NCBI RefSeq assembly: GCF_015040615.1
Contig: NZ_CP060402.1
Span: 558,001 to 622,000, forward strand
Length of the DNA stretch: 64,000 bases
DNA from: Microbacterium sp. YJN-G
Lineage (GTDB): Bacteria > Actinomycetota > Actinomycetes > Actinomycetales > Microbacteriaceae
Direction of reading: 5' to 3'
Positions 1-64,000 of the stretch are shown here, piece after piece. The notes under the pieces were generated by a model. The model saw only the letters and a program-made list of their open reading frames with translations. It searched no databases and was not told the origin of the DNA. The translations under genes and the position numbers were made by a program. The number at the start of each line of letters is the position of its first letter. Positions within the stretch are counted from its first letter, which is position 1.

Positions 1-1462
1 CCGGCACCGCGTGCACGATGTCGCGCAGGTCGGTGATCTGAGCCAGACTCTCGGTCGTGCTCGGGGCATACTCGCTGGTGACCATGATCTTGGTCAGGGC
101 GCCGTCATCGGTCTCGCCGACCGGGTTGGCGCGCACCACGCCCTCGGCATCCTGCACGGCCTCGACGACCTCCGCCGCGTGGTCGCTGTCGGCGACGATC
201 AGGATCGGCTGCGCCTCGCCGGCCGGGAAGTGATCCGAGAGCACCTCGAGCCCGACGGCGGATTCGGACTGCACGCGGAACTTGTCCAGCTGGTCGAGTC
301 CGACCGACGTGCCGAACAGGCCGGTCGCCATCACGGCGAGCAGCGCGAGCCCCCCGAGCAGCCCCATGACGGGGCGGCGCACGACGCTCTGAGCGATCGC
401 CCGCCAGGCGCGACCCTGCGCGCGCTCGGCTCCAGGGCGCGGCACGAACGGCCAGAACACGCCTCGGCCGCACACGGCGAGGAACGGCGGCAGCACGAAC
501 AGCACCGCGGCCAGAGCGATCAGCAGGCCGATCGCCGACGAGATGCCCAGACCGTGCGTGCCGGGGATCACGGCGAGCGCCAGGGTGAGCAGGGCGAGCA
601 CGACGGTGACGTTCGAGGCGACGATCGCGGGGACCGTGCGACGCCACGCCGTGCTCAGCGCCTCGCGATGATCGTCGGCGCGCAGCAGCTCCTCGCGGTA
701 CCGCGAGATCAGCAGCAGGGCGTAGTTGGTGCCGGCGCCGAAGACCAGCACGCTGATGATCCCGCCGTCGAACTGCAGCTCCCACTGCGAGGCGGCCGCG
801 GCCGTCATGCGCCCGGCAAGGCCATCGGCCAGCGCGACGACGCTGAGGGGGATCAGCCACAGCACGGGGGAGCGGTAGGTGATGATGAGCAGCACGGCGA
901 CGATGAGGATGGTCACGAGCAGCAGGGTCAGGTCGGCGCCCTCGAAGGATGCCGCGATGTCGGCGCCGAACGCCGGACCACCCGTGACCTGCAGCTGCAG
1001 ACCGTCGGGGGCATGATCGGCGATCTCGGCGCGCAGATCCTTCAGCACCTCCGCGTTCTCGGTGTTGATCGCACTCGTCTCGATCGGGGTGACCAGCACG
1101 GCGGCCTCGCCGTCGTCGCTGACCAGGGGGCCGGAGGTGGTGGCATCCGACCCCTCGTCGAGCACCGGCACGAGCGCCGAGAGCTCCGACAGGTCGGCGT
1201 CGGTGAGCTCGGCCCCGTCATCACGGGAGGCGACGACCAGCACCGACTGCCGGTCGGCATCCGGGAACTGCTGCAGCAGCTCGGCGACCTGCGTCGACTC
1301 GGCACCGGCCGGTGCCTGTGCGCTGCTGTCGGGGGCCTTCGCGCTGCCGAACAGCCCGAACAGGGCGAGCATCGCGATGAGGCCGATCGCGAGCGCCACC
1401 CAGGCGCCGCGTCGAGAGGTGAGCTTGTCTGAGAAGCGAGGGCGAACAGAGGTCTGGGGCAT
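1..1462 (-). CDS. MMPL/RND-family membrane transporter (C-terminus outside window)
   Basis: This is an MMPL-type (RND superfamily) exporter, of the kind that moves lipids or drugs across the membrane. The visible 487 codons begin with a short basic stretch and a first membrane helix near residues 20-40. An extracytoplasmic domain follows, then a block of helices with the motif GAGTNYALLLISRYREEL. Many relatives carry Asp where this protein has Asn, the position linked to proton coupling. The ATG at 1462 is chosen because the membrane signature follows directly. The gene is divergent from an ABC exporter pair, separated by 160 bp. Substrate unknown; the family call is firm. Confidence 0.85.
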   Translation of the reverse strand, partial: MPQTSVRPRFSDKLTSRRGAWVALAIGLIAMLALFGLFGSAKAPDSSAQAPAGAESTQVAELLQQFPDADRQSVLVVASRDDGAELTDADLSELSALVPVLDEGSDATTSGPLVSDDGEAAVLVTPIETSAINTENAEVLKDLRAEIADHAPDGLQLQVTGGPAFGADIAASFEGADLTLLLVTILIVAVLLIITYRSPVLWLIPLSVVALADGLAGRMTAAAASQWELQFDGGIISVLVFGAGTNYALLLISRYREELLRADDHREALSTAWRRTVPAIVASNVTVVLALLTLALAVIPGTHGLGISSAIGLLIALAAVLFVLPPFLAVCGRGVFWPFVPRPGAERAQGRAWRAIAQSVVRRPVMGLLGGLALLAVMATGLFGTSVGLDQLDKFRVQSESAVGLEVLSDHFPAGEAQPILIVADSDHAAEVVEAVQDAEGVVRANPVGETDDGALTKIMVTSEYAPSTTESLAQITDLRDIVHAVP

Positions 1463-1622
1463 GACATCAAGCCCACCAGGCGGGCCGTTCCGCGGCATCG
1501 GGAAGGAGGGTGGAACTGTTCTCGTCCGAAAGGATGAGAACGCCGGGATCATCCTCCCGGCGTACGCGGATGCATCGCCGGGCCGATGCGCGGTGACGGA
1601 TGCGGAAAATAGCGTCGAAGCC

Positions 1623-2384
1623 ATGGAGATCATGACTTCGGACCTCGGCCTCGCCGCTCGCGTCCAGCACCTCACGAAGACCTACGGTTCGGGCGCGGCC
1701 GGCGTGCGCGCCCTCGACGACATCAGCGTCGGCATCCGCCGCGGCCAGTTCACCGCGATCATGGGTCCCTCGGGTTCGGGCAAGTCGACGCTCATGCACA
1801 TCATGGCCGGGCTCGACGCCCCGACCGAGGGCCGCGCCTGGATCGGCGACACCGACATCACCGGCCTCAGCGACATCGAGCTGACCGTGCTGCGCCGGCG
1901 CCGGGTGGGATTCATCTTCCAGGCGTTCAACCTGGTGCCCACGCTCGACGCGATCGGCAACATCCTGCTGCCGTTCGAGCTCGACGGCCGCCGTCCCAGC
2001 GCCATCGAGAAGGCCCGCATCGACGGGCTCGTCGAGCGGCTCGGGCTCGCCTCGCGCCTGAACCACCGCCCGCACGAGCTCTCGGGCGGCCAGCAGCAGC
2101 GCGTCGCCATCGCCCGTGCGCTGGCGACCGCCCCCGACCTGGTCTTCGCCGACGAGCCCACCGGCAACCTCGACTCGCGCACAGGACGCGAGGTGCTGCA
2201 GCTGCTCGCCACCGCCAGCCGCGAGCAGGGCCAGTCCATCGCGATGGTCACGCACGACGCGATCGCGGCGAGTTACGCCGACCGCGTGCTGTTCCTCGGC
2301 GACGGGCGCCTCACCGCCGATCACCCGCAGCAGAGCGCCGAGCAGATCGCCGCGCACATGCTCGCCGCCGAGGTGGCGGCATGA
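1623..2384 (+). CDS. ABC exporter ATP-binding protein (MacB/LolD type)
   Basis: This is the cytoplasmic ATPase of a two-gene ABC exporter. Of 253 residues, Walker A is GPSGSGKST near residue 52, the signature is LSGGQQQR and Walker B is [12 protein letters not shown], a wording typical of the MacB/LolD/FtsE branch that pairs with FtsX-like permeases. The frame is open far upstream, but the ATG at 1623 (or the in-frame ATG at 1632) gives the normal family length. The stop overlaps the start of the permease at 2381 by four bases, so the two are translationally coupled. The exported substrate is unknown. Confidence 0.92.
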
Positions 2385-3862
2385 GCGCCGTCACCGCGAC
2401 ACCGCCCGCGAATGCGGCATCCGTCGTGCTCGACCGCCCTCGCCCCTCGCGCCTGGCATGGCTGCGCGAGCGGGGGATGGGCGCCAGCATCCTCGTCTCC
2501 GCGCTCGCCGCGGGGTTCGGCGTCGTCCTCGTCGAGGTGACCGTCTACATCGGCGAGATGCTGAAGGCCGACCCGTTCATCGGCGACAGCGAGACCCTCG
2601 CGATCGTCGTGGCGATCCTGTCGGTGCTGCTGACCGGTGTCGCCATGTACGTCGCCGCCATCGTCACGGCCAACACCTTCTCGACGATCATCGCCGGGCG
2701 CACGCGCCGGATCGCGCTCATGCGCCTGATCGGCGCCTCCGCCCGCTCGCAGCGTGCCGAGGTCACCGGCCAGGGCTTCGGGGTGGGGCTCGTGGGTGCC
2801 GCGATCGGCCTGGCCGCCGGCATCGGCCTCTCGGCGATCGGGATGCTGATCGGCGACCGCTTCCTCGAATTCACCCCCGAGCGGTTCACGCTCGTCCAGC
2901 CCGCCGTCGCGCTGCCCGTGATCGGCGTCGCACTGACCACCTGGCTCGCGGCGTGGGTCGGCTCGCGCCGGGTGCTGGCGGTCACCCCGCTGCAGGCACT
3001 GGGCGGCGCGGTCGAGCGCACGCACGGCGAGGTCGCCGCCCGCGGCGGACGCCACATCGGCGCTCTCGTGCTGCTGATCGCCGGCCTCGCCCTGCTCGCG
3101 GCCGGGGTGCTGCTCGGGCTGATCACCCCGCTGGGTGTGGTCGTGGCATTCTTCGGCGGCATCCTGTCGTTCACCGGTCTGTCGATCGGCGCGGCGCTCG
3201 TCATGCCGCCGATCCTGCGGCTGGTCGGCCGGTGGTTCGGCGGTGGCGCGACCGCCAGGCTCGCCGCCGAGAACGCGCTGCGGTACCCAGGGCGGTCCAG
3301 CCGGATGGCGATCGGCGTGGTGATGGGCGTGACCCTGGTGACCATGTTCGCCGTCGCACTGGAGTCGACGAAGGCGCTGCTGGGACGTCAGGCCGATGAG
3401 GCGACGCTGCAGGAGTCCTTCGCGGTGCTCGACGCCTTCGCCGCGGTCATGATGGTGCTCGTCGCGGTGTCGGCGGTGATCGCCGGCGTGGGCCTGGTGA
3501 ACCTGCTCACCATCGGCGTCGTGCAGCGCACCCGCGAGCTCGGTCTGCTGCGCGCGGTCGGGCTGACCGGACCGCAGGTGCGCCGCATGGTGCTGCTGGA
3601 GACCGTGCACATCACGGTCGCGGCGACGCTGACGGGCCTCGTGCTCGGCATCGTCTACGGCTGGGTCGCCGCGCAGTCGCTGCTCGGATCGGTGCCGGTG
3701 CTGCCCGACTTCGAGCCGGCCGGGCTGGTGTACCCGGCGGTTCCGTGGCTGCCGGTCACGATCATCGTCGCGGCGACCGCGCTGCTCACGGTGGTCGCCG
3801 CGGTGACCCCGACGCGGCTGGCCACGCGCGTCGCGCCCGTCGAGGCGCTCGCCGCTGACTGA
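2381..3862 (+). CDS. FtsX-like ABC exporter permease
   Basis: This 493-residue permease partners the ATPase encoded just upstream, with a four-base ATGA overlap. It has a first helix near residues 35-55, an extracytoplasmic segment, and then two FtsX-type helical blocks, near 75-190 and after about 350. The second block contains the typical stretch TRELGLLRAVGLTGPQVRRM. Large extracytoplasmic domains like those of MacB are absent, so a simple lipid or peptide exporter is the best guess. An imperfect repeat of the stop-codon region follows the gene. Confidence 0.9.
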   Translation: MSAVTATPPANAASVVLDRPRPSRLAWLRERGMGASILVSALAAGFGVVLVEVTVYIGEMLKADPFIGDSETLAIVVAILSVLLTGVAMYVAAIVTANTFSTIIAGRTRRIALMRLIGASARSQRAEVTGQGFGVGLVGAAIGLAAGIGLSAIGMLIGDRFLEFTPERFTLVQPAVALPVIGVALTTWLAAWVGSRRVLAVTPLQALGGAVERTHGEVAARGGRHIGALVLLIAGLALLAAGVLLGLITPLGVVVAFFGGILSFTGLSIGAALVMPPILRLVGRWFGGGATARLAAENALRYPGRSSRMAIGVVMGVTLVTMFAVALESTKALLGRQADEATLQESFAVLDAFAAVMMVLVAVSAVIAGVGLVNLLTIGVVQRTRELGLLRAVGLTGPQVRRMVLLETVHITVAATLTGLVLGIVYGWVAAQSLLGSVPVLPDFEPAGLVYPAVPWLPVTIIVAATALLTVVAAVTPTRLATRVAPVEALAAD

Positions 3863-3927
3863 GTGCCGCGGGCGCCGGCGCGGGCCGGCTGAGCGTCGCC
3901 GGCGCCGGCTGAGTGCCGCCGGCGCCG
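3859..3927 (+). repeat. Triplicated stop-codon-region repeat
   Basis: A 19-bp unit that begins with the gene's own stop region (CTGAGTGCCGCGGGCGCCG) recurs at 3889-3907 and 3909-3927 with a few substitutions. The rest of the 146-bp gap to the next gene is GC-rich and shows no other clear signal. Confidence 0.6.
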
Positions 3928-4008
3928 CACGGCGCGGACGCGGACGGCTCCCGCCGCCGCTCGGGTGGGTGACCCGGGCGGCGGCGTGCCGGGCCGTAGG
4001 CTGGTCGG

Positions 4009-4671
4009 ATGCCGTCGCCCTTCGACCAGTCCGCCTATCAGGTCCGTCTCGAGTGGGGCGCGGAGGGCCTGGCCCGCCTCGCCCCGGCCGATGTCGTGGT
4101 GGTCGTCGACGTGCTGCGGTTCTCATCGACGATGGCGGATGCCGTGGCCGCCGGCACCGAGGTGGCGCTGCAGGATGCCGTGACCTGGTCGACCAACGGG
4201 GCGGCCGTCGTGAAGGCCGCCGAGTCATCCGGCGCTGTCGTGCTGATCGGCGGCATCCGCAACGCCGCGGCGACCGCGCGGGCCGTCATGACGCTTCAGG
4301 AGCGCCGGGCCGATCGCACCTCCGTCACCGTCATCGCGGCGGGCGAGCGCGCGTCCGACGGCGGCCTGCGCTTCGCCGTCGAGGACCAGCTCGGGGCGGG
4401 CGCCGTGGTCGCGGCGCTCACCGAGCGCGGCATCGACCACTCCGCCCCCGAGGCGGCGGTCGCCGCCGAATCGTTCCACTCCCTGCGCCGGGCGCTGCGC
4501 CACCTGCTCAGTGCGAGCGGTTCGGGCCGCGAACTCGTCGACGGGGTGGTGTCGACGGCACGGATGGCCGAGGCCGGAATCCATCCCGCCACGACGGCGG
4601 AAGCGGCGGAACTGGATGCCGTCGACGCCGTCCCGGTGCTGCGCGACGGGGCGTTCGTGCGGTTCGCCTGA
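4009..4671 (+). CDS. 2-phosphosulfolactate phosphatase family protein (ComB-like)
   Basis: The 220-residue protein matches the ComB family. ComB removes phosphate from 2-phosphosulfolactate in coenzyme M synthesis in archaea. Relatives in actinobacteria are common, and their true substrate is uncertain because these bacteria do not make coenzyme M. The opening VVVVVDVLRFSSTMADAVAAG and the later segment with EDQLGAGAVVAALTERG fit the family. Length is close to the usual 220-250. The ATG at 4009 has no strong Shine-Dalgarno. The gene stands alone. Family call good, function uncertain. Confidence 0.8.
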   Translation: MPSPFDQSAYQVRLEWGAEGLARLAPADVVVVVDVLRFSSTMADAVAAGTEVALQDAVTWSTNGAAVVKAAESSGAVVLIGGIRNAAATARAVMTLQERRADRTSVTVIAAGERASDGGLRFAVEDQLGAGAVVAALTERGIDHSAPEAAVAAESFHSLRRALRHLLSASGSGRELVDGVVSTARMAEAGIHPATTAEAAELDAVDAVPVLRDGAFVRFA

Positions 4672-4733
4672 GCGACTCACCTGGCGCCCGCGCGTCGCGG
4701 CCCCGCTCGCGGGGATGCGCCTAAAGTCGGAGC

Positions 4734-5108
4734 ATGAGGTACCTGCCCGCGTTCGTCGTAGACGTCGTCCTCGTGCTGATCTTCGCCGTGATCGGCCGTG
4801 CCTCGCACAACGAGGATCCGCTGGGTTTTCTGCTCACCGCCTGGCCGTTCCTCGTCGCCCTGGTCATCGGGCACGCGGTGGCCGCGCTCGTGCCGATGCG
4901 GCCGCGGCGGCCCTGGTCGCTGGGCTGGGGTGTCGTGACGTGGGTGGTGACGGTCGCCGGAGGGATGCTGCTGCGCATCGTCAGCGGCGACACGGCCGAG
5001 GCCGCGTTCATCATCGTCGCCACGCTCGTGCTGGGTGTGTTCCTGCTGGGCTGGCGTCTGGCCGCACTGCTCGTGCGTCGCTATCGCGGTGCGCGCGAGC
5101 CCGCCTGA
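4734..5108 (+). CDS. DUF3054-family membrane protein
   Basis: This 124-residue polytopic membrane protein has four predicted helices: about residues 5-20, 30-50, 62-80 and 88-110. Conserved features of DUF3054 are visible: the N-terminal DVVLVLIFAVIGRASH, the GHAVAALVP loop and WSLGWGVVTWVVTVAGGMLLR. The family is widespread in actinobacteria and has no assigned function. It starts at ATG 4734, 62 bp after the ComB-like gene, and is followed by a tail-to-tail gene. Confidence 0.85.
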   Translation: MRYLPAFVVDVVLVLIFAVIGRASHNEDPLGFLLTAWPFLVALVIGHAVAALVPMRPRRPWSLGWGVVTWVVTVAGGMLLRIVSGDTAEAAFIIVATLVLGVFLLGWRLAALLVRRYRGAREPA

Positions 5109-5140
5109 CCCGTCTCGATCGCGGGCGGCCGCACCCGGTC

Positions 5141-5629
5141 TCAGCGCGGCGCCTGTGCCGCCAGCCGGTCGGCGGCGGTGATCTCTCGGCGCGTCCAGGT
5201 GAACAGATAGCGCGCGTCGAAGCGGCGCGAGCACTTCGCGCACGAGGTCTCGCGCGCGGGCTTGCGATGCCGGTAGGCGACGTGTCCCGCCGGGCACTCG
5301 CCGATCCACGGCGCCAGCTCGGTCGCTGTCTCGCCGTGATGGGTCGTGCCGCCGACGTACCCCAGTTCGCGTGCGACGCGCCGCCACTCCGGACCGTGCG
5401 CGGCGGCGTGACCGGCGATCGCATGCGCGACCTCGTGCAGCAGCGTCTGATGGACCTCGTCGTCGTCGAACCGCGCGGCCAGGTACCGCGAGACCGTGAT
5501 GCGCTTGCGCCGGTAGTCGCACAGCCCGGCCCGCCGCTTGGCGTGGTCGAAGTCGAACGTCCACGACTCGTCGAGATGCATGGCGATCAGCGCCTGTGCC
5601 CAGACGCGCACGCGGTTCGGATCGGCCAT
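5141..5629 (-). CDS. SprT-like zinc metalloprotein
   Basis: A 162-residue SprT-like domain protein. The zinc-binding helix HEVAHAIAGH (HExxH) lies near residue 70. A C-terminal zinc ribbon is formed by the Cys near CPAGH and the pair CAKC. SprT-like domains occur in DNA-protein crosslink proteases (Spartan) and in uncharacterised bacterial proteins. The Glu of HExxH is present, so peptidase activity is possible. The open frame extends upstream to 6064, but that part is antisense to the next gene, so the ATG at 5629 is preferred. Confidence 0.85.
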   Translation of the reverse strand: MADPNRVRVWAQALIAMHLDESWTFDFDHAKRRAGLCDYRRKRITVSRYLAARFDDDEVHQTLLHEVAHAIAGHAAAHGPEWRRVARELGYVGGTTHHGETATELAPWIGECPAGHVAYRHRKPARETSCAKCSRRFDARYLFTWTRREITAADRLAAQAPR

Positions 5630-5684
5630 GAGATCAGAGTAGATCCGCCTACCGACATCGGCTCGGGCTGCGGTGGTCCGTTCC

Positions 5685-6215
5685 TCAGACCAGAACGTCG
5701 GACGTGGCGGCGCTGCGGCGCTCGGCGGCCTCGATGGCGCGCAGCGCCTTCTCGAGCTCACCGTCGTCGGCACCGGCCTCGCGGCGCAGGAACAGCGAGC
5801 GCTTGAAGCTCTCGCGGGCCTCGTCGAAGTCGCGCGCCTCGTAGGCGTTGCGGCCGTGGTGCTGGTGGGCGAAGGCGGCGATGCCGGCCCACCCCTGGCC
5901 CTCGGCCTCGTTCGCGCAGGTGGCGAGCTCCTGGGCGGCGGCGGCGTGCGCGCCGCGGTTCTGCAGCACGGTCGCGTGCAGCACGCGGGCGCGCAGCAGG
6001 TCCTTGCGGGTGCCGGCCATCCGGGCCTGACGCACGGTTTCATCGGCGAGCTCGAGGGCCTCATCGAGACGCTCGAGCACCTTCAGCAGCCACACCCGCT
6101 CCAGCAGCACCGGCAGGCTGCGCTGGTTCTCGATCTCGGCGAGCCGCGCGTTGCACTCGCGCTCATCGACGAGTTCGCGAAGGGTGTCGGGGTCGTATCC
6201 CTGGATCAAATTCAC
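5685..6215 (-). CDS. TPR-like helical-repeat protein
   Basis: About 176 residues, mostly alpha-helical, with TPR-like spacing: paired helices around RVWLLKVLERLDEALELADE, RARVLHATVLQNRGAHAAAA, GIAAFAHQHHGRNAYEARDF and FKRSLFLRREAG. Such repeats bind other proteins; there is no enzyme motif. The GTG at 6215 is favoured over in-frame starts up to 6278 because GAGGAG stands six to seven bases upstream. It lies between the SprT-like gene and a methyltransferase-fold gene on the same strand. Confidence 0.75.
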   Translation of the reverse strand: MNLIQGYDPDTLRELVDERECNARLAEIENQRSLPVLLERVWLLKVLERLDEALELADETVRQARMAGTRKDLLRARVLHATVLQNRGAHAAAAQELATCANEAEGQGWAGIAAFAHQHHGRNAYEARDFDEARESFKRSLFLRREAGADDGELEKALRAIEAAERRSAATSDVLV

Positions 6216-6314
6216 GACGTCTCCTCTCCGCGACTGCCGTCCAGTCTGCCTCGCCGACCTGGGAACCGTTCGAGGCACGCCCTGATACCGCCCAAACCGC
6301 CCGCGTCCACGTGC

Positions 6315-7184
6315 TCAGCGCAGGAAGATGCTCGCGTCGGGGCGCGGCGAGGCCACGGCATCCGCATCCGTCACGATCGCCGCCCCGCGCGCGAACGCGG
6401 CCACCTCGTCGCCCTGCACGATCTTCGCGGGGTGCGGGCCTGCGGCCAGGATCCGCGGCAGCCATTCGGTGGGGAGGGGACGAGCGGATGCCGCGAGCAC
6501 GAGGTTGCCGAACCGGCGCCCCTTGAGCACCTGGGTGTCGGCGAGCAGGGCGATCTCGGGGAACACCGCCGCGGCCGTCGCGACCTGGCGGCGGGCGAAC
6601 GCGAGCCCGGGACCGTCGGCGACGTTCACGAGCAGCACGCCGTCCGGGGCGAGCAGGTCGGCGATCTCGCGGTAGAACTCGACGCTGGTCAGGTGCGCGG
6701 GGGTCTGCGCCCCCGAGAACACGTCCGAGACGATGAGATCGCAGTTCCCGGTGAGCGCCGGGGGCAGCCGGCGCAGCCCCTCACGGGCATCCCCGATGCG
6801 GATGCGGATCGCCGCATTCCGGGGCAGCGGCAACTGCTCGCGCACGAGCGCGACCAGCGGCGCCTCGAGCTCGATCACCTGCTGGCGCGACCCCGGCCGG
6901 GTCGCCTCGATGTACCGCGGGATGGTGAGGGCGCCGGCACCGAGGTGCACGGCGCTCAGCGGAGCGGATGCCGAGGCGCCGAGCTGGTCGATCACCGCGC
7001 CCATGCGCACGATGTACTCGAAGTGCAGATGGGTGGGATCGTCGAGGTCGACGTGCGACTGCGGGGTGCCGTCGACGACGAGCTCGTACCCGCTGGTGAA
7101 CTCGCTGGGCGCCACCTCGGCGATGCCGCCGTGATCCAGGCGGGCACGCGGATTCTCGGCATCCCGCCCGCGTGCTCGTCCCAT
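6315..7184 (-). CDS. Spermidine synthase-like / class I methyltransferase-fold protein
   Basis: A 289-residue protein with the spermidine-synthase-like Rossmann fold. The sequence has an N-terminal beta region ending in HLHFEYIVRM, the nucleotide-binding loop AVHLGAGALTIPRYI, an acidic strand end VIELEAPLV and the segment DLIVSDVFSGAQTP. The DVFSGAQ position corresponds to the catalytic region of polyamine synthases. Actinobacterial members are often annotated only as spermidine synthase-like, and polyamine activity is not proven. ATG 7184 is the first start; a later one is possible. Confidence 0.75.
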   Translation of the reverse strand: MGRARGRDAENPRARLDHGGIAEVAPSEFTSGYELVVDGTPQSHVDLDDPTHLHFEYIVRMGAVIDQLGASASAPLSAVHLGAGALTIPRYIEATRPGSRQQVIELEAPLVALVREQLPLPRNAAIRIRIGDAREGLRRLPPALTGNCDLIVSDVFSGAQTPAHLTSVEFYREIADLLAPDGVLLVNVADGPGLAFARRQVATAAAVFPEIALLADTQVLKGRRFGNLVLAASARPLPTEWLPRILAAGPHPAKIVQGDEVAAFARGAAIVTDADAVASPRPDASIFLR

Positions 7185-7225
7185 GGGCTCGAGCCTATCC
7201 GCCCGCCCCGCGACCGGCGCCCGCG

Positions 7226-8470
7226 TCAGCGGCTGCCGGCGCAGGTCTCCTGGTTCAGGTCGATGCCGCTGATCTCGGGCGACAGCACCGTCGTGTCAGA
7301 GGTCGCCGACGCCGAGGGGGAGGGAGCCGGGCCGGGGGAGGCGGATGCCGTCGGCGTCGGCGTCGATTCAGGCGCCGGCTCCTCGGCGACCGCGCCGCCG
7401 TGGTTGCTGGCACGGCCGGTGATCTCCATCGACCGGCCGGCGCCGATGGCATCCCACATCGGCTGTGCGGCCTCTTCGTTCGGCACCACGCGCGCCGGGT
7501 CCTGCGGATCGTCGAGCGTCGGATACTGCAGGAACACGAAGTCCTCGAAGGGCACATCCTTCGTCGCCAGTGCGAGCTGGGCGAGCCGGCGCGGGTCGGC
7601 GAGCGTGTCACTGGGGTCGACGTTGGTCGCCACGGTGCTGGCCAGCCGCAGCAGCTTCGGGATGTCGGTGAGCGTCTCGCTGCTGAGCACCGTGCGCGCC
7701 AGCCGCGACATGTACTGCTGCTGATTCGAGATGCGCGCCAGGTCGCTGCCGTCGCCGATGCTCTTGCGCACCCGGATGAACTGCAGCGCCTCGTACCCCG
7801 AGATCGTGCGCGGCCCCGGCCCCCAGTCCAGTCCGGTCAGCTCGTCGTGCAGGCCGCGCTCGCCGATGCAGACCTCGACGCCGCCGATGGCATCCGTGAT
7901 CTCCATCACGCCGTCGAAGCCGAGCTTCGCGGCGAAGCCGATCCGCAGCCCGCTGAGGTCGGTCACGGTCTTCGCCACGCACGAGAGCCCGGCGTGCGCG
8001 AACACCGTGTTGATCGGCGCCCGCGACATCCCGGATGCCGTGCTGCCGTCCTCGCGCTCGCACTCCGGCACCGCGACCATCAGGTCGCGCGGCAGCGAGA
8101 CGACCGACACCTTGCGCGGCGACGCCGAGACGTGCACGAGCAGGTTGATGTCGTTCAGGACGCCGTCCTCGCGCTCGCAGCGCTCGCCGAGCCGCTCGGT
8201 CGAGACAGGCCCGCACTCGTCGGTGCCGATGAGCAGGATCGCGAAGGCGCCGGGGTACGCGCCCAGTGAGGGAGGGGCGACGTCAGGAGCATCCTCGAGC
8301 GGTACGGCATCCTCACTGACGCGCATCGCGAGATCCGCTGCGATGAATCCGACGACGCCCAGGGCGGCGACGACCACGACCGCGAGGGCGATGCCCAGCA
8401 GTCGCAGCAGCGTGCTGAACGCCGAGGGCGTCCGGTGCGGGGCGTGCCGGGCCTTCGAGGTCCGCTTCAT
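7226..8470 (-). CDS. LCP (LytR/CpsA/Psr) family cell-wall ligase
   Basis: About 414 residues with a basic cytoplasmic tail, one membrane helix (near residues 22-45) and an extracytoplasmic LCP domain. LCP enzymes transfer lipid-linked glycopolymers onto peptidoglycan. Visible markers are the domain opening FAILLIGTDECGP, VSVVSLPRDLMVAVP, INTVFAHAG, and the Arg-rich segment GYEALQFIRVRKSIGDGSDLA. The C-terminus is a Pro/Ser/Thr-rich tail. ATG 8470 is preferred; a GTG at 8482 would add four residues. Confidence 0.88.
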   Translation of the reverse strand: MKRTSKARHAPHRTPSAFSTLLRLLGIALAVVVVAALGVVGFIAADLAMRVSEDAVPLEDAPDVAPPSLGAYPGAFAILLIGTDECGPVSTERLGERCEREDGVLNDINLLVHVSASPRKVSVVSLPRDLMVAVPECEREDGSTASGMSRAPINTVFAHAGLSCVAKTVTDLSGLRIGFAAKLGFDGVMEITDAIGGVEVCIGERGLHDELTGLDWGPGPRTISGYEALQFIRVRKSIGDGSDLARISNQQQYMSRLARTVLSSETLTDIPKLLRLASTVATNVDPSDTLADPRRLAQLALATKDVPFEDFVFLQYPTLDDPQDPARVVPNEEAAQPMWDAIGAGRSMEITGRASNHGGAVAEEPAPESTPTPTASASPGPAPSPSASATSDTTVLSPEISGIDLNQETCAGSR

Positions 8471-8623
8471 GGCATCCGACACTACATCCGGCAGCCTGCG
8501 GAACGCCGTGTGAACTGCCCTTGTGCCGGGGCCCGGGGAGGACTAGCTTCGCTCTCGTGCGGCAAGGATGCCGCACCGAGCCGAATAGGGAGGCGACTCG
8601 TTTCTCTGGGGATGGGAACGAAG

Positions 8624-8932
8624 ATGAAGAAGACCGCAGTGGGGACCGCACTGGCCCTGATGCTCGTCCTGGGCGGCGCAAGCGCGGCGATGGCGGGCGA
8701 GTACACCGGCAACGGGGGTGACGTGCCCGGGGGCGACAAGGCCCACTCCGCATGCCATTTCTCGGGCCGCGACCTGCCCGACGACGTCGAGGGGAACCCG
8801 ATGGGTTTCGATGACGACGCCATCACGGACGGGCACGTGCAGAACTACGGGATGCTGGTGCGTGCAGGCATGAAGGGCGTCGAAGGCGGCCCCGGAGTGG
8901 CCTGCCGCGGCAACGTCATGCACGAGGGCTGA
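8624..8932 (+). CDS. Small secreted protein of unknown function
   Basis: A 102-residue protein with a clear Sec signal peptide: MKKTAVGTALALMLVLGG followed by a cleavage-like ASAAMA-GE. The mature part is short, rich in Gly, Asp and His, and has two Cys (SACHF and VACRG) that could form a disulfide. No family is recognised. An in-frame ATG at 8612 would add four residues; AGGGAGG at 8587-8593 is far from both starts, so the start is uncertain. Confidence 0.7.
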   Translation: MKKTAVGTALALMLVLGGASAAMAGEYTGNGGDVPGGDKAHSACHFSGRDLPDDVEGNPMGFDDDAITDGHVQNYGMLVRAGMKGVEGGPGVACRGNVMHEG

Positions 8933-8937
8933 TCCCG

Positions 8938-8983
8938 GCCGGCATCCGCGAGCGCCGGTCGTGCCGCCGCTCCGGATGCCGGC
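8938..8983 (+). terminator. Possible terminator hairpin after small secreted gene
   Basis: Perfect 11-bp arms GCCGGCATCCG (8938-8948) and CGGATGCCGGC (8973-8983) flank a 24-base loop just after the stop codon. There is no T-run, so the assignment is tentative. Confidence 0.35.
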
Positions 8984-9041
8984 TTCCGCGTGCGCCCGCG
9001 GTGCCAATACCGCAGCATCGGGGATTGGTCAAGGATTCCCT

Positions 9042-9070
9042 TTGCCATGTCGCAAGATCTTGCGTATAGT
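9042..9070 (+). promoter_or_regulatory. rpoBC promoter with palindrome between -35 and -10
   Basis: The -35 box TTGCCA (9042-9047) and -10 box TATAGT (9065-9070) are separated by exactly 17 bases, a strong housekeeping-sigma promoter. Transcription would start near 9077 and leave a leader of about 120 bases before rpoB. The spacer contains the perfect palindrome CGCAAGATCTTGCG (9051-9064), which could be an operator. Confidence 0.75.
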
Positions 9071-9196
9071 TGGTAGTTGCGCTCGCTTCTCCGTGCCCTC
9101 ATATGGTGGTCGGCAATCGTTGAGTTCTCGAGCGCGCACTCCACCGACGTCAGGAATCGACCAGCCCCATGCCCGGGGCTCACGGAGGTTACTCCC

Positions 9197-12697
<3,501 letters not shown>

Positions 12698-12743
12698 TCT
12701 CGGCACATCGACAAGCGACAGATTTTTTCTAATAGGAGAACTA

Positions 12744-16619
<3,876 letters not shown>

Positions 16620-16637
16620 GTGCCGCTGATGTGACCT

Positions 16638-16668
16638 GGCCCCGGCCCCTCTTCGGAGGGCCGGGGCC
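16638..16668 (+). terminator. rpoBC terminator
   Basis: Perfect 11-bp arms GGCCCCGGCCC (16638-16648) and GGGCCGGGGCC (16658-16668) with a nine-base loop, 19 bp after the rpoC stop. Only a weak T-run follows. Confidence 0.75.
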
Positions 16669-16702
16669 TTGTCCGTCCCCCCCCGGGCCTTGTCCATCCC
16701 CG

Positions 16703-16769
16703 CGAGACTTGCCATTCAGCATGAGACAGAGTGCCAGGAGGCCTGTTTCGTGCCGGATGGCAAGTCTCG
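16703..16769. repeat. Palindromic intergenic element, type 1 copy A
   Basis: Perfect 13-bp inverted arms CGAGACTTGCCAT (16703-16715) and ATGGCAAGTCTCG (16757-16769) enclose an imperfectly paired centre. A related copy with the same arm core lies at 43511-43558. The element sits between rpoC and the PfkB kinase gene and codes for nothing visible. Confidence 0.65.
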
Positions 16770-16819
16770 TTGGCGGGAGCGAGGGGAGCGCGGTGCGGAG
16801 CGCGCGGTAGTCTCACGGA

Positions 16820-17737
16820 GTGAGTACTGAGAGCAACGGCGTCGTCGTCATCGGCGATGCGCTGATCGATGAGATCAGGGATGCCGCGGGCGTCCGCGAG
16901 CTGGTCGGCGGGGCCGCGCTGAACGTCGCCGTCGGGCTGCGCCGGCTGGGCGTGCCCGTCACCCTGATCGCGATGCTCGGGGCGGATGCCGCGGGCGACC
17001 ACATCCGCGAGTACCTCTCCGATCACGGCGTCGCGCTGATCGACAGCCCCTCGCCGCTCGGCTCGTCGCGCGCGGTCGTGCAGATGGTGGGTGGAGAGCC
17101 GCAGTACGTCTTCAACGACGCGGCTCAGCAGCGCAGCATCCGCTATTCCGAGGCCGCACGGGCGGCGATCCGGGATGCCGCGCTGGTCGCCGTCAGCTGC
17201 TTCCCGTTCGACGTCGAGGCGGAGGTGACGGCGCTGGCGGATGCCGTCGCCGACGCGCGCCTGGTGATCGACCCGAACCCGCGGGCCGGAATGCTGCACG
17301 ACCGCGACGCGTTCGTGCGCGGCTTCGAGAGCCTCGCCGCGCGCACCGAGCTGGTCAAGGTCGGCTCGGACGATGCGGCGCTGCTGTACGACGGCGACCT
17401 CGGGGCGCTGCGCCGGCGACTGCGCGTGCTCGGTGCGGGTGCTGTGCTGGCAACAGCCGGGGCCGACGGTGCGGTGCTCGACACGGAGGCCGGCGAGTTC
17501 GCCGCGCCGATCGCGCAGCTTGCCGGACCCATCGTCGACACCGTCGGCGCGGGCGATGCCACGCTGTCGGCCGTCGCCGAGGGTCTTGTGGCGGGGCAGC
17601 CGTCGTCGGGCGAGGAGTGGCAGCGGCTGGTGGACCGTGCCATGGCGATCGCTGCGGCGACCTGCCGCGCTGAGGGTGGGCTGCTGCGCACTCCGGAGTC
17701 GCTCTCCGCGCCGGAGCGCGGCATCTTCGGCAGCTGA
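16820..17737 (+). CDS. PfkB-family carbohydrate kinase
   Basis: A 305-residue sugar kinase of the ribokinase/PfkB family. The sugar-binding N-terminal signature GGAALNVAVGLRRLG is near residue 32, and the catalytic VDTVGAGDATLSAV, with Asp of GAGD as the base, is near residue 237. An ATP-site Gly/Ala-rich strand also fits. Substrate cannot be read from sequence; fructose or ribose-like sugars are usual. The GTG start at 16820 overlaps a GGAG. No operon partner. The stop region is duplicated 40 bp downstream. Confidence 0.87.
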   Translation: MSTESNGVVVIGDALIDEIRDAAGVRELVGGAALNVAVGLRRLGVPVTLIAMLGADAAGDHIREYLSDHGVALIDSPSPLGSSRAVVQMVGGEPQYVFNDAAQQRSIRYSEAARAAIRDAALVAVSCFPFDVEAEVTALADAVADARLVIDPNPRAGMLHDRDAFVRGFESLAARTELVKVGSDDAALLYDGDLGALRRRLRVLGAGAVLATAGADGAVLDTEAGEFAAPIAQLAGPIVDTVGAGDATLSAVAEGLVAGQPSSGEEWQRLVDRAMAIAAATCRAEGGLLRTPESLSAPERGIFGS

Positions 17738-17786
17738 TCGCCCGCCACAGCATCCGGTCGTCCGCTTCGGCAGCTGATCGCCCGCC
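17725..17786 (+). repeat. 22-bp direct repeat spanning the kinase stop codon
   Basis: The 22 bases ending the kinase gene, including its TGA (17725-17746), are repeated exactly at 17765-17786. A similar event is seen at 3859-3927 and 27055-27087. Confidence 0.7.
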
Positions 17787-17798
17787 GGCCTTTCCCCA

Positions 17799-17880
17799 GG
17801 TCGCGATCCGTCCCGTTCCACCCCGTTCAGGTCGCGATCCGTCCCGCTCCGGGGCTGGGAAAGCGTGACGGATCGCGACC
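17799..17880. repeat. Palindromic intergenic element, type 2
   Basis: The word GGTCGCGATCCGTC occurs at 17799-17812 and again at 17830-17843, then in inverted form as GACGGATCGCGACC at 17867-17880. Either forward copy can pair with the inverted one. It lies between the kinase gene and tRNA-Tyr. Confidence 0.65.
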
Positions 17881-17991
17881 CGGACGGGCCGCGGCGTGGC
17901 GGCGATCGCTCGATTTCTGTCGAGCGGTTCCGGCGGGTATGCTTGATCTTCGCGCCCCCGGTTGGCTGTTCAAGTCGGACGGGTGTGCACT

Positions 17992-18072
17992 GGCAAGTTG
18001 CCCGAGCGGCCAAAGGGAGCTGACTGTAAATCAGCCGCGTAAGCTTCGGGGGTTCGAATCCCTCACTTGCCA
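17992..18072 (+). tRNA. tRNA-Tyr (GTA)
   Basis: The acceptor stem GGCAAGT pairs with ACTTGCC (18065-18071). The anticodon arm has loop CTGTAAA with GTA at 18026-18028. A long variable arm, typical of bacterial tRNA-Tyr, precedes the T arm with GGTTCGAATCC. The discriminator base is A and CC follow it in the DNA. Confidence 0.95.
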
Positions 18073-18078
18073 CCGAAT

Positions 18079-18111
18079 GATGAAGGGCCCCGCGATGCGG
18101 GGCCCTTCATC
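18079..18111 (+). terminator. tRNA-Tyr terminator
   Basis: Perfect 15-bp arms GATGAAGGGCCCCGC and GCGGGGCCCTTCATC with a GAT loop, followed by GTTT. It may also serve the convergent acetyltransferase remnant. Confidence 0.85.
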
Positions 18112-18128
18112 GTTTCAGCCGATAACCC

Positions 18129-18533
18129 TCAGCCCTCCGACAGGTCGAGCGCCCAGTCGTTCACGGTGAGATCGGCGTCGCGGAACGTCGTGGTGAACGT
18201 GCCGTGCAGGGTGAAGCCGTTGCGGCGGCACACGCCGTTCGATGCGAGGTTGTCGACGGAGGGGCAGGCGGTCAGCATCCGCCTCTCACCGCGGTGCGCA
18301 CGCGCGTCGTCGATGAGTGCAGCCAGCGCTTGCGAGGCGATGCCGCGCCCCTGCGCCTCGGGCAGCACGAACCATCCCGTCTCGAACGCCGGCTCGTCGT
18401 GCCAGTCGAGGTTCCAATAGCCGATCGACCCGACGGGATGCCCGCCGTCGAGGATGACGAACATGTGGGCCTCGCCGGCCGCGTTGAGTCGCAGGTACCG
18501 CTCGTGCCGCTGCGCCACCTGCTCGTCGGTGCG
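18129..18533 (-). pseudogene. 5'-truncated GNAT acetyltransferase
   Basis: The remaining 129-135 codons are the C-terminal two thirds of a GNAT N-acetyltransferase. They contain the acetyl-CoA loop QGRGIASQALAALIDDAR, the strand VGSIGYWNLDW and the C-terminal CRRNGFTLHGTF. Members of this branch normally have about 50 more N-terminal residues. Here the frame runs into TAA (18534-18536) immediately upstream of TDEQVAQRHERY, which looks like the middle of the fold. A GTG at 18518 could still start a short product. Truncation coincides with an inverted-repeat region at 18543-18602. Confidence 0.6.
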
Positions 18534-18542
18534 TTAACCACA

Positions 18543-18602
18543 TTCGCGGGTCCCATGTGGCCGCCTCCGAGGGGGACGAGGCAGCCCTATGGAACCCGCG
18601 AA
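18543..18602. repeat. Inverted repeat at the acetyltransferase truncation point
   Basis: TTCGCGGGTCCCAT (18543-18556) and ATGGAACCCGCGAA (18589-18602) are inverted copies with one mismatch. A smaller CCACAT...ATGTGG pair is nested at the left. The region 18537-18660 holds no gene. Confidence 0.5.
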
Positions 18603-18660
18603 CGGGGCTGGGTGCGGGGCAGAAGCCCGACAGCAGAAACCCAGCAGTATGGAACGCCGC

Positions 18661-18975
18661 TCAGGCGGCGTTGCGGACGAGGATGCGCCAGCGCTCGGGG
18701 CCCTCGTCGAGGTAGCGGGTCTTGTACGCCCCGCCGTGCTTGGCCTGCAGCTGGGTGAGCAGCGGCACCGGGTTGTGGGTCGCCGAGATCACCATGGCGG
18801 CGCCAGGGCGCAGCGATTCGATCGCGCCGAAGATGGCGGCGTGACGCACGGCGTGCGGGATGGTCTGCACGTCGAGTTCGGGCAGCTCCTCGTCGTGTTC
18901 GCCGCAGTCGCATCCCGCGGTGGGGGACTGCTCGGTCGCCTCTGACCTCGACCGGTGGATCTCGATGTGGCCCAT
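18661..18975 (-). CDS. DUF2249 domain protein
   Basis: A 104-residue protein with a DUF2249 domain. The N-terminal part contains AGCDCGEHDEELPELDV, the core is TIPHAVRHAAIFGAIESLRP with ATHNPVPLLTQLQAKHGG, and the end is GPERWRILVRN. DUF2249 proteins often accompany nitrogen-oxide and hemerythrin-type genes, and are related to the TusA/SirA fold. The ATG at 18975 has GGAGA five bases upstream. It is divergent from the HTH regulator at 19034 over a 58-bp gap with repeated CACTGATT boxes, suggesting shared control. Confidence 0.85.
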   Translation of the reverse strand: MGHIEIHRSRSEATEQSPTAGCDCGEHDEELPELDVQTIPHAVRHAAIFGAIESLRPGAAMVISATHNPVPLLTQLQAKHGGAYKTRYLDEGPERWRILVRNAA

Positions 18976-19008
18976 GATTTTCTCCGTCTCTGCGGGTAGG
19001 GGTTACGG

Positions 19009-19030
19009 CACTGATTTTATTACACTGATT
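19009..19030. promoter_or_regulatory. Direct-repeat operator candidate of the nitrogen-oxide locus
   Basis: CACTGATT occurs at 19009-19016 and 19023-19030, a 14-bp period, in the AT-rich gap between the divergent DUF2249 gene and the HTH regulator gene. It is a good candidate binding site for that regulator. Confidence 0.5.
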
Positions 19031-19033
19031 ACC

Positions 19034-19714
19034 GTGGAAAAGCATCAGGGTGCCGGAGAAAATCGGCCGGACGGGAACCGCCCCGACAATCGTCGCCGCG
19101 GCGCCGATGGCCGGCGGTACTCGTCCACGCGCGAGCGCATCCTGCGCGAGGTCGAGTCCCACGGCTCCGCATCCACCGCCGAGATCGTCGCCGCGACCGG
19201 GCTGCACGAGAACACCGTCCGCGAGCACCTCGACCGGCTGCGCATCGACGGCCGGCTGCGCCGCATCCGCGCCCAGGCGCAGGGCCGGGGCCGTCCCGGC
19301 TGGCGGTGGCAGGCCCCGCCCGCCGAGGTGGTGAGCCCCTACGCCGGACTCGCCCTCGCGCTCGCCGATACGGTCGCGCGGGTCGCCGCAGACCCCATCG
19401 CGCAGGCGCGCATCTCGGGCGAGCACTGGGGTGCTGAGATCGTCGCACAGCGAGCGGATGCCGGTGTCGATGCGCGTTCGCTGGTCGTCGACGTCATGCG
19501 CGAACAGGGGTTCGCGCCCGCCGAGTCGGGCGACGACATCGTGCTGCACCGCTGCCCGCTGCTGGCGGCCGCCGCCCGCCGCACCGACGTCGTGTGCGCG
19601 GTGCACGAGGGCATGATCGCCGGGATCGCCGGCACACACGACGAGAAGACGGATGCGGCACTGCTGCCGTTCCGCGCCGACGGGGCCTGCATCCTGCGGC
19701 TGCGTGCGTCGTGA
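19034..19714 (+). CDS. HTH regulator with C-terminal Cys pattern, probable nitrogen-oxide-locus regulator
   Basis: A 226-residue regulator. The winged HTH is at about residues 30-95 (STRERILREVESHGSASTAE, then TGLHENTVREHLDRLRIDGR). The C-terminal part carries Cys in VLHRCPLL, VVCAVHEG and GACILRL, an arrangement reminiscent of SufR-like iron-sulfur regulators; cluster binding is inference. The GTG at 19034 follows the operator candidate directly and gives normal length. It overlaps the next gene by four bases (GTGA), so it is cotranscribed with the NnrS-like and NirK-fusion genes it may control. Confidence 0.75.
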   Translation: MEKHQGAGENRPDGNRPDNRRRGADGRRYSSTRERILREVESHGSASTAEIVAATGLHENTVREHLDRLRIDGRLRRIRAQAQGRGRPGWRWQAPPAEVVSPYAGLALALADTVARVAADPIAQARISGEHWGAEIVAQRADAGVDARSLVVDVMREQGFAPAESGDDIVLHRCPLLAAAARRTDVVCAVHEGMIAGIAGTHDEKTDAALLPFRADGACILRLRAS

Positions 19715-20964
19715 GCGCCGCCCGAACCCCCGTGACCCGTGCGGTGAACCGGAGCCGGCCCCGGCTGCCGTTGCGGATGCTGTGGATGCTGCCCGCCGGC
19801 CTCGCCCTGCTCGCCGGCCTCGACGCCGGCCTGCTGCTTCTCGGGCTGCCCGCCCCGGTCACGACCGAGCGCCTGCCCGATGTGCACGGGATGCTGCTGG
19901 TGCTCGGCTTCGTGGGCACTCTCATCAGCCTCGAGCGCGCGACCGCCTGGGCGCGTCCGCTGGGCTTCGTCGCCCCGGCGCTGCTCGGCGTCGGCGGCAT
20001 CCTGCTGGTCACGATCCCCGTGTCGCTGGTGGTCGCGAAGATCGTGCTGGCCGCGGGCGCGGCATCCTTCCTGCTGCTCTATGTGCCGCTCTGGCGCCGG
20101 CAGTACGACGCGGCGCTGCTCACGCAGCTGCTCGCCGCGGGGCTCGCCCTCGCGGGTGCGGTGATCTGGATCGGGCAGGACACGATGACCCGCATCATCC
20201 CGTGGCTGATCGGGTTCCTCGTGCTCACGATCGCCGCCGAGCGCGTGGAGCTCGCGCGCATCACCATGGGGCCGCAGGCCGGCATCCGGCTGCTGCTGCA
20301 CGGCTGGGGCGTGACCGGCGCGCTGATCGTCGGCCTCGTCTTCCCTGACGCCGGGGCGATCCTGCTCGGCATCACCCTGCTGTCGCTGACCGGCTGGCTC
20401 ATCGTGCACGACGTCGCCCGGCGCACGATCCGTGCGTCCGGGGTGACGCGCTACATGGCCGCGTGCATCCTCGCCGGATACGTCTGGCTCGCCGTCGCCG
20501 GGGTCGTGCTGCTGCTCGGCTATCCCACCGAGCAGCCCGCCTACGACGCGGTGATCCACGCCATCTTCCTGGGCTACACGTTCTCGATGATCATGGCCCA
20601 CGCGACCACGATCCTCCCGGCCGTGCTGCACATCCCGCTGCCGTATCGACCTGCGTTCTGGGCGCCGATCGCGCTGCTGCAGGTCGCGCTGGTCGTGCGG
20701 GTGTGGGTCGGTGACGGCCTCGGGATGCCGCTGGCCTGGCAGGTCGGCGGAGTGCTCGGCGTCGCCGCCCTGCTGCTGTTCGTGCTCACCGCCGTCACGA
20801 GCGCCGTGCTGGGTGCCCCGCGCCGCCCCTCCGCCGCACCCCGCCCCTCCGCCGCCACCCGCCCCTCGCGCGAAACGCAGGAGACCACACGAAATCAAGG
20901 AGCAGAATCCCAGATGGGTCCTGCATTCCGTGCGAAGTCCGTCGAATCGAGTGAGTCCCGATGA
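19711..20964 (+). CDS. NnrS-like polytopic membrane protein
   Basis: A 417-residue integral membrane protein with about twelve helices. His residues lie in or near helices (DVHGMLLVLGFVGTLISLER, LGYTFSMIMAHATTILPAVL). The NnrS-like label rests on this pattern and on its position before a nitrite-reductase fusion; NnrS proteins are heme-copper membrane proteins linked to nitric-oxide stress. The last 60 residues are a soluble low-complexity tail with repeated PSAA-type units. GTG 19711 overlaps the regulator stop; the stop overlaps the next ATG at 20961. Confidence 0.65.
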   Translation: MSAARTPVTRAVNRSRPRLPLRMLWMLPAGLALLAGLDAGLLLLGLPAPVTTERLPDVHGMLLVLGFVGTLISLERATAWARPLGFVAPALLGVGGILLVTIPVSLVVAKIVLAAGAASFLLLYVPLWRRQYDAALLTQLLAAGLALAGAVIWIGQDTMTRIIPWLIGFLVLTIAAERVELARITMGPQAGIRLLLHGWGVTGALIVGLVFPDAGAILLGITLLSLTGWLIVHDVARRTIRASGVTRYMAACILAGYVWLAVAGVVLLLGYPTEQPAYDAVIHAIFLGYTFSMIMAHATTILPAVLHIPLPYRPAFWAPIALLQVALVVRVWVGDGLGMPLAWQVGGVLGVAALLLFVLTAVTSAVLGAPRRPSAAPRPSAATRPSRETQETTRNQGAESQMGPAFRAKSVESSESR

Positions 20965-23861
20965 ACCCCGACCTCAGCTCCGCCCGCGCCGAAGGCCACG
21001 AGCCCGCCGCGTCCACCAAGCCCAAGCGCCCCCGCAACCGCGGGTTCTGGCCGATGCGCGACCTGCCGACGAGCATCTGGCTGCTGCTGACGATCATCGC
21101 CGCGGTCGCGCACCGTGCGCTGCCGATGCCGGGCTGGCTGATGATCCACCTGCTGCTGCTGGGCGCCGTCACCCACGCGATCCTGGTGTGGAGCCAGTAC
21201 TTCTCGTTCGCGCTGCTGCGCAGCCGGGCCGATGAGGCCGACCTGCGCTCGCAGAACATCCGCCTCATCCTCAGCAACGCCGGCGCGGCCGTCATCGTCA
21301 CGGGCGTGCTCACCGGCATCTGGCCGGTCACCCTCGTCGGCGCGGCATCCCTGATCACCGCGGTGGTGTGGCACGGCGTGAGCCTGGTCCGGCGCACCCG
21401 GGGCAGCATCCCGGGCCGTTTCGGTCGCACGATCCGCTACTACATCGCCTCCGCCGCGCTGCTCACGATCGGCGCCGCGCTGGGCGCGTGGCTGGCCCGC
21501 GGCGACGGTGCACCGAACCTCGTGCTCGCGCACGTGTTCCTCAACGTGCTCGGCTGGATCGGGTTGACCGTCGCCGGCACCGTCGTCACGCTGTGGCCCA
21601 CGATCCTGCGCACCCGCGCCGACGAGCACGCGGCATCCGGTGCGGCCAAGGCGCTGCCCGCGCTCGCCGCCGGAGTTCTCGTCGCGGCGGTCGGCGCCGC
21701 ACTCGGACAGCTGCTCGTCGTCGCCGTCGGACTCGCCGGGTACCTGGCGGGCCTGATCGTGATCGGCGTCTCGCTGCTGCGCGCCGCCCGCCAGAAGGCA
21801 CCGCGCAGCTTCGCCGCACTCTCGGTCGGCATGGCGCTGGTCTGGTGGGCCGGGGCCGTCGCCATGGTCGCGGGCGGCGCGGTCGTCGCGTTCACCGCCG
21901 GCACTGGGTTCGAGGCCCTCTCGACGCTGGTCGACCAGGTGGTGCCCTACCTCGCCGCCGGCTTCGCCGCGCAGGTGCTGGTCGGAGCCCTCAGCTACCT
22001 GATCCCCGTCGTGCTCGGCGGCGGCCCGACCCCGGTGCGCATCGGCACGACCGCGCTCGACGCCGCCGGCCCGCTGCGGGTGTCGGTCGCGAACGCCTCG
22101 CTCGCGGTGTGTGCGCTGCCGGTGTCGAGCCTCATGCGGGTGGTCGCCTCGATGCTGTACCTCGTGGCCATGGCATCCTTCCTCGTCGTGATGCGCCGGG
22201 CGATGGGCGCGCAGCGCCGCGCCAAGCTCGCGGCCCTCGCGGCGGGTCCGGGGCGCACCCCCGCAATGGCGCAGAACGGCACAGCGGATGCCGAGACCCG
22301 GGGCGTCTCCGAGGCACCCACATCGGATGCCGAATCGGATGCGGCCGCTGGATCCGCGCGGTCGGATGCCACAACGCGCACGACCGCGCTCGCAACTCCC
22401 GCGACGGATGCCACAACGCGCACGACCGCGCTCGCAACCCCGGCCGCAGGCGCGGGAAAGGGCGGCGGGCGCCGGCGCGGGCCGATGGTCCCGGAGGGCG
22501 AGCAGCCCCGCGGACGACGCGCAGGGCAGGCCGTCGCCGGCCTGCTGTCCGTCGTGCTCGTCGCCGCGATCACCGCCGCGGTGGATCCGGCGGGTCTGGG
22601 CTGGAGTGCGACCCCGACCGGACCGGCGGATGCTCCCGTGCAGACCGTCCAGGTCGAGGCGGCCGACATGCGCTTCACCCCCAACCGCATCGAGGTGCCC
22701 GCAGGGACCCGCCTGATCATCGAGATCACCAACACCGATGACGAGCAGGTGCACGACCTCGTCTTCGCGAACGGCGTCGCCGGTGAGCGGCTCGCGCCGG
22801 GGGAGTCGCAGACCATCGACGTCGGAGTGATCAGCGCCGACCTCGACGGGTGGTGCTCGATCATCGGCCACCGGCAGATGGGCATGACGATGCAGATCGT
22901 CGCGACCGGAGCATCCGCCGATCCCGCCCCGGCGGCGACCGACGATCCCGCGGGTCACGCCGACCACGAGATGCCCGCCATGCCTGACATGGCCGCCGAG
23001 CCGGGCGACGACTTCACCCCCTACGACGCCGTGCTGCCCCCGCTGCCGGCATCCGATGGTCCGGTGACCCGCGAGCTGACCCTCACCGTGCGCGATGAGG
23101 AGAAGGAGGTCTCGCCGGGGATCACGCAGACGCTGTGGACGTACAACGGCTCCGCGCCCGGGCCGCTGCTGCACGGGAAAGTCGGCGACAGGTTCGTCAT
23201 CACGCTCGAGAACAAGGCGTCGATGGGGCATTCGATCGACTTCCACGCCGGGGCGCTCGCGCCCGACCGGCCGATGCGGACCATCGCCCCGGGTGAGAGC
23301 CTCACTTACACGTTCACCGCGACACGCGCCGGCATCTGGATGTACCACTGCTCGACCATGCCGATGACCGCGCACATCGCCAATGGCATGTACGGCGGCG
23401 TGATCATCGAGCCCGACGACCTGCCCGCGGTCGACCGCAGCTACGTGCTCGTGCAGGGGGAGTACTACCTCGGCGACCACGACGGCGGCATGGTCGACAT
23501 GGACCGTGTCGCCACCCGGAACCCCGACCTGGTCACCTTCAACGGCTACGCGAACCAGTACGACCACGCGCCGCTGCCGGCGACCGTCGGCGAGCGGGTG
23601 CGGGTGTGGGTGCTGGATGCCGGCATCGAGCGGCCGTCGAGCTTCCACGTGATCGGCGGGCAGTTCGACACCGTGTGGGTCGAGGGGGCGTACCTGCTGA
23701 ACCGCTCGGAGACCACCGGCTCGCAGGCACTGGGCCTGCAGCCCGCGCAGGGCGGATTCGTGGAGCTGAACTTCCCCGAGGCGGGCAGCTACCCGTTCGT
23801 GTCGCACTTCATGATCGACGCCGAGCGCGGCGCCCACGGCCTCTTCACCGTGACCGACTGA
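20961..23861 (+). CDS. Membrane-cupredoxin-copper nitrite reductase (NirK-like) fusion
   Basis: A 966-residue fusion. Residues 1-420 are a membrane domain of about ten helices, 420-530 a variable linker plus one helix, about 555-650 a cupredoxin with type-1 copper residues (VHDLVF, WCSIIGHRQMGM), and about 685-966 a two-domain NirK-type oxidase. The latter shows HSIDFHAGAL (catalytic Asp and type-2 His), MYHCSTMPMTAHIANGM (type-1 Cys, His, Met), SFHVIGGQFD and VSHFMIDAE. It probably reduces nitrite to NO outside the membrane with an attached electron donor. A 42-bp tandem repeat lies in the linker. Confidence 0.88.
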   Translation: MNPDLSSARAEGHEPAASTKPKRPRNRGFWPMRDLPTSIWLLLTIIAAVAHRALPMPGWLMIHLLLLGAVTHAILVWSQYFSFALLRSRADEADLRSQNIRLILSNAGAAVIVTGVLTGIWPVTLVGAASLITAVVWHGVSLVRRTRGSIPGRFGRTIRYYIASAALLTIGAALGAWLARGDGAPNLVLAHVFLNVLGWIGLTVAGTVVTLWPTILRTRADEHAASGAAKALPALAAGVLVAAVGAALGQLLVVAVGLAGYLAGLIVIGVSLLRAARQKAPRSFAALSVGMALVWWAGAVAMVAGGAVVAFTAGTGFEALSTLVDQVVPYLAAGFAAQVLVGALSYLIPVVLGGGPTPVRIGTTALDAAGPLRVSVANASLAVCALPVSSLMRVVASMLYLVAMASFLVVMRRAMGAQRRAKLAALAAGPGRTPAMAQNGTADAETRGVSEAPTSDAESDAAAGSARSDATTRTTALATPATDATTRTTALATPAAGAGKGGGRRRGPMVPEGEQPRGRRAGQAVAGLLSVVLVAAITAAVDPAGLGWSATPTGPADAPVQTVQVEAADMRFTPNRIEVPAGTRLIIEITNTDDEQVHDLVFANGVAGERLAPGESQTIDVGVISADLDGWCSIIGHRQMGMTMQIVATGASADPAPAATDDPAGHADHEMPAMPDMAAEPGDDFTPYDAVLPPLPASDGPVTRELTLTVRDEEKEVSPGITQTLWTYNGSAPGPLLHGKVGDRFVITLENKASMGHSIDFHAGALAPDRPMRTIAPGESLTYTFTATRAGIWMYHCSTMPMTAHIANGMYGGVIIEPDDLPAVDRSYVLVQGEYYLGDHDGGMVDMDRVATRNPDLVTFNGYANQYDHAPLPATVGERVRVWVLDAGIERPSSFHVIGGQFDTVWVEGAYLLNRSETTGSQALGLQPAQGGFVELNFPEAGSYPFVSHFMIDAERGAHGLFTVTD
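22364..22439 (+). repeat. 42-bp in-frame tandem repeat in the NirK-fusion linker
   Basis: A 42-bp unit starting GGATGCCACAACGCGCACG at 22364 repeats at 22406, with the second copy diverging near 22439. It adds 14 residues of the DATTRTTALATPA type to the linker without breaking the frame. Confidence 0.85.
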
Positions 23862-23935
23862 CCCCTGCCGCCGGCGCCCGCGCCCGCGCCCGCCGGCGCG
23901 GCGCCGCCGTCCCGGCGCCGACTGCCGCTTCCGCT

Positions 23936-24000
23936 GAGAAACCACATCCAGCGCGAGAAACCACGGCACAGACGGTTTCTCATGCGAAATGTGGTTTCTC
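23936..24000. repeat. Palindromic intergenic element, type 3
   Basis: Outer 12-bp arms GAGAAACCACAT (23936-23947) and ATGTGGTTTCTC (23989-24000) are perfect inverted copies. Inner copies GAGAAACCAC (23955-23964) and GGTTTCTC (23974-23981) repeat the same word. It lies between the NirK-fusion gene and the ankyrin lipoprotein gene, after a GC-rich stretch of repeated GCGCCC. Confidence 0.7.
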
Positions 24001-24065
24001 GCGGAGGAGGCGGGGGAGCGCCCCGAAGGTTGGTATACCATTCGGGGGTGGTGAAGGAGAGCGCG

Positions 24066-24764
24066 ATGAAGAAGGTCCGTACGAGTCTGCTGGCGCTCGC
24101 CGCACTGTTCGCCGTGGGCGGGCTGCTCGGCTGCTCACCGGCATCCGAGTCCTCCGCGACGCCGGCCGCCGACGCGACCGAGGCGCTGTGGGATGCCGTC
24201 GAAGCCGCGGATGCGGATGCCGCGCAGCGCGCGATCGACGACGGCGCCGACCTCGAGGCGCGCGGTGACGGCGAGGCGACGCCCCTGGTCGCCGCCACCA
24301 AGCGCAACCTCGCCGCTGTCGCGCGGGTTCTCATCGACGCCGGCGCCGACGTGAACGCCAAGGACGGCATCCAGGATTCCGCCTTCCTCTACGCGGGAGC
24401 CGAGGGCTTCGACGAGATCCTGCGGCTGACGATCGCTGCGGGCGCCGATGTGACCAGCACCAACCGGTACGGCGGCACCGCGTTGATCCCCGCCAGCGAG
24501 CACGGGCACGTGAGCACTGTGCGCATCCTCATCGAGGCCGGCGTGCCGGTCGACCACATCAACAACCTCGGCTGGACCGCCATGCACGAGGCGATCATCC
24601 TCGGCGACGGCGGACCCGACCAGGTCGAGACCGTGCGGCTGCTGCTCGAGGCCGGTGCCGACCCCGACATCACCGAGGGGAACGGCCTCACCTCACGCGA
24701 GCTCGCCGTCGAGCACGGCTACGACGAGATCGTCGCCGTCATCGACGCGGCTTCGGCAGAATGA
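24066..24764 (+). CDS. Ankyrin-repeat lipoprotein
   Basis: A 232-residue exported lipoprotein. MKKVRTSLLALAALFAVGG leads to the lipobox LLGC, with Cys 22 as the lipidated residue. The mature part has five to six ankyrin repeats (for example TPLVAATKRNLAAVARVLID, TALIPASEHGHVSTVRILIE, TAMHEAIILG). It should bind a protein partner at the outer face of the membrane. ATG 24066 has AAGGAGA seven bases upstream. It overlaps the following deaminase gene by four bases. Confidence 0.88.
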   Translation: MKKVRTSLLALAALFAVGGLLGCSPASESSATPAADATEALWDAVEAADADAAQRAIDDGADLEARGDGEATPLVAATKRNLAAVARVLIDAGADVNAKDGIQDSAFLYAGAEGFDEILRLTIAAGADVTSTNRYGGTALIPASEHGHVSTVRILIEAGVPVDHINNLGWTAMHEAIILGDGGPDQVETVRLLLEAGADPDITEGNGLTSRELAVEHGYDEIVAVIDAASAE

Positions 24765-25267
24765 GCGGCATGAGCATCGCACCCGCCACCGACCCCGTCG
24801 ACCTCGTGCACCTGCGCCGGTGCGTCGACCTCGCCCGTGAGGGACTGGATGCCGGTGACGAGCCCTTCGGCTCGCTGCTGGTGGATGCCTCGGGTGCAGT
24901 GCGCTTCGAAGACCGCAACCGCGTCGCGGGCGGCGACCACACCCGGCATCCGGAATTCGAGATCGCCCGCTGGGCCGCCGCGAACCTGACCCCCGGCGAG
25001 CGCCGCGCGAGCATCGTCTACACCTCGGGTGAGCACTGCCCGATGTGCAGCGCCGCGCACGCCTGGGTCGGCCTGGGGCGCATCGTCTACGCGACCAGCT
25101 CCGCGCAGCTGGTGCAGTGGCGTGCCGGTTGGGGGCTCGAGCCCGGTCCGGTGGCCGCGCTCCCGATCGGCGAGGTGGCACCGGGAATCGAGGTGACCGG
25201 ACCCGCACCCGAACTCGTGGACGAGGTGCGAGAGCTGCAGCACCGGCTCGCCGAGCGCTCGCGCTGA
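24761..25267 (+). CDS. Nucleoside/cytidine deaminase-family protein
   Basis: A 168-residue zinc deaminase of the CMP/dCMP-deaminase fold. The zinc ligands are in HPEFEIAR (the usual HAE is HPE here, with the catalytic Glu kept) and EHCPMCSAAHAW (usual PCxxC). Substrate may be guanine, cytosine or a nucleoside and cannot be set from sequence. It starts by ATGA overlap with the ankyrin lipoprotein (24761); ATG 24770 is an alternative. A strong hairpin follows. Confidence 0.82.
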   Translation: MSGMSIAPATDPVDLVHLRRCVDLAREGLDAGDEPFGSLLVDASGAVRFEDRNRVAGGDHTRHPEFEIARWAAANLTPGERRASIVYTSGEHCPMCSAAHAWVGLGRIVYATSSAQLVQWRAGWGLEPGPVAALPIGEVAPGIEVTGPAPELVDEVRELQHRLAERSR

Positions 25268-25301
25268 GCGGCAGAGCACCAGAGCGAGCCGGCGCCATAT
25301 G

Positions 25302-25339
25302 AGATGGGGCCCCGCGTTCCGGAACGCGGGGCCCCATCT
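25302..25339 (+). terminator. Strong palindromic terminator
   Basis: A perfect 38-bp palindrome, 19 bases per arm, starting AGATGGGGCCCCGCGTTCC. It ends the ankyrin/deaminase unit. There is no T-run. Confidence 0.75.
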
Positions 25340-25416
25340 GGACTCGACCTGCATGTCGTGACATGCGCTGCCCGGCGATGTGGGGAACGGGCGGCGGGTG
25401 ATCCGGGCCGAACCCG

Positions 25417-25626
25417 GTGCTCGTCTCACTCGCCCACCGGTACGGGCGGTCGCTGGGCTTTCATGTCCTCCATGCTCGCGGCGGCGTCACGGGCATCGTC
25501 GGCCGGCTGGGCGAGGCGTACGCCTCGCTCGAGGCCGCCATGCGCGACGGAGAGGCGAGCATGATCGACGCCGCGACGCGCAGGGTGTTCCTGATCGACG
25601 TCGATAGCGCGGGCACCGCTTCCTAG
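25417..25626 (+). CDS. Hypothetical small protein
   Basis: A possible 69-residue protein starting at GTG 25417 and ending 9 bp before the next gene. Composition is protein-like, with a helix-forming stretch around EAYASLEAAMRDGEASMIDA and the ending RRVFLIDVDS. No family is recognised and there is no good Shine-Dalgarno. It may be a remnant. Confidence 0.4.
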   Translation: MLVSLAHRYGRSLGFHVLHARGGVTGIVGRLGEAYASLEAAMRDGEASMIDAATRRVFLIDVDSAGTAS

Positions 25627-25635
25627 ACTGGAGCG

Positions 25636-26127
25636 ATGCGACCACTCACCGAGGCCCAGGTCCGCGAGGCGATCCGGAACGCGGATGCCGACGAGATCGC
25701 GGAGATCGGGATGCCGCACGACTTCATCCTCACCGACTGGGACTACATCGACTTCCTCGCCTGGCGCGATCCGGAATCGAGCAGGCGCGCGGTGGTGATC
25801 GTCGAGCACGAGGGGATGCCGATGGGCATCGTGCTGCGCGCGACGGACCCGAGCCGCGTGCGGTCGGGGATGTGCAACATCTGCCACACGCTGCAGCCGG
25901 GCAACCAGGTGGCGCTGCTGACCGCGCGCCGTGGGGGAGCGAAGGGACGCCGCGGGGATTCCGCCGGCACGTACATCTGCGCCGACCTCTCCTGCCACGA
26001 CAACGTGCGCCTCGCGCATCCGCTGGCCCCGAACGAGGTGCGTGCACCCGGCCAGGCCGACATGCGCCTGGACGGCACGCGCCGCCGCATGGAGTCCTTC
26101 GTCGTGCGGGTGCTCAGCGAGGAGTGA
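25636..26127 (+). CDS. FBP (EF-G-binding, FusB-like) domain protein
   Basis: A 163-residue protein of the FBP family, which includes the fusidic-acid resistance protein FusB that binds elongation factor G. An N-terminal helical part (PLTEAQVREAIRNADADE) is followed by a treble-clef zinc finger with ligands in MCNICHTL and YICADLSCHDN. Actinobacterial members are common and mostly untested for fusidic acid resistance. The ATG at 25636 follows a GGAG-like site. Single gene. Confidence 0.8.
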   Translation: MRPLTEAQVREAIRNADADEIAEIGMPHDFILTDWDYIDFLAWRDPESSRRAVVIVEHEGMPMGIVLRATDPSRVRSGMCNICHTLQPGNQVALLTARRGGAKGRRGDSAGTYICADLSCHDNVRLAHPLAPNEVRAPGQADMRLDGTRRRMESFVVRVLSEE

Positions 26128-26241
26128 GGCGCGGCCGGTCGGCCGCCGCCCGCCCCGTGCCGCTCTCCGTGACCCCGTGCGCTGCGTGAGCCTGAGTCCC
26201 GGATAGGCTGGCACCGAAGTCCTGCGCATCGAAGGAGAGCC

Positions 26242-27060
26242 ATGACCGATTCCATCCTGCTCACGGTCGACGAGGGTCTCGCCCGCCTCACCCTGAACCG
26301 CCCCGCGAGCCTGAACGCGTTCGACCAGGAGCTCGCCATGGCCTGGCGGGATGCGACGACCGAGGCCGTGTCGCGCGACGACGTGCGGGCGATCCTGCTG
26401 CAGGGCAACGGCCGGTCGTTCTGCGCCGGCGGCGACGTGATCGCGATGGCGAAGGGCATGAGCGGCGGCAGCGAGATCACCGCGCTGGCGCAGGTGATCA
26501 ACGAGGGCATCCTGTCGCTGACGACCTCGTCGATCCCCGTCGTGGCGGCCGCGCACGGCACGACAGCCGGCGGGGGCCTGGGCATCCTGATGTGCAGCGA
26601 TTACGCGGTGGTCGGCGCGAGTTCCCGGATCGGCAGCCTGTACGCGAACATCGGGCTCACGCCCGACCTGTCGGTCTCGGCGCAGCTGGCGCGCGCCGTC
26701 GGCGAGCGGCGGGCCCTGCAGCTGGTGCTGCAGGACCGCCTGCTGACGGCATCCGAGGCGGTGGAGTGGGGTCTGGTCGCCGAGGCGGTCGCCGCCCCGT
26801 CGGCGGAATCCGGGGCCGCGGATGCCGAGGCCGAGGCGGATGCCGTGCGCGAGCGCGCCGAGCAGATCGCGCGGTTCTGGCTGGCCGGCGCCGCCGGCGC
26901 CTACGGACAGGCCAAGCGGCTGGTGCGCTCGCAGCCGTCGCGCAGCTACGCCGACCATCTCGCGGAGGAGGCGCGCTCGATCGGCGAGGCGTTCGACACG
27001 CCGGATGCGCGGGCCCGGGTGGCGGCCTTCGCGTCGGGCTCGCGGAAGGCGTCGCGCTGA
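26242..27060 (+). CDS. Enoyl-CoA hydratase/isomerase family protein
   Basis: A 272-residue crotonase-fold protein acting on an acyl-CoA thioester. The oxyanion-hole segments are GNGRSFCAGGDVIAMAKG and AHGTTAGGGLGILMCSDYAV. The position of one catalytic Glu of true hydratases is Leu/Thr-like here (SLYANIGLTPDLS), so isomerase or another crotonase chemistry is possible. An acidic insert (residues about 188-205, AESGAADAEAEADAVRERAE) is unusual. ATG 26242 has GAAGGAG upstream. The stop region is tandemly duplicated. Confidence 0.85.
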   Translation: MTDSILLTVDEGLARLTLNRPASLNAFDQELAMAWRDATTEAVSRDDVRAILLQGNGRSFCAGGDVIAMAKGMSGGSEITALAQVINEGILSLTTSSIPVVAAAHGTTAGGGLGILMCSDYAVVGASSRIGSLYANIGLTPDLSVSAQLARAVGERRALQLVLQDRLLTASEAVEWGLVAEAVAAPSAESGAADAEAEADAVRERAEQIARFWLAGAAGAYGQAKRLVRSQPSRSYADHLAEEARSIGEAFDTPDARARVAAFASGSRKASR

Positions 27061-27087
27061 GGCATCCCGCTGAGGCATCCCGCTGAG
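27055..27087 (+). repeat. 13-bp tandem repeat containing the stop codon
   Basis: CGCTGAGGCATCC (27055-27067), which includes the gene's TGA, is repeated at 27068-27080 and begins a third time at 27081. Confidence 0.8.
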
Positions 27088-27174
27088 TCGTCGCGCTGAG
27101 CCGAGGGTTATCCACACCTCCCGTTGCCCGCCCGCCCTGCGTGGCAGGATGAGAGCACGACCGGGAGGATCCTC

Positions 27175-28344
27175 ATGTCTGACACCACGCCGCGCTCGGA
27201 GCGGCAGCCGCTGACCTCGAAGCTCATGCGAGGGTCGATCTGGATCGCCATCGGAGCGCTCATCGCCGCGGCTCTCGTCTGCGTCGTCTGGGTGCTCATC
27301 GGCGACCAGGACGGCATCATCGGCCGCGCCTTCCTCACCATCCTGCTGCTGGCCGTGTTCGCCGGCATCGCGATCGTCGAGTCGAACCTCGCCGAGCGGC
27401 GCCCCGACTGGCTGGCGCTGGCGAGCATGGGCGCTTGGATCATCGCGCTGCTGGTCGGCGCGGTGAAGATCTGGCTGCCGTGGGTGCCGTTCTCGGACGA
27501 CGACGGCGTGATGCGCTTCGTGCAGCTGCTCGCGGTGGTCGCGATCCTGCAGCTCGCGCTGCTGCACGTGCGCCTGTTCCTGCGCGCGTCGCAGCGGTAC
27601 GTGACGACCTTCACGCGCGTCATCGTGATGGTGACCTTCGCGCTGCTCGGCATCCTCGTCGCGATGCTGGTGTTCTTCCTCACCTTCGCCTTCCACATCG
27701 ACTTCGACGACCTGTACTGGCGCATCGTCATCGCGCTGACGATCCTCGTGGCGGTGGGCACCACGCTCATCCCGCTGCTGAACGCCCTGTTCGCCCCGCG
27801 CAAGCCGCAGGTGCCGCGCCCGGCGCAGCCGCTCCCCGTCCAGCAGGCGTGGCCGACCTATGCCGACGGACGCACCCCGCTGCCGGTGATGCCCGACGGC
27901 TCGCCCGACTGGAACGCCTACTACACCGGCTACCCGACGTACCCGGCGCCGGTCGCCGCGCCTGCGCAGAGCTTCCCGGTGCTGGATGCTGCGACGCAGG
28001 CGCCGTACGTGCCGGCAGGACACCAGGCGGATGCTGCGCCGGCTGCACCTGCGCAGACGGCATCCGCTTCGCCGAGCGCGCCTGCACCGTCCGACGGGCC
28101 TTCGGCCCAGACGACGGACGCGCCTTCGGCTCAGGCGCCGATCGCGCCTACGGCCGCGGCCGCGTCGATCCCCGACCAGCCCGCACCTCCCGCCGAGCCG
28201 GCACCGCCGTTCTCCCCGCCGGTTCCGCCGGCACCTCCCGTGCCGCCGCCCACGCCGCCCGCACCGCCGGCTCCTCCTGCGCCGCCGGCCGCCGACGGAT
28301 CGTTCCCGCCTCCGCCGCCCGCGAGCACGGGATCCGCACAGTGA
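27175..28344 (+). CDS. Membrane protein with Pro/Ala-rich tail
   Basis: A 389-residue protein. Four to five membrane helices lie in residues 20-190 (SIWIAIGALIAAALVCVVWV, AFLTILLLAVFAGIAIV, GAWIIALLVGAVKIWLPW and others). Residues about 205-389 are a long cytoplasmic or surface tail very rich in Pro and Ala, ending in repeated PPAPPA units. No enzymatic motif is seen. ATG 27175 has GGGAGGA upstream and is better than the in-frame GTG-type start at 27124. It overlaps the next gene by four bases. Confidence 0.8.
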   Translation: MSDTTPRSERQPLTSKLMRGSIWIAIGALIAAALVCVVWVLIGDQDGIIGRAFLTILLLAVFAGIAIVESNLAERRPDWLALASMGAWIIALLVGAVKIWLPWVPFSDDDGVMRFVQLLAVVAILQLALLHVRLFLRASQRYVTTFTRVIVMVTFALLGILVAMLVFFLTFAFHIDFDDLYWRIVIALTILVAVGTTLIPLLNALFAPRKPQVPRPAQPLPVQQAWPTYADGRTPLPVMPDGSPDWNAYYTGYPTYPAPVAAPAQSFPVLDAATQAPYVPAGHQADAAPAAPAQTASASPSAPAPSDGPSAQTTDAPSAQAPIAPTAAAASIPDQPAPPAEPAPPFSPPVPPAPPVPPPTPPAPPAPPAPPAADGSFPPPPPASTGSAQ

Positions 28345-29132
28345 GCGCGGTCGATCTGGGCGCACTCGCCGCCGACATCGCCAGAGAGGCCGGCGAGCTC
28401 GCCCTGCGCCGTCGCACGGCCGGGTATGCGCTGGCCGCGACGAAGTCCACTCTCGCCGACATCGTCACCGAGGCCGATCGCGAGGTCGAGCAGCTCATCC
28501 GCGAGCGGCTGCGCAGTGAGCGGCCCGGCGACGGCTTCCTCGGAGAGGAGACCGGGGCCGAGCGCGGCACGAGCGGACTGACCTGGGTGGTCGACCCGAT
28601 CGACGGCACGGTCAACTACGCGTACGGCATCGCCGCGTACTCGGTGAGCATCGCCGTGGTCGAGGGCGAGCCCCACCCCGAGGAGTGGCAGGGGGTGGCA
28701 TCCGCCGTGTCGGCGCCGATGCTCGGCGAATTGTTCACCGCCGTGCGCGGCGAGGGCGCCTGGCTCGGCGACCAGCGGCTCACCGTCACCTCCGAGACGC
28801 CGGCGGGTGCGCTGCTGGGCACCGGCTTCGGCTACGACCCGGCGACGCACGACGGCGATCTGGTGATGGTGCGGAGGGTGATGACGATGGCGCGTGACCT
28901 GCGCCGGATGGGATCCGCGGCCATCGACCTGTCCTATGTCGCGGCCGGCCGGCTGGACGGCTTCTTCGAGCGCGGCCTCAACGCCTGGGACTTCGCAGCC
29001 GGTGCGCTGCTGGTGCAGGAGGCCGGCGGATTCGTGAGCCGGCTCGAACTCGACATGCCGCGTCCGATGGTCATCGCGGGCGGTTCCGCGGTGCATGATC
29101 GACTGCGTTCGATCATCTCCGGCGAGGCCTGA
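28341..29132 (+). CDS. Inositol monophosphatase family protein
   Basis: A 263-residue Mg-dependent phosphatase. Metal-binding motifs are all present: GEETG near residue 65, WVVDPIDGTVNY near residue 80 and NAWDFAAG near residue 212. Substrates in this family are inositol monophosphate, histidinol phosphate or fructose bisphosphate, which cannot be separated here. The GTG at 28341 overlaps the stop of the membrane protein (GTGA), so the two are coupled; the open frame upstream of it lies within that gene and is not used. Confidence 0.9.
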   Translation: MSAVDLGALAADIAREAGELALRRRTAGYALAATKSTLADIVTEADREVEQLIRERLRSERPGDGFLGEETGAERGTSGLTWVVDPIDGTVNYAYGIAAYSVSIAVVEGEPHPEEWQGVASAVSAPMLGELFTAVRGEGAWLGDQRLTVTSETPAGALLGTGFGYDPATHDGDLVMVRRVMTMARDLRRMGSAAIDLSYVAAGRLDGFFERGLNAWDFAAGALLVQEAGGFVSRLELDMPRPMVIAGGSAVHDRLRSIISGEA

Positions 29133-29203
29133 GAAGCGGTCCGCGAAGTTTGTTCGGATCGATAGCTTTCTCAGGTACGACCCTGTAATGTGTTTATCCG
29201 ATC

Positions 29204-29217
29204 GTTACTTTCGTTAC
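29204..29217. promoter_or_regulatory. GTTAC direct repeat upstream of the M23 peptidase
   Basis: GTTAC occurs at 29204-29208 and 29213-29217 in the 145-bp AT-richer leader before the peptidase gene. Read on the other strand it is a GTAAC repeat, which resembles reported boxes of the cell-wall regulator MtrA. The spacing is nine bases, so this is tentative. Confidence 0.35.
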
Positions 29218-29277
29218 CCCGAAGCATCGAAGGTGACCAAGCGCCCCCGAGCTTGACCACGACCCGAGAGATCTGTT

Positions 29278-30654
29278 TTGCCCCCTGTACGTCCTGAGGT
29301 TGAATCCGCGCCCACGCGCCGATCCAACCGACTCCGCACCGCGTCAGCGGCCCACGGGAGCTCGGTGACCTCGGACGACTCGCTCACCGCATCCCTCGCC
29401 GCGCAGCCCGTCTCCGACACGACTGCCACGCTCAGCCGTCGCGCGCGCCGCCTCGCGCAGGCTGGATCGCTCGTCGACCCCGCCGCCGTGATCGAGGCTC
29501 CTGAGATCGCCGAAGACCCCGTCGTCCTTGATGTGCTGGCCGTCGTCGAGGCGCCCGAGGCCGCGACCACTCCGGTCGTCGTCGACATGCCCGGTGCTGC
29601 GGATGCCGCCGAGGCCGCACCGTCGCTCGCGGAGCCCGTCGTTCCGGACGCCGCCGAGGAGCCTTTCGTCGAGATCATCGCCGAATTGGCCGTCGCCGAC
29701 GAGATCGTCTTCCAGTCCAGTGAGCCTGTCATCGCCGAGCCCGTTGCCGAGCCGGCATCCGAGGTCGTCGACGCCTTCGCGCGAGCATCCGATGCCTTCG
29801 GCTTCTCGCCCGTCGATGACACCGAGGGTGCGTCCGAGGTACCCGCGGCCGATGAGCCGGTGCTCGTCGGCGCCGCGCCGGCATCCGGCGATGTCGCCCC
29901 GCGCCGCCGGATCGGCCGTCGCGTCCTCGCCGCCGGCGCCAGCCTCGGCGTGATGGGCGTGGCGGGACTGATCGCCGTGTCGATGACGCTGCCCGCCAGC
30001 GCCGTCGCGGCCGTGCAGGGCAGTGGTGCGACGCCGGTCGCCTCGCTGGTCGCGCCGGATGAGACCGCCGTGGCGGGCAAGAAGGTCTCCGAGGATGAGA
30101 TCCAGGCGTTCGTCGCCTCCGAGGGTGTGCAGGATGCGCCGCTGACGCGATCGGACGACTACCAGTCCGTCTCGCTGCTCGAGGTCGCGGCCGAGGAGCA
30201 CATCAAGTTCTCCGACAGCCTGTACACGAACGACCCGAACGCCGCGATCCAGTGGCCCTTCATGGTCGGCGTGGCGATGAGCTCGGGCTACGGCATGCGC
30301 AACGGCCGCATGCACGCCGGCATCGACCTGGTGCCAGGCAGCGGAGCGACGATCCAGGCGATCGCGGACGGCACCGTCCGCATCGCGACGGAGTCCGGTG
30401 GCGCCTACGGCGTCAGCGCGTATGTGGACCACGTGATCGACGGCAAGGTCGTCACGAGCCACTACGCGCACATGCAGTACGGCTCGCTGGAGGTGCGTGC
30501 CGGCCAGAAGGTCAAGGTCGGCGACACCATCGGAAAGGTCGGGAACACCGGCCGTTCCTACGGTGCGCACCTGCATTTCGAGGTCATCATCAACGGTTCG
30601 ACCGTCAATCCGCTCACGTGGATGCGCGAGAACGCGGGCCGGTACTCGTACTGA
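29278..30654 (+). CDS. M23 family metallopeptidase, membrane-anchored
   Basis: A 458-residue cell-wall peptidase. Residues 1-205 are an acidic, Ala/Val/Pro-rich region of low complexity, followed by a membrane anchor (RRVLAAGASLGVMGVAGLIAV). The C-terminal LytM/M23 domain (about 310-458) has the zinc residues in MHAGIDLVPG (HxxxD) and AHLHFEVIING (HxH). It should cleave peptidoglycan cross-links outside the membrane. The TTG at 29278 is preceded by GAGAG seven bases upstream. Downstream are two tRNA genes. Confidence 0.9.
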   Translation: MPPVRPEVESAPTRRSNRLRTASAAHGSSVTSDDSLTASLAAQPVSDTTATLSRRARRLAQAGSLVDPAAVIEAPEIAEDPVVLDVLAVVEAPEAATTPVVVDMPGAADAAEAAPSLAEPVVPDAAEEPFVEIIAELAVADEIVFQSSEPVIAEPVAEPASEVVDAFARASDAFGFSPVDDTEGASEVPAADEPVLVGAAPASGDVAPRRRIGRRVLAAGASLGVMGVAGLIAVSMTLPASAVAAVQGSGATPVASLVAPDETAVAGKKVSEDEIQAFVASEGVQDAPLTRSDDYQSVSLLEVAAEEHIKFSDSLYTNDPNAAIQWPFMVGVAMSSGYGMRNGRMHAGIDLVPGSGATIQAIADGTVRIATESGGAYGVSAYVDHVIDGKVVTSHYAHMQYGSLEVRAGQKVKVGDTIGKVGNTGRSYGAHLHFEVIINGSTVNPLTWMRENAGRYSY

Positions 30655-30674
30655 CGTCTCGATTTCGCGAGACG
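30655..30674 (+). terminator. Hairpin after the M23 gene
   Basis: Arms CGTCTCG (30655-30661) and CGAGACG (30668-30674) with loop ATTTCG, right at the stop codon. No T-run. Confidence 0.4.
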
Positions 30675-30721
30675 GCCCGGCGGATGGTAATCTCATCTGG
30701 TTGCCCTGAAACGGGTAGCAC

Positions 30722-30793
30722 GCCCCGATAGCTCAGTGGCAGAGCACTTCCATGGTAAGGAAGGGGTCGTCAGTTCAATCCTGACTCGGGGCT
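30722..30793 (+). tRNA. tRNA-Thr (GGT)
   Basis: Acceptor GCCCCGA pairs with TCGGGGC. The D arm is GCTCAGTGGCAGAGC. The anticodon stem CTTCC/GGAAG holds the loop ATGGTAA, giving anticodon GGT. The T arm is standard and the discriminator is T. Confidence 0.93.
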
Positions 30794-30826
30794 CGTAGCG
30801 TTCACTTCAATGAGGTGGGCGATTGC

Positions 30827-30900
30827 GGCGGAGTAGCTCAGATGGTGAGAGCGCACGACTCATAATCGTGAGGTCGCGGGTTCGAGTCCCGCCTCCGCTA
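30827..30900 (+). tRNA. tRNA-Met (CAT), integration site
   Basis: Acceptor GGCGGAG pairs with CTCCGCT (one G-U). The anticodon stem CACGA/TCGTG encloses CTCATAA, giving CAT. The T arm GCGGGTTCGAGTCCCGC is normal. From T30863, just past the anticodon, the sequence is part of the 81-bp repeat found again at 43408, so this tRNA is the attachment site of the element. Confidence 0.94.
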
Positions 30901-30943
30901 CGGAATGAAACCCTCGGCTCGCCGGGGGTTTTGTCGTATCCGG
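30863..30943 (+). repeat. attL, 81-bp direct repeat
   Basis: Begins with TAATCGTGAGGTCGCGGG in the anticodon arm and ends GTCGTATCCGG. It contains the 3' part of tRNA-Met, its terminator and the last codons of the integrase gene on the other strand. Identical to 43408-43488. Confidence 0.95.
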
Positions 30944-31914
30944 CCCACGCTTGCCGCGTTCTCACCCCCTCGATTGGCGACCTCACGATTTAGCCCGTTG
31001 ATCGCGTCGCGCACTGCATACGCTGCAGCCGTATCCGAGGTGTGGGTGTATCGCTCTGTTGTGGTGATCGAGGCGTGACCGGCGACGCGTTGAATCATGG
31101 CCGGAGCAACGCCAAGGCGTGCGAGGCGAGAAACGTAGGTGTGTCGCAGGTCGTGGAAGCGCAGCGGCATCCCGTCCGGGAATGTCGCGATCTGATCGCG
31201 GATGACTGGCCAGCGCACGGCACGCGATAGGTTGCCGCTGTCGAATGGCCCACCGCGTACACCGGTGAAGATGCGCTCATGGCCGGCGGCGCGAGCGGTG
31301 TCGAGGAAGGGGCGCAGTTCTTCGAGGATCGGCACTCGTCGGATGCGCCCGCTCTTCGTCGCGCGCTCTTCTAGCTGCCCGTGTCCGTTGGGCGACAGAG
31401 TGCGCCGCACAGTGATGAGGTCGGCGTGCTCGTCGAGATCATCCCAGCGGAGGCCGACCAACTCACCGAGCCGAAGGCCGGTGAAGGCCAGTCCGGCCAG
31501 CGCCCGCTGCCCTGTCGGAGTGCCGGCAGTGAGCGCGAGCATGCGGCGCACCTGAAGGTCATCGAGGGCGCGCGAGGAGGGGTCGGCCTCGTCAGCCTTG
31601 CCGCGGGTGCGATGAATCGCTCTAACGGGGTTCGAGGTGAGCAGGTCATCGAGCACGGCGAAGCCGAGCACCTTCGACAGCAGCGACAGCGCCTCCTGCT
31701 TCGTCGAGGTCGATCCGTCCCACGAGGCGCGTGCATTCATGATGACGAGCGGCCGCAGATCGGCAAGGGGGAGTGCCCCCAGCGTCGGGAGGATGCGTCG
31801 CCGCCAGGCGCGGTCGTATGCCGCCTCGGCGTTCGAGGTCAGTCCGTCATAGACCACAGCGCGAACCGTGCCGAAGAATTCGGCGAGGGTCGTCACGCTC
31901 GGGTCTAGTCTCAT
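30898..31914 (-). CDS. int: Tyrosine site-specific integrase
   Basis: A 338-residue phage-type recombinase. The N-terminal core-binding domain (about 1-110) precedes a catalytic domain with Arg in AFTGLRLGELVGLRWDDL, Lys in RATKSGRIRRVP, HDLRHTYVSRL, GHASITTTERY and the nucleophile Tyr in that last motif. It should insert and excise the element at tRNA-Met. The gene ends inside attL; because attR is identical, the frame is kept on excision. ATG 31914 lies seven bases after a -10 box, so the mRNA is probably leaderless. Confidence 0.93.
   Translation of the reverse strand: MRLDPSVTTLAEFFGTVRAVVYDGLTSNAEAAYDRAWRRRILPTLGALPLADLRPLVIMNARASWDGSTSTKQEALSLLSKVLGFAVLDDLLTSNPVRAIHRTRGKADEADPSSRALDDLQVRRMLALTAGTPTGQRALAGLAFTGLRLGELVGLRWDDLDEHADLITVRRTLSPNGHGQLEERATKSGRIRRVPILEELRPFLDTARAAGHERIFTGVRGGPFDSGNLSRAVRWPVIRDQIATFPDGMPLRFHDLRHTYVSRLARLGVAPAMIQRVAGHASITTTERYTHTSDTAAAYAVRDAINGLNREVANRGGENAASVGRIRQNPRRAEGFIP
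30908..30932 (+). terminator. tRNA-Met terminator (inside attL)
   Basis: AAACCCTCGG and CCGGGGGTTT form the stem around loop CTCG, followed by T. The same hairpin is at 43453-43477 in attR. Confidence 0.75.
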
Positions 31915-31921
31915 ATTTGAG

Positions 31922-31951
31922 ACTGTAGACCTACTTGCTAGCTAGTGTCAA
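31922..31951 (-). promoter_or_regulatory. Integrase promoter (leaderless)
   Basis: On the minus strand, TTGACA (31946-31951) and TACAGT (31922-31927) are 18 bases apart. The -10 box ends seven bases before the integrase ATG, leaving no room for a Shine-Dalgarno. A CTAGCTAG palindrome sits in the spacer. Confidence 0.65.
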
Positions 31952-32457
31952 TCTTCGGACTGGGTTTCTCGAGCTGCCTTGAAGGCATCATCGAAACCAG
32001 CAAGCCACGCTTCGACGTCGACCGTCACGCCGGGCATCTCAAACACGTCGGGGTGAACGCCGAAGGCTGCGCGGAACAACGAGATACGCCGGAAGATCGT
32101 TGATCGACTCATGCCGATCTGACGCATGCCCTCGAACCCGCCGACGAGTCGCCAGGTCAGCCAGAAGCCGAAGAGATCCACCGTCGTCGAGCCGACCCAG
32201 CCGCGCATCAGGGACTTGATGCCGGGGAAGGCTGCGTGCAGCGGCCGATTCACCGCCTTATTGGCTGCGTGGTAGGTGTCCCAGGCAGCCTCAAGGGCGC
32301 CACGCGCCTTGCCCTCGCCCTCGGGCGACGGCATCCGATCCGCTCTGAAATCCGCCACGTCTGCCAGTCCGATAGTTGAAACTTCGTTGACTACCAGAGT
32401 ACGGCCCACCACCGACCCCAGCCACTGCCTCGACCGTTCTCCCGAAATTTCCTTCAC
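31948..32457 (-). CDS. Hypothetical protein with HTH-like segment
   Basis: A 169-residue protein with no recognised family. A helix-turn-helix-like stretch GMRQIGMSRSTIFRRISLFR (near residue 115) suggests DNA binding; a central hydrophobic segment VDLFGFWLTWRLVGGF lies before it. It may regulate integrase or rep, as small regulators do in this type of element. The start is GTG 32457; upstream GGAAA-type sequence is weak. The -35 box of the integrase promoter overlaps its last codons. Confidence 0.6.
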   Translation of the reverse strand: MKEISGERSRQWLGSVVGRTLVVNEVSTIGLADVADFRADRMPSPEGEGKARGALEAAWDTYHAANKAVNRPLHAAFPGIKSLMRGWVGSTTVDLFGFWLTWRLVGGFEGMRQIGMSRSTIFRRISLFRAAFGVHPDVFEMPGVTVDVEAWLAGFDDAFKAARETQSED

Positions 32458-32504
32458 AGGATCAAGACGGGCGCTGCGCGCCCACCCTGTGGGACACTCC
32501 CAGC

Positions 32505-32654
32505 ATGAGCGAATGGGACTTCTTGCATGGCCTCACCGGCCAGGAACTCGACGACGCGATGTCGAGCGGCGCAACCGCCGAAGAATGGGCGTGGATCGAG
32601 GCCCACGATGCCGAGGAAGCGGAGAAGCGCACGGAGCATCCGGGCGAGAAGTAG
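32505..32654 (+). CDS. Small acidic protein, 49 residues
   Basis: A short ORF from ATG 32505 to TAG 32654, divergent from the HTH-like gene. The product is acidic and Trp-rich (MSEWDFLHGLTGQELDDAMS, then EEWAWIEAHDAEEAEKR), which looks like a real folded or helical small protein. No family recognised. There is no strong Shine-Dalgarno. A 9-bp-arm hairpin follows at 32663-32682. Confidence 0.5.
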   Translation: MSEWDFLHGLTGQELDDAMSSGATAEEWAWIEAHDAEEAEKRTEHPGEK

Positions 32655-32662
32655 TCTGCCGC

Positions 32663-32682
32663 CTCTCGCGCAAGCGCGAGAG
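32663..32682. terminator. Hairpin after the 49-residue ORF
   Basis: CTCTCGCGC (32663-32671) and GCGCGAGAG (32674-32682) form a tight hairpin with a two-base gap. It may be a terminator or part of a replication origin near rep. The 183 bp from 32658 to 32840 hold no other feature that I see. Confidence 0.45.
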
Positions 32683-32840
32683 TTGCCACAGGCAGAGGTC
32701 GCAGGCGATCTGGCCACGCTGACGCGATCCGATGCGCTGCATGTGGGCAAGAGCGCCAGCCGCGCGGCGCGCGGTGCGCCGCGCTGCGACGCATCCGCGC
32801 GCCCCACGGCCCGCCCCTCTCGCTCACCCGCTCCACTTCG

Positions 32841-32999
32841 TCACGCACCATACGCGCATAACTCGCAGAACTCCCGCCCGAAGGCGTCGACCACCATCAG
32901 GAACCCGTCCGGCTCACCGTCCTCGCAGATGGGGGTACCGCACCGGTCGCACGCTCGAAACCCGAGCGCCTGGCACGTCTCACAGTCAGCAACTGCCAC
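32841..32999 (-). CDS. Small zinc-ribbon-like protein
   Basis: About 52 residues from GTG 32999. Three Cys pairs (CETC, CDRC, CELC) plus single Cys form a zinc-ribbon-like pattern. The start is chosen because GGGGG stands seven bases before it; an earlier in-frame GTG at 33017 would overlap the rep stop. It lies 14 bp after rep and may be cotranscribed with it. Function unknown. Confidence 0.6.
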   Translation of the reverse strand: MAVADCETCQALGFRACDRCGTPICEDGEPDGFLMVVDAFGREFCELCAYGA

Positions 33000-33013
33000 A
33001 AGATCACCCCCTT

Positions 33014-33717
33014 TCACGGCCCCGCCGCTATCCGCGTCACGAGGGCGCGCCGCTGGCTCGCAGCGAGCCGCTCGCCGAGCGCCACAGGCACGACGGGATG
33101 CGTGGCAGGCTCGTCTGCCGCAGTGGCAGACATGCGCTCGAACCACTCGCGACGAAGCCGCCGCTGCACGGTACGCGTGAGGCCGGTGAACGACCAGCCA
33201 GGCCGGTTCTTCGTGCGCCGCGACGCGGACACGACATGCGAGCGTGACCCGAACCGCCGGTGAACCTCCTTTGTGCACTCACCGGGCACACACGACATCG
33301 AGCAGCGCATCCGCCGCGCCGCCTCGTGGAGCCGCGTCTGATGCGCCCACACCGCGACCGGCGGCACGTCCTCGCCCGTCGCCACGTCCTTGAGGACATA
33401 GTTCAGAGCCTTGGACACGTACCAGATGCGCCGCCGCGCATCTGCCCCCGCGCGAATCTCCTGGCAATCGGCGCGGTCACCCCAGACGACCTGCGCGCCG
33501 TCGATCCTCGAGAACGCCGACGCGTCCCGCGCAGCATCCCGCAGCCCGTCCGGCGTCGGAGCCTCAACGCGTGCGATCCGCACCAGCGCGTGCAGGTGCA
33601 GCACGCCCCTGTCCTGCCACTCCCGGACGATGAAGAACTCCACCGACGGCCACCAATCGCGCAGCCGACGTCGCGTGCGATCCCATAGCAAGGGCGCATC
33701 ACGGTTCCACGCCACCT
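33014..33717 (-). pseudogene. Replication initiator, C-terminal part (interrupted by IS)
   Basis: The fragment encodes the catalytic part of an actinobacterial rolling-circle-type initiator. The HUH-type motif is in WQDRGVLHLHALVRI, preceded by NRDAPLLWDRTRRRL and followed by a segment with DARRRIWYVSKALNYVLKD. The N-terminal part continues in the same frame on the far side of the IS at 35122. Deleting the IS and one 8-bp copy gives YDYAGQVAWNRDAPLLWDRT in one frame. A GTG at 33715 could allow a shortened product. Confidence 0.75.
33710..33717. repeat. Target-site duplication, left copy
   Basis: CGCCACCT, repeated at 35122-35129, flanks the IS directly on the left. Confidence 0.8.
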
Positions 33718-35121
33718 GGTGACGTCCCGCTGAGTGGTGGAGTTTCTCAACACCGTGCGAGATCAGCTTCTGTGATTATGCTGCAGCGAGTTCGGGGATC
33801 GCGACCTCCTTCTCGGTGGTGTTGAGGAGCTTCATGGAGTGCTCGCTGAAGTAGCGTCGGTCGGCGCCGTCCCATTCGTCGTGTTGCTCGATGAGGACGT
33901 GCCCGGCCAGGCGCAGCAACGCGGCGGGGTTGGGGAAGGTGCCGACGACGTCGGTGCGCCGTTTGATTTCCTTGTTCACCCGCTCCAGGGGATTCGTGGA
34001 CCAGATCTGCCGCCAGTGCTGCTGCGGGAACCCGCAGAACGCGAGGATGTCGTCCTTCGCGTCCTCGAGCATGTCCGCGATCTTCGGGTGCGACCGTGTC
34101 AGCATGCGCACGACCTCGTGGAACTGCGCGAACACGTGCTCGGTGTCGGGTTGAGCGAAGATCGTGCGGATGATCGACGCGACCATCGGCCCCGCGGTCT
34201 TCGGGACCGAGGTGAGCACGTTGCGCATGAAGTGAACTCGGCATCTCTGCCAACTGGAGCCTTGGAAGACGGTGTCGATCGCGGCGATCAGACCGGTGTG
34301 CGCGTCCGAGATGACCAGCTTCACCCCGTCCAGCCCGCGGGCCTTCAACGACCGCAGGAACGTGGTCCAGAACGGCTGCGACTCGGTCTCCCCGACCTCG
34401 AACCCGAGCACTTCCCGCCGCCCGTCCGCCGCGATACCCACGGCGACGACCACGGCCTGAGAGACGACCCGCCGGCCGACCCGTGCTTTGCAGTAGGTCG
34501 CGTCGAGGAACACATACGGGTAGGTGGTGTCCGCGAGGGGCCGGTCGCGGAACGCAGCGACGTCCTCATCGAGGTTCGCGCAGATCCGAGACACCTCGGA
34601 CTTGCTGATCCCGGTGTCAGCGCCGAGCGCTTTGACCAGGTCGTCGACCTTCCGGGTCGAGACGCCGTGGACGTAGGCCTCCATCACGACCGCGAACAGT
34701 GCCTGATCGACCCGGCGGCGCCGTTCCAACAGCGACGGGAAGAACGAGCCCTGCCGCAGTTTCGGGATCCGCAGATCCAGCTCCCCGGCGGTCGTGGTCA
34801 GCGTCCGCCGGCGGGTGCCGTTGCGTTGCGTGGTGCGATCCGGGGTGCGTTCAAACGGGGCGGCGCCGATGAACGCGGCCGCTTCCGCGTCGATCAACTC
34901 CTGGTAGAGCGTTTCGGTCGCGACCCGGATCCGGTCGGTGACGTCGGTGAGTTTCAGTTCCCCGAGGAGCTCGAGGAGGGCAGACTGGTCAAGAGCCATC
35001 GTGCGTCGTGTCTTTCTGTGAGTAGCTTTAGTCGGTTCTCACTGACCATCGCACGATGGCTCACCACGTCAACGACGTGACACCCAGCACCGGAAACTAC
35101 ACCACCCCAGGGGACGCCACC
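33718..35121 (-). mobile_element. IS256-family insertion sequence, 1404 bp
   Basis: The element has one transposase gene and imperfect 29-bp inverted ends: 33718-33746 begins GGTGACGTCCC, and 35093-35121 read on the other strand begins GGTGGCGTCCC, with 23 of 29 positions matching. It is flanked by the 8-bp duplication CGCCACCT. It sits inside the rep gene of the tRNA-Met element. Confidence 0.9.
33776..34999 (-). CDS. IS256-family (mutator type) transposase
   Basis: A 407-residue DDE transposase. The acidic triad is visible: Asp in YVFLDATYCKAR, Asp in KLVISDAHTGL and Glu in TNPLERVNKEIKRRTDVVG. The C-terminal VVGTFPNPAALLRLAGHVL is typical of the mutator family. Length matches the family, the frame is intact and the ATG at 34999 is close to the right inverted end, so the element may be active. 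Confidence 0.95.
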   Translation of the reverse strand: MALDQSALLELLGELKLTDVTDRIRVATETLYQELIDAEAAAFIGAAPFERTPDRTTQRNGTRRRTLTTTAGELDLRIPKLRQGSFFPSLLERRRRVDQALFAVVMEAYVHGVSTRKVDDLVKALGADTGISKSEVSRICANLDEDVAAFRDRPLADTTYPYVFLDATYCKARVGRRVVSQAVVVAVGIAADGRREVLGFEVGETESQPFWTTFLRSLKARGLDGVKLVISDAHTGLIAAIDTVFQGSSWQRCRVHFMRNVLTSVPKTAGPMVASIIRTIFAQPDTEHVFAQFHEVVRMLTRSHPKIADMLEDAKDDILAFCGFPQQHWRQIWSTNPLERVNKEIKRRTDVVGTFPNPAALLRLAGHVLIEQHDEWDGADRRYFSEHSMKLLNTTEKEVAIPELAAA

Positions 35122-35230
35122 CGCCACCTGCCCCGCGTAGTCGTAGGTTGATGCGTCGAGCGGCACACCACGCAACCCAGCAGCCGTCGCCGTGTGCTGC
35201 ACACCGCACCGGCATCGCGGCACGGGCTGT
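35122..35230 (-). pseudogene. Replication initiator, internal fragment upstream of the IS
   Basis: About 36 codons continue the rep frame beyond the IS: VPRCRCGVQHTA then GVPLDASTYDYAGQVA. The CRC pair before the insertion resembles the zinc-like segment that precedes this domain in related initiators. Resemblance to rep stops near 35230, where a different gene begins on the other strand, so rep also lacks its true N-terminus. It is therefore broken twice. Confidence 0.6.
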
Positions 35231-35540
35231 TTTCGGTCAGGACTATCGGCTCGAGTTGATGCTCGCGATCAGGGATGCGCGAGAGGAGATCGTCACTTTG
35301 GGCGAGCTCGCCACGGGTCTTGGTGTCCCCGTCAGCAGCTTGCAAAAGCCATTTCACGCGCTGGTCCGAGCAGGCTTGCTCACTCCGCTCCCGTCAGACG
35401 ACTCGCGGCGCAAGTTATACGGCGTGGCCAGGAGCGCGGCGTGGGCCTGGGCCGAAGAGCTCGCGAAGCGGGTCGAGTTCGAGGCGATCACGTCCTCGAG
35501 TAGCGGACGTTCGGGCCGTAATCAGTCCTCCCACCCTTAG
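35229..35540 (+). pseudogene. HTH transcriptional regulator, probably 5'-truncated
   Basis: About 103 codons of a winged-helix regulator (YRLELMLAIRDAREEIVTLG, LGVPVSSLQKPFHALVRAGL, DDSRRKLYGVAR). The frame is open upstream to 35148, but that part is antisense to the rep fragment and looks unlike protein. No convincing start precedes the conserved GQDYRLEL; TTG 35256 or ATG 35259 could start a shorter product. Probably truncated at the same junction as rep. The 124 bp after it to 35664 hold nothing I can support. Confidence 0.5.
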
Positions 35541-35664
35541 CCGTTCGCAGGTGAGCGCGAAGATGCTGCTGCCTTCTGTCATGCAGAAACTGGCGCGGTT
35601 CCTGCAACGAACTGGTCGAGCGAAGGCAGGCGCTCACTGCTTCTCTGTCGAACACGCGACGGAT

Positions 35665-36288
35665 TCAGGGTGTTGTGTTGGCGGCGCTCGTTATCCGGAG
35701 GTGTCTGATGAGAACGCGCCGATGAGTCGGGGAGAAGCCGGGACACGTGGGAACTGCGCACCGGGGCAGGCATCCGCGTGGAGCAATCTGATCTGCTTCG
35801 CGGACCGGAAGAGTCGACGTCGGGTTCCCACGCCAAGTCGGCAAGCAGAAATCGGGATCATGATCGCCCACGCGCTGCCTGATGAGGTCGGCTTGTCTGC
35901 TGCTCGTCACTTGAATCGGTAGGCCCGTGGCAGTCTCCAACAAGTACATGCAAACGCAGAGCTCATCGTCCAGCAGCGGCAGCGGTGGAATCGCGAGGGG
36001 GTCGCGCGGCCGCACCGTTATGGCGGACTCGACCTCCAAAGCGGCCGCAGTGAGCTTCTGCTCGTCGGTTTCGCGCGCTGTAAGTTCGCAATAAAGCGCA
36101 GACAGCGCGCGATCCAGCTTGTCCAGAGCGTCGTTCAACTCGCGGTGGTGCTGGAGAAATAGGGTGACGACGATGCCGAGAACACCGAGCGTGATCGCCG
36201 GCCAGACGACTTGCGATGTCAGGTAACGGGCCGCGATGGCTCCGCTGACTCCTCCGATCGTGCATATTCCGAGCGCTCCGACAAGCAA
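35665..36288 (-). CDS. Hypothetical membrane protein, possibly nonsense-disrupted
   Basis: The 207-residue frame has two membrane helices (LVGALGICTIGGVSGAIAA and VVWPAITLGVLGIVVTLF), then a helical soluble part (HHRELNDALDKLDRALSALY) of unknown function. The frame continues upstream through a further hydrophobic stretch (LALALVSTFFASIALST) to a TGA at 36403-36405. Before that TGA, ten in-frame codons start at ATG 36435. The natural gene may be 35665-36435 with a premature stop; TTG 36288 is the best remaining start. Base use is less GC-rich than its neighbours. Confidence 0.45.
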   Translation of the reverse strand: MLVGALGICTIGGVSGAIAARYLTSQVVWPAITLGVLGIVVTLFLQHHRELNDALDKLDRALSALYCELTARETDEQKLTAAALEVESAITVRPRDPLAIPPLPLLDDELCVCMYLLETATGLPIQVTSSRQADLIRQRVGDHDPDFCLPTWRGNPTSTLPVREADQIAPRGCLPRCAVPTCPGFSPTHRRVLIRHLRITSAANTTP

Positions 36289-36536
36289 CGCCGAGCGGCG
36301 GCCGCGGTATCCCTGCGCGTCGCTAGTGGTTGAAACAACGGGGGCACCAGTCGAGAGCGCGATGCTCGCAAAAAACGTGCTGACTAACGCAAGTGCCAGC
36401 CGTCAAATCGGCCATTGGCCTGCTGGCGACGGCATGTTGCCGGGTCAGCTGTTTGGATCGGCGCCCGTGTCGGACCGGGCGATCGGCGAAGAGGCCTCCG
36501 GCGGCTGAGTCTCGCTAATGCTGCTTCATCCACGTC

Positions 36537-37646
36537 TCACAGCCGTTCGAAGGCGGCCTGGATCGCGACTGCTGCAGCCCCTCGCGCCCAGGCGGTGAAG
36601 CCGCTGTCATCGACATGCAGTCGCACGGGGGAGGCATTCGGGTCACGGCCCGCGGTGATCTCGGCCCGCACCTCATCCTCGGCGACCGCGAACAGGCCCA
36701 TGCCCTCTCCGGCGAGCACGATGTCGGCGTGCAGGGTGAGGTTCGCGGACAAGGCGATGAGGCGGCCGAGCGCGCGGGCGCTGGCATCGACTATCGCCCG
36801 CGCCGCCGGGTTACCGGACGTCGCGAGTTGGAGGACTTCGTCGTAGCCGACGGGGCGATGCAGCGCGGTGGTGGCCTGTGCCGCGATCGAGGCGGAGCCG
36901 AGCATCGCCTGCGCGCAGCCACGGTGCCCTTCGGAGCACAGTGGCCCGTGCGGCTCGAGCTGCACGTGAGCCGCGAGGCTGATGCCCGAATCGATGTTGC
37001 GCACCACCTCGCCGCCGGAGACGACGCCGTACCCGACGCCCACGCCGATGGTGATGACGGCGAAACCGTCGAGTCCGCGCACGACGCCGAACCAGCGCTC
37101 GGCCTCGGTGAGCGCGATGAGGTCGTTCTCGATGCGGGTGGGCAATCCGGTCGCGGCGGTGACGAGCTCGCCGAGCGGCACACCCTCCCACTCCAGGTAC
37201 GGGCCCCAGATCACCCGGATGCCGTCGGTCACGCCGCCGACGCTGATCCCGATGCCCACCGGGCGGGGGCCGTCGCCGACGAGCCGCGCCATACCGTCGA
37301 TGATCGTGTCGACGACCACCCCGGGCTTGTGCGACTCGAGGGGCAGAACGACCGTGCCGCGCAGCTGCGCGCGCACATCGGTGAGCACGACATGAGCTTC
37401 GCCGCCGGTGAGCTTCACGCCGAGGAAGGTGCCGATGCCCCCTGAGACGTCGAGCGGACGGGAGGGACGGCCGACGCCGTCGACGACGTCGTCGAGCTCG
37501 ACGAGGATGCCGCGATCCACGAAGGGCTTCGTCAGGCGGGTGAGGCTCGCGGGCGACATCCCCATGCGCACGGCCAGAGCCGACCGCGAGATCGGCCCGT
37601 GGATGAGCACGGTGCGCGCGACGGCGGCTTCAGTGTCGGTGATCAT
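36537..37646 (-). CDS. ROK-family transcriptional repressor of the alpha-galactoside operon
   Basis: A 369-residue ROK repressor: winged HTH (about residues 8-65, RSALAVRMGMSPASLTRLTK), then the ROK sugar-binding domain with GISVGGVTDG, the RIENDLIALTEAERWFG loop and the zinc motif PLCSEGHRGCAQAML. It should bind a galactoside or galactose and control the divergent operon at 37745. ATG 37646 has GGGAGG three to four bases upstream. The 98-bp gap contains the operon promoter. Confidence 0.88.
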   Translation of the reverse strand: MITDTEAAVARTVLIHGPISRSALAVRMGMSPASLTRLTKPFVDRGILVELDDVVDGVGRPSRPLDVSGGIGTFLGVKLTGGEAHVVLTDVRAQLRGTVVLPLESHKPGVVVDTIIDGMARLVGDGPRPVGIGISVGGVTDGIRVIWGPYLEWEGVPLGELVTAATGLPTRIENDLIALTEAERWFGVVRGLDGFAVITIGVGVGYGVVSGGEVVRNIDSGISLAAHVQLEPHGPLCSEGHRGCAQAMLGSASIAAQATTALHRPVGYDEVLQLATSGNPAARAIVDASARALGRLIALSANLTLHADIVLAGEGMGLFAVAEDEVRAEITAGRDPNASPVRLHVDDSGFTAWARGAAAVAIQAAFERL

Positions 37647-37708
37647 GAGCCTCCCTATTGATTCCATTCTGGCAGATAACCGCCACCGAATCGGGGACAA
37701 GGACAGCA

Positions 37709-37738
37709 TTGACCCCCCGGTTACTTCCGTGCTAAAAC
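37709..37738 (+). promoter_or_regulatory. Alpha-galactosidase operon promoter (leaderless)
   Basis: TTGACC (37709-37714) and TAAAAC (37733-37738) are 18 bases apart. The -10 box ends six bases before the ATG, and no Shine-Dalgarno is present, so translation is probably leaderless. Confidence 0.6.
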
Positions 37739-37744
37739 TAATTC

Positions 37745-39913
37745 ATGCATTCCAGCGATGTGAGCAGCGCAGCGTCCGTCACCGACGAGAGGCGCTCCCC
37801 CGACGTCCTGCACCTCCGTCGTGGCGGCACCAGTGTCGTACTCGAGATGATCGCGCCGCCCGTGATCGTGCACTGGGGCGAGGATCTCGGCGAGGTCGAT
37901 CGGCAGGCCCTCGCCGGGCTGGCCCTGGCTGCCGCCCCGCAGCGGGTCTCCGGCGGCCTCGACATCACCCCGGTGCTCTCCCTACTCCCCACCCCCGCGC
38001 ACGGCTGGCTCGGCACCCCCGGACTCGAGGGGCATCGCGCCGGCACCGGGATCAGCGCCCGCTGGACTCTCGCCGGCGTCGACGCGACGGTGGACCGGGT
38101 CAGCATCTCCCTCTCCGACGAGGAGTCACGGCTCGCCGCCACCGTCGAGCTGAGGCTCGGCGCCTCGGGCCTGCTCCACCAGCGGATCACCCTGCGCAAC
38201 AGCGGTTCGAGCGCCTATACGGTGCAGCGGCTCGCGGCATCCTTCCCCGTCCCGTGGGATGCCACCGAGATCCTCGACACCACCGGACGCCACCTGCGCG
38301 AACGCTCGCCGCAGCGCCACGACGCGACATTCGGCACCTACCTCCGCGAGAGCCGCCGCGGCCGGCCGGGCGCCGATGACACCCTCCTCCTCTGCGCCGG
38401 CCGCCCGGGTTTCGGCTTCGAGGCCGGCCGCGTGCACGGCATCCACGTCGCATGGAGCGGCAGCCACACCGCACTGGCCGAGCGTGTGCCGACCGGTGAG
38501 GCGTTCCTCGCCGGCGGCGAACTCTACGGACCGGGCGAGGTCATCCTCGAACCGGGTGCCGCCGTGACCACGCCGTGGATCATCGGATCGTGGGGCGACG
38601 GGCTCAACGAGCTGTCCTGGCGGTTCCACGACGAGCTCCGCGCCCGCCCGCAGCATCCGCGCCGCCCCCGCCCGATCACCCTCAACACCTGGGAGGCCGT
38701 CTACTTCGACCACCACCTCGACCGGCTGACGGCACTGGCGGATGCCGCGGCCGAGGTCGGCGTCGAGCGCTTTGTGCTCGACGACGGCTGGTTCCTCGGC
38801 CGTCGCGACGACACCGCCGGCCTCGGCGACTGGCAGGTCGACACGAAGATCTGGCCGCAGGGGCTGCATCCGCTCGTCGACCACGTCCGTGCGCTGGGAA
38901 TGGAGTTCGGCCTGTGGGTGGAGCCCGAGATGGTGAATCCCGACAGCGACCTGGCACGCGAGCATCCGGACTGGATCCTGCGGTCCCGCCTCGACCTGCC
39001 GCCGGTCGCCCGCCAGCAGCAGGTACTCGACCTCGCCCACCCCGAGGCGTACGCACACATCGCGGGCCGCCTGCACGCGCTGCTCGACGAATACCCGATC
39101 GCGTACCTGAAGTGGGACCACAACCGCGACCTCGTCGACGCCGGAACCGGACCGGGCGGCGGATCCCACGTGCACGCGCACACTCTCGCGCTGTACCGTC
39201 TGCTCGACGAGCTGAAGGCCCAGCATCCGGGGCTGGAGATCGAGAGCTGCGCCTCCGGCGGCGCCCGCGTCGACCTCGGAATCCTCGAACGCACCGACCG
39301 CATCTGGACCAGCGACTGCATCGACCCGCTCGAGCGCCTCGACATCCAGCGCTACACCGGCCTCGTGGTGCCGCCGGAGCTCATGGGCGCGCACCTCACC
39401 AGTGCCGTCGTGCACTCCACCGGGCGCGCGACCGACCTCGACCTCAGCGCCGCGATCGCCGCGTTCGGGCACTTCGGCATCGAGCGCGACATCAGCCGCG
39501 AGACCGACGCCGACCGCGCGCGCATCGCCGCCTGGGTCGGCTTCGCGAAGCGCATCCGCCCGCTCGTCGCCACCGGCCGCGTCGTGCACGTCGACGGGAC
39601 GGATGCCGGCATCGACGTCCGCGGCATCGTCGCGCCCGGCGGTGCGCAGGCCGTGTTCACGATCACGCAGGCCGCGACCTCGATCGCGTACCCGGCCGGC
39701 CGCGTCCGCATCCCCGGCCTCGACCCGCAGAAGACCTACCGACTCGGCGTCGTCGTCCCCGGAGGCGAACACGCGGATGCCGGGCAGTCGCCGCTGCGCT
39801 GGGCGCAGGACGGTGTCGCACTGACCGGCCGGCAGCTCGCCGTGACCGGCATCCGCCCACCCGTGCAGCACCCCGGCCGCACGACCGTCGTGGAGCTGAC
39901 TGCAGAGAACTGA
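37745..39913 (+). CDS. GH36 alpha-galactosidase
   Basis: A 722-residue intracellular alpha-galactosidase of glycoside hydrolase family 36, cleaving melibiose, raffinose and related galactosides. The N-terminal beta-sandwich (about 1-320) is followed by the TIM barrel with FVLDDGWFLGRRDD, the nucleophile Asp in YLKWDHNRDLVD, and the acid/base region ESCASGGARVDLG with WTSDCID. Length is normal for bacterial enzymes. No signal peptide, so substrate is imported by the following ABC genes. The ATG at 37745 lacks a Shine-Dalgarno. Confidence 0.93.
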   Translation: MHSSDVSSAASVTDERRSPDVLHLRRGGTSVVLEMIAPPVIVHWGEDLGEVDRQALAGLALAAAPQRVSGGLDITPVLSLLPTPAHGWLGTPGLEGHRAGTGISARWTLAGVDATVDRVSISLSDEESRLAATVELRLGASGLLHQRITLRNSGSSAYTVQRLAASFPVPWDATEILDTTGRHLRERSPQRHDATFGTYLRESRRGRPGADDTLLLCAGRPGFGFEAGRVHGIHVAWSGSHTALAERVPTGEAFLAGGELYGPGEVILEPGAAVTTPWIIGSWGDGLNELSWRFHDELRARPQHPRRPRPITLNTWEAVYFDHHLDRLTALADAAAEVGVERFVLDDGWFLGRRDDTAGLGDWQVDTKIWPQGLHPLVDHVRALGMEFGLWVEPEMVNPDSDLAREHPDWILRSRLDLPPVARQQQVLDLAHPEAYAHIAGRLHALLDEYPIAYLKWDHNRDLVDAGTGPGGGSHVHAHTLALYRLLDELKAQHPGLEIESCASGGARVDLGILERTDRIWTSDCIDPLERLDIQRYTGLVVPPELMGAHLTSAVVHSTGRATDLDLSAAIAAFGHFGIERDISRETDADRARIAAWVGFAKRIRPLVATGRVVHVDGTDAGIDVRGIVAPGGAQAVFTITQAATSIAYPAGRVRIPGLDPQKTYRLGVVVPGGEHADAGQSPLRWAQDGVALTGRQLAVTGIRPPVQHPGRTTVVELTAEN

Positions 39914-39949
39914 CCGGCGATCCGGTCCGAAGCGCAAGGAGGCGCAGCT

Positions 39950-41233
39950 ATGAGATCCATCCATCCGCTCCGAGGAGCAGTCGCGGCGATCGCCGTCGCC
40001 GCGCTCGCCGGGACGCTGGGAGGCTGTTCGGCAGGCAGTGACCTCGGTGTCACGACGCTGAACTTCTTCCAGTTCAAAGGCGAGGCCCGCGAGGACTTCG
40101 ACGCGATCATCGAGAAGTTCGAGGTCGAGAACCCCGACATCAAGGTCGTGCAGAACCAGGTGGCGGATGCCGACACCATCATCCGCACCCTGCTCGTGAA
40201 GGACAAGGCGCCCGATGTCATCACCCTGAACGGCAACGGCAACTTCGGCCGCCTCGCACAGGCCGGGGTGTTCTACGACTTCAGCGATGAGCCGGTGCTC
40301 GACACCATCAATCCGGCCGTGCAGGAGATCCTCGCCGATCTCGGCAACAAGGAGGGCGAGGTGAACAGCCTCGGATACGTGAACAACGCCAACGGCATCA
40401 TCTACAACGCCGACATCTTCGCCGAGCAAGGGATCGAGGTGCCGGAGACCTGGGACGAGCTCATCGCCGCGTGCGAGCAGCTGCAGGATGCCGGCATCCA
40501 GCCGATCTACGCCACCCTGGCCGACTCGTGGACGGCGGTGCCGTCGTTCAACGGTCTCGGCGCCTACGCCGTGCAGGACGGGTTCTTCGAGGAGATGCGC
40601 GCCGAGGGCGAGAACGTCGGGCCCGACTCGCCCGCCTCGTTCACGCAGGACTTCGCCGAGCCCCTCGACCGCGAGCTGCAGCTGTACTCCTACGCGCAGG
40701 AGGGCTTCCGCGGGGCGACCTACGACGACGGCAACGCCGCCTTCGCGCGCGGCGAGGCCGCCATGCTGCTGCAGGGCATCTGGGCCGTCAACGGCATCAA
40801 GCAGGTCGACCCCGACATCAACGCCGCGATCTTCCCGTACCCGACGGATGCCGAACAGGACAGGGTGATCGTCTCGGGCGTCGACGTCACCGTCACGATG
40901 GGCCGCAACACCCCGCACCGCGAGGAGGCGCTGCGCTTCATCGAGTTCATGTTCCGCCCCGACGTGATCGAGGAGTTCGCGTCCTCGCAGAACATGATCC
41001 CCTCGGTCGAGGGTGCCGAGCTCAGCGACGACCTCGCTCTGCAGTCGGTCAAGCCGTTCTTCGACGAGGGCCGGATCACCGGCTTCCTCGATCACCAGAT
41101 CCCACCTGGCATTCCTTTGGCGGAATACATCCAGGCGTCGGTCTTCACGAGCGACGCGGACGCCGCGCTCGCCACCCTCGACAACGAGTGGCGCAAGATC
41201 GCCGCCCGCACCATCCCCGTGACGGAGGACTGA
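39950..41233 (+). CDS. Sugar ABC transporter substrate-binding lipoprotein
   Basis: A 427-residue solute-binding protein (family 1). MRSIHPLRGAVAAIAVAAL leads to the lipobox LGGC. The mature part has typical segments DAIIEKFEVENPDIKVV, APDVITLNGNGNF, YNADIFAEQGIEVPETWDEL and AAMLLQGIWAVN. It should bind alpha-galactosides at the cell surface. AAGGAGG is at 39936-39942, eight bases before the ATG. It is the second gene of the operon; a small hairpin (GACCGG/CCGGTC) lies in the 36-bp gap. Confidence 0.92.
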   Translation: MRSIHPLRGAVAAIAVAALAGTLGGCSAGSDLGVTTLNFFQFKGEAREDFDAIIEKFEVENPDIKVVQNQVADADTIIRTLLVKDKAPDVITLNGNGNFGRLAQAGVFYDFSDEPVLDTINPAVQEILADLGNKEGEVNSLGYVNNANGIIYNADIFAEQGIEVPETWDELIAACEQLQDAGIQPIYATLADSWTAVPSFNGLGAYAVQDGFFEEMRAEGENVGPDSPASFTQDFAEPLDRELQLYSYAQEGFRGATYDDGNAAFARGEAAMLLQGIWAVNGIKQVDPDINAAIFPYPTDAEQDRVIVSGVDVTVTMGRNTPHREEALRFIEFMFRPDVIEEFASSQNMIPSVEGAELSDDLALQSVKPFFDEGRITGFLDHQIPPGIPLAEYIQASVFTSDADAALATLDNEWRKIAARTIPVTED

Positions 41234-41234
41234 C

Positions 41235-42173
41235 ATGAGCACCCTCACCGAAGCGGTGCGGTCCTCGGCATCCGGCGGCACCCGCCGCGCCCGTGCCGAC
41301 CGCATCCGCACCACCGCGCCGCGCGCACTCTCCGCGTACCATTGGATGATCTGGCCGGCCGTCATCGCGTTCGCCGCGTTCCACACCGTGCCCATGCTCG
41401 TCGGCGTCTTCTTCAGCTTCACGAACTACGCGGGGTACGGCGACTGGAACTTCGTCGGCGTCTCGAACTATCTCAACCTGTTCAAGGACGACCGGGTCTG
41501 GGGAGCCTACGGGTTCTCCTTCCTGTTCGCGATCGCGGCCACGATCCTCACGAACGCGATCTCTCTCGCGATCGCGATGGGGCTGAACGCGAAGATCAAA
41601 GCGCGGAACTTCTTCCGCGGCGTCTACTTCGTGCCCTACGTGCTCGCGATGCTCGTCATCGGGTACGTGTTCCAATACCTGTTCACGAACTCACTGCCGA
41701 AGCTGCTGCCCGGCATTCCGCTGATCGCCGACAACATCCTGTCCAACCCGGACTGGGCGTGGCTGGCGATCGTGACGCTCGCGGTCTGGCAGGGGTGCGC
41801 CTTCACGATCATCATCTACCTCTCGGGTCTTCAGACGATCCCGTCCGAGCTCTATGAGGCGGCGTCGCTCGACGGGGCGTCGAGCTGGCGACAGTTCTGG
41901 GCGATCACCTTCCCCCTGATCAGCGCCTTCTTCACGATCAACGTGGTGCTGAGCCTGAAGGGATACCTGCAGGTATTCGACCCGATCGTCGCCCTCACCA
42001 ACGGCGGGCCCGGCACCGCCACCGAGTCGGTGACGATGCTGATCTTCAAGGGCGGCTACGCCGGTGGCGAGTTCGCCTACCAGACGGCCAACGCGGTGAT
42101 CTTCTTCATCGTGATCACGATCGTCTCCCTCCTGCAGTTTCGAGTACTCCAGCGCCGAGAGGCGGATGTCTGA
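41235..42173 (+). CDS. Sugar ABC transporter permease 1 (MalF-like)
   Basis: A 312-residue permease with six helices. The cytoplasmic EAA loop is ELYEAASLDGASSWRQFWAI near residue 210. It starts one base after the binding-protein stop and overlaps the next permease by one base. No ATPase gene is in the operon, so a shared ATPase of the MsiK type encoded elsewhere must energise it. Confidence 0.92.
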   Translation: MSTLTEAVRSSASGGTRRARADRIRTTAPRALSAYHWMIWPAVIAFAAFHTVPMLVGVFFSFTNYAGYGDWNFVGVSNYLNLFKDDRVWGAYGFSFLFAIAATILTNAISLAIAMGLNAKIKARNFFRGVYFVPYVLAMLVIGYVFQYLFTNSLPKLLPGIPLIADNILSNPDWAWLAIVTLAVWQGCAFTIIIYLSGLQTIPSELYEAASLDGASSWRQFWAITFPLISAFFTINVVLSLKGYLQVFDPIVALTNGGPGTATESVTMLIFKGGYAGGEFAYQTANAVIFFIVITIVSLLQFRVLQRREADV

Positions 42174-43078
42174 TGTCTGTCGCAGCCCCCACCACGTCCA
42201 CCACGTCCATCATCACAGCAGGGCGACGCCGCCGCGGCAGTGCCGACCGTGACGACGACACCCGCCGCACCAACTGGTGGGCCACCGCCGTCATCGCGGT
42301 GTGCGCGCTCACCGTCCTCATCCCGCTCTACCTCGCGGTGGTCGTGGCGCTGAAGACGCCCGACCAGCTCGTCAGCGGCACCGGCTTCGAATGGCCGAAC
42401 CCGGTGCGCTGGGAGAACTTCGCCGAGGCGTGGGAGCGCACGCAGTTCCCGCAGGCGCTGATGAACACGGCGCTTATCACCGTCGGCTCGGTGGTCTTCA
42501 CGATGTTCACGAGTTCGATCGCCGCCTACGCGCTGGCGAGGAACATGCACCGGCCGTTCTTCAAGGGCGTGTTCTACTACCTGCTCGCCGCCCTGTTCAT
42601 CCCTTTCCCCATCATCATGCTCCCGCTGGTGAAGCAGACCGCGATGTTGGGGCTCGACAATCAGGTCGGCGTTATCATCCTGTACACGATCTACGGGCTT
42701 TCACTGAATGTGTTCATTTACTCCGCCTACATCCGATCGATCCCGATCGAGCTCGAGGAAGCGGCCCGGATGGACGGCGCGTCGACGTGGCGGGTGTTCT
42801 GGCAGGTCATCTTCCCGCTGCTCACGCCGATGAACGCCACCGTCGGCATCCTCACCTGCGTGTGGGCGTGGAACGACTTCATCCTGCCGCTCGTGGTGCT
42901 CACCGACCCCGGTGCTCGCACGCTGCCGCTCGCACAGTACGTGTTGCAGGGGCAGTACAACACCGACTACACGGTCGCCTTCGCGTCGTACCTGATGGCG
43001 ATGGCGCCCCTACTCATCGTGTACATCTTCTCTCAGCGCTGGGTGATCTCCGGGGTCACAAGAGGCTCGATCAAGTGA
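42173..43078 (+). CDS. Sugar ABC transporter permease 2 (MalG-like)
   Basis: A 301-residue permease with six helices and the EAA loop ELEEAARMDGASTWRVFWQV near residue 195. A basic cytoplasmic N-terminus of about 35 residues precedes the first helix (WWATAVIAVCALTVLIPLYL). The start codon overlaps the stop of permease 1. It is the last gene of the operon and of the element cargo, followed by a terminator. Confidence 0.92.
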   Translation: MSVAAPTTSTTSIITAGRRRRGSADRDDDTRRTNWWATAVIAVCALTVLIPLYLAVVVALKTPDQLVSGTGFEWPNPVRWENFAEAWERTQFPQALMNTALITVGSVVFTMFTSSIAAYALARNMHRPFFKGVFYYLLAALFIPFPIIMLPLVKQTAMLGLDNQVGVIILYTIYGLSLNVFIYSAYIRSIPIELEEAARMDGASTWRVFWQVIFPLLTPMNATVGILTCVWAWNDFILPLVVLTDPGARTLPLAQYVLQGQYNTDYTVAFASYLMAMAPLLIVYIFSQRWVISGVTRGSIK

Positions 43079-43082
43079 GTGG

Positions 43083-43122
43083 GATCACGGGTGTCCTCCC
43101 TACGGGGTGGACACCCGTGATC
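43083..43122 (+). terminator. Alpha-galactoside operon terminator
   Basis: Perfect 14-bp arms GATCACGGGTGTCC (43083-43096) and GGACACCCGTGATC (43109-43122). From 43123 to 43407 I see no gene; this stretch joins the operon to attR. Confidence 0.8.
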
Positions 43123-43407
43123 ATTCCGCAGGAGGCAGAGCGTGCTGTGCTGGGCCGCCTCGATGCGGAGCGGTAGGCCCCGCGCGAGTCGCGACAGAGT
43201 CACTGGTTGGTGAGGCCGCCCTGGAACGCCAGTCGCGGAACCCACTCGATGCGTCACCACTTATCCACCGATTATTCCGCCGAGATCACCCCAACTGACG
43301 CGAGCCCCCGCGTAGTATCGACAACGCCAATGACAAGAAACACCCGGTCAAGTCCAGGTAGGTCGAGTTGCGGCGAGGCATCCGAACCACCGGAATCTCT
43401 CGATGCC

Positions 43408-43488
43408 TAATCGTGAGGTCGCGGGTTCGAGTCCCGCCTCCGCTACGGAATGAAACCCTCGGCTCGCCGGGGGTTTTGTCGTATCCGG
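43408..43488 (+). repeat. attR, 81-bp direct repeat
   Basis: Exact copy of 30863-43408's left partner, that is 30863-30943: the 3' part of tRNA-Met and its terminator without the tRNA 5' half. Chromosome resumes at 43489. Confidence 0.95.
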
Positions 43489-43510
43489 GCGTCGTCAGTC
43501 GCGCCGCCCG

Positions 43511-43564
43511 CGAGACTTGCCGTCCAGCACGGTACTTCCGTCCCTGAGCCAAGTCTCGTGCTGG
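43511..43564. repeat. Palindromic intergenic element, type 1 copy D
   Basis: Arms CGAGACTTG (43511-43519) and CAAGTCTCG (43550-43558), with CCAGCACG (43524-43531) also pairing to CGTGCTGG (43557-43564). The left arm and following bases closely match copy A at 16703. Confidence 0.6.
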
Positions 43565-43601
43565 AACAGAAGGCTCGCGGCTGCCGGGCGGCTGGTGGCC
43601 G

Positions 43602-44546
43602 TCAGCCGCTGGCAGGTGCCGGCTCGCCGGACAGGGATGCCGCGGCCTGCTCGAAGATGCCGCGCATCCACGCATGCTCGGGGTCCCGGCTGTGGACCGG
43701 ATGCCACCAGAGCGCATTGACGACCGGCGTCGCGTCGAACGGCGGCTCGAGGGTGCGCACGCCGGCGACCGATTCGGCGATGTGAGCCAGACCGGCCTGG
43801 ATCAGGCCGAGGCGGTTGGTGCCCGCGATGAAATGCGGCAGCGCGAGGAAGCTCTCGACGACCGACTCGATGCGGGGCTCGATCCCGAGCTGCTGAAGCT
43901 GCCGCGCCGCCGACGTGAACGCGGTGCGCGACTGATAGGTCAGCACCCAGGGCAGGGCGCCGAGCATGTCCATCGTCAGTTCGTCGCCGATCAGCTCATT
44001 CGACTCCGCCGCCACCACGACCCAGCTGTCACGCCACAGGTCGGCGTACGGGAGGTCGGTGAGGTGACCGTGGGGGATGACCATCCCGTCCACTGAACGA
44101 AGACGGTTGAGCGCGTCGTCGACGATCGCCGGGTTGTGCAGCATGAACCGGAACCGCACCCCGGGCGCCACCTCGGCGGCGATCCGCGACACCTCGCTTC
44201 CGATCGTCGCGAAACCGTAGTCCGATCCGTAGATGGAGAACTCCCTGGTCGAGTCTTTCGGGCTCCACGTCGCCTGGCTCTCGAACACGCGGCGTGCCGC
44301 CTCGAGCGCCGTCGTCGTGTGCTCGGTCAGACGCACTGCCAGCGGAGTGAGCTCGTACGTGTTTCCTCGCCGCGCGAGGATCTGGTCGTTGAAGTGGGTT
44401 CGCAAGCGCGCCAGTGATGCACTCAGCGCCGGCTGGCTCAGGTGCAGCCGCTCGGCCGCACGCGTCACGCTGCGCTCGGTCAGCAGTGCATCGAGCGCGA
44501 CCAGCAGATTCAGGTCGAGCCTGGAGAGGAGCGGTTGGTTGGACAC
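43602..44546 (-). CDS. LysR-family transcriptional regulator
   Basis: A 314-residue LysR regulator. The HTH is near residues 20-65 (RSVTRAAERLHLSQPALSAS); the periplasmic-binding-like effector domain follows (REFSIYGSDYGFATIGSEVS, LGALPWVLTYQSRTAF). It resembles the NodD/aromatic branch by its LDLNLLVALDALLTERS start. It is divergent from the glycoside gene at 44782 over 235 bp and is the obvious candidate regulator of that cluster. The GTG at 44546 has GGAG nine bases upstream. Confidence 0.9.
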   Translation of the reverse strand: MSNQPLLSRLDLNLLVALDALLTERSVTRAAERLHLSQPALSASLARLRTHFNDQILARRGNTYELTPLAVRLTEHTTTALEAARRVFESQATWSPKDSTREFSIYGSDYGFATIGSEVSRIAAEVAPGVRFRFMLHNPAIVDDALNRLRSVDGMVIPHGHLTDLPYADLWRDSWVVVAAESNELIGDELTMDMLGALPWVLTYQSRTAFTSAARQLQQLGIEPRIESVVESFLALPHFIAGTNRLGLIQAGLAHIAESVAGVRTLEPPFDATPVVNALWWHPVHSRDPEHAWMRGIFEQAAASLSGEPAPASG

Positions 44547-44668
44547 GACGGTGTGCTCCTGGAGTTCGGGTATCGTTTCGCCAGTGTATCCGCCGGATCT
44601 ATGGAGGCGGTAGGTCGTATCGCTCGCAACGATGTCCCGAATGGCTCGTGCGTGAAGACGTCGGAACT

Positions 44669-44696
44669 GTTATGCGGATATTGCACCTACTTATGT
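44669..44696 (+). promoter_or_regulatory. Shared regulatory motif, copy 1
   Basis: GTTATGCG (44669-44676) and TACTTATGT (44688-44696), 11 bases apart, lie in the gap between the LysR gene and the first fusion gene. The same pair of words is found at 46116-46144. Probably a promoter-proximal operator. Confidence 0.5.
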
Positions 44697-44781
44697 CGGG
44701 GTGGGTCATAACCCGCTAGTCTCGAACGGCCCGCGACCCGTGATTCGCGCGCAGTCGCGTCCATATAGAGAGTGAGCAACG

Positions 44782-46083
44782 ATGCTTCTCGAGAGAGATC
44801 TCATCCAGTCCGTCGGGTTCCGCAATGTGTGGGACGGAGACCGCATCACGGGATTCCAGTTCCGGCTGCGGATGCCGTCGTACCGAGGGATGGTGGCATC
44901 CCTGATCGACGGCGTCGCGGTGCGCGTCGGCGACCTCGTCGATGTTCCCGCGGACGTGCCGCACTGGACCTTCGGCTCCCGAAGCTACACGCTCGCGGAG
45001 CTGTGGGACTCCGACGACGTGCGCTGGCCGCTTGAGGAGGCCGCTGTCGTCACGGTGCCCCACCCCGGCGGGCTGCCCGAAGGCACGCACGAGGTGGCGA
45101 TCCAGCTGCGGCTGCGCATGTCATACATACCCCAGGAGCACCAGCCCTCGACGTACGACGTCTCGCGGCACATCACGCTGACCTCGTCAGACCAGGGAGC
45201 GCCTTTCAAGTACGGCGTGAGTCTGTACAGCTTCATGACCGACTACGGGACGGTGATGGATCTCGAGACCGCTCTCGCCGCTGTGGCGGACGTCGGTGCG
45301 ACCGGCGTCGAGATCCTCGGCGAAGGGCATGTCGCCGGATACCCGGAGCCGACGAACGCGTGGATCGACCGGTGGTACGCCCTGCTTGAGAAGTACGCGC
45401 TCGAGCCCACCAACTACGGTTCGTGGATCGACACGCGCCTGCATTCGAGTGGCGCGAATGCGCGTGACCTCACGGCGGTCGAGGGTGCGGGGATGCTGCA
45501 GCGTGATCTGCGCCTGGCGAAACGTCTCGGGTTCCGCTTCGTCCGCCCCAAGATCGGGGTCGTCTCGAGCGACCTCATCCCGCATCCGATCTGGACCGAG
45601 TCCGTCGAGCGTTCCCTTGACCTCGCCCAGGAGCTCGATGTCGTCATCTGCCCCGAGATACACGCGCCGACACCGATCAGGCATGAAGTCGTCGACGACT
45701 ACATCGACCTCATCGAGCGCACCGGCACGGAGCATTTCGGGCTCCTGCTCGACACTGGGATCTTCCAGGACAGGCCCATTCCGTTGAAGCCCGGTGAGCT
45801 CCCCGGCCGCCGCCCCGCGTTCATGGACGGCATCGCCGTGGACCCTGCCGACATCGCCGACATCGCGAAGTACGTCGTCTTCATCCAGGCGAAGTTCCAC
45901 GACATCGATGAGCACGGCGAGGACCAGCAGATCCCGTGGGAGCCCGTGCTCCGCGCGCTCAAGCAGGCCGGGTACGACGGCTACCTCTCGAGCGAATACG
46001 AGGGTGAGCGAAGCCCGTGGCGCTCGATCGAGCAGGTGCGGCGGCAGCATTCGCTGATGCGCTCGATCGCGTCGCGCCTCTGA
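44782..46083 (+). CDS. C-glycoside deglycosidase beta-alpha fusion 1
   Basis: A 433-residue fusion. Residues 1-140 resemble DUF6379, the beta subunit of C-glycoside deglycosidases (RLRMPSYRGMVASLIDG, DVPHWTFGSRSYTLAELWD). Residues 150-433 are a sugar-isomerase/epimerase TIM barrel like the alpha subunit. Likely metal ligands are Glu in VICPEIHAP, Asp in LLLDTGIF and Glu in YLSSEYEGE; the usual His of HVHxK is Gln in FIQAKFHDID. Separate subunits are the known arrangement. Activity on a C-glycoside is inferred from neighbours. No clear Shine-Dalgarno; ATG 44782. Confidence 0.8.
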   Translation: MLLERDLIQSVGFRNVWDGDRITGFQFRLRMPSYRGMVASLIDGVAVRVGDLVDVPADVPHWTFGSRSYTLAELWDSDDVRWPLEEAAVVTVPHPGGLPEGTHEVAIQLRLRMSYIPQEHQPSTYDVSRHITLTSSDQGAPFKYGVSLYSFMTDYGTVMDLETALAAVADVGATGVEILGEGHVAGYPEPTNAWIDRWYALLEKYALEPTNYGSWIDTRLHSSGANARDLTAVEGAGMLQRDLRLAKRLGFRFVRPKIGVVSSDLIPHPIWTESVERSLDLAQELDVVICPEIHAPTPIRHEVVDDYIDLIERTGTEHFGLLLDTGIFQDRPIPLKPGELPGRRPAFMDGIAVDPADIADIAKYVVFIQAKFHDIDEHGEDQQIPWEPVLRALKQAGYDGYLSSEYEGERSPWRSIEQVRRQHSLMRSIASRL

Positions 46084-46115
46084 GTCTGGACGGGTGCGAC
46101 CGCGGTGCCGTCAGA

Positions 46116-46144
46116 GTTATGCGCAGTATCGTCAATACTTATGT
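46116..46144 (+). promoter_or_regulatory. Shared regulatory motif, copy 2
   Basis: GTTATGCG (46116-46123) and TACTTATGT (46136-46144), 12 bases apart, lie in the 151-bp gap before the importer genes and repeat the arrangement at 44669-44696. Confidence 0.5.
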
Positions 46145-46234
46145 GTGTTTCTGGCGCATCCCGGTGATACTGAAGTCACAGCACAGGCGCTCGAATGGGC
46201 GAGCCGCCGACGATGAAGTCAAGAAAGGCTGGAC

Positions 46235-47533
46235 ATGACACAGCACAGTTCCTCGACCCGGCGTCGAGGCGCCCTGATCGCCGTCCCTGTCGCAGGAGCG
46301 CTGCTCCTGGCCGGCTGCTCGGCCGCCGGCGGCTCGGACGAAGGGAACGAGTCGGGTTCGGCCGCGTTCTCCTTCACCTTCGCGACGTCCAACAACCTCG
46401 AGAGTCCTTACGAGACGCTCGCGAAGGCCTACATGGATGCCAATCCCGATGTCACCATCACGACCAACCCGACCCCGAACGACAAGTACGGTGAGACCAT
46501 CCGGACCCAGTTCCAGGCGGGCAACGCCGCGGACGTCGTGCAGACCACTCCCGGCTCGGGAGACGCTCGGGGGATCATCCCGCTCGCCGAGGCGGGCTTC
46601 CTCGAGCCGCTCGGCGACACCGCCGCCGACCTCGTGCCCGAGGGGAGCGAGACGATCTTCGAACTCGACGGCGAGGTGTACGGTCAGCCGATGGACTTCA
46701 CGATCGCAGCGGTCGTCGCGAGCATGGGAACCGCCGCGATGAACGGCGTCGAGGAGTGGCCGACATCGGAGTCGGAGCTCTACGAAGTCTGTGAGGCTCT
46801 TGCTGCCGACGGCAAGTCGCTTCTCGCGCTCGCCGGTGCGGCCGGCCCCAACGCCGGCCTGACGGCCCAGGGCATCGCTGCCACGCGCGTCTACGCTGAC
46901 ACGCCCGACTGGAACGAGCAGCGCGCCGCCGGCGACGTGACCTTCGCCGAGAGCGACGGGTGGGCGGACACGCTCCAGACGATCATCGATCTGAAGGACG
47001 GCGGCTGCTTCCAGCCGGGTGCCGAGGGCGGCGGCTTCGACGCCATCACCAACGGTCTCGCGCAGGGTATGTCCGTCGGCAGCTTCATCCCCTCAGGGGC
47101 TGCCATCGAGATCTCCAAGGCGGCTCCGCCGGAGGCGAACTTCAAGGTCCAGCCCTTCCCGGCCGCCGACGGTGGCGATCCGTACATCGTCGCCAGCTCG
47201 AACTACACGATCTCGATCAATGCGGCGTCCGAGAAGAAGGACGCGGCGTCCGACTTCGTCGAATGGCTCGCCACGCCGGAGGCGCAGGAGATCTACTACG
47301 AGGCGTCGGGTGAGCTGCCGATCTCGTCCTACAAGGACATGGATCTGAGCGAAACGATCTACTCGCCGGTCGTCGATCTGCTGGCAGAGGGCGCCTACAC
47401 CCCGCTCCCGAACAACATCTGGCCCAACCCTGCGGTGTACGAGGCGCTGCAGGTCGGGGTCCAGGGGCTGCTGACCGGTCAGAAGACCATCGACCAGGTG
47501 CTGCAGGACATGGACGCCGCCTGGGGCGATTGA
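46235..47533 (+). CDS. ABC transporter substrate-binding lipoprotein (glycoside importer)
   Basis: A 432-residue solute-binding protein. A basic start (TQHSSSTRRRG) and hydrophobic stretch lead to the lipobox LAGC. The mature protein has typical family-1 segments YETLAKAYMDANPDVTITTN, VYGQPMDFTIAAVVASM and SDFVEWLATPEAQEIYYEAS. It should capture the glycoside substrate of the cluster. GAAAGG precedes the ATG at 46235. A strong hairpin follows the gene, before the permeases. Confidence 0.9.
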   Translation: MTQHSSSTRRRGALIAVPVAGALLLAGCSAAGGSDEGNESGSAAFSFTFATSNNLESPYETLAKAYMDANPDVTITTNPTPNDKYGETIRTQFQAGNAADVVQTTPGSGDARGIIPLAEAGFLEPLGDTAADLVPEGSETIFELDGEVYGQPMDFTIAAVVASMGTAAMNGVEEWPTSESELYEVCEALAADGKSLLALAGAAGPNAGLTAQGIAATRVYADTPDWNEQRAAGDVTFAESDGWADTLQTIIDLKDGGCFQPGAEGGGFDAITNGLAQGMSVGSFIPSGAAIEISKAAPPEANFKVQPFPAADGGDPYIVASSNYTISINAASEKKDAASDFVEWLATPEAQEIYYEASGELPISSYKDMDLSETIYSPVVDLLAEGAYTPLPNNIWPNPAVYEALQVGVQGLLTGQKTIDQVLQDMDAAWGD

Positions 47534-47541
47534 GCAGGATG

Positions 47542-47568
47542 GCCGCCCGGGCAGCGCGCCCGGGCGGC
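47542..47568 (+). terminator. Intra-operon hairpin between binding protein and permease
   Basis: Perfect 11-bp arms GCCGCCCGGGC and GCCCGGGCGGC around AGCGC. It probably stabilises the upstream mRNA or attenuates the permease genes, which usually need less expression. Confidence 0.65.
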
Positions 47569-47610
47569 TCACCCGCCCACCCGAAGGACCACGGATCAAC
47601 ACGAGGAATC

Positions 47611-48570
47611 ATGACCGCGACGCTCAACTCCGAGACCGAGGCGCTGATCGTCCCCAAGCGCAATCGACGGGGACATCGGCCCGATGCTGATCCGCGCCGC
47701 CCGGGGCTGCTCAAGTTCGGCCACTGGTGGTGGGCGCTGCCCGGCATCCTTCTGGTCCTCGCGATCCATTACGCGGCCACCGCGATCGGCGGGTTCTTCG
47801 CCTTCACCGACTGGTCGGGGATCGGCGACTTCAACTGGATCGGGTTCGAGAACTTCATCAAGATCTTCGGCGATCCCACCCAGATCGGGGCGGTCACCAA
47901 CACGCTGTTCCTCGCGTTCGCCTCGGTCATCCTGTCCAACATCGCGGGACTCGCCCTCGCCCTCGGCCTCAACCGCGGGCTGAAGAGCCGCTACGCCCTG
48001 CGCGTGCTGTTCTTCATGCCCGTCGTGCTCAGCCCGCTGGCCGTCTCGTACGTGTGGAAGTTCATCTTCGACTACAACGGGCCGATCAACGGTGTGCTGC
48101 GCTCACTCGGCCTCGGCGAATTCGCGAAGGCGTGGGTCGCAGACCCCACCTGGGCGATCTGGACCATTCTGATCGTCATCGTGTGGCAGAACACGGGTTT
48201 CGCGATGGTCATCTACATGGCCGGCCTCGCAGCGGTGCCCCTCGAGATCGAAGAGGCAGCGGCGATCGACGGAGCGGGTCTGTGGCAGCGCTTCTGGCAG
48301 ATCACGCTCCCGTCGATCCGTCCGGCCGTGGCGATCGCGACCACATTGGGGCTGGTCAACGGGCTGCGGGTCTTCGACCAGATCATGGCACTCACCGGTG
48401 GTGGACCTGCCCGGGCCACCGAGACCCTGGCGACGCAGGTCTACAAGGAGTCGTTCGCACTGGGCAACTTCGGGTACGGCGCCGCCCTGGCGCTCGTGCT
48501 CACGGTCATCATTCTCGTCTTCGCCGTCATCCAGCAGCGGGTGACCACCGGTCGCCCTGAGGAGGCCTGA
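47611..48570 (+). CDS. ABC transporter permease 1 (glycoside importer)
   Basis: A 319-residue permease with six helices. The EAA loop is EIEEAAAIDGAGLWQRFWQI near residue 217. ATG 47611 has GAGGA five bases upstream and is preferred to the earlier in-frame TTG at 47530, which overlaps the hairpin. A one-base gap leads to the second permease. Confidence 0.9.
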   Translation: MTATLNSETEALIVPKRNRRGHRPDADPRRPGLLKFGHWWWALPGILLVLAIHYAATAIGGFFAFTDWSGIGDFNWIGFENFIKIFGDPTQIGAVTNTLFLAFASVILSNIAGLALALGLNRGLKSRYALRVLFFMPVVLSPLAVSYVWKFIFDYNGPINGVLRSLGLGEFAKAWVADPTWAIWTILIVIVWQNTGFAMVIYMAGLAAVPLEIEEAAAIDGAGLWQRFWQITLPSIRPAVAIATTLGLVNGLRVFDQIMALTGGGPARATETLATQVYKESFALGNFGYGAALALVLTVIILVFAVIQQRVTTGRPEEA

Positions 48571-48571
48571 C

Positions 48572-49408
48572 ATGTTCCGCTACACGAAGTTCACCGCCCT
48601 GCGCGAAGTGCTCTTCTGGGGGCTCGCGGTCGTCTTCCTCGCCCCGTTCTACTTCCTGGTCACGACCGCCCTGAAGTCCGACGAGGAGGTGCTGACGACC
48701 TCGAATCTGGCACCGCCCACGAGCCCCGACTTCGGCAACTTCGCCGACGTGCTCACAGCACAGGGCAACTCGAACGTGGTCCAGGGCCTGATCAACAGTC
48801 TCATCATCACCGCGGGCAGCATCCTCGGGCTCATCCTCCTGGGGGCGCTCACCGGCTACGTCATCGCGCGGAGCACCCGTCGCTGGAGTCGCGCCGTCTT
48901 CTACCTGTTCCTCATCGCCATCGTCCTGCCCACACAGCTCGGAACCGTACCGCTCTACATCGGCGCCCGGGCGGTGGGCCTCACGGGGTCGGTGTGGGGG
49001 ATGATCCTGCTGTACACCGGGATGCTCCTCCCACTGGCGATCTTCCTCTACTCCGGCTTCTTCCGGGGACTCGGCACCGAGTACGAGGAGGCGGCGACGA
49101 TCGATGGGGCATCGCGCACGCAGATCTTCTTCCGCGTCGTTCTGCCGCTGATGTCGCCGGCGACGGGAACGGTCGCGATCCTCGCGGGGCTCATCGTCTG
49201 GAACGACTTCTTCACGTCGCTGATCTTCCTCGGCGGCTCCGCGAACCAGACTCTCCCCGTCGCGATGTATTACTACATCGGCTCGCTCGTGTCGTCCTGG
49301 AACAAGATCTTCGCGATCGTGATCGTCTCGATGATCCCCATCCTCGCCTTCTACCTCTTCGCGCAGAAGCGCTTCATCCAGGGATTCGCCGGCGGCCTCA
49401 AGGGCTGA
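48572..49408 (+). CDS. ABC transporter permease 2 (glycoside importer)
   Basis: A 278-residue permease with six helices and the EAA loop EYEEAATIDGASRTQIFFRV near residue 175. It completes the importer. No ATPase gene is found in the cluster, so an ATPase encoded elsewhere is required. The perfect palindrome CGCGACGGCCGTCGCG (49423-49438) lies in the 80-bp gap that follows. Confidence 0.9.
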   Translation: MFRYTKFTALREVLFWGLAVVFLAPFYFLVTTALKSDEEVLTTSNLAPPTSPDFGNFADVLTAQGNSNVVQGLINSLIITAGSILGLILLGALTGYVIARSTRRWSRAVFYLFLIAIVLPTQLGTVPLYIGARAVGLTGSVWGMILLYTGMLLPLAIFLYSGFFRGLGTEYEEAATIDGASRTQIFFRVVLPLMSPATGTVAILAGLIVWNDFFTSLIFLGGSANQTLPVAMYYYIGSLVSSWNKIFAIVIVSMIPILAFYLFAQKRFIQGFAGGLKG

Positions 49409-49488
49409 ACGACGACCCCGCCCCGCGACGGCCGTCGCGTCTCTCATCCATGCCCACACCGATGTCCTGACGACCCCAGGAGAAGCAC

Positions 49489-50283
49489 ATGTATCAGCTC
49501 GCACCCAACATCGAACTCCTCTTCACCGAGGCCGGCGACTATCACGACCGCGTCCGTGCGGCCGCGGAAGCGGGCTTCGATGCCGTGGAGATGTGGGGGC
49601 CGACCGGCGTGGATGCGCCGGCGAAGCCCAAAGACCTTCCGGCGCTCAAGGCGGCATTGGAGGAGACCGGCACCCAGCTGACCGCACAGCTCTCCGAACC
49701 GCGCACGCAGTTCATGATCCCGCCGTGGGATCACTCGGAGTTCTTCCGCAAGCTGGATGAGGGCGTCGCCATCGCACGCGACCTCGGCTGCCCGCGCGTC
49801 GTCGTCGGCAGCGGAACCGGATTCGGCGGCTGGAAGCGGCAGGTGCAGCTCGACAAGCTCATCGAGATCTACCAGAAGGCCGTCGCGCAGATCGACGGCT
49901 CCGGGATCACCCTGGTGCTCGAGCCCGTGAACATCCGCGTCGATCACCCGGGGTCGCTGCTGGATCGCACGGCCGAGGCGGCCTACGTCGCCCGGGGCGT
50001 CGAGTCGCCGCACTTCGGTGTGCTGTACGACATCTACCACTCCGCCGTCGAAGGGGAGGACATGGCCGCCGAACTCGCCGACGCCGGTGACCTGATCAAG
50101 TACGTGCAGCTGGCTGACGCGCCTGGCCGCGGAGAGCCCGGTTCGGGCGCACTCGACTGGCCGAACCGGCTCGGCATTCTCCGGGCCGCCGGCTACGCGG
50201 GCCCGATCGGGCTGGAGTACTACCCGACGCAGGAGTCGGCGGCGTCGGTCGCCCTCATCCGGGACGTGGCGGTTACGGCATGA
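49489..50283 (+). CDS. Hydroxypyruvate isomerase-like TIM-barrel sugar isomerase
   Basis: A 264-residue xylose-isomerase-like TIM barrel, nearest in pattern to hydroxypyruvate isomerase. Likely metal ligands are Glu in TLVLEPVN, Asp in GVLYDIYH, and Glu in IGLEYYPT; the family loop is APGRGEPGSGALDWP. It may rearrange a sugar fragment released by the pathway. ATG 49489 follows AGGAG. It overlaps the FAD oxidase gene by four bases. Confidence 0.82.
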   Translation: MYQLAPNIELLFTEAGDYHDRVRAAAEAGFDAVEMWGPTGVDAPAKPKDLPALKAALEETGTQLTAQLSEPRTQFMIPPWDHSEFFRKLDEGVAIARDLGCPRVVVGSGTGFGGWKRQVQLDKLIEIYQKAVAQIDGSGITLVLEPVNIRVDHPGSLLDRTAEAAYVARGVESPHFGVLYDIYHSAVEGEDMAAELADAGDLIKYVQLADAPGRGEPGSGALDWPNRLGILRAAGYAGPIGLEYYPTQESAASVALIRDVAVTA

Positions 50284-51800
50284 ACGCGTATCCCGCCTCG
50301 GTCGACGTCGCGATCGTCGGCAGCGGACCCACCGGTGCGACGTACGCGCGCATCCTGACCGAGCGTGCCCCGCACGCCACGATCGCGATGTTCGAGGTCG
50401 GCCCGACCGTCTCGCAGCCGCCGGGCGCGCACGTGAAGAACATCGAGGATGCTGAGCAGCGGACACACGCACAGCGCCGTTCCGAAGGACCGGGCGCCGG
50501 GTCTGCGACAGTGAACTCTCCCGGCGCGGTGCGGTCGGGTGAGCGGCGGGCGAGGCCCGGTACGTATCTGCTCGCCGACGGCTTTCAGGCGGACGGCGAG
50601 GACGGACTGCCCGTGGTGGCGTTCTCGAGCAATGTCGGCGGAATGGCCGCGCACTGGACCGGTGCGTGCCCGCGACCGGGAGGAAGCGAGCGCATCGGAT
50701 TCATCCCCGATATGGACGAGCTGCTCGACGATGCCGACCGCCTTCTGGGCGTGACGACGGATGCTTTCGACGCCGCGCCCTTCACCTCTCTGGTGCGGGA
50801 GCGGCTCGCCGCTGTGGTCGATGAGGGCCGGGACGAAGCCGCCCGCGTGCAGCGGATGCCGCTCGCGGTGCATCGCCGAGAAGACGGCAGGCTCGTGTGG
50901 TCCGGCTCGGACGTCGTGCTCGGAGACGTCACACGCAGCAACCCCGGCTTCTCACTGTTCGATGAATCGCTGGTGACTCGCGTCCTCGTCGAGGATGGAC
51001 GGGCTGCCGGGGTGGTGGTTCGAGACCTGAGCACCGGGGATGAGCACGAGATCCGCGCTCGCGTCGTGGTGGTCGCAGCCGATGCGCTCCGCACTCCGCA
51101 GGTGCTGTGGGCCTCCGGCATCCGTCCCGCTGCGCTCGGCAGGATGCTCAACGACCAGTCGCAGGTCGTCTACGCCGCCCGGCTGCGCGACGTGGATCCG
51201 CCGCGCGAGGATCAGATCGCCGCATCCGGCGCGCTCAGCGAGCAGAGCGGGGTGAGCTGGGTGCCCTTCACGGATGACATGCCGTTCCACGGTCAGATCA
51301 TGCAGCTCGACGCCTCACCCGTTCCGCTCGCCGATGACGACCCGGTCGTCCCTGGATCGATCGTGGGCCTCGGGCTCTTCTGCGTGAAGGATCTGCAGTG
51401 GGACGACAGGGTCGAGTTCTCGGACTCCGAGCTCGACTCGTACGGCATGCCGGCGATGCGCGTGCACTACCGGCTCACCGACCGGGATCACGACGTGCTC
51501 GATCGCGCACGCGCCCAGATCGTCGAGCTGGCACGTGCGGTCGGTGAGCCCATCGGCGAGCATCCGTTCACGATGCCGCTGGGTGCCTCGCTGCACTATC
51601 AGGGCACCACGCGGATGGGTGAGACCGAAGACGGTCGCAGCGTGTGCGGCCCCGACAGCGAGGTGTGGGGAGTGTCCGGCCTGTTCGTCGCCGGCAACGG
51701 CGTGATCCCGACATCGACAGCGTGCAACCCGACGCTCACCTCGGTGGCGCTGGCGATTCGCGGTGCACGGCGGATCGCATCCGCTCTTGCTTATGTCTGA
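50280..51800 (+). CDS. GMC/pyranose-oxidase-like FAD oxidoreductase (CarA-like)
   Basis: A 506-residue flavoprotein. The FAD fold starts VDVAIVGSGPTGATYARIL. GGMAAHWTGACP matches the pyranose oxidase site where a His carries covalent FAD. The catalytic His is in SLHYQGTTRMG and Asn in STACNPTLTSVALA. Pyranose oxidases and the glycoside 3-oxidase CarA of Microbacterium belong here. The likely role is oxidation of the sugar C3-OH of a C-glycoside, the step that permits C-C cleavage. It is followed by beta and alpha deglycosidase genes. Confidence 0.87.
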   Translation: MNAYPASVDVAIVGSGPTGATYARILTERAPHATIAMFEVGPTVSQPPGAHVKNIEDAEQRTHAQRRSEGPGAGSATVNSPGAVRSGERRARPGTYLLADGFQADGEDGLPVVAFSSNVGGMAAHWTGACPRPGGSERIGFIPDMDELLDDADRLLGVTTDAFDAAPFTSLVRERLAAVVDEGRDEAARVQRMPLAVHRREDGRLVWSGSDVVLGDVTRSNPGFSLFDESLVTRVLVEDGRAAGVVVRDLSTGDEHEIRARVVVVAADALRTPQVLWASGIRPAALGRMLNDQSQVVYAARLRDVDPPREDQIAASGALSEQSGVSWVPFTDDMPFHGQIMQLDASPVPLADDDPVVPGSIVGLGLFCVKDLQWDDRVEFSDSELDSYGMPAMRVHYRLTDRDHDVLDRARAQIVELARAVGEPIGEHPFTMPLGASLHYQGTTRMGETEDGRSVCGPDSEVWGVSGLFVAGNGVIPTSTACNPTLTSVALAIRGARRIASALAYV

Positions 51801-51809
51801 TTCAGACAT
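51793..51809. promoter_or_regulatory. Palindromic operator candidate
   Basis: ATGTCTGA and TCAGACAT are perfect arms around a single T, overlapping the stop of the FAD oxidase gene and 42 bp ahead of the beta-subunit gene. It contains a CTTATGTC word similar to the motif at 44690. Confidence 0.45.
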
Positions 51810-51850
51810 TAGAGTGTAGAAACAAGGAATAAGTAGTCAAGGAGGACTCT

Positions 51851-52255
51851 GTGATCCCCGATCGCATCATCGAGCAGGGCACGCTCACGACCGACGGCAC
51901 GCGCGTTGCCGTCGAGGTGCGCCTGCCCTGGTATCGCGCCCTGCCCGCATCCTGCATCGGCGGCGCGACCCTCACGGTCGACGGCGTCGCAGCGCCGGCC
52001 GCGTCGCTCCGCTGGACGATGAACGGCCGCACCCGCACCTTCGAAGAACTCGTCCCGGACACCGAGCAGTGGTGGTTCCCCACCGACTCGGCCGTGCTCT
52101 CGGGTGAGCTCGCACTCGACGACGACGCTGAGCACGACGTCGAGGTCGGCTTGGTGCTCTACATCCCCTACATCGTCATCGGCGCCGATGAGGTGCTCCA
52201 CATCGAGGAGCACGACGCCAAGCGCATGACCGCTCGGAAGGCGGTGGCAGCATGA
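51851..52255 (+). CDS. C-glycoside deglycosidase beta subunit (CarC-like, DUF6379)
   Basis: A 134-residue beta-sandwich protein. The family mark RLPWYRALP is near residue 27, with TFEELVPDTEQWWFPTD and a C-terminal VVLYIPYIVI-type strand (here GLVLYIPYIVIG). In characterised enzymes such as CarBC this subunit packs on the alpha barrel and completes the active site. GTG 51851 has GGAGGA upstream. The stop overlaps the alpha-subunit ATG by four bases, which supports a 1:1 complex. Confidence 0.82.
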   Translation: MIPDRIIEQGTLTTDGTRVAVEVRLPWYRALPASCIGGATLTVDGVAAPAASLRWTMNGRTRTFEELVPDTEQWWFPTDSAVLSGELALDDDAEHDVEVGLVLYIPYIVIGADEVLHIEEHDAKRMTARKAVAA

Positions 52256-53370
52256 ACACTCGGCAGGTTCAGGGATCGAAGGGCTCGCCCATCCAGGGCG
52301 TCACCCTGTACAGCTTCACCCGCGCCTTCCACGGCCGTGAGTACGACCTCGAAGGGCTGATCCGCAAGGTCGCCGCGGACGGCTATGGCCCGGGACTCGA
52401 GATCATCGGATTCTCGAGCTTCCGCGGTTTCCCCGTGATCGACGATCGATTCGCCGGCTGGTTCCGCGACCTCGTCGCCGAGACCGATCTCGTCACCACC
52501 TCGCTTGCCGTGAACGCCGACATCGGCATCCACCGCGACAGGCTCCTCACGCAGGACGAACTGCTGGAGTACATGCGCCTCCAGATCGCCGCAGCGGCCA
52601 AGCTCGGCTTCCCGATCGCACGCGTGCAGATCTCGATCACACCGGACTCGATGGAGGCCCTCGCCCCGATCGCCGAGGACTACGGCGTCACCCTCGCCCT
52701 GGAGGTGCACGCGGATCAGTACGCGTCGCATCCCCGCATCCTCGCGCTCCGCGACCGATACGAGAAGGTCGGCTCGCCGTTCCTCGGATTCACCATGGAC
52801 TGGGGAGCGACCGTGAGCGGCTTCGCACCCTCGCTGCTGGAGGCGTACCGGCGCCGCGGGGCCTCAGAAGACCTCCTCGGCAAGGTCGTCGAGCTCTGGG
52901 ACGAGTTCTACCAGCAGGGCCCGCCGGCCGACCAGGCCGACCACGGCCAGCGCTTCGGACGCTTCATCGCCCTCGCTGCGCAGAACGGGCGCCCCGACCT
53001 CGGCATCGACTTCGGGATCAACGGCACGGGACTCTTCGGCCCGGCACGCGTCGACGACTGGCTCGAGATCCTTCCCTGGATCAAGCACGTCCACGGCAAG
53101 TTCTTCGGCATCGACGAGACCGGAGAGGAGCCCTCCGTGCCGGTGCGCGACCTCATCCGCCTGCTCGTGGAGAACGGTTACAACGGCGCCGTCTCGAGCG
53201 AGTACGAGGGGTGGCACTGGAACCACTGGCAGTCGCCGTTCGAGATCATCGCCGGCGAGCAGGCCGTGCAGCGCTCCGCCGCCGAGGCCGCCGGGTCTCG
53301 CATGATCACGGATGCCGACCAGGCTCGCACCGCGCTCTCCCACCATCTTCCCCAGACCGCCGGTCGCTGA
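52252..53370 (+). CDS. C-glycoside deglycosidase alpha subunit (CarB-like)
   Basis: A 372-residue TIM-barrel protein of the sugar-isomerase/epimerase family. Likely metal ligands are Glu in LALEVHAD, Asp in GFTMDWGA, His in IKHVHGKFF and Glu in VSSEYEGWHW. With its beta partner it should cleave 3-keto-C-glycosides into aglycone and a keto-glucal. The ATG overlaps the beta gene. The chain is longer than the fusion domain because of an insert near residues 215-240. Confidence 0.82.
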   Translation: MNTRQVQGSKGSPIQGVTLYSFTRAFHGREYDLEGLIRKVAADGYGPGLEIIGFSSFRGFPVIDDRFAGWFRDLVAETDLVTTSLAVNADIGIHRDRLLTQDELLEYMRLQIAAAAKLGFPIARVQISITPDSMEALAPIAEDYGVTLALEVHADQYASHPRILALRDRYEKVGSPFLGFTMDWGATVSGFAPSLLEAYRRRGASEDLLGKVVELWDEFYQQGPPADQADHGQRFGRFIALAAQNGRPDLGIDFGINGTGLFGPARVDDWLEILPWIKHVHGKFFGIDETGEEPSVPVRDLIRLLVENGYNGAVSSEYEGWHWNHWQSPFEIIAGEQAVQRSAAEAAGSRMITDADQARTALSHHLPQTAGR

Positions 53371-53381
53371 AAGGACCCATC

Positions 53382-54419
53382 ATGACCGCAGACGGCATCG
53401 CAGGCACCGACATCAAGCTCGGTACGACCCTCTACTCCATGACCAGCGAGTTCGCCGCGGGGCTGTACTCGCCGGAGACCCTCATCCGCGCAGTCCACGA
53501 CGAGGGCATCGGCCCGGGCATCGAGTTCAACATCGCGCAGCTGCTGCGCACCTACCCCGACGTCGACGACGCCTTCGTGAAGCTCTGGTTCGACTCGATC
53601 GAGCGATACGGGCTGGAGCCGAGCGCCATCGGAACCAACCTCGACATGGGGCGCCGCAAGGACCGCGACATGACTCCCGACGAGGAGCACGAATTCCTGG
53701 CACGACAACTGAAGACCGCGCACACACTGGGCTTCAAGCGTGTGGTGATCCGCTCCCACGGCAAGGAGCTGCTGCGCAGCCTGCTGCCACTGGCGGAGAA
53801 GTACGACCAGAAGCTCGGCTACGAGATCCATGCGCCGTCAGGACCGAACGACCCGCACGTACTGCAGATCCGGGAGATGTACGAGGAACTCCAGTCCGAC
53901 CGCCTCGGGTTCACCGCCGACTTCTCATCGACCATGCACAGCCTGTCTCCCACTCTGCTGCGGACACTGCGGCAGATGGGCATGGATGAGAAGCACTTCT
54001 CGGTCATGGACGAGATCTGGCACGAGCCGACGCCGATGCACGTGCGCAACCAGAAGTTCGAGGACTACCTCACGGGTGAGGGCGTCGACTTCCTGCGATT
54101 CGGCCCGTTCACGCGACTCGCGTTCAACATGCACGGACTCGTCCCGCCCGAGGAGTGGCTGGACATCATGCCGCAGATCTTCCATGTGCACGCGAAGTTC
54201 TACGACATCGGCGCGGACGGCGAGGAGCCGGCGATGGACATTCCGCGTATCGTCCGACAGTTCGTCGAGGGCGGATACCAGGGCTATCTCTCGAGCGAGT
54301 GGGAGGGCCACGCCTTCTCGGATCTCGGCGAGTCGGATCCGATCGATCTGGTCCGCAAGCAGCACGCGCTCATGCGCGGCGCCATCGAAGAGGCCGTCGC
54401 CCGGCGTCAGCCGGCGTGA
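53382..54419 (+). CDS. Second C-glycoside deglycosidase alpha-like protein
   Basis: A 345-residue paralogue of the previous protein. Ligands are Glu in LGYEIHAPSG, Asp in GFTADFSST, His in FHVHAKFYDI and Glu in LSSEWEGHAF. Its beta partner may be the DUF6379 protein at 55238, three genes on. ATG 53382 has AAAGGA upstream and is 11 bp after the preceding stop; the longer open frame from 53211 lies within that gene. Confidence 0.8.
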   Translation: MTADGIAGTDIKLGTTLYSMTSEFAAGLYSPETLIRAVHDEGIGPGIEFNIAQLLRTYPDVDDAFVKLWFDSIERYGLEPSAIGTNLDMGRRKDRDMTPDEEHEFLARQLKTAHTLGFKRVVIRSHGKELLRSLLPLAEKYDQKLGYEIHAPSGPNDPHVLQIREMYEELQSDRLGFTADFSSTMHSLSPTLLRTLRQMGMDEKHFSVMDEIWHEPTPMHVRNQKFEDYLTGEGVDFLRFGPFTRLAFNMHGLVPPEEWLDIMPQIFHVHAKFYDIGADGEEPAMDIPRIVRQFVEGGYQGYLSSEWEGHAFSDLGESDPIDLVRKQHALMRGAIEEAVARRQPA

Positions 54420-54452
54420 CCGCGGCCCGGTATACGGATCACAAGGAGTGAC

Positions 54453-55229
54453 ATGACCGACACCGTCGTCGACGTCTCGCAGCTCGCCGCCGAAGTGGCG
54501 CGGCTGCGGGAACAGGTCGCGGGTGCCCAGCGGCTCGCGCAGCGCGCGGAGGACCGCGGCCAGGTGGAGAACCTATTCAACCGCTACATGTACCTGCACA
54601 ACGCGTTCCAGGACGAGCAGATCATCCCGCTGTGGGTCAAGGAGGGCACCGAGGGCATCCGTGCCCGCTACACCAACGCCGGGCAGTACACCACGTGGGA
54701 GAGCGTCACGCGTTATCACCGCGACCGTCCCTCCCCGCAGGGAAAGCTCATCCTCCACGCCACGACGACGCCTGTGATCGAGATCGCAGGCGACGGGCGG
54801 ACGGCGAAGGGCGTGTGGCTGATGGCCGGCACCGAGTCCGGACTGACCGACCCGGAGGTCGCACAGGCGTTCCCCGACATGTACTCGCCCGACGAGGTGC
54901 TCGGCAAGAAGGTCTGGGCGCACTGGGTGTGGTGCAAGTACGCGATCGACTTCCTCAAGCAGGACGGCGAGTGGAGGTTCTGGAAGTTCCGCTGCTACGA
55001 GCTCGCGCGTGCCCCGTTCGAGGAGAACTGGGTGAGCTTCGGTCTGAAGAACCAGGACGCCTTCGACCTCGACCTGATGTACTTCGGCGATGACGGCAAG
55101 CCGGTCTTCATGCCGCCCGCCGACGAGCCTGTTCCGGCGACCAACCATCCCTACAGCCCCGAGACCGTCCAGAAGCTCGAGCCCGTGCCGCCGGTGGCGC
55201 ACGAGCGATTCACCGACACTTTCGCCTAG
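54453..55229 (+). CDS. SnoaL/NTF2-like protein of unknown role
   Basis: A 258-residue protein. The N-terminal coiled-coil-like helix (AAEVARLREQVAGAQRLAQR) precedes an NTF2-like domain (GQVENLFNRYMYLHNAFQDE, LWVKEGTEGIRARYTNAGQY, WRFWKFRCYEL). Such folds act as isomerases, hydratases or binding modules. It is placed between the second alpha and second beta genes, so it probably belongs to the same pathway. AAGGAG precedes the ATG. Specific activity unknown. Confidence 0.7.
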   Translation: MTDTVVDVSQLAAEVARLREQVAGAQRLAQRAEDRGQVENLFNRYMYLHNAFQDEQIIPLWVKEGTEGIRARYTNAGQYTTWESVTRYHRDRPSPQGKLILHATTTPVIEIAGDGRTAKGVWLMAGTESGLTDPEVAQAFPDMYSPDEVLGKKVWAHWVWCKYAIDFLKQDGEWRFWKFRCYELARAPFEENWVSFGLKNQDAFDLDLMYFGDDGKPVFMPPADEPVPATNHPYSPETVQKLEPVPPVAHERFTDTFA

Positions 55230-55237
55230 GAGGCATC

Positions 55238-55654
55238 ATGGCCACTCACAACTCCCTCTTCTCCGAGAAGGACGTCCGTCGCACTGACGACGGACTCGCG
55301 GTCTCGGTGCAGCTGCCCTGGTACCGCAGCCTCTGGCTCTCGGCGGTCGACGACGTCGCAGTGACCGTCAACGGCACTCCGGTGCCCACCGACGACCTGC
55401 GCTTCGCACTCGCCGGCAGCGAGTACAGCGTGACCGAGCTTCCCGAGCGATCCGACACCCTGTGGTTCGTCGCAGATCGTCCGGATGTGCTCATCCACCT
55501 CGACGAGGTTCCCGCCGCGGGCGAGAGGATCACGGTCGAGGTCGTGCTGACGATGCGCCTGCTCTACATGCAGATCATGCCGGGCGTCGACGGCGGACCC
55601 GGCCGCTACGTCACCAACCGCGTCCCCGTCGAGCGTGAACTGGTGCTGGCATGA
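55238..55654 (+). CDS. Second C-glycoside deglycosidase beta-like protein (DUF6379)
   Basis: A 138-residue DUF6379-type protein with the mark QLPWYRSLW near residue 27, TLWFVADRPDV and the strand VVLTMRLLYMQIMP. It is not next to an alpha gene but lies two genes after the second alpha, which may be its partner. AGGAGG stands before the ATG. The stop overlaps the next gene by four bases. Confidence 0.8.
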   Translation: MATHNSLFSEKDVRRTDDGLAVSVQLPWYRSLWLSAVDDVAVTVNGTPVPTDDLRFALAGSEYSVTELPERSDTLWFVADRPDVLIHLDEVPAAGERITVEVVLTMRLLYMQIMPGVDGGPGRYVTNRVPVERELVLA

Positions 55655-56832
55655 CCATCCGGGTGGCCATGATCGGTCACGGCTTCATGGGTGCCGCGCA
55701 CTCCGTCGGCTGGCGGCAGGCGCCGCGGATGTTCGACCTGCCCGACGATGTCGAGATGGCGGTCGTGGTCGGTCGCGATCCGGAGAAGGTCGCCGCCTCG
55801 GCCGCACAGTGGGGCTGGTCGGAGTGGGCGACCGACTGGCGCGAGGTGGTCGCCCGCGACGACATCGATCTGGTCGACATCGTCACGCCCGGTGACTCGC
55901 ACGCCGAGATCGCGATCGCCGCGCTGGAAGCAGGCAAGCACGTGCTGTGCGAGAAGCCGCTGGCGAACACGGTGGACGAGGCGACTGCGATGGCGGATGC
56001 CGCTGCACGAGCAGCCGCACGCGGCGTCCGCTCCATGGTGGGCTTCACCTACCGTCGCGTTCCCGCCGTCACGCTGCTGCGTGATCTGATCGCACAGGGC
56101 GCGGTGGGGCGGATAGCTCAGGTGCGGGCCGCGTACCGGCAGGACTGGCTCGTGGATCCCGCGATGCCGCTGGCGTGGCGACTGCAGAAGGAGCACGCCG
56201 GTTCGGGCGCTCTCGGCGACATCGGCGCGCACATCATCGACATGACGCAGTTCGTGACCGGACTCGACGTCACCTCGGTATCGGGTGTCGTCGACACGAT
56301 CGTCAGGAAGCGTCCGCTGCAGGCCTCCGGGGTGGGGCTGGCGGGAACGGCTGCCGACGGTTACGGTGACGTGACGGTCGACGACATCGCGCTGTTCTCC
56401 GGCCGGCTGTCGACCGGAGCGCTCGTCTCGTTCGAGGCCTCGCGCTTCGCGACCGGACGGAAGAACGACCTCTCGATCGAGGTGTCCGGTGACAGGGGCG
56501 CGCTGCGGTTCGACCTTGAGGACCTCAACACCCTCTGGTTCTACGACCGCACCGCTCCCGAGTCGACGCAGGGGTTCACCCGCATTCTCGTGACCGAGCC
56601 TCAGCATCCGTATCTGGCCGGCTGGTGGCCGGCGGGGCACATGCTCGGCTACGAGCACGGCTTCAGCCACCAGGTGGTCGACCTCGTCACCGCGATCGCC
56701 GAGGGCACGGACCCCCACCCGTCGTTCGAGGACGGGCTGTCGGTGCAGCGCGTGCTCGCCGCCGTCGAAGCGAGCTCGGCCGACGACTCCGCCTGGACCC
56801 GCGTCGATGCCGACGCCACTGTGAAGGGATAG
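55651..56832 (+). CDS. Gfo/Idh/MocA-family oxidoreductase 1
   Basis: A 393-residue NAD(P)-dependent sugar oxidoreductase. The Rossmann loop is [16 protein letters not shown], followed by [20 protein letters not shown] and the catalytic-Lys motif CEKPLA. It could reduce the 3-keto sugar product or form it on another substrate. ATG overlaps the beta-like gene and the next isomerase follows after 2 bp, so it is in the same operon. Confidence 0.9.
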
Positions 56833-56834
56833 AC

Positions 56835-57842
56835 ATGTCACGTCCGATCACGCTGTTCACCGGTCAGTGGGCCGACCTGCCGTTCGAAGAGGTCGCCCGC
56901 CTCGCGGGCGAGTGGGGCTATGACGGCCTCGAGATCGCCTGCTGGGGTGATCACATCGACGTCTCCCGCTGGGATGACGCCGACTACGTGCAGTCGCGCC
57001 TGGACATCCTCGAGCGCAACGGGCTGAAGGCCTGGGCCATCTCCAACCATCTCGCCGGTCAGGCCGTCTGCGACGACCCGATCGACGAGCGGCACCGCGA
57101 CATCCTGAACGACCGCGTGTGGGGTGACGGCGACCCGGAGGGTGTGCGTCAGCGCGCTGCCGAGGAGCTGAAGATGACCGCCCGGTTCGCCGCGAAACTC
57201 GGCGTCAAGACGGTCACCGGGTTCACCGGATCGTCGATCTGGAAGGCCGTGGCGATGTTCCCGCCGGCCTCAGACGAGTGGATCGCGGCCGGCTACCGGG
57301 ATTTCGCGGATCGCTTCCACCCGATCCTCGACGTGTTCGAAGAGGTCGGAGTGCGCTTCGCGCTCGAGGTGCATCCGTCCGAGATCGCCTATGACTACTG
57401 GACGGCGAAGGCGACCCTCGAGGCGATCGGCCACCGCGAGAGCTTCGGCATCAACTTCGATCCGTCGCACTTCATGTGGCAGCAGCTGGATCCCGTCGCG
57501 TTCGTGCTCGACTTCGCCGACCACATCCTCCACGTGCATGTGAAGGAGTCGATCACCAACCTCGACGGCCGCAACGGCGTGCTGGGGTCGCACCTGCCAT
57601 GGGCCCACCCGCGCCGCGGGTGGACGTTCGTGTCCACCGCGCACGGCGAGGTGCCGTGGGAGCCGCTGTTCCGCGCGCTGAATGCGATCGGCTATACCGG
57701 CCCCACGTCGGTCGAATGGGAGGATGCCGGAATGGATCGTCTGCACGGCGCGCCGGAGGCGATCGCGTTCGTGCGCGAGCTGAACGCCATCACGCCCCCG
57801 GCGGCAGCCTTCGACGCGGCGTTCTCGACCAAGACCGAGTGA
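56835..57842 (+). CDS. Sugar phosphate isomerase/epimerase family protein
   Basis: A 335-residue TIM barrel. Ligand-like residues are Glu in FALEVHPSE, Asp in [10 protein letters not shown], His in LHVHVKES and Glu in TSVEWEDAG. This form, with HVHVKE, resembles the epimerase/isomerase branch that partners Gfo/Idh/MocA and ThuA proteins in 3-keto-sugar metabolism, rather than the deglycosidase alpha subunits. ATG 56835 is two bases after the previous stop. Confidence 0.85.
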
Positions 57843-57850
57843 CGGCGAGT

Positions 57851-58720
57851 ATGGGCGAGATCCTGGATGTGCTCATCCTCTCCGGTCACATGACCCGGGA
57901 GCACGACAACGAGTTCCGCAGCTTCCGCCAGCACAACCAGTGGCTGACGACCCTGCTCGAGGACACCGGGCGTTTCCGCGTGCGGGTGATCGAGGACCCT
58001 CGGGGCCTCGGCGCCGAGGTCATCGACCGGTACGACGTCGTGATCGTCGTGTTCGAGGGGCGCGACGGCTACCACGAGAAGGCGATCGGCTTCGGCGAGG
58101 AGACGGATGCCGCACTGCTCAGGTTCGTGCACGACGACGGCAAGGGCATCGTGTGGTTCCACGGCTCAGCGGCACAGGAGGACGACTGGGGGCATCCGCA
58201 GGAGTACAACGTGATGCGCGGCTCGAGGATGACCGTGGCCGGCGGGCTGCGGCCACGGCCGTGGGGTGAGGCGCAGCTCGACACCGTCGAGCCGCGACAC
58301 GCGATCACCGAGGGGATCAGCGCGCGGTGGACGGTGACCGGCGACGACATCCTCACGGGCGTCGAGATCCTCGACGGTGCGCAGGTTCTTCTGACCACCT
58401 ACGACGACCTCGAGTCCTACGTGAACGCGCCGAACTGGCCCATGTCGCACTACCCGGTCGCGATCCCGCAGGAGGGCGTGGCGGCGCTGCCCGGTATGAA
58501 CACCGACCAGCCGATCGCCTGGATCAACGAGTACGGCGCCGGGAGATCTTTCACGATCACGATCGGTCACGACATCGACACGTTCCGGCGTGTGGAGTTC
58601 ATCCGGATGTTCCCGCGGGGCGTCGAGTGGGCTGCGACGGGCGAGGTCACGCTCAGCGGTCCCGACCGCCGCGGCGAGCGGCGCTTCCTGCCGTGGCCGT
58701 ACTACAACGGCGAGGGCTGA
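57851..58720 (+). CDS. ThuA-like domain protein
   Basis: A 289-residue protein with a ThuA-like (class I glutamine amidotransferase-like) fold: LDVLILSGHMTREHDNEFRS, YDVVIVVFEGRDGYHEKAIG, GKGIVWFHGSAAQEDDW and GRSFTITIGHD. ThuA-like proteins accompany keto-disaccharide catabolism; their chemistry in such clusters is not settled. ATG 57851 is used; an in-frame GTG at 57839 would overlap the previous stop by four bases. Its last 19 bp overlap the convergent fusion 2 gene. Confidence 0.82.
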   Translation: MGEILDVLILSGHMTREHDNEFRSFRQHNQWLTTLLEDTGRFRVRVIEDPRGLGAEVIDRYDVVIVVFEGRDGYHEKAIGFGEETDAALLRFVHDDGKGIVWFHGSAAQEDDWGHPQEYNVMRGSRMTVAGGLRPRPWGEAQLDTVEPRHAITEGISARWTVTGDDILTGVEILDGAQVLLTTYDDLESYVNAPNWPMSHYPVAIPQEGVAALPGMNTDQPIAWINEYGAGRSFTITIGHDIDTFRRVEFIRMFPRGVEWAATGEVTLSGPDRRGERRFLPWPYYNGEG

Positions 58721-60213
58721 GCGTGGTCTGACAGTGCCCGCCGCGCGAGGGCCAGGTGGCTGCGTGTCATGGTGGCCGCGTCGGCTTCGAGCCACTCGTG
58801 GCCGCCCCATTCGCTGGTCAGGCTGCCGGTGAAGCCGCTGCGGCGCAGAGCGGCGCCGATGTCGCGGATCGGACCCGAGACCCGGTCGTCGTCATCGTCG
58901 AGATCCCAGAACTTGAGGTGGACGGCGCCTGTCAGGGGGAGCAGAGGCTCGAGGTCGGCGATCTGAGAGCGTCCGAAGCGCACGAGCAGGTTCATGAAGA
59001 GCATGTGCGCGGCCGCGGGGACCTGCCCGCCCCGCAGTGCGTCGCGTACGGCTGACTGCGTCTCGGATGACTGCCACTCCTGCTCGAGCCGCGTGGTGAG
59101 CGCGGCATCCACGCCCGCACGGCGCAGCGCGTCGAGGTAGCTCGGCGGCAGCGACGGCATGAGCATGCTGATGTCGATCAATACGCGCAGGTGCGGGTCA
59201 TCGAGGTCGTGCAGGAGCGTCAGGTTCGCCGCGGTGTCGGGCGCATCGAGTGACTGCGGGCCCTGGATCTCCTCGTAGAGAACGATGTCGAACTCGTTCA
59301 GCACCGGCTGCACGAGGCGCAGGAGATCACGGCCCGCCTGGCCGAAGGGCACGCGAACGCCTCGGGCGCCCAGCCGGGCAGCCGCGCGCAGCTGCGGTGC
59401 GAGGAACGCGAATCGCTCCTGCTCGGTGCGCCGTCGCGACGGGGAGGCCCAGTCGTCCAGACTCGCCCCGACGATCGTCACGCGACCCCCTGCAGCTGCC
59501 AGGCGCGTGCGGAACGCGTCGACGTCCGCGGTGGACGGCTCCGGGAACGATCGCCACATCTGGCCGGGCTCGATCTCGATCGCCGGCGCGATGTCATCCG
59601 CCACGATTCCGATCGCGATGTCGGCCGCTGATCGTGCGGTGCCGATCACCTCACGAGTCCAGTTGAACGCACTCGCCGACAGCATCCAGTCCTCGGGGTC
59701 GGAGGGCGGATCGATGGTCCGCTCCGTGACCGCTGCACCCGCTGCCTCGCGAGGATCGGTGCCGGTCCCGGCATCGGCACTGTGCGGTGCGCCGGGGGTG
59801 TGCGGTGCGCCGGGGGTGTGCGGCGCGACGGGGGTGTGCGGTGCGACGGGGGTGAGCGGGCGTTCGTCATGGAACCGCAGCACGAGTGGTGCGTCGGGTC
59901 CTGCGGGCAGGTAGGGCACGTGCAGCCTCATCGACACCGCGACGTCGTGTTCGCCCGGAGGGAGGACCTGCGCGCAATGCAGTTCGAGTCGATCCTGAAT
60001 GAACCACCAGCCGGGTTCCCGGGTGAGTGAACCCGGTGCGATCCGCCTCCCGTCGATGGCTGCTCTGACCGGGATGGAGGAGCCGTCGACCCGCACCTCG
60101 AGGTGGGTGACTGCGGCGAGGGGCATGGATCGGATCCACGGCAGGCTCAGCCGCAGGACGAAGCCGGAGTCGGTCGTCTCAAGTGCATCGTCCAGCAGCA
60201 GCGGCAACGTCAT
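58702..60213 (-). CDS. C-glycoside deglycosidase beta-alpha fusion 2
   Basis: A 503-residue fusion with a different linker from fusion 1. Residues 1-125 are DUF6379-like (LRLSLPWIRSMPLAAV, GWWFIQDRLELH, MRLHVPYLP). Residues 125-165 are a low-complexity linker with four TP(V/G)APH units. Residues 175-503 are an alpha-like barrel with Glu in LYEEIQGPQS, Asp in LIDISMLMPS, His in GAVHLKFWDL and Glu in LTSEWGGHEW, a full ligand set. ATG 60213 has AAGGGA upstream. It overlaps the ThuA gene by 19 bp tail-to-tail. Confidence 0.75.
   Translation of the reverse strand: MTLPLLLDDALETTDSGFVLRLSLPWIRSMPLAAVTHLEVRVDGSSIPVRAAIDGRRIAPGSLTREPGWWFIQDRLELHCAQVLPPGEHDVAVSMRLHVPYLPAGPDAPLVLRFHDERPLTPVAPHTPVAPHTPGAPHTPGAPHSADAGTGTDPREAAGAAVTERTIDPPSDPEDWMLSASAFNWTREVIGTARSAADIAIGIVADDIAPAIEIEPGQMWRSFPEPSTADVDAFRTRLAAAGGRVTIVGASLDDWASPSRRRTEQERFAFLAPQLRAAARLGARGVRVPFGQAGRDLLRLVQPVLNEFDIVLYEEIQGPQSLDAPDTAANLTLLHDLDDPHLRVLIDISMLMPSLPPSYLDALRRAGVDAALTTRLEQEWQSSETQSAVRDALRGGQVPAAAHMLFMNLLVRFGRSQIADLEPLLPLTGAVHLKFWDLDDDDDRVSGPIRDIGAALRRSGFTGSLTSEWGGHEWLEADAATMTRSHLALARRALSDHAQPSPL
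59781..59852. repeat. Four 18-bp tandem repeats in fusion 2 linker
   Basis: An 18-bp unit (TGTGCGGTGCGCCGGGGG and variants) occurs four times at 59781, 59799, 59817 and 59835. It encodes the TP(V/G)APH linker units. Confidence 0.9.
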
Positions 60214-60300
60214 GCGTGTACTCCCTTGTCCACAGCCGTACGGCTTCTGGCAGAAAAATACACGCTTATGCCGGTTATTGGAAGAAGTGCGATTGTGTCA

Positions 60301-61593
60301 TCACGGCGCGATCTCGGCGGTGCCGCGGATCGCATCGATCGACGGTCGTCCGTCGCCGAACCAGCGTGGGAAGGTCACATCGAACAACTGCTCGCGCACC
60401 ATCTCCACGCCGCCGCGCAGCGGCTCGCGGCGATCACTCACAGACGTTGCGATGGTCAGATCGCGTGTAGCCAGGGGGATCGAGAGCTCGTACACGCGCT
60501 GGCGCACCTCGGCGAGCAGCAGCTCGCCCGCCCCCGCCATGGCGCCCCCGATCACGATGACCGACGGGTTGAACATGTTCACGAGCGCGGCGATCGACTC
60601 TCCGACGACTCGCGCCGAGCGCTGCACGAGGCGGATGGCGAGTGCGTCGCCGTCCTCGGCGGCCGATGAGATGAGCTCGGGCGTGAGCTCATCGCCCGCC
60701 GAGACGGCGGCGGCCAGCACACCCGTCGCTCCTGCTTCGATCTCGGCGAGTGCGTCGCGGATCAATGCCCAGCCGCCGGCCACTGCTTCGAGGCAGCCGA
60801 CCTTGCCGCACCGGCACAGGACCTCGGAGTCCCGCACCCGAACGTGGCCGATGTCACCGGCTGCGCCGTTGACGCCTCGATGGATGCGGCCGTGTGACAA
60901 CAGGCCGGCACCGATGCCGGAGCCGATCTTGCAGTAGATGAGGTCCAGGTGCTCGTCACCGCGGCGTGCGCGCTCGCCGAAGGTCAGCAGATTGACGTCG
61001 TTGTCCACCCAGACCGGGACGTCGTAGCGCTGCTCGAATCGACGCCGCACGTCGAAGCCATTCCATCCGGGCATGATCGGCGGCGCGACCGGACGTCCGC
61101 TTTCGAAGTCCACGGGTCCGGGCACGCCGACCCCGATACCCCAGACGGGCAGGTCTGGCGTGCGGCCGAGCAGTTCGTCGATCAGGCGGAGCGCCTCATC
61201 CAGCGTCTCGGCGGGGCCTTTGGAGATGTCCCAGCGGGCGTGAGCCTGATCGATGACGTCTCCGTCCAGGAGGGCCACGCCGACGTGGATGTGCAGGGCG
61301 CCGAGCGCGCACACCACGATTCGTCCCGCGTCGCCGCGGAAGCGAAGTGTGCGCGGGGCGCGGCCGCCGGACGAGGGGCCGAACTCGCCGTCGGCGAGAT
61401 AGCCGATCTCGATCGCGTGATCGACGCGCTGCGTCACGACCCCCCGGCCCAATCCCGTCACGCGGCCGATCTCGGGGCGGGTCGTCGCCTCGCCTGTGCG
61501 AACCATGTTGACGATGCGCAGAAGGCTCGTCATCTCGTCAGTCTGTGCGCCGAATCGCAGCGTGGACTCTCTGGCCATGGTCGATTGTTGCAT
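60301..61593 (-). CDS. ROK-family transcriptional regulator (cluster right side)
   Basis: A 430-residue ROK repressor with an HTH near residues 20-70 (GEATTRPEIGRVTGLGRGVV), the sugar-kinase-like domain (GIGVGVPGPVDFESGRP, VDNDVNLLTFGERARRGDEH) and the zinc motif CRCGKVGCLE. It should sense a sugar product and repress nearby genes. ATG 61593 or the in-frame ATG at 61578 could start it. It is divergent from the oxidoreductase gene at 61683 over 89 bp and follows fusion 2 upstream. Confidence 0.88.
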   Translation of the reverse strand: MQQSTMARESTLRFGAQTDEMTSLLRIVNMVRTGEATTRPEIGRVTGLGRGVVTQRVDHAIEIGYLADGEFGPSSGGRAPRTLRFRGDAGRIVVCALGALHIHVGVALLDGDVIDQAHARWDISKGPAETLDEALRLIDELLGRTPDLPVWGIGVGVPGPVDFESGRPVAPPIMPGWNGFDVRRRFEQRYDVPVWVDNDVNLLTFGERARRGDEHLDLIYCKIGSGIGAGLLSHGRIHRGVNGAAGDIGHVRVRDSEVLCRCGKVGCLEAVAGGWALIRDALAEIEAGATGVLAAAVSAGDELTPELISSAAEDGDALAIRLVQRSARVVGESIAALVNMFNPSVIVIGGAMAGAGELLLAEVRQRVYELSIPLATRDLTIATSVSDRREPLRGGVEMVREQLFDVTFPRWFGDGRPSIDAIRGTAEIAP

Positions 61594-61682
61594 AACTGGG
61601 TGTCGTTCCGGCGGATTTCGCGCAATCTATAGTCAAACGTCTTCAAACTTAGGTACGCTTCGTGCGAAAGCGAGGAGGCGAC

Positions 61683-62714
61683 ATGACGCTCGGTGTGGGA
61701 ATCATCGGCGCCGGTCCGGGCGTGGCCGCACTGCACGTCCCGACGCTGGCCCGGCTGGCGGAGACCTTCCGCATCGCGCACGTCGCCGATGCGGGCAGCG
61801 GCCGCGCTGCGGCGCTCGCCGGGCAGGTGGGTGCGCGCTCATCGACCGGCATCGAGACGCTGCTGGCGGATGACGATGTGGATGTCGTCGCGATCTGCAG
61901 CCCGCCGGACGAGCATGCCCGGCATGTCATCGCCGCGGTCGAAGCGGGCAAGCGCGCCGTCTTCTGCGAGAAGCCGCTGGCAGTGACGATCGAGCAGGCG
62001 GAGGAGGCCGCCGAGGTATGCCGACGGGCCGGAGTGCCGCTGATCGTCGGCACCAATCACTGCTTCGATCCCGCGTGGGGTCGGGCGAAGCACCACCTCG
62101 CCCGGTCCGGCGGCCAGGTCGTCTCGATCTCCGTGACCCTCGCCCTGCCACCCAATACGCGTTATCACGAGCTCGTCGCCGAGATTCCTGTCGCTTCCGG
62201 CGGACATCGGCCACCCGATCTCACCCGGCCCGAGATCGCAGCCGATGTCGTCCGGCGGCTTCTCGTCGGACTCGGCATCCATGACCTCCCGCTCGTGCGC
62301 GACCTCGCCCCACGGCTGGAGAGGGTGCTCTTCGCTCGGGCAGTCCCGCCGCTGGGGTGCGCCGTGGGCTTCATCGCGCAGGGCATCCCCGTCCAGTTCA
62401 CGACCGTGATGCTGCCCGGCGGCGCCGACGCGCTCTGGCGCATCACCGTCACGACCTCCGGCGAGCGGGTCGACGTGACCTTCCCGCCTGCCTTCGTGCA
62501 CGCGGGCGGCGCGGAGGTCCGCGTGCGCACGGCTGACGGTCGCGACACGCTCTATTCGCAGGGCGCCATCGACGGGTACATCGCCGAGTGGCGCGCCCTC
62601 GCCGAACTGCTCGACGCCGGGCTCCCGGTGGAGTACGACGAACTGCTCGACGACGCGCGCTACGCCCTCCGCCTCGCCGATGAGGCAGCCGCACTCGTAG
62701 GGTCCGCCGCATGA
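61683..62714 (+). CDS. Gfo/Idh/MocA-family oxidoreductase 2
   Basis: A 343-residue NAD(P)-dependent oxidoreductase. The Rossmann loop is VGIIGAGPGVAALHVP and the Lys motif FCEKPLAVT. Residues 150-300 are less typical (IPVASGGHRPPDLTRPEIA), with a shortened substrate domain. GAGGAGG precedes the ATG at 61683. It overlaps the next gene by four bases. Confidence 0.88.
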   Translation: MTLGVGIIGAGPGVAALHVPTLARLAETFRIAHVADAGSGRAAALAGQVGARSSTGIETLLADDDVDVVAICSPPDEHARHVIAAVEAGKRAVFCEKPLAVTIEQAEEAAEVCRRAGVPLIVGTNHCFDPAWGRAKHHLARSGGQVVSISVTLALPPNTRYHELVAEIPVASGGHRPPDLTRPEIAADVVRRLLVGLGIHDLPLVRDLAPRLERVLFARAVPPLGCAVGFIAQGIPVQFTTVMLPGGADALWRITVTTSGERVDVTFPPAFVHAGGAEVRVRTADGRDTLYSQGAIDGYIAEWRALAELLDAGLPVEYDELLDDARYALRLADEAAALVGSAA

Positions 62715-63487
62715 GGGCGCGGGTCGTCACGCGCCTCGAGCCGTATCTCGTCGCGATCGCCGAGCTGCCCGAAAGCGCCGAGTCCGCCCCAGAGGCTGAG
62801 GGCTCCATCGTGGTCGTGGACGGTCAGGGCGACTGGTGCTCGGCTGCGGCGGACGCGCTCGCGCGCGGCGCGGCCGCGATCATCGTCTCTCGGCCGTCGC
62901 CGGCCCCAGTCGGGTCACTGGACGCCCTCGCCGCCGTCGTGCAGAGCGTTCCGGTGATCCTCGAGCGCGACCTGCTGCGCGCTGACGCCGTCGATCTGGT
63001 CAGGGACTCGATGAGCGAGATCGCGACGCCGGCCGTCCTCGCCGTCGAATGTCATGCGCCCCGTCCTCAGCTAGGCACGGCATTGCATGATGCGATCGGC
63101 TGGGCCCGAGTGATCGCCGGGGCGCGGCTGTCGGTGCGATCGGGCGCTTCGTCCGGCGGGCGGGTGCTCGGCCTGCTCGAGGCAGGCCCGGACGCGGCGG
63201 TGCCAGTGATCGCCGGGGAGCAGCCCGGTGCCGGGCCGCTCGGATGCGTGCGCGTCACAACCCTCGCCGAGACGCGTCTCGAGGTCGAGGCGGCGCGGGA
63301 TGTCGTCGTGGCCGTCACCGATTCCACCGGTCGACGTGTCCTACCGGCCCTGTTCGAGTCCCCGCACCGTGTCGCCCTGCGTCGCGCGATCGCCGCCGTG
63401 TGCACAGGCACGGGGACGGTTGACCTCCGCGATCTTCGTGACGACGCGGCCGCCGTCGAGGCCTTGCTCGCCACCGCAGGCGCATAA
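62711..63487 (+). CDS. Hypothetical protein coupled to the oxidoreductase
   Basis: A 258-residue protein of no recognised family, with an alternating alpha/beta pattern (GSIVVVDGQGDWCSAAADAL, AAAIIVSRPSP, PVILERDLL) resembling half of a Rossmann-like fold. Its start ATGA overlaps the oxidoreductase stop, so it may be a partner or accessory domain. No catalytic motif recognised. Confidence 0.65.
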   Translation: MRARVVTRLEPYLVAIAELPESAESAPEAEGSIVVVDGQGDWCSAAADALARGAAAIIVSRPSPAPVGSLDALAAVVQSVPVILERDLLRADAVDLVRDSMSEIATPAVLAVECHAPRPQLGTALHDAIGWARVIAGARLSVRSGASSGGRVLGLLEAGPDAAVPVIAGEQPGAGPLGCVRVTTLAETRLEVEAARDVVVAVTDSTGRRVLPALFESPHRVALRRAIAAVCTGTGTVDLRDLRDDAAAVEALLATAGA

Positions 63488-63499
63488 ATGTGAGTGATC

Positions 63500-63556
63500 A
63501 TGAAGATCGACGATATGGGATTCCTCGATATGCCCGACTTCGGCAAAAGTGGATGA
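63500..63556 (+). CDS. Possible 18-codon peptide
   Basis: A short open frame ATG 63500 to TGA 63556 encodes MKIDDMGFLDMPDFGKSG. It may be a leader peptide or the remnant of a longer gene. No Shine-Dalgarno is evident. Confidence 0.2.
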   Translation: MKIDDMGFLDMPDFGKSG

Positions 63557-63593
63557 CGGGATCACCCCGCCGACTCACCGAAAGGGATCGAAG

Positions 63594-64000
63594 ATGATCA
63601 AGCTGCTGTCACATCTGTCATATGTGGCCATCACGTCGCCGGATGTCGAGGCGTCCGTCGATTTCTACGTCGAACAGGTCGGCCTCACCGTCGTCGACCG
63701 CGTCGACGGTGCCGTCTACCTCCGCTGCTGGGGTGACTACTACGCGTACTCGGTCGTGGTGGTTCCGGGCGATGAGCCCGGCCTCGTCACGGCCGCGTGG
63801 CGCACGTCCAGCGCCGAAGCGCTCGAGGAGGCCGCCAGGCGGGTCGAGGCCACAGGCATCGAGGGGGAGTGGATCGACGTGCACGCCATCGGCCGTGCGT
63901 ACCGGTTCACCGGCCCGTGGGGCCACACCCTCACGCTGCACTGGGACGTCACGCGTCACCACGACACCGAGGGCGACGCCGCCTCGATCTACCCCGACCG
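63594..64000 (+). CDS. VOC-family extradiol dioxygenase-like protein (C-terminus outside window)
   Basis: The visible 135 codons are a vicinal-oxygen-chelate domain like those of catechol 2,3-dioxygenases: LLSHLSYVAITSPDVEASVD, FYVEQVGLTVVDRVDGAVYL, and GPWGHTLTLHWDVTRH. His in LSHLSYV and in TLHWD are metal-ligand candidates; the Glu would lie beyond the window. It could open the ring of the aromatic aglycone released by the cluster. ATG 63594 follows AAAGGG. Confidence 0.7.
   Translation, partial: MIKLLSHLSYVAITSPDVEASVDFYVEQVGLTVVDRVDGAVYLRCWGDYYAYSVVVVPGDEPGLVTAAWRTSSAEALEEAARRVEATGIEGEWIDVHAIGRAYRFTGPWGHTLTLHWDVTRHHDTEGDAASIYPD

What the first reader, a model, noticed from the sequence alone, without database searches (positions are those of the whole stretch)
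43602..64000. Large candidate C-glycoside catabolic cluster with multiple deglycosidase paralogues
A LysR regulator, ABC importer, CarA-like FAD oxidase, two beta and two alpha deglycosidase-like genes, two beta-alpha fusions, three further sugar isomerase/oxidoreductase-type genes, a ThuA-like protein, a ROK regulator and an extradiol-dioxygenase-like gene form one neighbourhood. Known CarABC-type clusters need one oxidase and one alpha/beta pair. The expansion here suggests several glycoside substrates or several cleavage steps.
Basis: partly seen in the sequence, partly recalled or inferred. Interest (0 to 1): 0.85.

Follow-up and report, generated by a model that had tools for sequence, protein, structure and literature searches.

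The report
Conserved bacterial C-glycoside degradation gene cluster
This soil bacterium carries a conserved set of genes that appears to strip sugars off plant C-glycosides and then break down the ring left behind; most of its enzymes are of known types, but one looks like the bond-cutting enzyme yet has lost the cutting residues while keeping the metal site.

Summary
In detail: window 43602-64000 holds the genes listed, including two beta and two alpha C-glycoside deglycosidase (CGD) genes and two beta-alpha fusions. The cluster runs about 9 kb past the window (aromatic ring-cleavage genes, MFS, second POx/G3Ox-type oxidase). It is not a one-off expansion: 34 of 149 sampled genomes of the genus have CGD-beta genes (3-6 matches each), the paralogue classes are old clades, and multiple CGDs per genome are published. 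fusA is the class of the solved Microbacterium testaceum CGD (8qrz).

Two points go further. (1) The ring-cleavage VOC gene is in 34 of 34 CGD-bearing genomes and 16 of 115 others; an orthologue of this cluster's LysR lies near it in 14 of those 16. It probably degrades the aglycone. (2) The second fusion, FusB, keeps all five metal ligands but lacks the three residues known for C-C cleavage (betaTyr39 to Ile, His149 to Gln, Glu307 to Gly) in 19 of 19 clusters and nearly all of 120 homologues. In the genus sample it occurs only with CGDs (32 of 34; 0 of 115). It is probably not a lyase; its reaction is open.

The parts
43602..44546 (-). LysR regulator; orthologues (62-75% id) lie near the stand-alone ring-cleavage module in 14 of 16 genomes without CGD (12 adjacent, 2 about 5 kb away)
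44782..46083 (+). fusA: natural CGD beta-alpha fusion, class of the solved Microbacterium testaceum CGD (8qrz/8un2); metal ligand His269 is Gln in this class
46235..47533 (+). ABC sugar solute-binding protein
47611..48570 (+). ABC permease 1 (the ORF could also start at TTG 47530)
48572..49408 (+). ABC permease 2
49489..50283 (+). tim1: hydroxypyruvate isomerase/2-oxo-tetronate isomerase-like TIM barrel (below equivalog cut-offs)
50280..51800 (+). ox1: FAD glycoside-oxidase type (7qf8 864 bits, 7dve 820 bits; that 7qf8 is PsG3Ox and 7dve a CarA is recalled)
51851..52255 (+). beta1: CGD beta subunit, Tyr39 kept
52252..53370 (+). alpha1: CGD alpha subunit, all seven metal/catalytic residues, Gly249 (C6-type signature)
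53382..54419 (+). alpha2: CGD alpha subunit, AgCGD2 class (7dnm_A 627 bits), Met249
54453..55229 (+). SnoaL_4 / NTF2-like protein; in the genus sample only in CGD-bearing genomes (25 of 34; 0 of 115)
55238..55654 (+). beta2: CGD beta subunit, Tyr39 kept
55651..56832 (+). gfo1: Gfo/Idh/MocA, best NCBIfam model levoglucosan dehydrogenase (348 bits, cut-off 650)
56835..57842 (+). tim2: AP_endonuc_2 TIM barrel, weakly IolE-like (28 bits)
57851..58720 (+). ThuA-family protein
58702..60213 (-). FusB: CGD-like beta-alpha fusion; metal ligands E315 D347 H432 K434 E468 kept; catalytic positions changed (I27, Q317, G470)
60301..61593 (-). ROK-family protein; on the same strand as FusB, 87 bp upstream of it
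61662..62714 (+). gfo2: second Gfo/Idh/MocA protein (ATG alternative 61683)
62711..63487 (+). fast-evolving protein without Pfam or NCBIfam match
63594..64000 (+). start of the VOC extradiol-dioxygenase-like gene; the whole gene is L005:3594-4613, followed by FAH1, cyclase, FAD monooxygenase, amidohydrolase, FAH2, MFS, ox2 (L005:4702-13081)

Best explanation
This is an old, conserved C-glycoside utilisation cluster of Microbacterium and relatives. Inferred route: the ABC importer brings in aryl-C-glucosides. Oxidase ox1 (and ox2 at the far end) makes the 3-keto-glycoside with O2. Three metal-dependent beta-eliminating lyases of different specificity (fusA, alpha1beta1, alpha2beta2) split the C-C bond into aglycone and 2-hydroxy-3-keto-glucal. 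tim1/tim2 hydrate or isomerise the sugar product and gfo1/gfo2 reduce it. The freed aglycone is hydroxylated by the FAD monooxygenase, ring-opened by the VOC dioxygenase and processed by the FAH hydrolases, cyclase and amidohydrolase, under the LysR regulator. FusB is a metal-binding, non-lyase relative serving the keto-glycoside part, not the aglycone part. Shown here: gene content, orthology, active-site residues, co-occurrence. Inferred: every reaction, metal binding itself, the substrate and the regulation.
For: Domains and similarity. Metal and catalytic residues complete in alpha1 21/21, alpha2 20/20 and fus2 18/18 alphas, with betaTyr39 in beta1 21/21, beta2 20/20, fusA 21/21 and fus2 17 of 17 aligned beta parts. 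Tyr39Phe in PuCGE abolishes C- but not O-glycoside cleavage (PMC10628242, passages), so kept Tyr39 points to C-glycosides. Gene set largely shared across 21 compared clusters, with losses in some. VOC orthologue in 34/34 CGDB+ against 16/115 CGDB- genomes; FAD monooxygenase in 33/34 against 16/115. LysR orthologue near 14/16 stand-alone modules. FusB in 32/34 against 0/115. FAD monooxygenase plus glyoxalase-type dioxygenase is the published start of naringenin (Fde) and daidzein (Ifc) ring cleavage (PMC11069340, passages).
Against: No expression, growth or enzyme data for this strain. The ring-cleavage module also exists without CGD in 16 genomes, so it is not dedicated to C-glycosides. Orthology of FAD monooxygenase and VOC to FdeE/FdeC or IfcA/IfcB was not tested; their PDB neighbours are generic (6-hydroxynicotinate 3-monooxygenase 97 bits; a catechol dioxygenase 152 bits). 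fusA has Gln at a metal-ligand position whose Ala mutants lose activity in PuCGD and MiCGD (PMC8563793 section 11). The MFS gene resembles drug-efflux permeases, below their cut-offs. G100 has CGDs but no FAD monooxygenase orthologue and no FusB. Fisher p-values ignore shared ancestry.
Confidence: 0.78

Rival explanations
1. FusB is a second, divergent C-C or C-O lyase (CGD/OGE-like) with substitute catalytic residues; the expansion is simply four deglycosidases for four substrates.
Against: His149 to Gln, Glu307 to Gly and betaTyr39 to Ile are fixed in 19/19 clusters. His134Ala leaves the O-glycoside eliminase AtOGE without activity (PMC10628242, passage); the His149-equivalent Ala mutants keep 10.4% (PuCGD) and 1.8% (MiCGD), the Glu307-equivalent one of MiCGD 1.9% (PMC8563793 section 12).
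Confidence: 0.15
2. FusB is a catalytically dead binding or regulatory protein, for example an inducer sensor working with the neighbouring ROK protein.
For: Catalytic base lost; FusB evolves fast (median 58% id to own against 87% for alpha1 and 77% for fusA); ROK and FusB are consecutive on one strand.
Against: All five metal ligands are invariant in 120 of 120 homologues and many other columns are fixed, which a pure binder would not obviously need.
Confidence: 0.25
3. The locus is a general 3-keto-O-glycoside or levoglucosan-type pathway (GlycDH/OGE or Lgd), not a C-glycoside pathway.
For: gfo1's best NCBIfam model is levoglucosan dehydrogenase (348 bits); operons of this logic exist (PMC10628242 section 7 passages). 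PurA, a CarA-like oxidase, also takes O-glycosides (PMC12724307, passage).
Against: betaTyr39 is specifically needed for C-glycosides in PuCGE and is kept here; alpha2 is of the AgCGD2 class and fusA of the M. testaceum CGD class; gfo1 is far below the equivalog cut-off.
Confidence: 0.1
4. The ring-cleavage genes are an unrelated aromatic operon that happens to lie next to the CGD genes.
For: It stands alone in 16 CGD-negative genomes, in two of the four looked at with a branched-chain-type ABC transporter.
Against: Its VOC gene is present in 34/34 CGDB+ genomes, within the fetched stretch of 19 of 21 compared clusters, and the CGD cluster carries an orthologue of the LysR that lies near the stand-alone module.
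Confidence: 0.2

Closest known systems
CarA/CarB/CarC (MiCGD) of Microbacterium sp. 5-2b and MtCGD of M. trichothecenolyticum (PMC8563793)
   Same: C3 oxidase plus metal-dependent alpha-beta lyase; alpha1 carries their Gly/Ala249 signature. M. trichothecenolyticum DSM 8608 appears to be G062 (equal contig length 219649 and place) and has this cluster; that MtCGD is one of its modules is inferred
   Different: Here further CGD classes, a second oxidase and a ring-cleavage module lie in the same cluster
Microbacterium testaceum C-glucosyl deglycosidase, PDB 8qrz/8un2 (titles)
   Same: fusA matches it over the full length (778.6 bits, residues 1-433), including the Gln at ligand position 269
   Different: No paper naming these entries found in the library searched; its measured activity not seen
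AgCGD2 (AgCarB2-C2), PDB 7dnm
   Same: alpha2 626.8 bits over residues 2-339 of 354; all catalytic residues and Met249 kept
   Different: alpha2 and beta2 are separated by a SnoaL_4 gene here
PsG3Ox cluster of Pseudarthrobacter siccitolerans (PMC10646112)
   Same: G3Ox with two CGD_B and two CGD_C genes downstream
   Different: No fusions or ring-cleavage genes mentioned in the section read (6)
Fde (naringenin) and Ifc (daidzein) catabolic clusters (PMC11069340, passages)
   Same: FAD monooxygenase plus glyoxalase-type ring-cleavage dioxygenase
   Different: Fde/Ifc sequences not compared here; IfcA homologues were reported only from Proteobacteria

Membership tests
C-glycoside deglycosidase (CGD/CGE): alpha1beta1, alpha2beta2, fusA | DUF6379/CGDB beta part plus AP_endonuc_2 TIM alpha part | tested here: met
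C-glycoside deglycosidase (CGD/CGE): alpha1beta1, alpha2beta2 | Metal ligands Glu147, Asp179, His269, Lys271, Glu305 and catalytic His149, Glu307 | tested here: met
   alpha1 21/21, alpha2 20/20
C-glycoside deglycosidase (CGD/CGE): fusA | Metal ligand His269 (AgCGD2 numbering) | tested here: not met
   Gln in 21 of 22 rows (the other is gapped there); 49/49 rows; the solved M. testaceum CGD 8qrz has the same Gln, so the family is wider than this feature
C-glycoside deglycosidase (CGD/CGE): alpha1beta1, alpha2beta2, fusA | betaTyr39 needed for C-glycoside cleavage | tested here: met
   21/21, 20/20, 21/21; equivalence to PuCGE Tyr39 inferred from the alignment offset to 7bvr_B
C-glycoside deglycosidase (CGD/CGE): FusB | Catalytic His149, Glu307 and betaTyr39 | tested here: not met
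   Gln, Gly, Ile in 19/19 clusters; among the 120 best database hits Gln 119/120, Gly 120/120, Ile in 118 of 121 aligned rows, 3 gapped
C-glycoside deglycosidase (CGD/CGE): FusB | Five metal ligands | tested here: met
   19/19 and 120/120 at each position
C-glycoside deglycosidase (CGD/CGE) | Cleaves 3-keto-C-glucosides | not testable with these tools
   needs enzyme assays
Glycoside 3-oxidase / C-glycoside oxidase (ox1) | Full-length similarity to 7qf8 and 7dve | tested here: met
   863.9 and 820.4 bits over residues 3-502
Levoglucosan dehydrogenase (gfo1) | NCBIfam NF052479 cut-off 650 bits | tested here: not met
   348 bits
Catechol 2,3-dioxygenase (VOC gene) | NCBIfam TIGR03211 cut-off 320.2 bits | tested here: not met
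   235.6 bits
Fde/Ifc-type flavonoid ring cleavage | FAD monooxygenase and VOC dioxygenase orthologous to FdeE/FdeC or IfcA/IfcB | not tested
   only gene-type resemblance seen

The most novel reading that the evidence does not exclude
FusB founds a new enzyme type inside the CGD fold: a metal-dependent keto-C-glycoside isomerase or epimerase. [quoted passage not shown] An enzyme keeping the metal site and the beta (aglycone-binding) domain, but without the His/Tyr/Glu set that breaks the C-C bond, could return the 2-keto form to the 3-keto form before the lyases act. This would explain why FusB occurs only together with true CGDs in the genus sample (32/34 against 0/115). Against it: 2-keto-puerarin re-isomerises fast without an enzyme in the same paper, and a later paper sees no need for a catalyst in the 3-to-2 slide (PMC13273386, passages).
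Probability: 0.2. Interest if true: 0.7.

Novelty: new variant of a known kind. Interest (0 to 1): 0.5.

Why it matters
C-glycosides are chemically stubborn plant products, and in the papers seen here the soil pathway is followed only to release of the aglycone. This locus couples uptake, oxidation, C-C cleavage and a candidate ring-cleavage route in one conserved unit that can be tested by single deletions. FusB is a natural CGD relative without the catalytic residues, useful for asking what else this metal site can do.

Tried and rejected
Recent in-genome duplication: rejected, the five classes are each one clade (support 100/100 for four, 100/98 for fus2) across 11 genomes (51 rows; the tool warns of long branches, so relations between classes are unsure). 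Chance DUF6379 calls: rejected. Ordinary sugar-phosphate isomerases: rejected for fusA, alpha1, alpha2; tim1 and tim2 do look like ordinary isomerase/dehydratase barrels. A motif search for betaTyr39 missed many fus2 and beta1 rows and was replaced by a profile alignment. Searches for a paper on the fusion found none in the library held. A search for 3-keto-glucoside epimerase papers gave nothing usable. The SnoaL_4 protein gave only weak PDB matches (8abv E 1e-5, 8abt, 8abu); the three rows with E above 0.05 there are taken as chance. The second AlphaFold job and the third protein search were not used.

Results that limit my reading: FAD monooxygenase matches below 40% identity (G079, G100, G106, G123, G136) were dropped before the 33/34 and 16/115 count (54 genomes matched at the cut-off). 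Of 34 CGD-bearing genomes 21 were compared gene by gene; 13 were not fetched. FusB alphas were seen in 19 of those 21: in G047 the fetched stretch ends before it (one search finds it), G100 has none. Of 16 stand-alone modules, gap genes were typed by Pfam in four (two with branched-chain-type transporters, two with a metallo-beta-lactamase-fold gene). In one search nine FusB rows were listed; two lie over the beta gene and were set aside, the other seven agree. In one search five FusB matches hold a stop inside the aligned stretch and G019 is in two pieces; not examined. The alpha2 row of the identity count mixes in fus2 and was not used.
Full report
Observation. Pfam gives CGDB (PF19906) in fusA, beta1, beta2 and, at the threshold, FusB; the genome has just these four, all here. 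The oxidase matches 7qf8 with 864 bits and 7dve with 820. alpha2 matches AgCGD2 alpha (7dnm) with 627 bits and fusA matches 8qrz with 779 bits over its whole length; the entry title, seen, is Microbacterium testaceum C-glucosyl deglycosidase. So a natural beta-alpha fusion of this class already has a solved structure filed as a CGD.

Extent. The cluster runs on to about 73.1 kb in window coordinates: VOC dioxygenase, FAH1, cyclase, FAD monooxygenase, amidohydrolase, FAH2, MFS, and a second POx/G3Ox-type oxidase (359 bits to 8qve, 343 to 7dve, 340 to 7qf8); next come DUF3375 and DUF4194 (MksE-like) genes that look unrelated. The MFS resembles efflux permeases, below their cut-offs.

Conservation. 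In a sample of the genus (named relatives are mostly Microbacterium), 34 of 149 genomes have CGDB, four matches in 21 of the 34 and three to six in all; in a phylum sample 3 of 396, own included. Gene-by-gene comparison of 21 of the 34 clusters shows largely the same gene set, with losses in some (G100 lacks several genes, G094 lacks alpha2/beta2). Median identities to the window's proteins are 68-89% for most genes, but 58% for FusB, 57% for gfo2, 52% for the solute-binding protein and 36% for the unassigned gene. A second fusion (fus2, about 495 aa) is present in 18 of 21, next to fusA in 16; it is missing in the window's genome. FusB is one gene in some genomes and separate alpha and beta genes in others. 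Named loci put similar neighbourhoods in Agromyces, Pseudoclavibacter and Pseudarthrobacter enclensis; in five of five Agromyces loci the MFS-ox2 pair sits directly beside fusA/fus2, which suggests that ox2 works with fusA (inference).

Active sites. Using AgCGD2 numbering (PMC8563793, sections 11-12 read), alpha1 (21/21), alpha2 (20/20) and fus2 (18/18) keep Glu147, Asp179, His269, Lys271, Glu305, His149 and Glu307; fusA has Gln for His269 in 21 of 22 rows (one gapped) and 49/49 rows from named loci. Position 249 is Gly in alpha1 (21/21) and Met in alpha2 (20/20); the paper links Ala/Gly here to C6-acting enzymes and Met to C8-acting AgCGD2, so complementary regiospecificity is predicted.

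Aglycone side. VOC orthologues (80-100% id for the best match) are in 34/34 CGDB+ and 16/115 CGDB- genomes (Fisher p 1e-21, ancestry ignored); the FAD monooxygenase in 33/34 and 16/115. In the 16 genomes without CGD the module stands with an orthologue of this cluster's LysR nearby in 14 (12 adjacent, 2 about 5 kb away). I read this as an aglycone pathway with its own regulator to which the CGD genes were joined. FAD monooxygenase plus glyoxalase-type dioxygenase is how the naringenin and daidzein A-rings are attacked (PMC11069340, passages); orthology to those enzymes was not tested.

Literature. Searches in the open library: none of the 20 papers listed of 23 contains DUF6379, and of the 12 papers the only one with 'extradiol' is a betalain review. 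Many subscription papers are not held; the Deinococcus aerius cluster paper was seen only as a reference. Papers were seen as follows: PMC8563793 outline, sections 8, 11, 12, 13 and passages; PMC10646112 section 6 and passages; PMC10628242, PMC12724307, PMC13273386, PMC11069340, PMC11303751, PMC11170127, PMC10807413, PMC11673046 and PMC12141560 passages only; others listings only.

Verdict. Confirmed, mostly known chemistry, standard for CGD-bearing members of this genus; new elements are the tight link to a ring-cleavage module and FusB.

Noticed in passing
L087, L089, L090: Records titled Fulvimarina MAG, Planococcus sp. APC 4015 and Stenotrophomonas maltophilia P13 carry fusA at 79-82% identity; the Planococcus contig (72520 bp) has the length of G131:C10, which the genome set places in this genus. 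Likely mislabelled or contaminated records.
   Followed up: partly
G323:C1:677547-681261: A genome of another family in the same phylum has four CGDB matches in a row within 4 kb.
   Followed up: no
window 59770-59860: FusB's linker between beta and alpha parts holds a tandem repeat (APHTPV/APHTPG-like) and has pLDDT < 50 at residues 132-169.
   Followed up: partly
G019:C17:20077-21136: FusB appears in two overlapping pieces, possibly a frameshift.
   Followed up: no
solute-binding protein position: The solute-binding protein is replaced in several genomes by a divergent one (39-57% id), often on the other strand, hinting at different imported substrates.
   Followed up: no
L126:3443-8304, L138:10227-14138: Two stand-alone ring-cleavage modules carry branched-chain-type ABC transporter genes, suggesting direct uptake of an aromatic compound.
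   Followed up: partly
window 54453-55229: SnoaL_4 protein between alpha2 and beta2: 25 of 34 CGDB+ and 0 of 115 CGDB- genomes in the genus sample; function unknown.
   Followed up: partly
window 62711-63487: Gene with no Pfam or NCBIfam match and 33-53% identity across the compared clusters, much less conserved than its neighbours.
   Followed up: no
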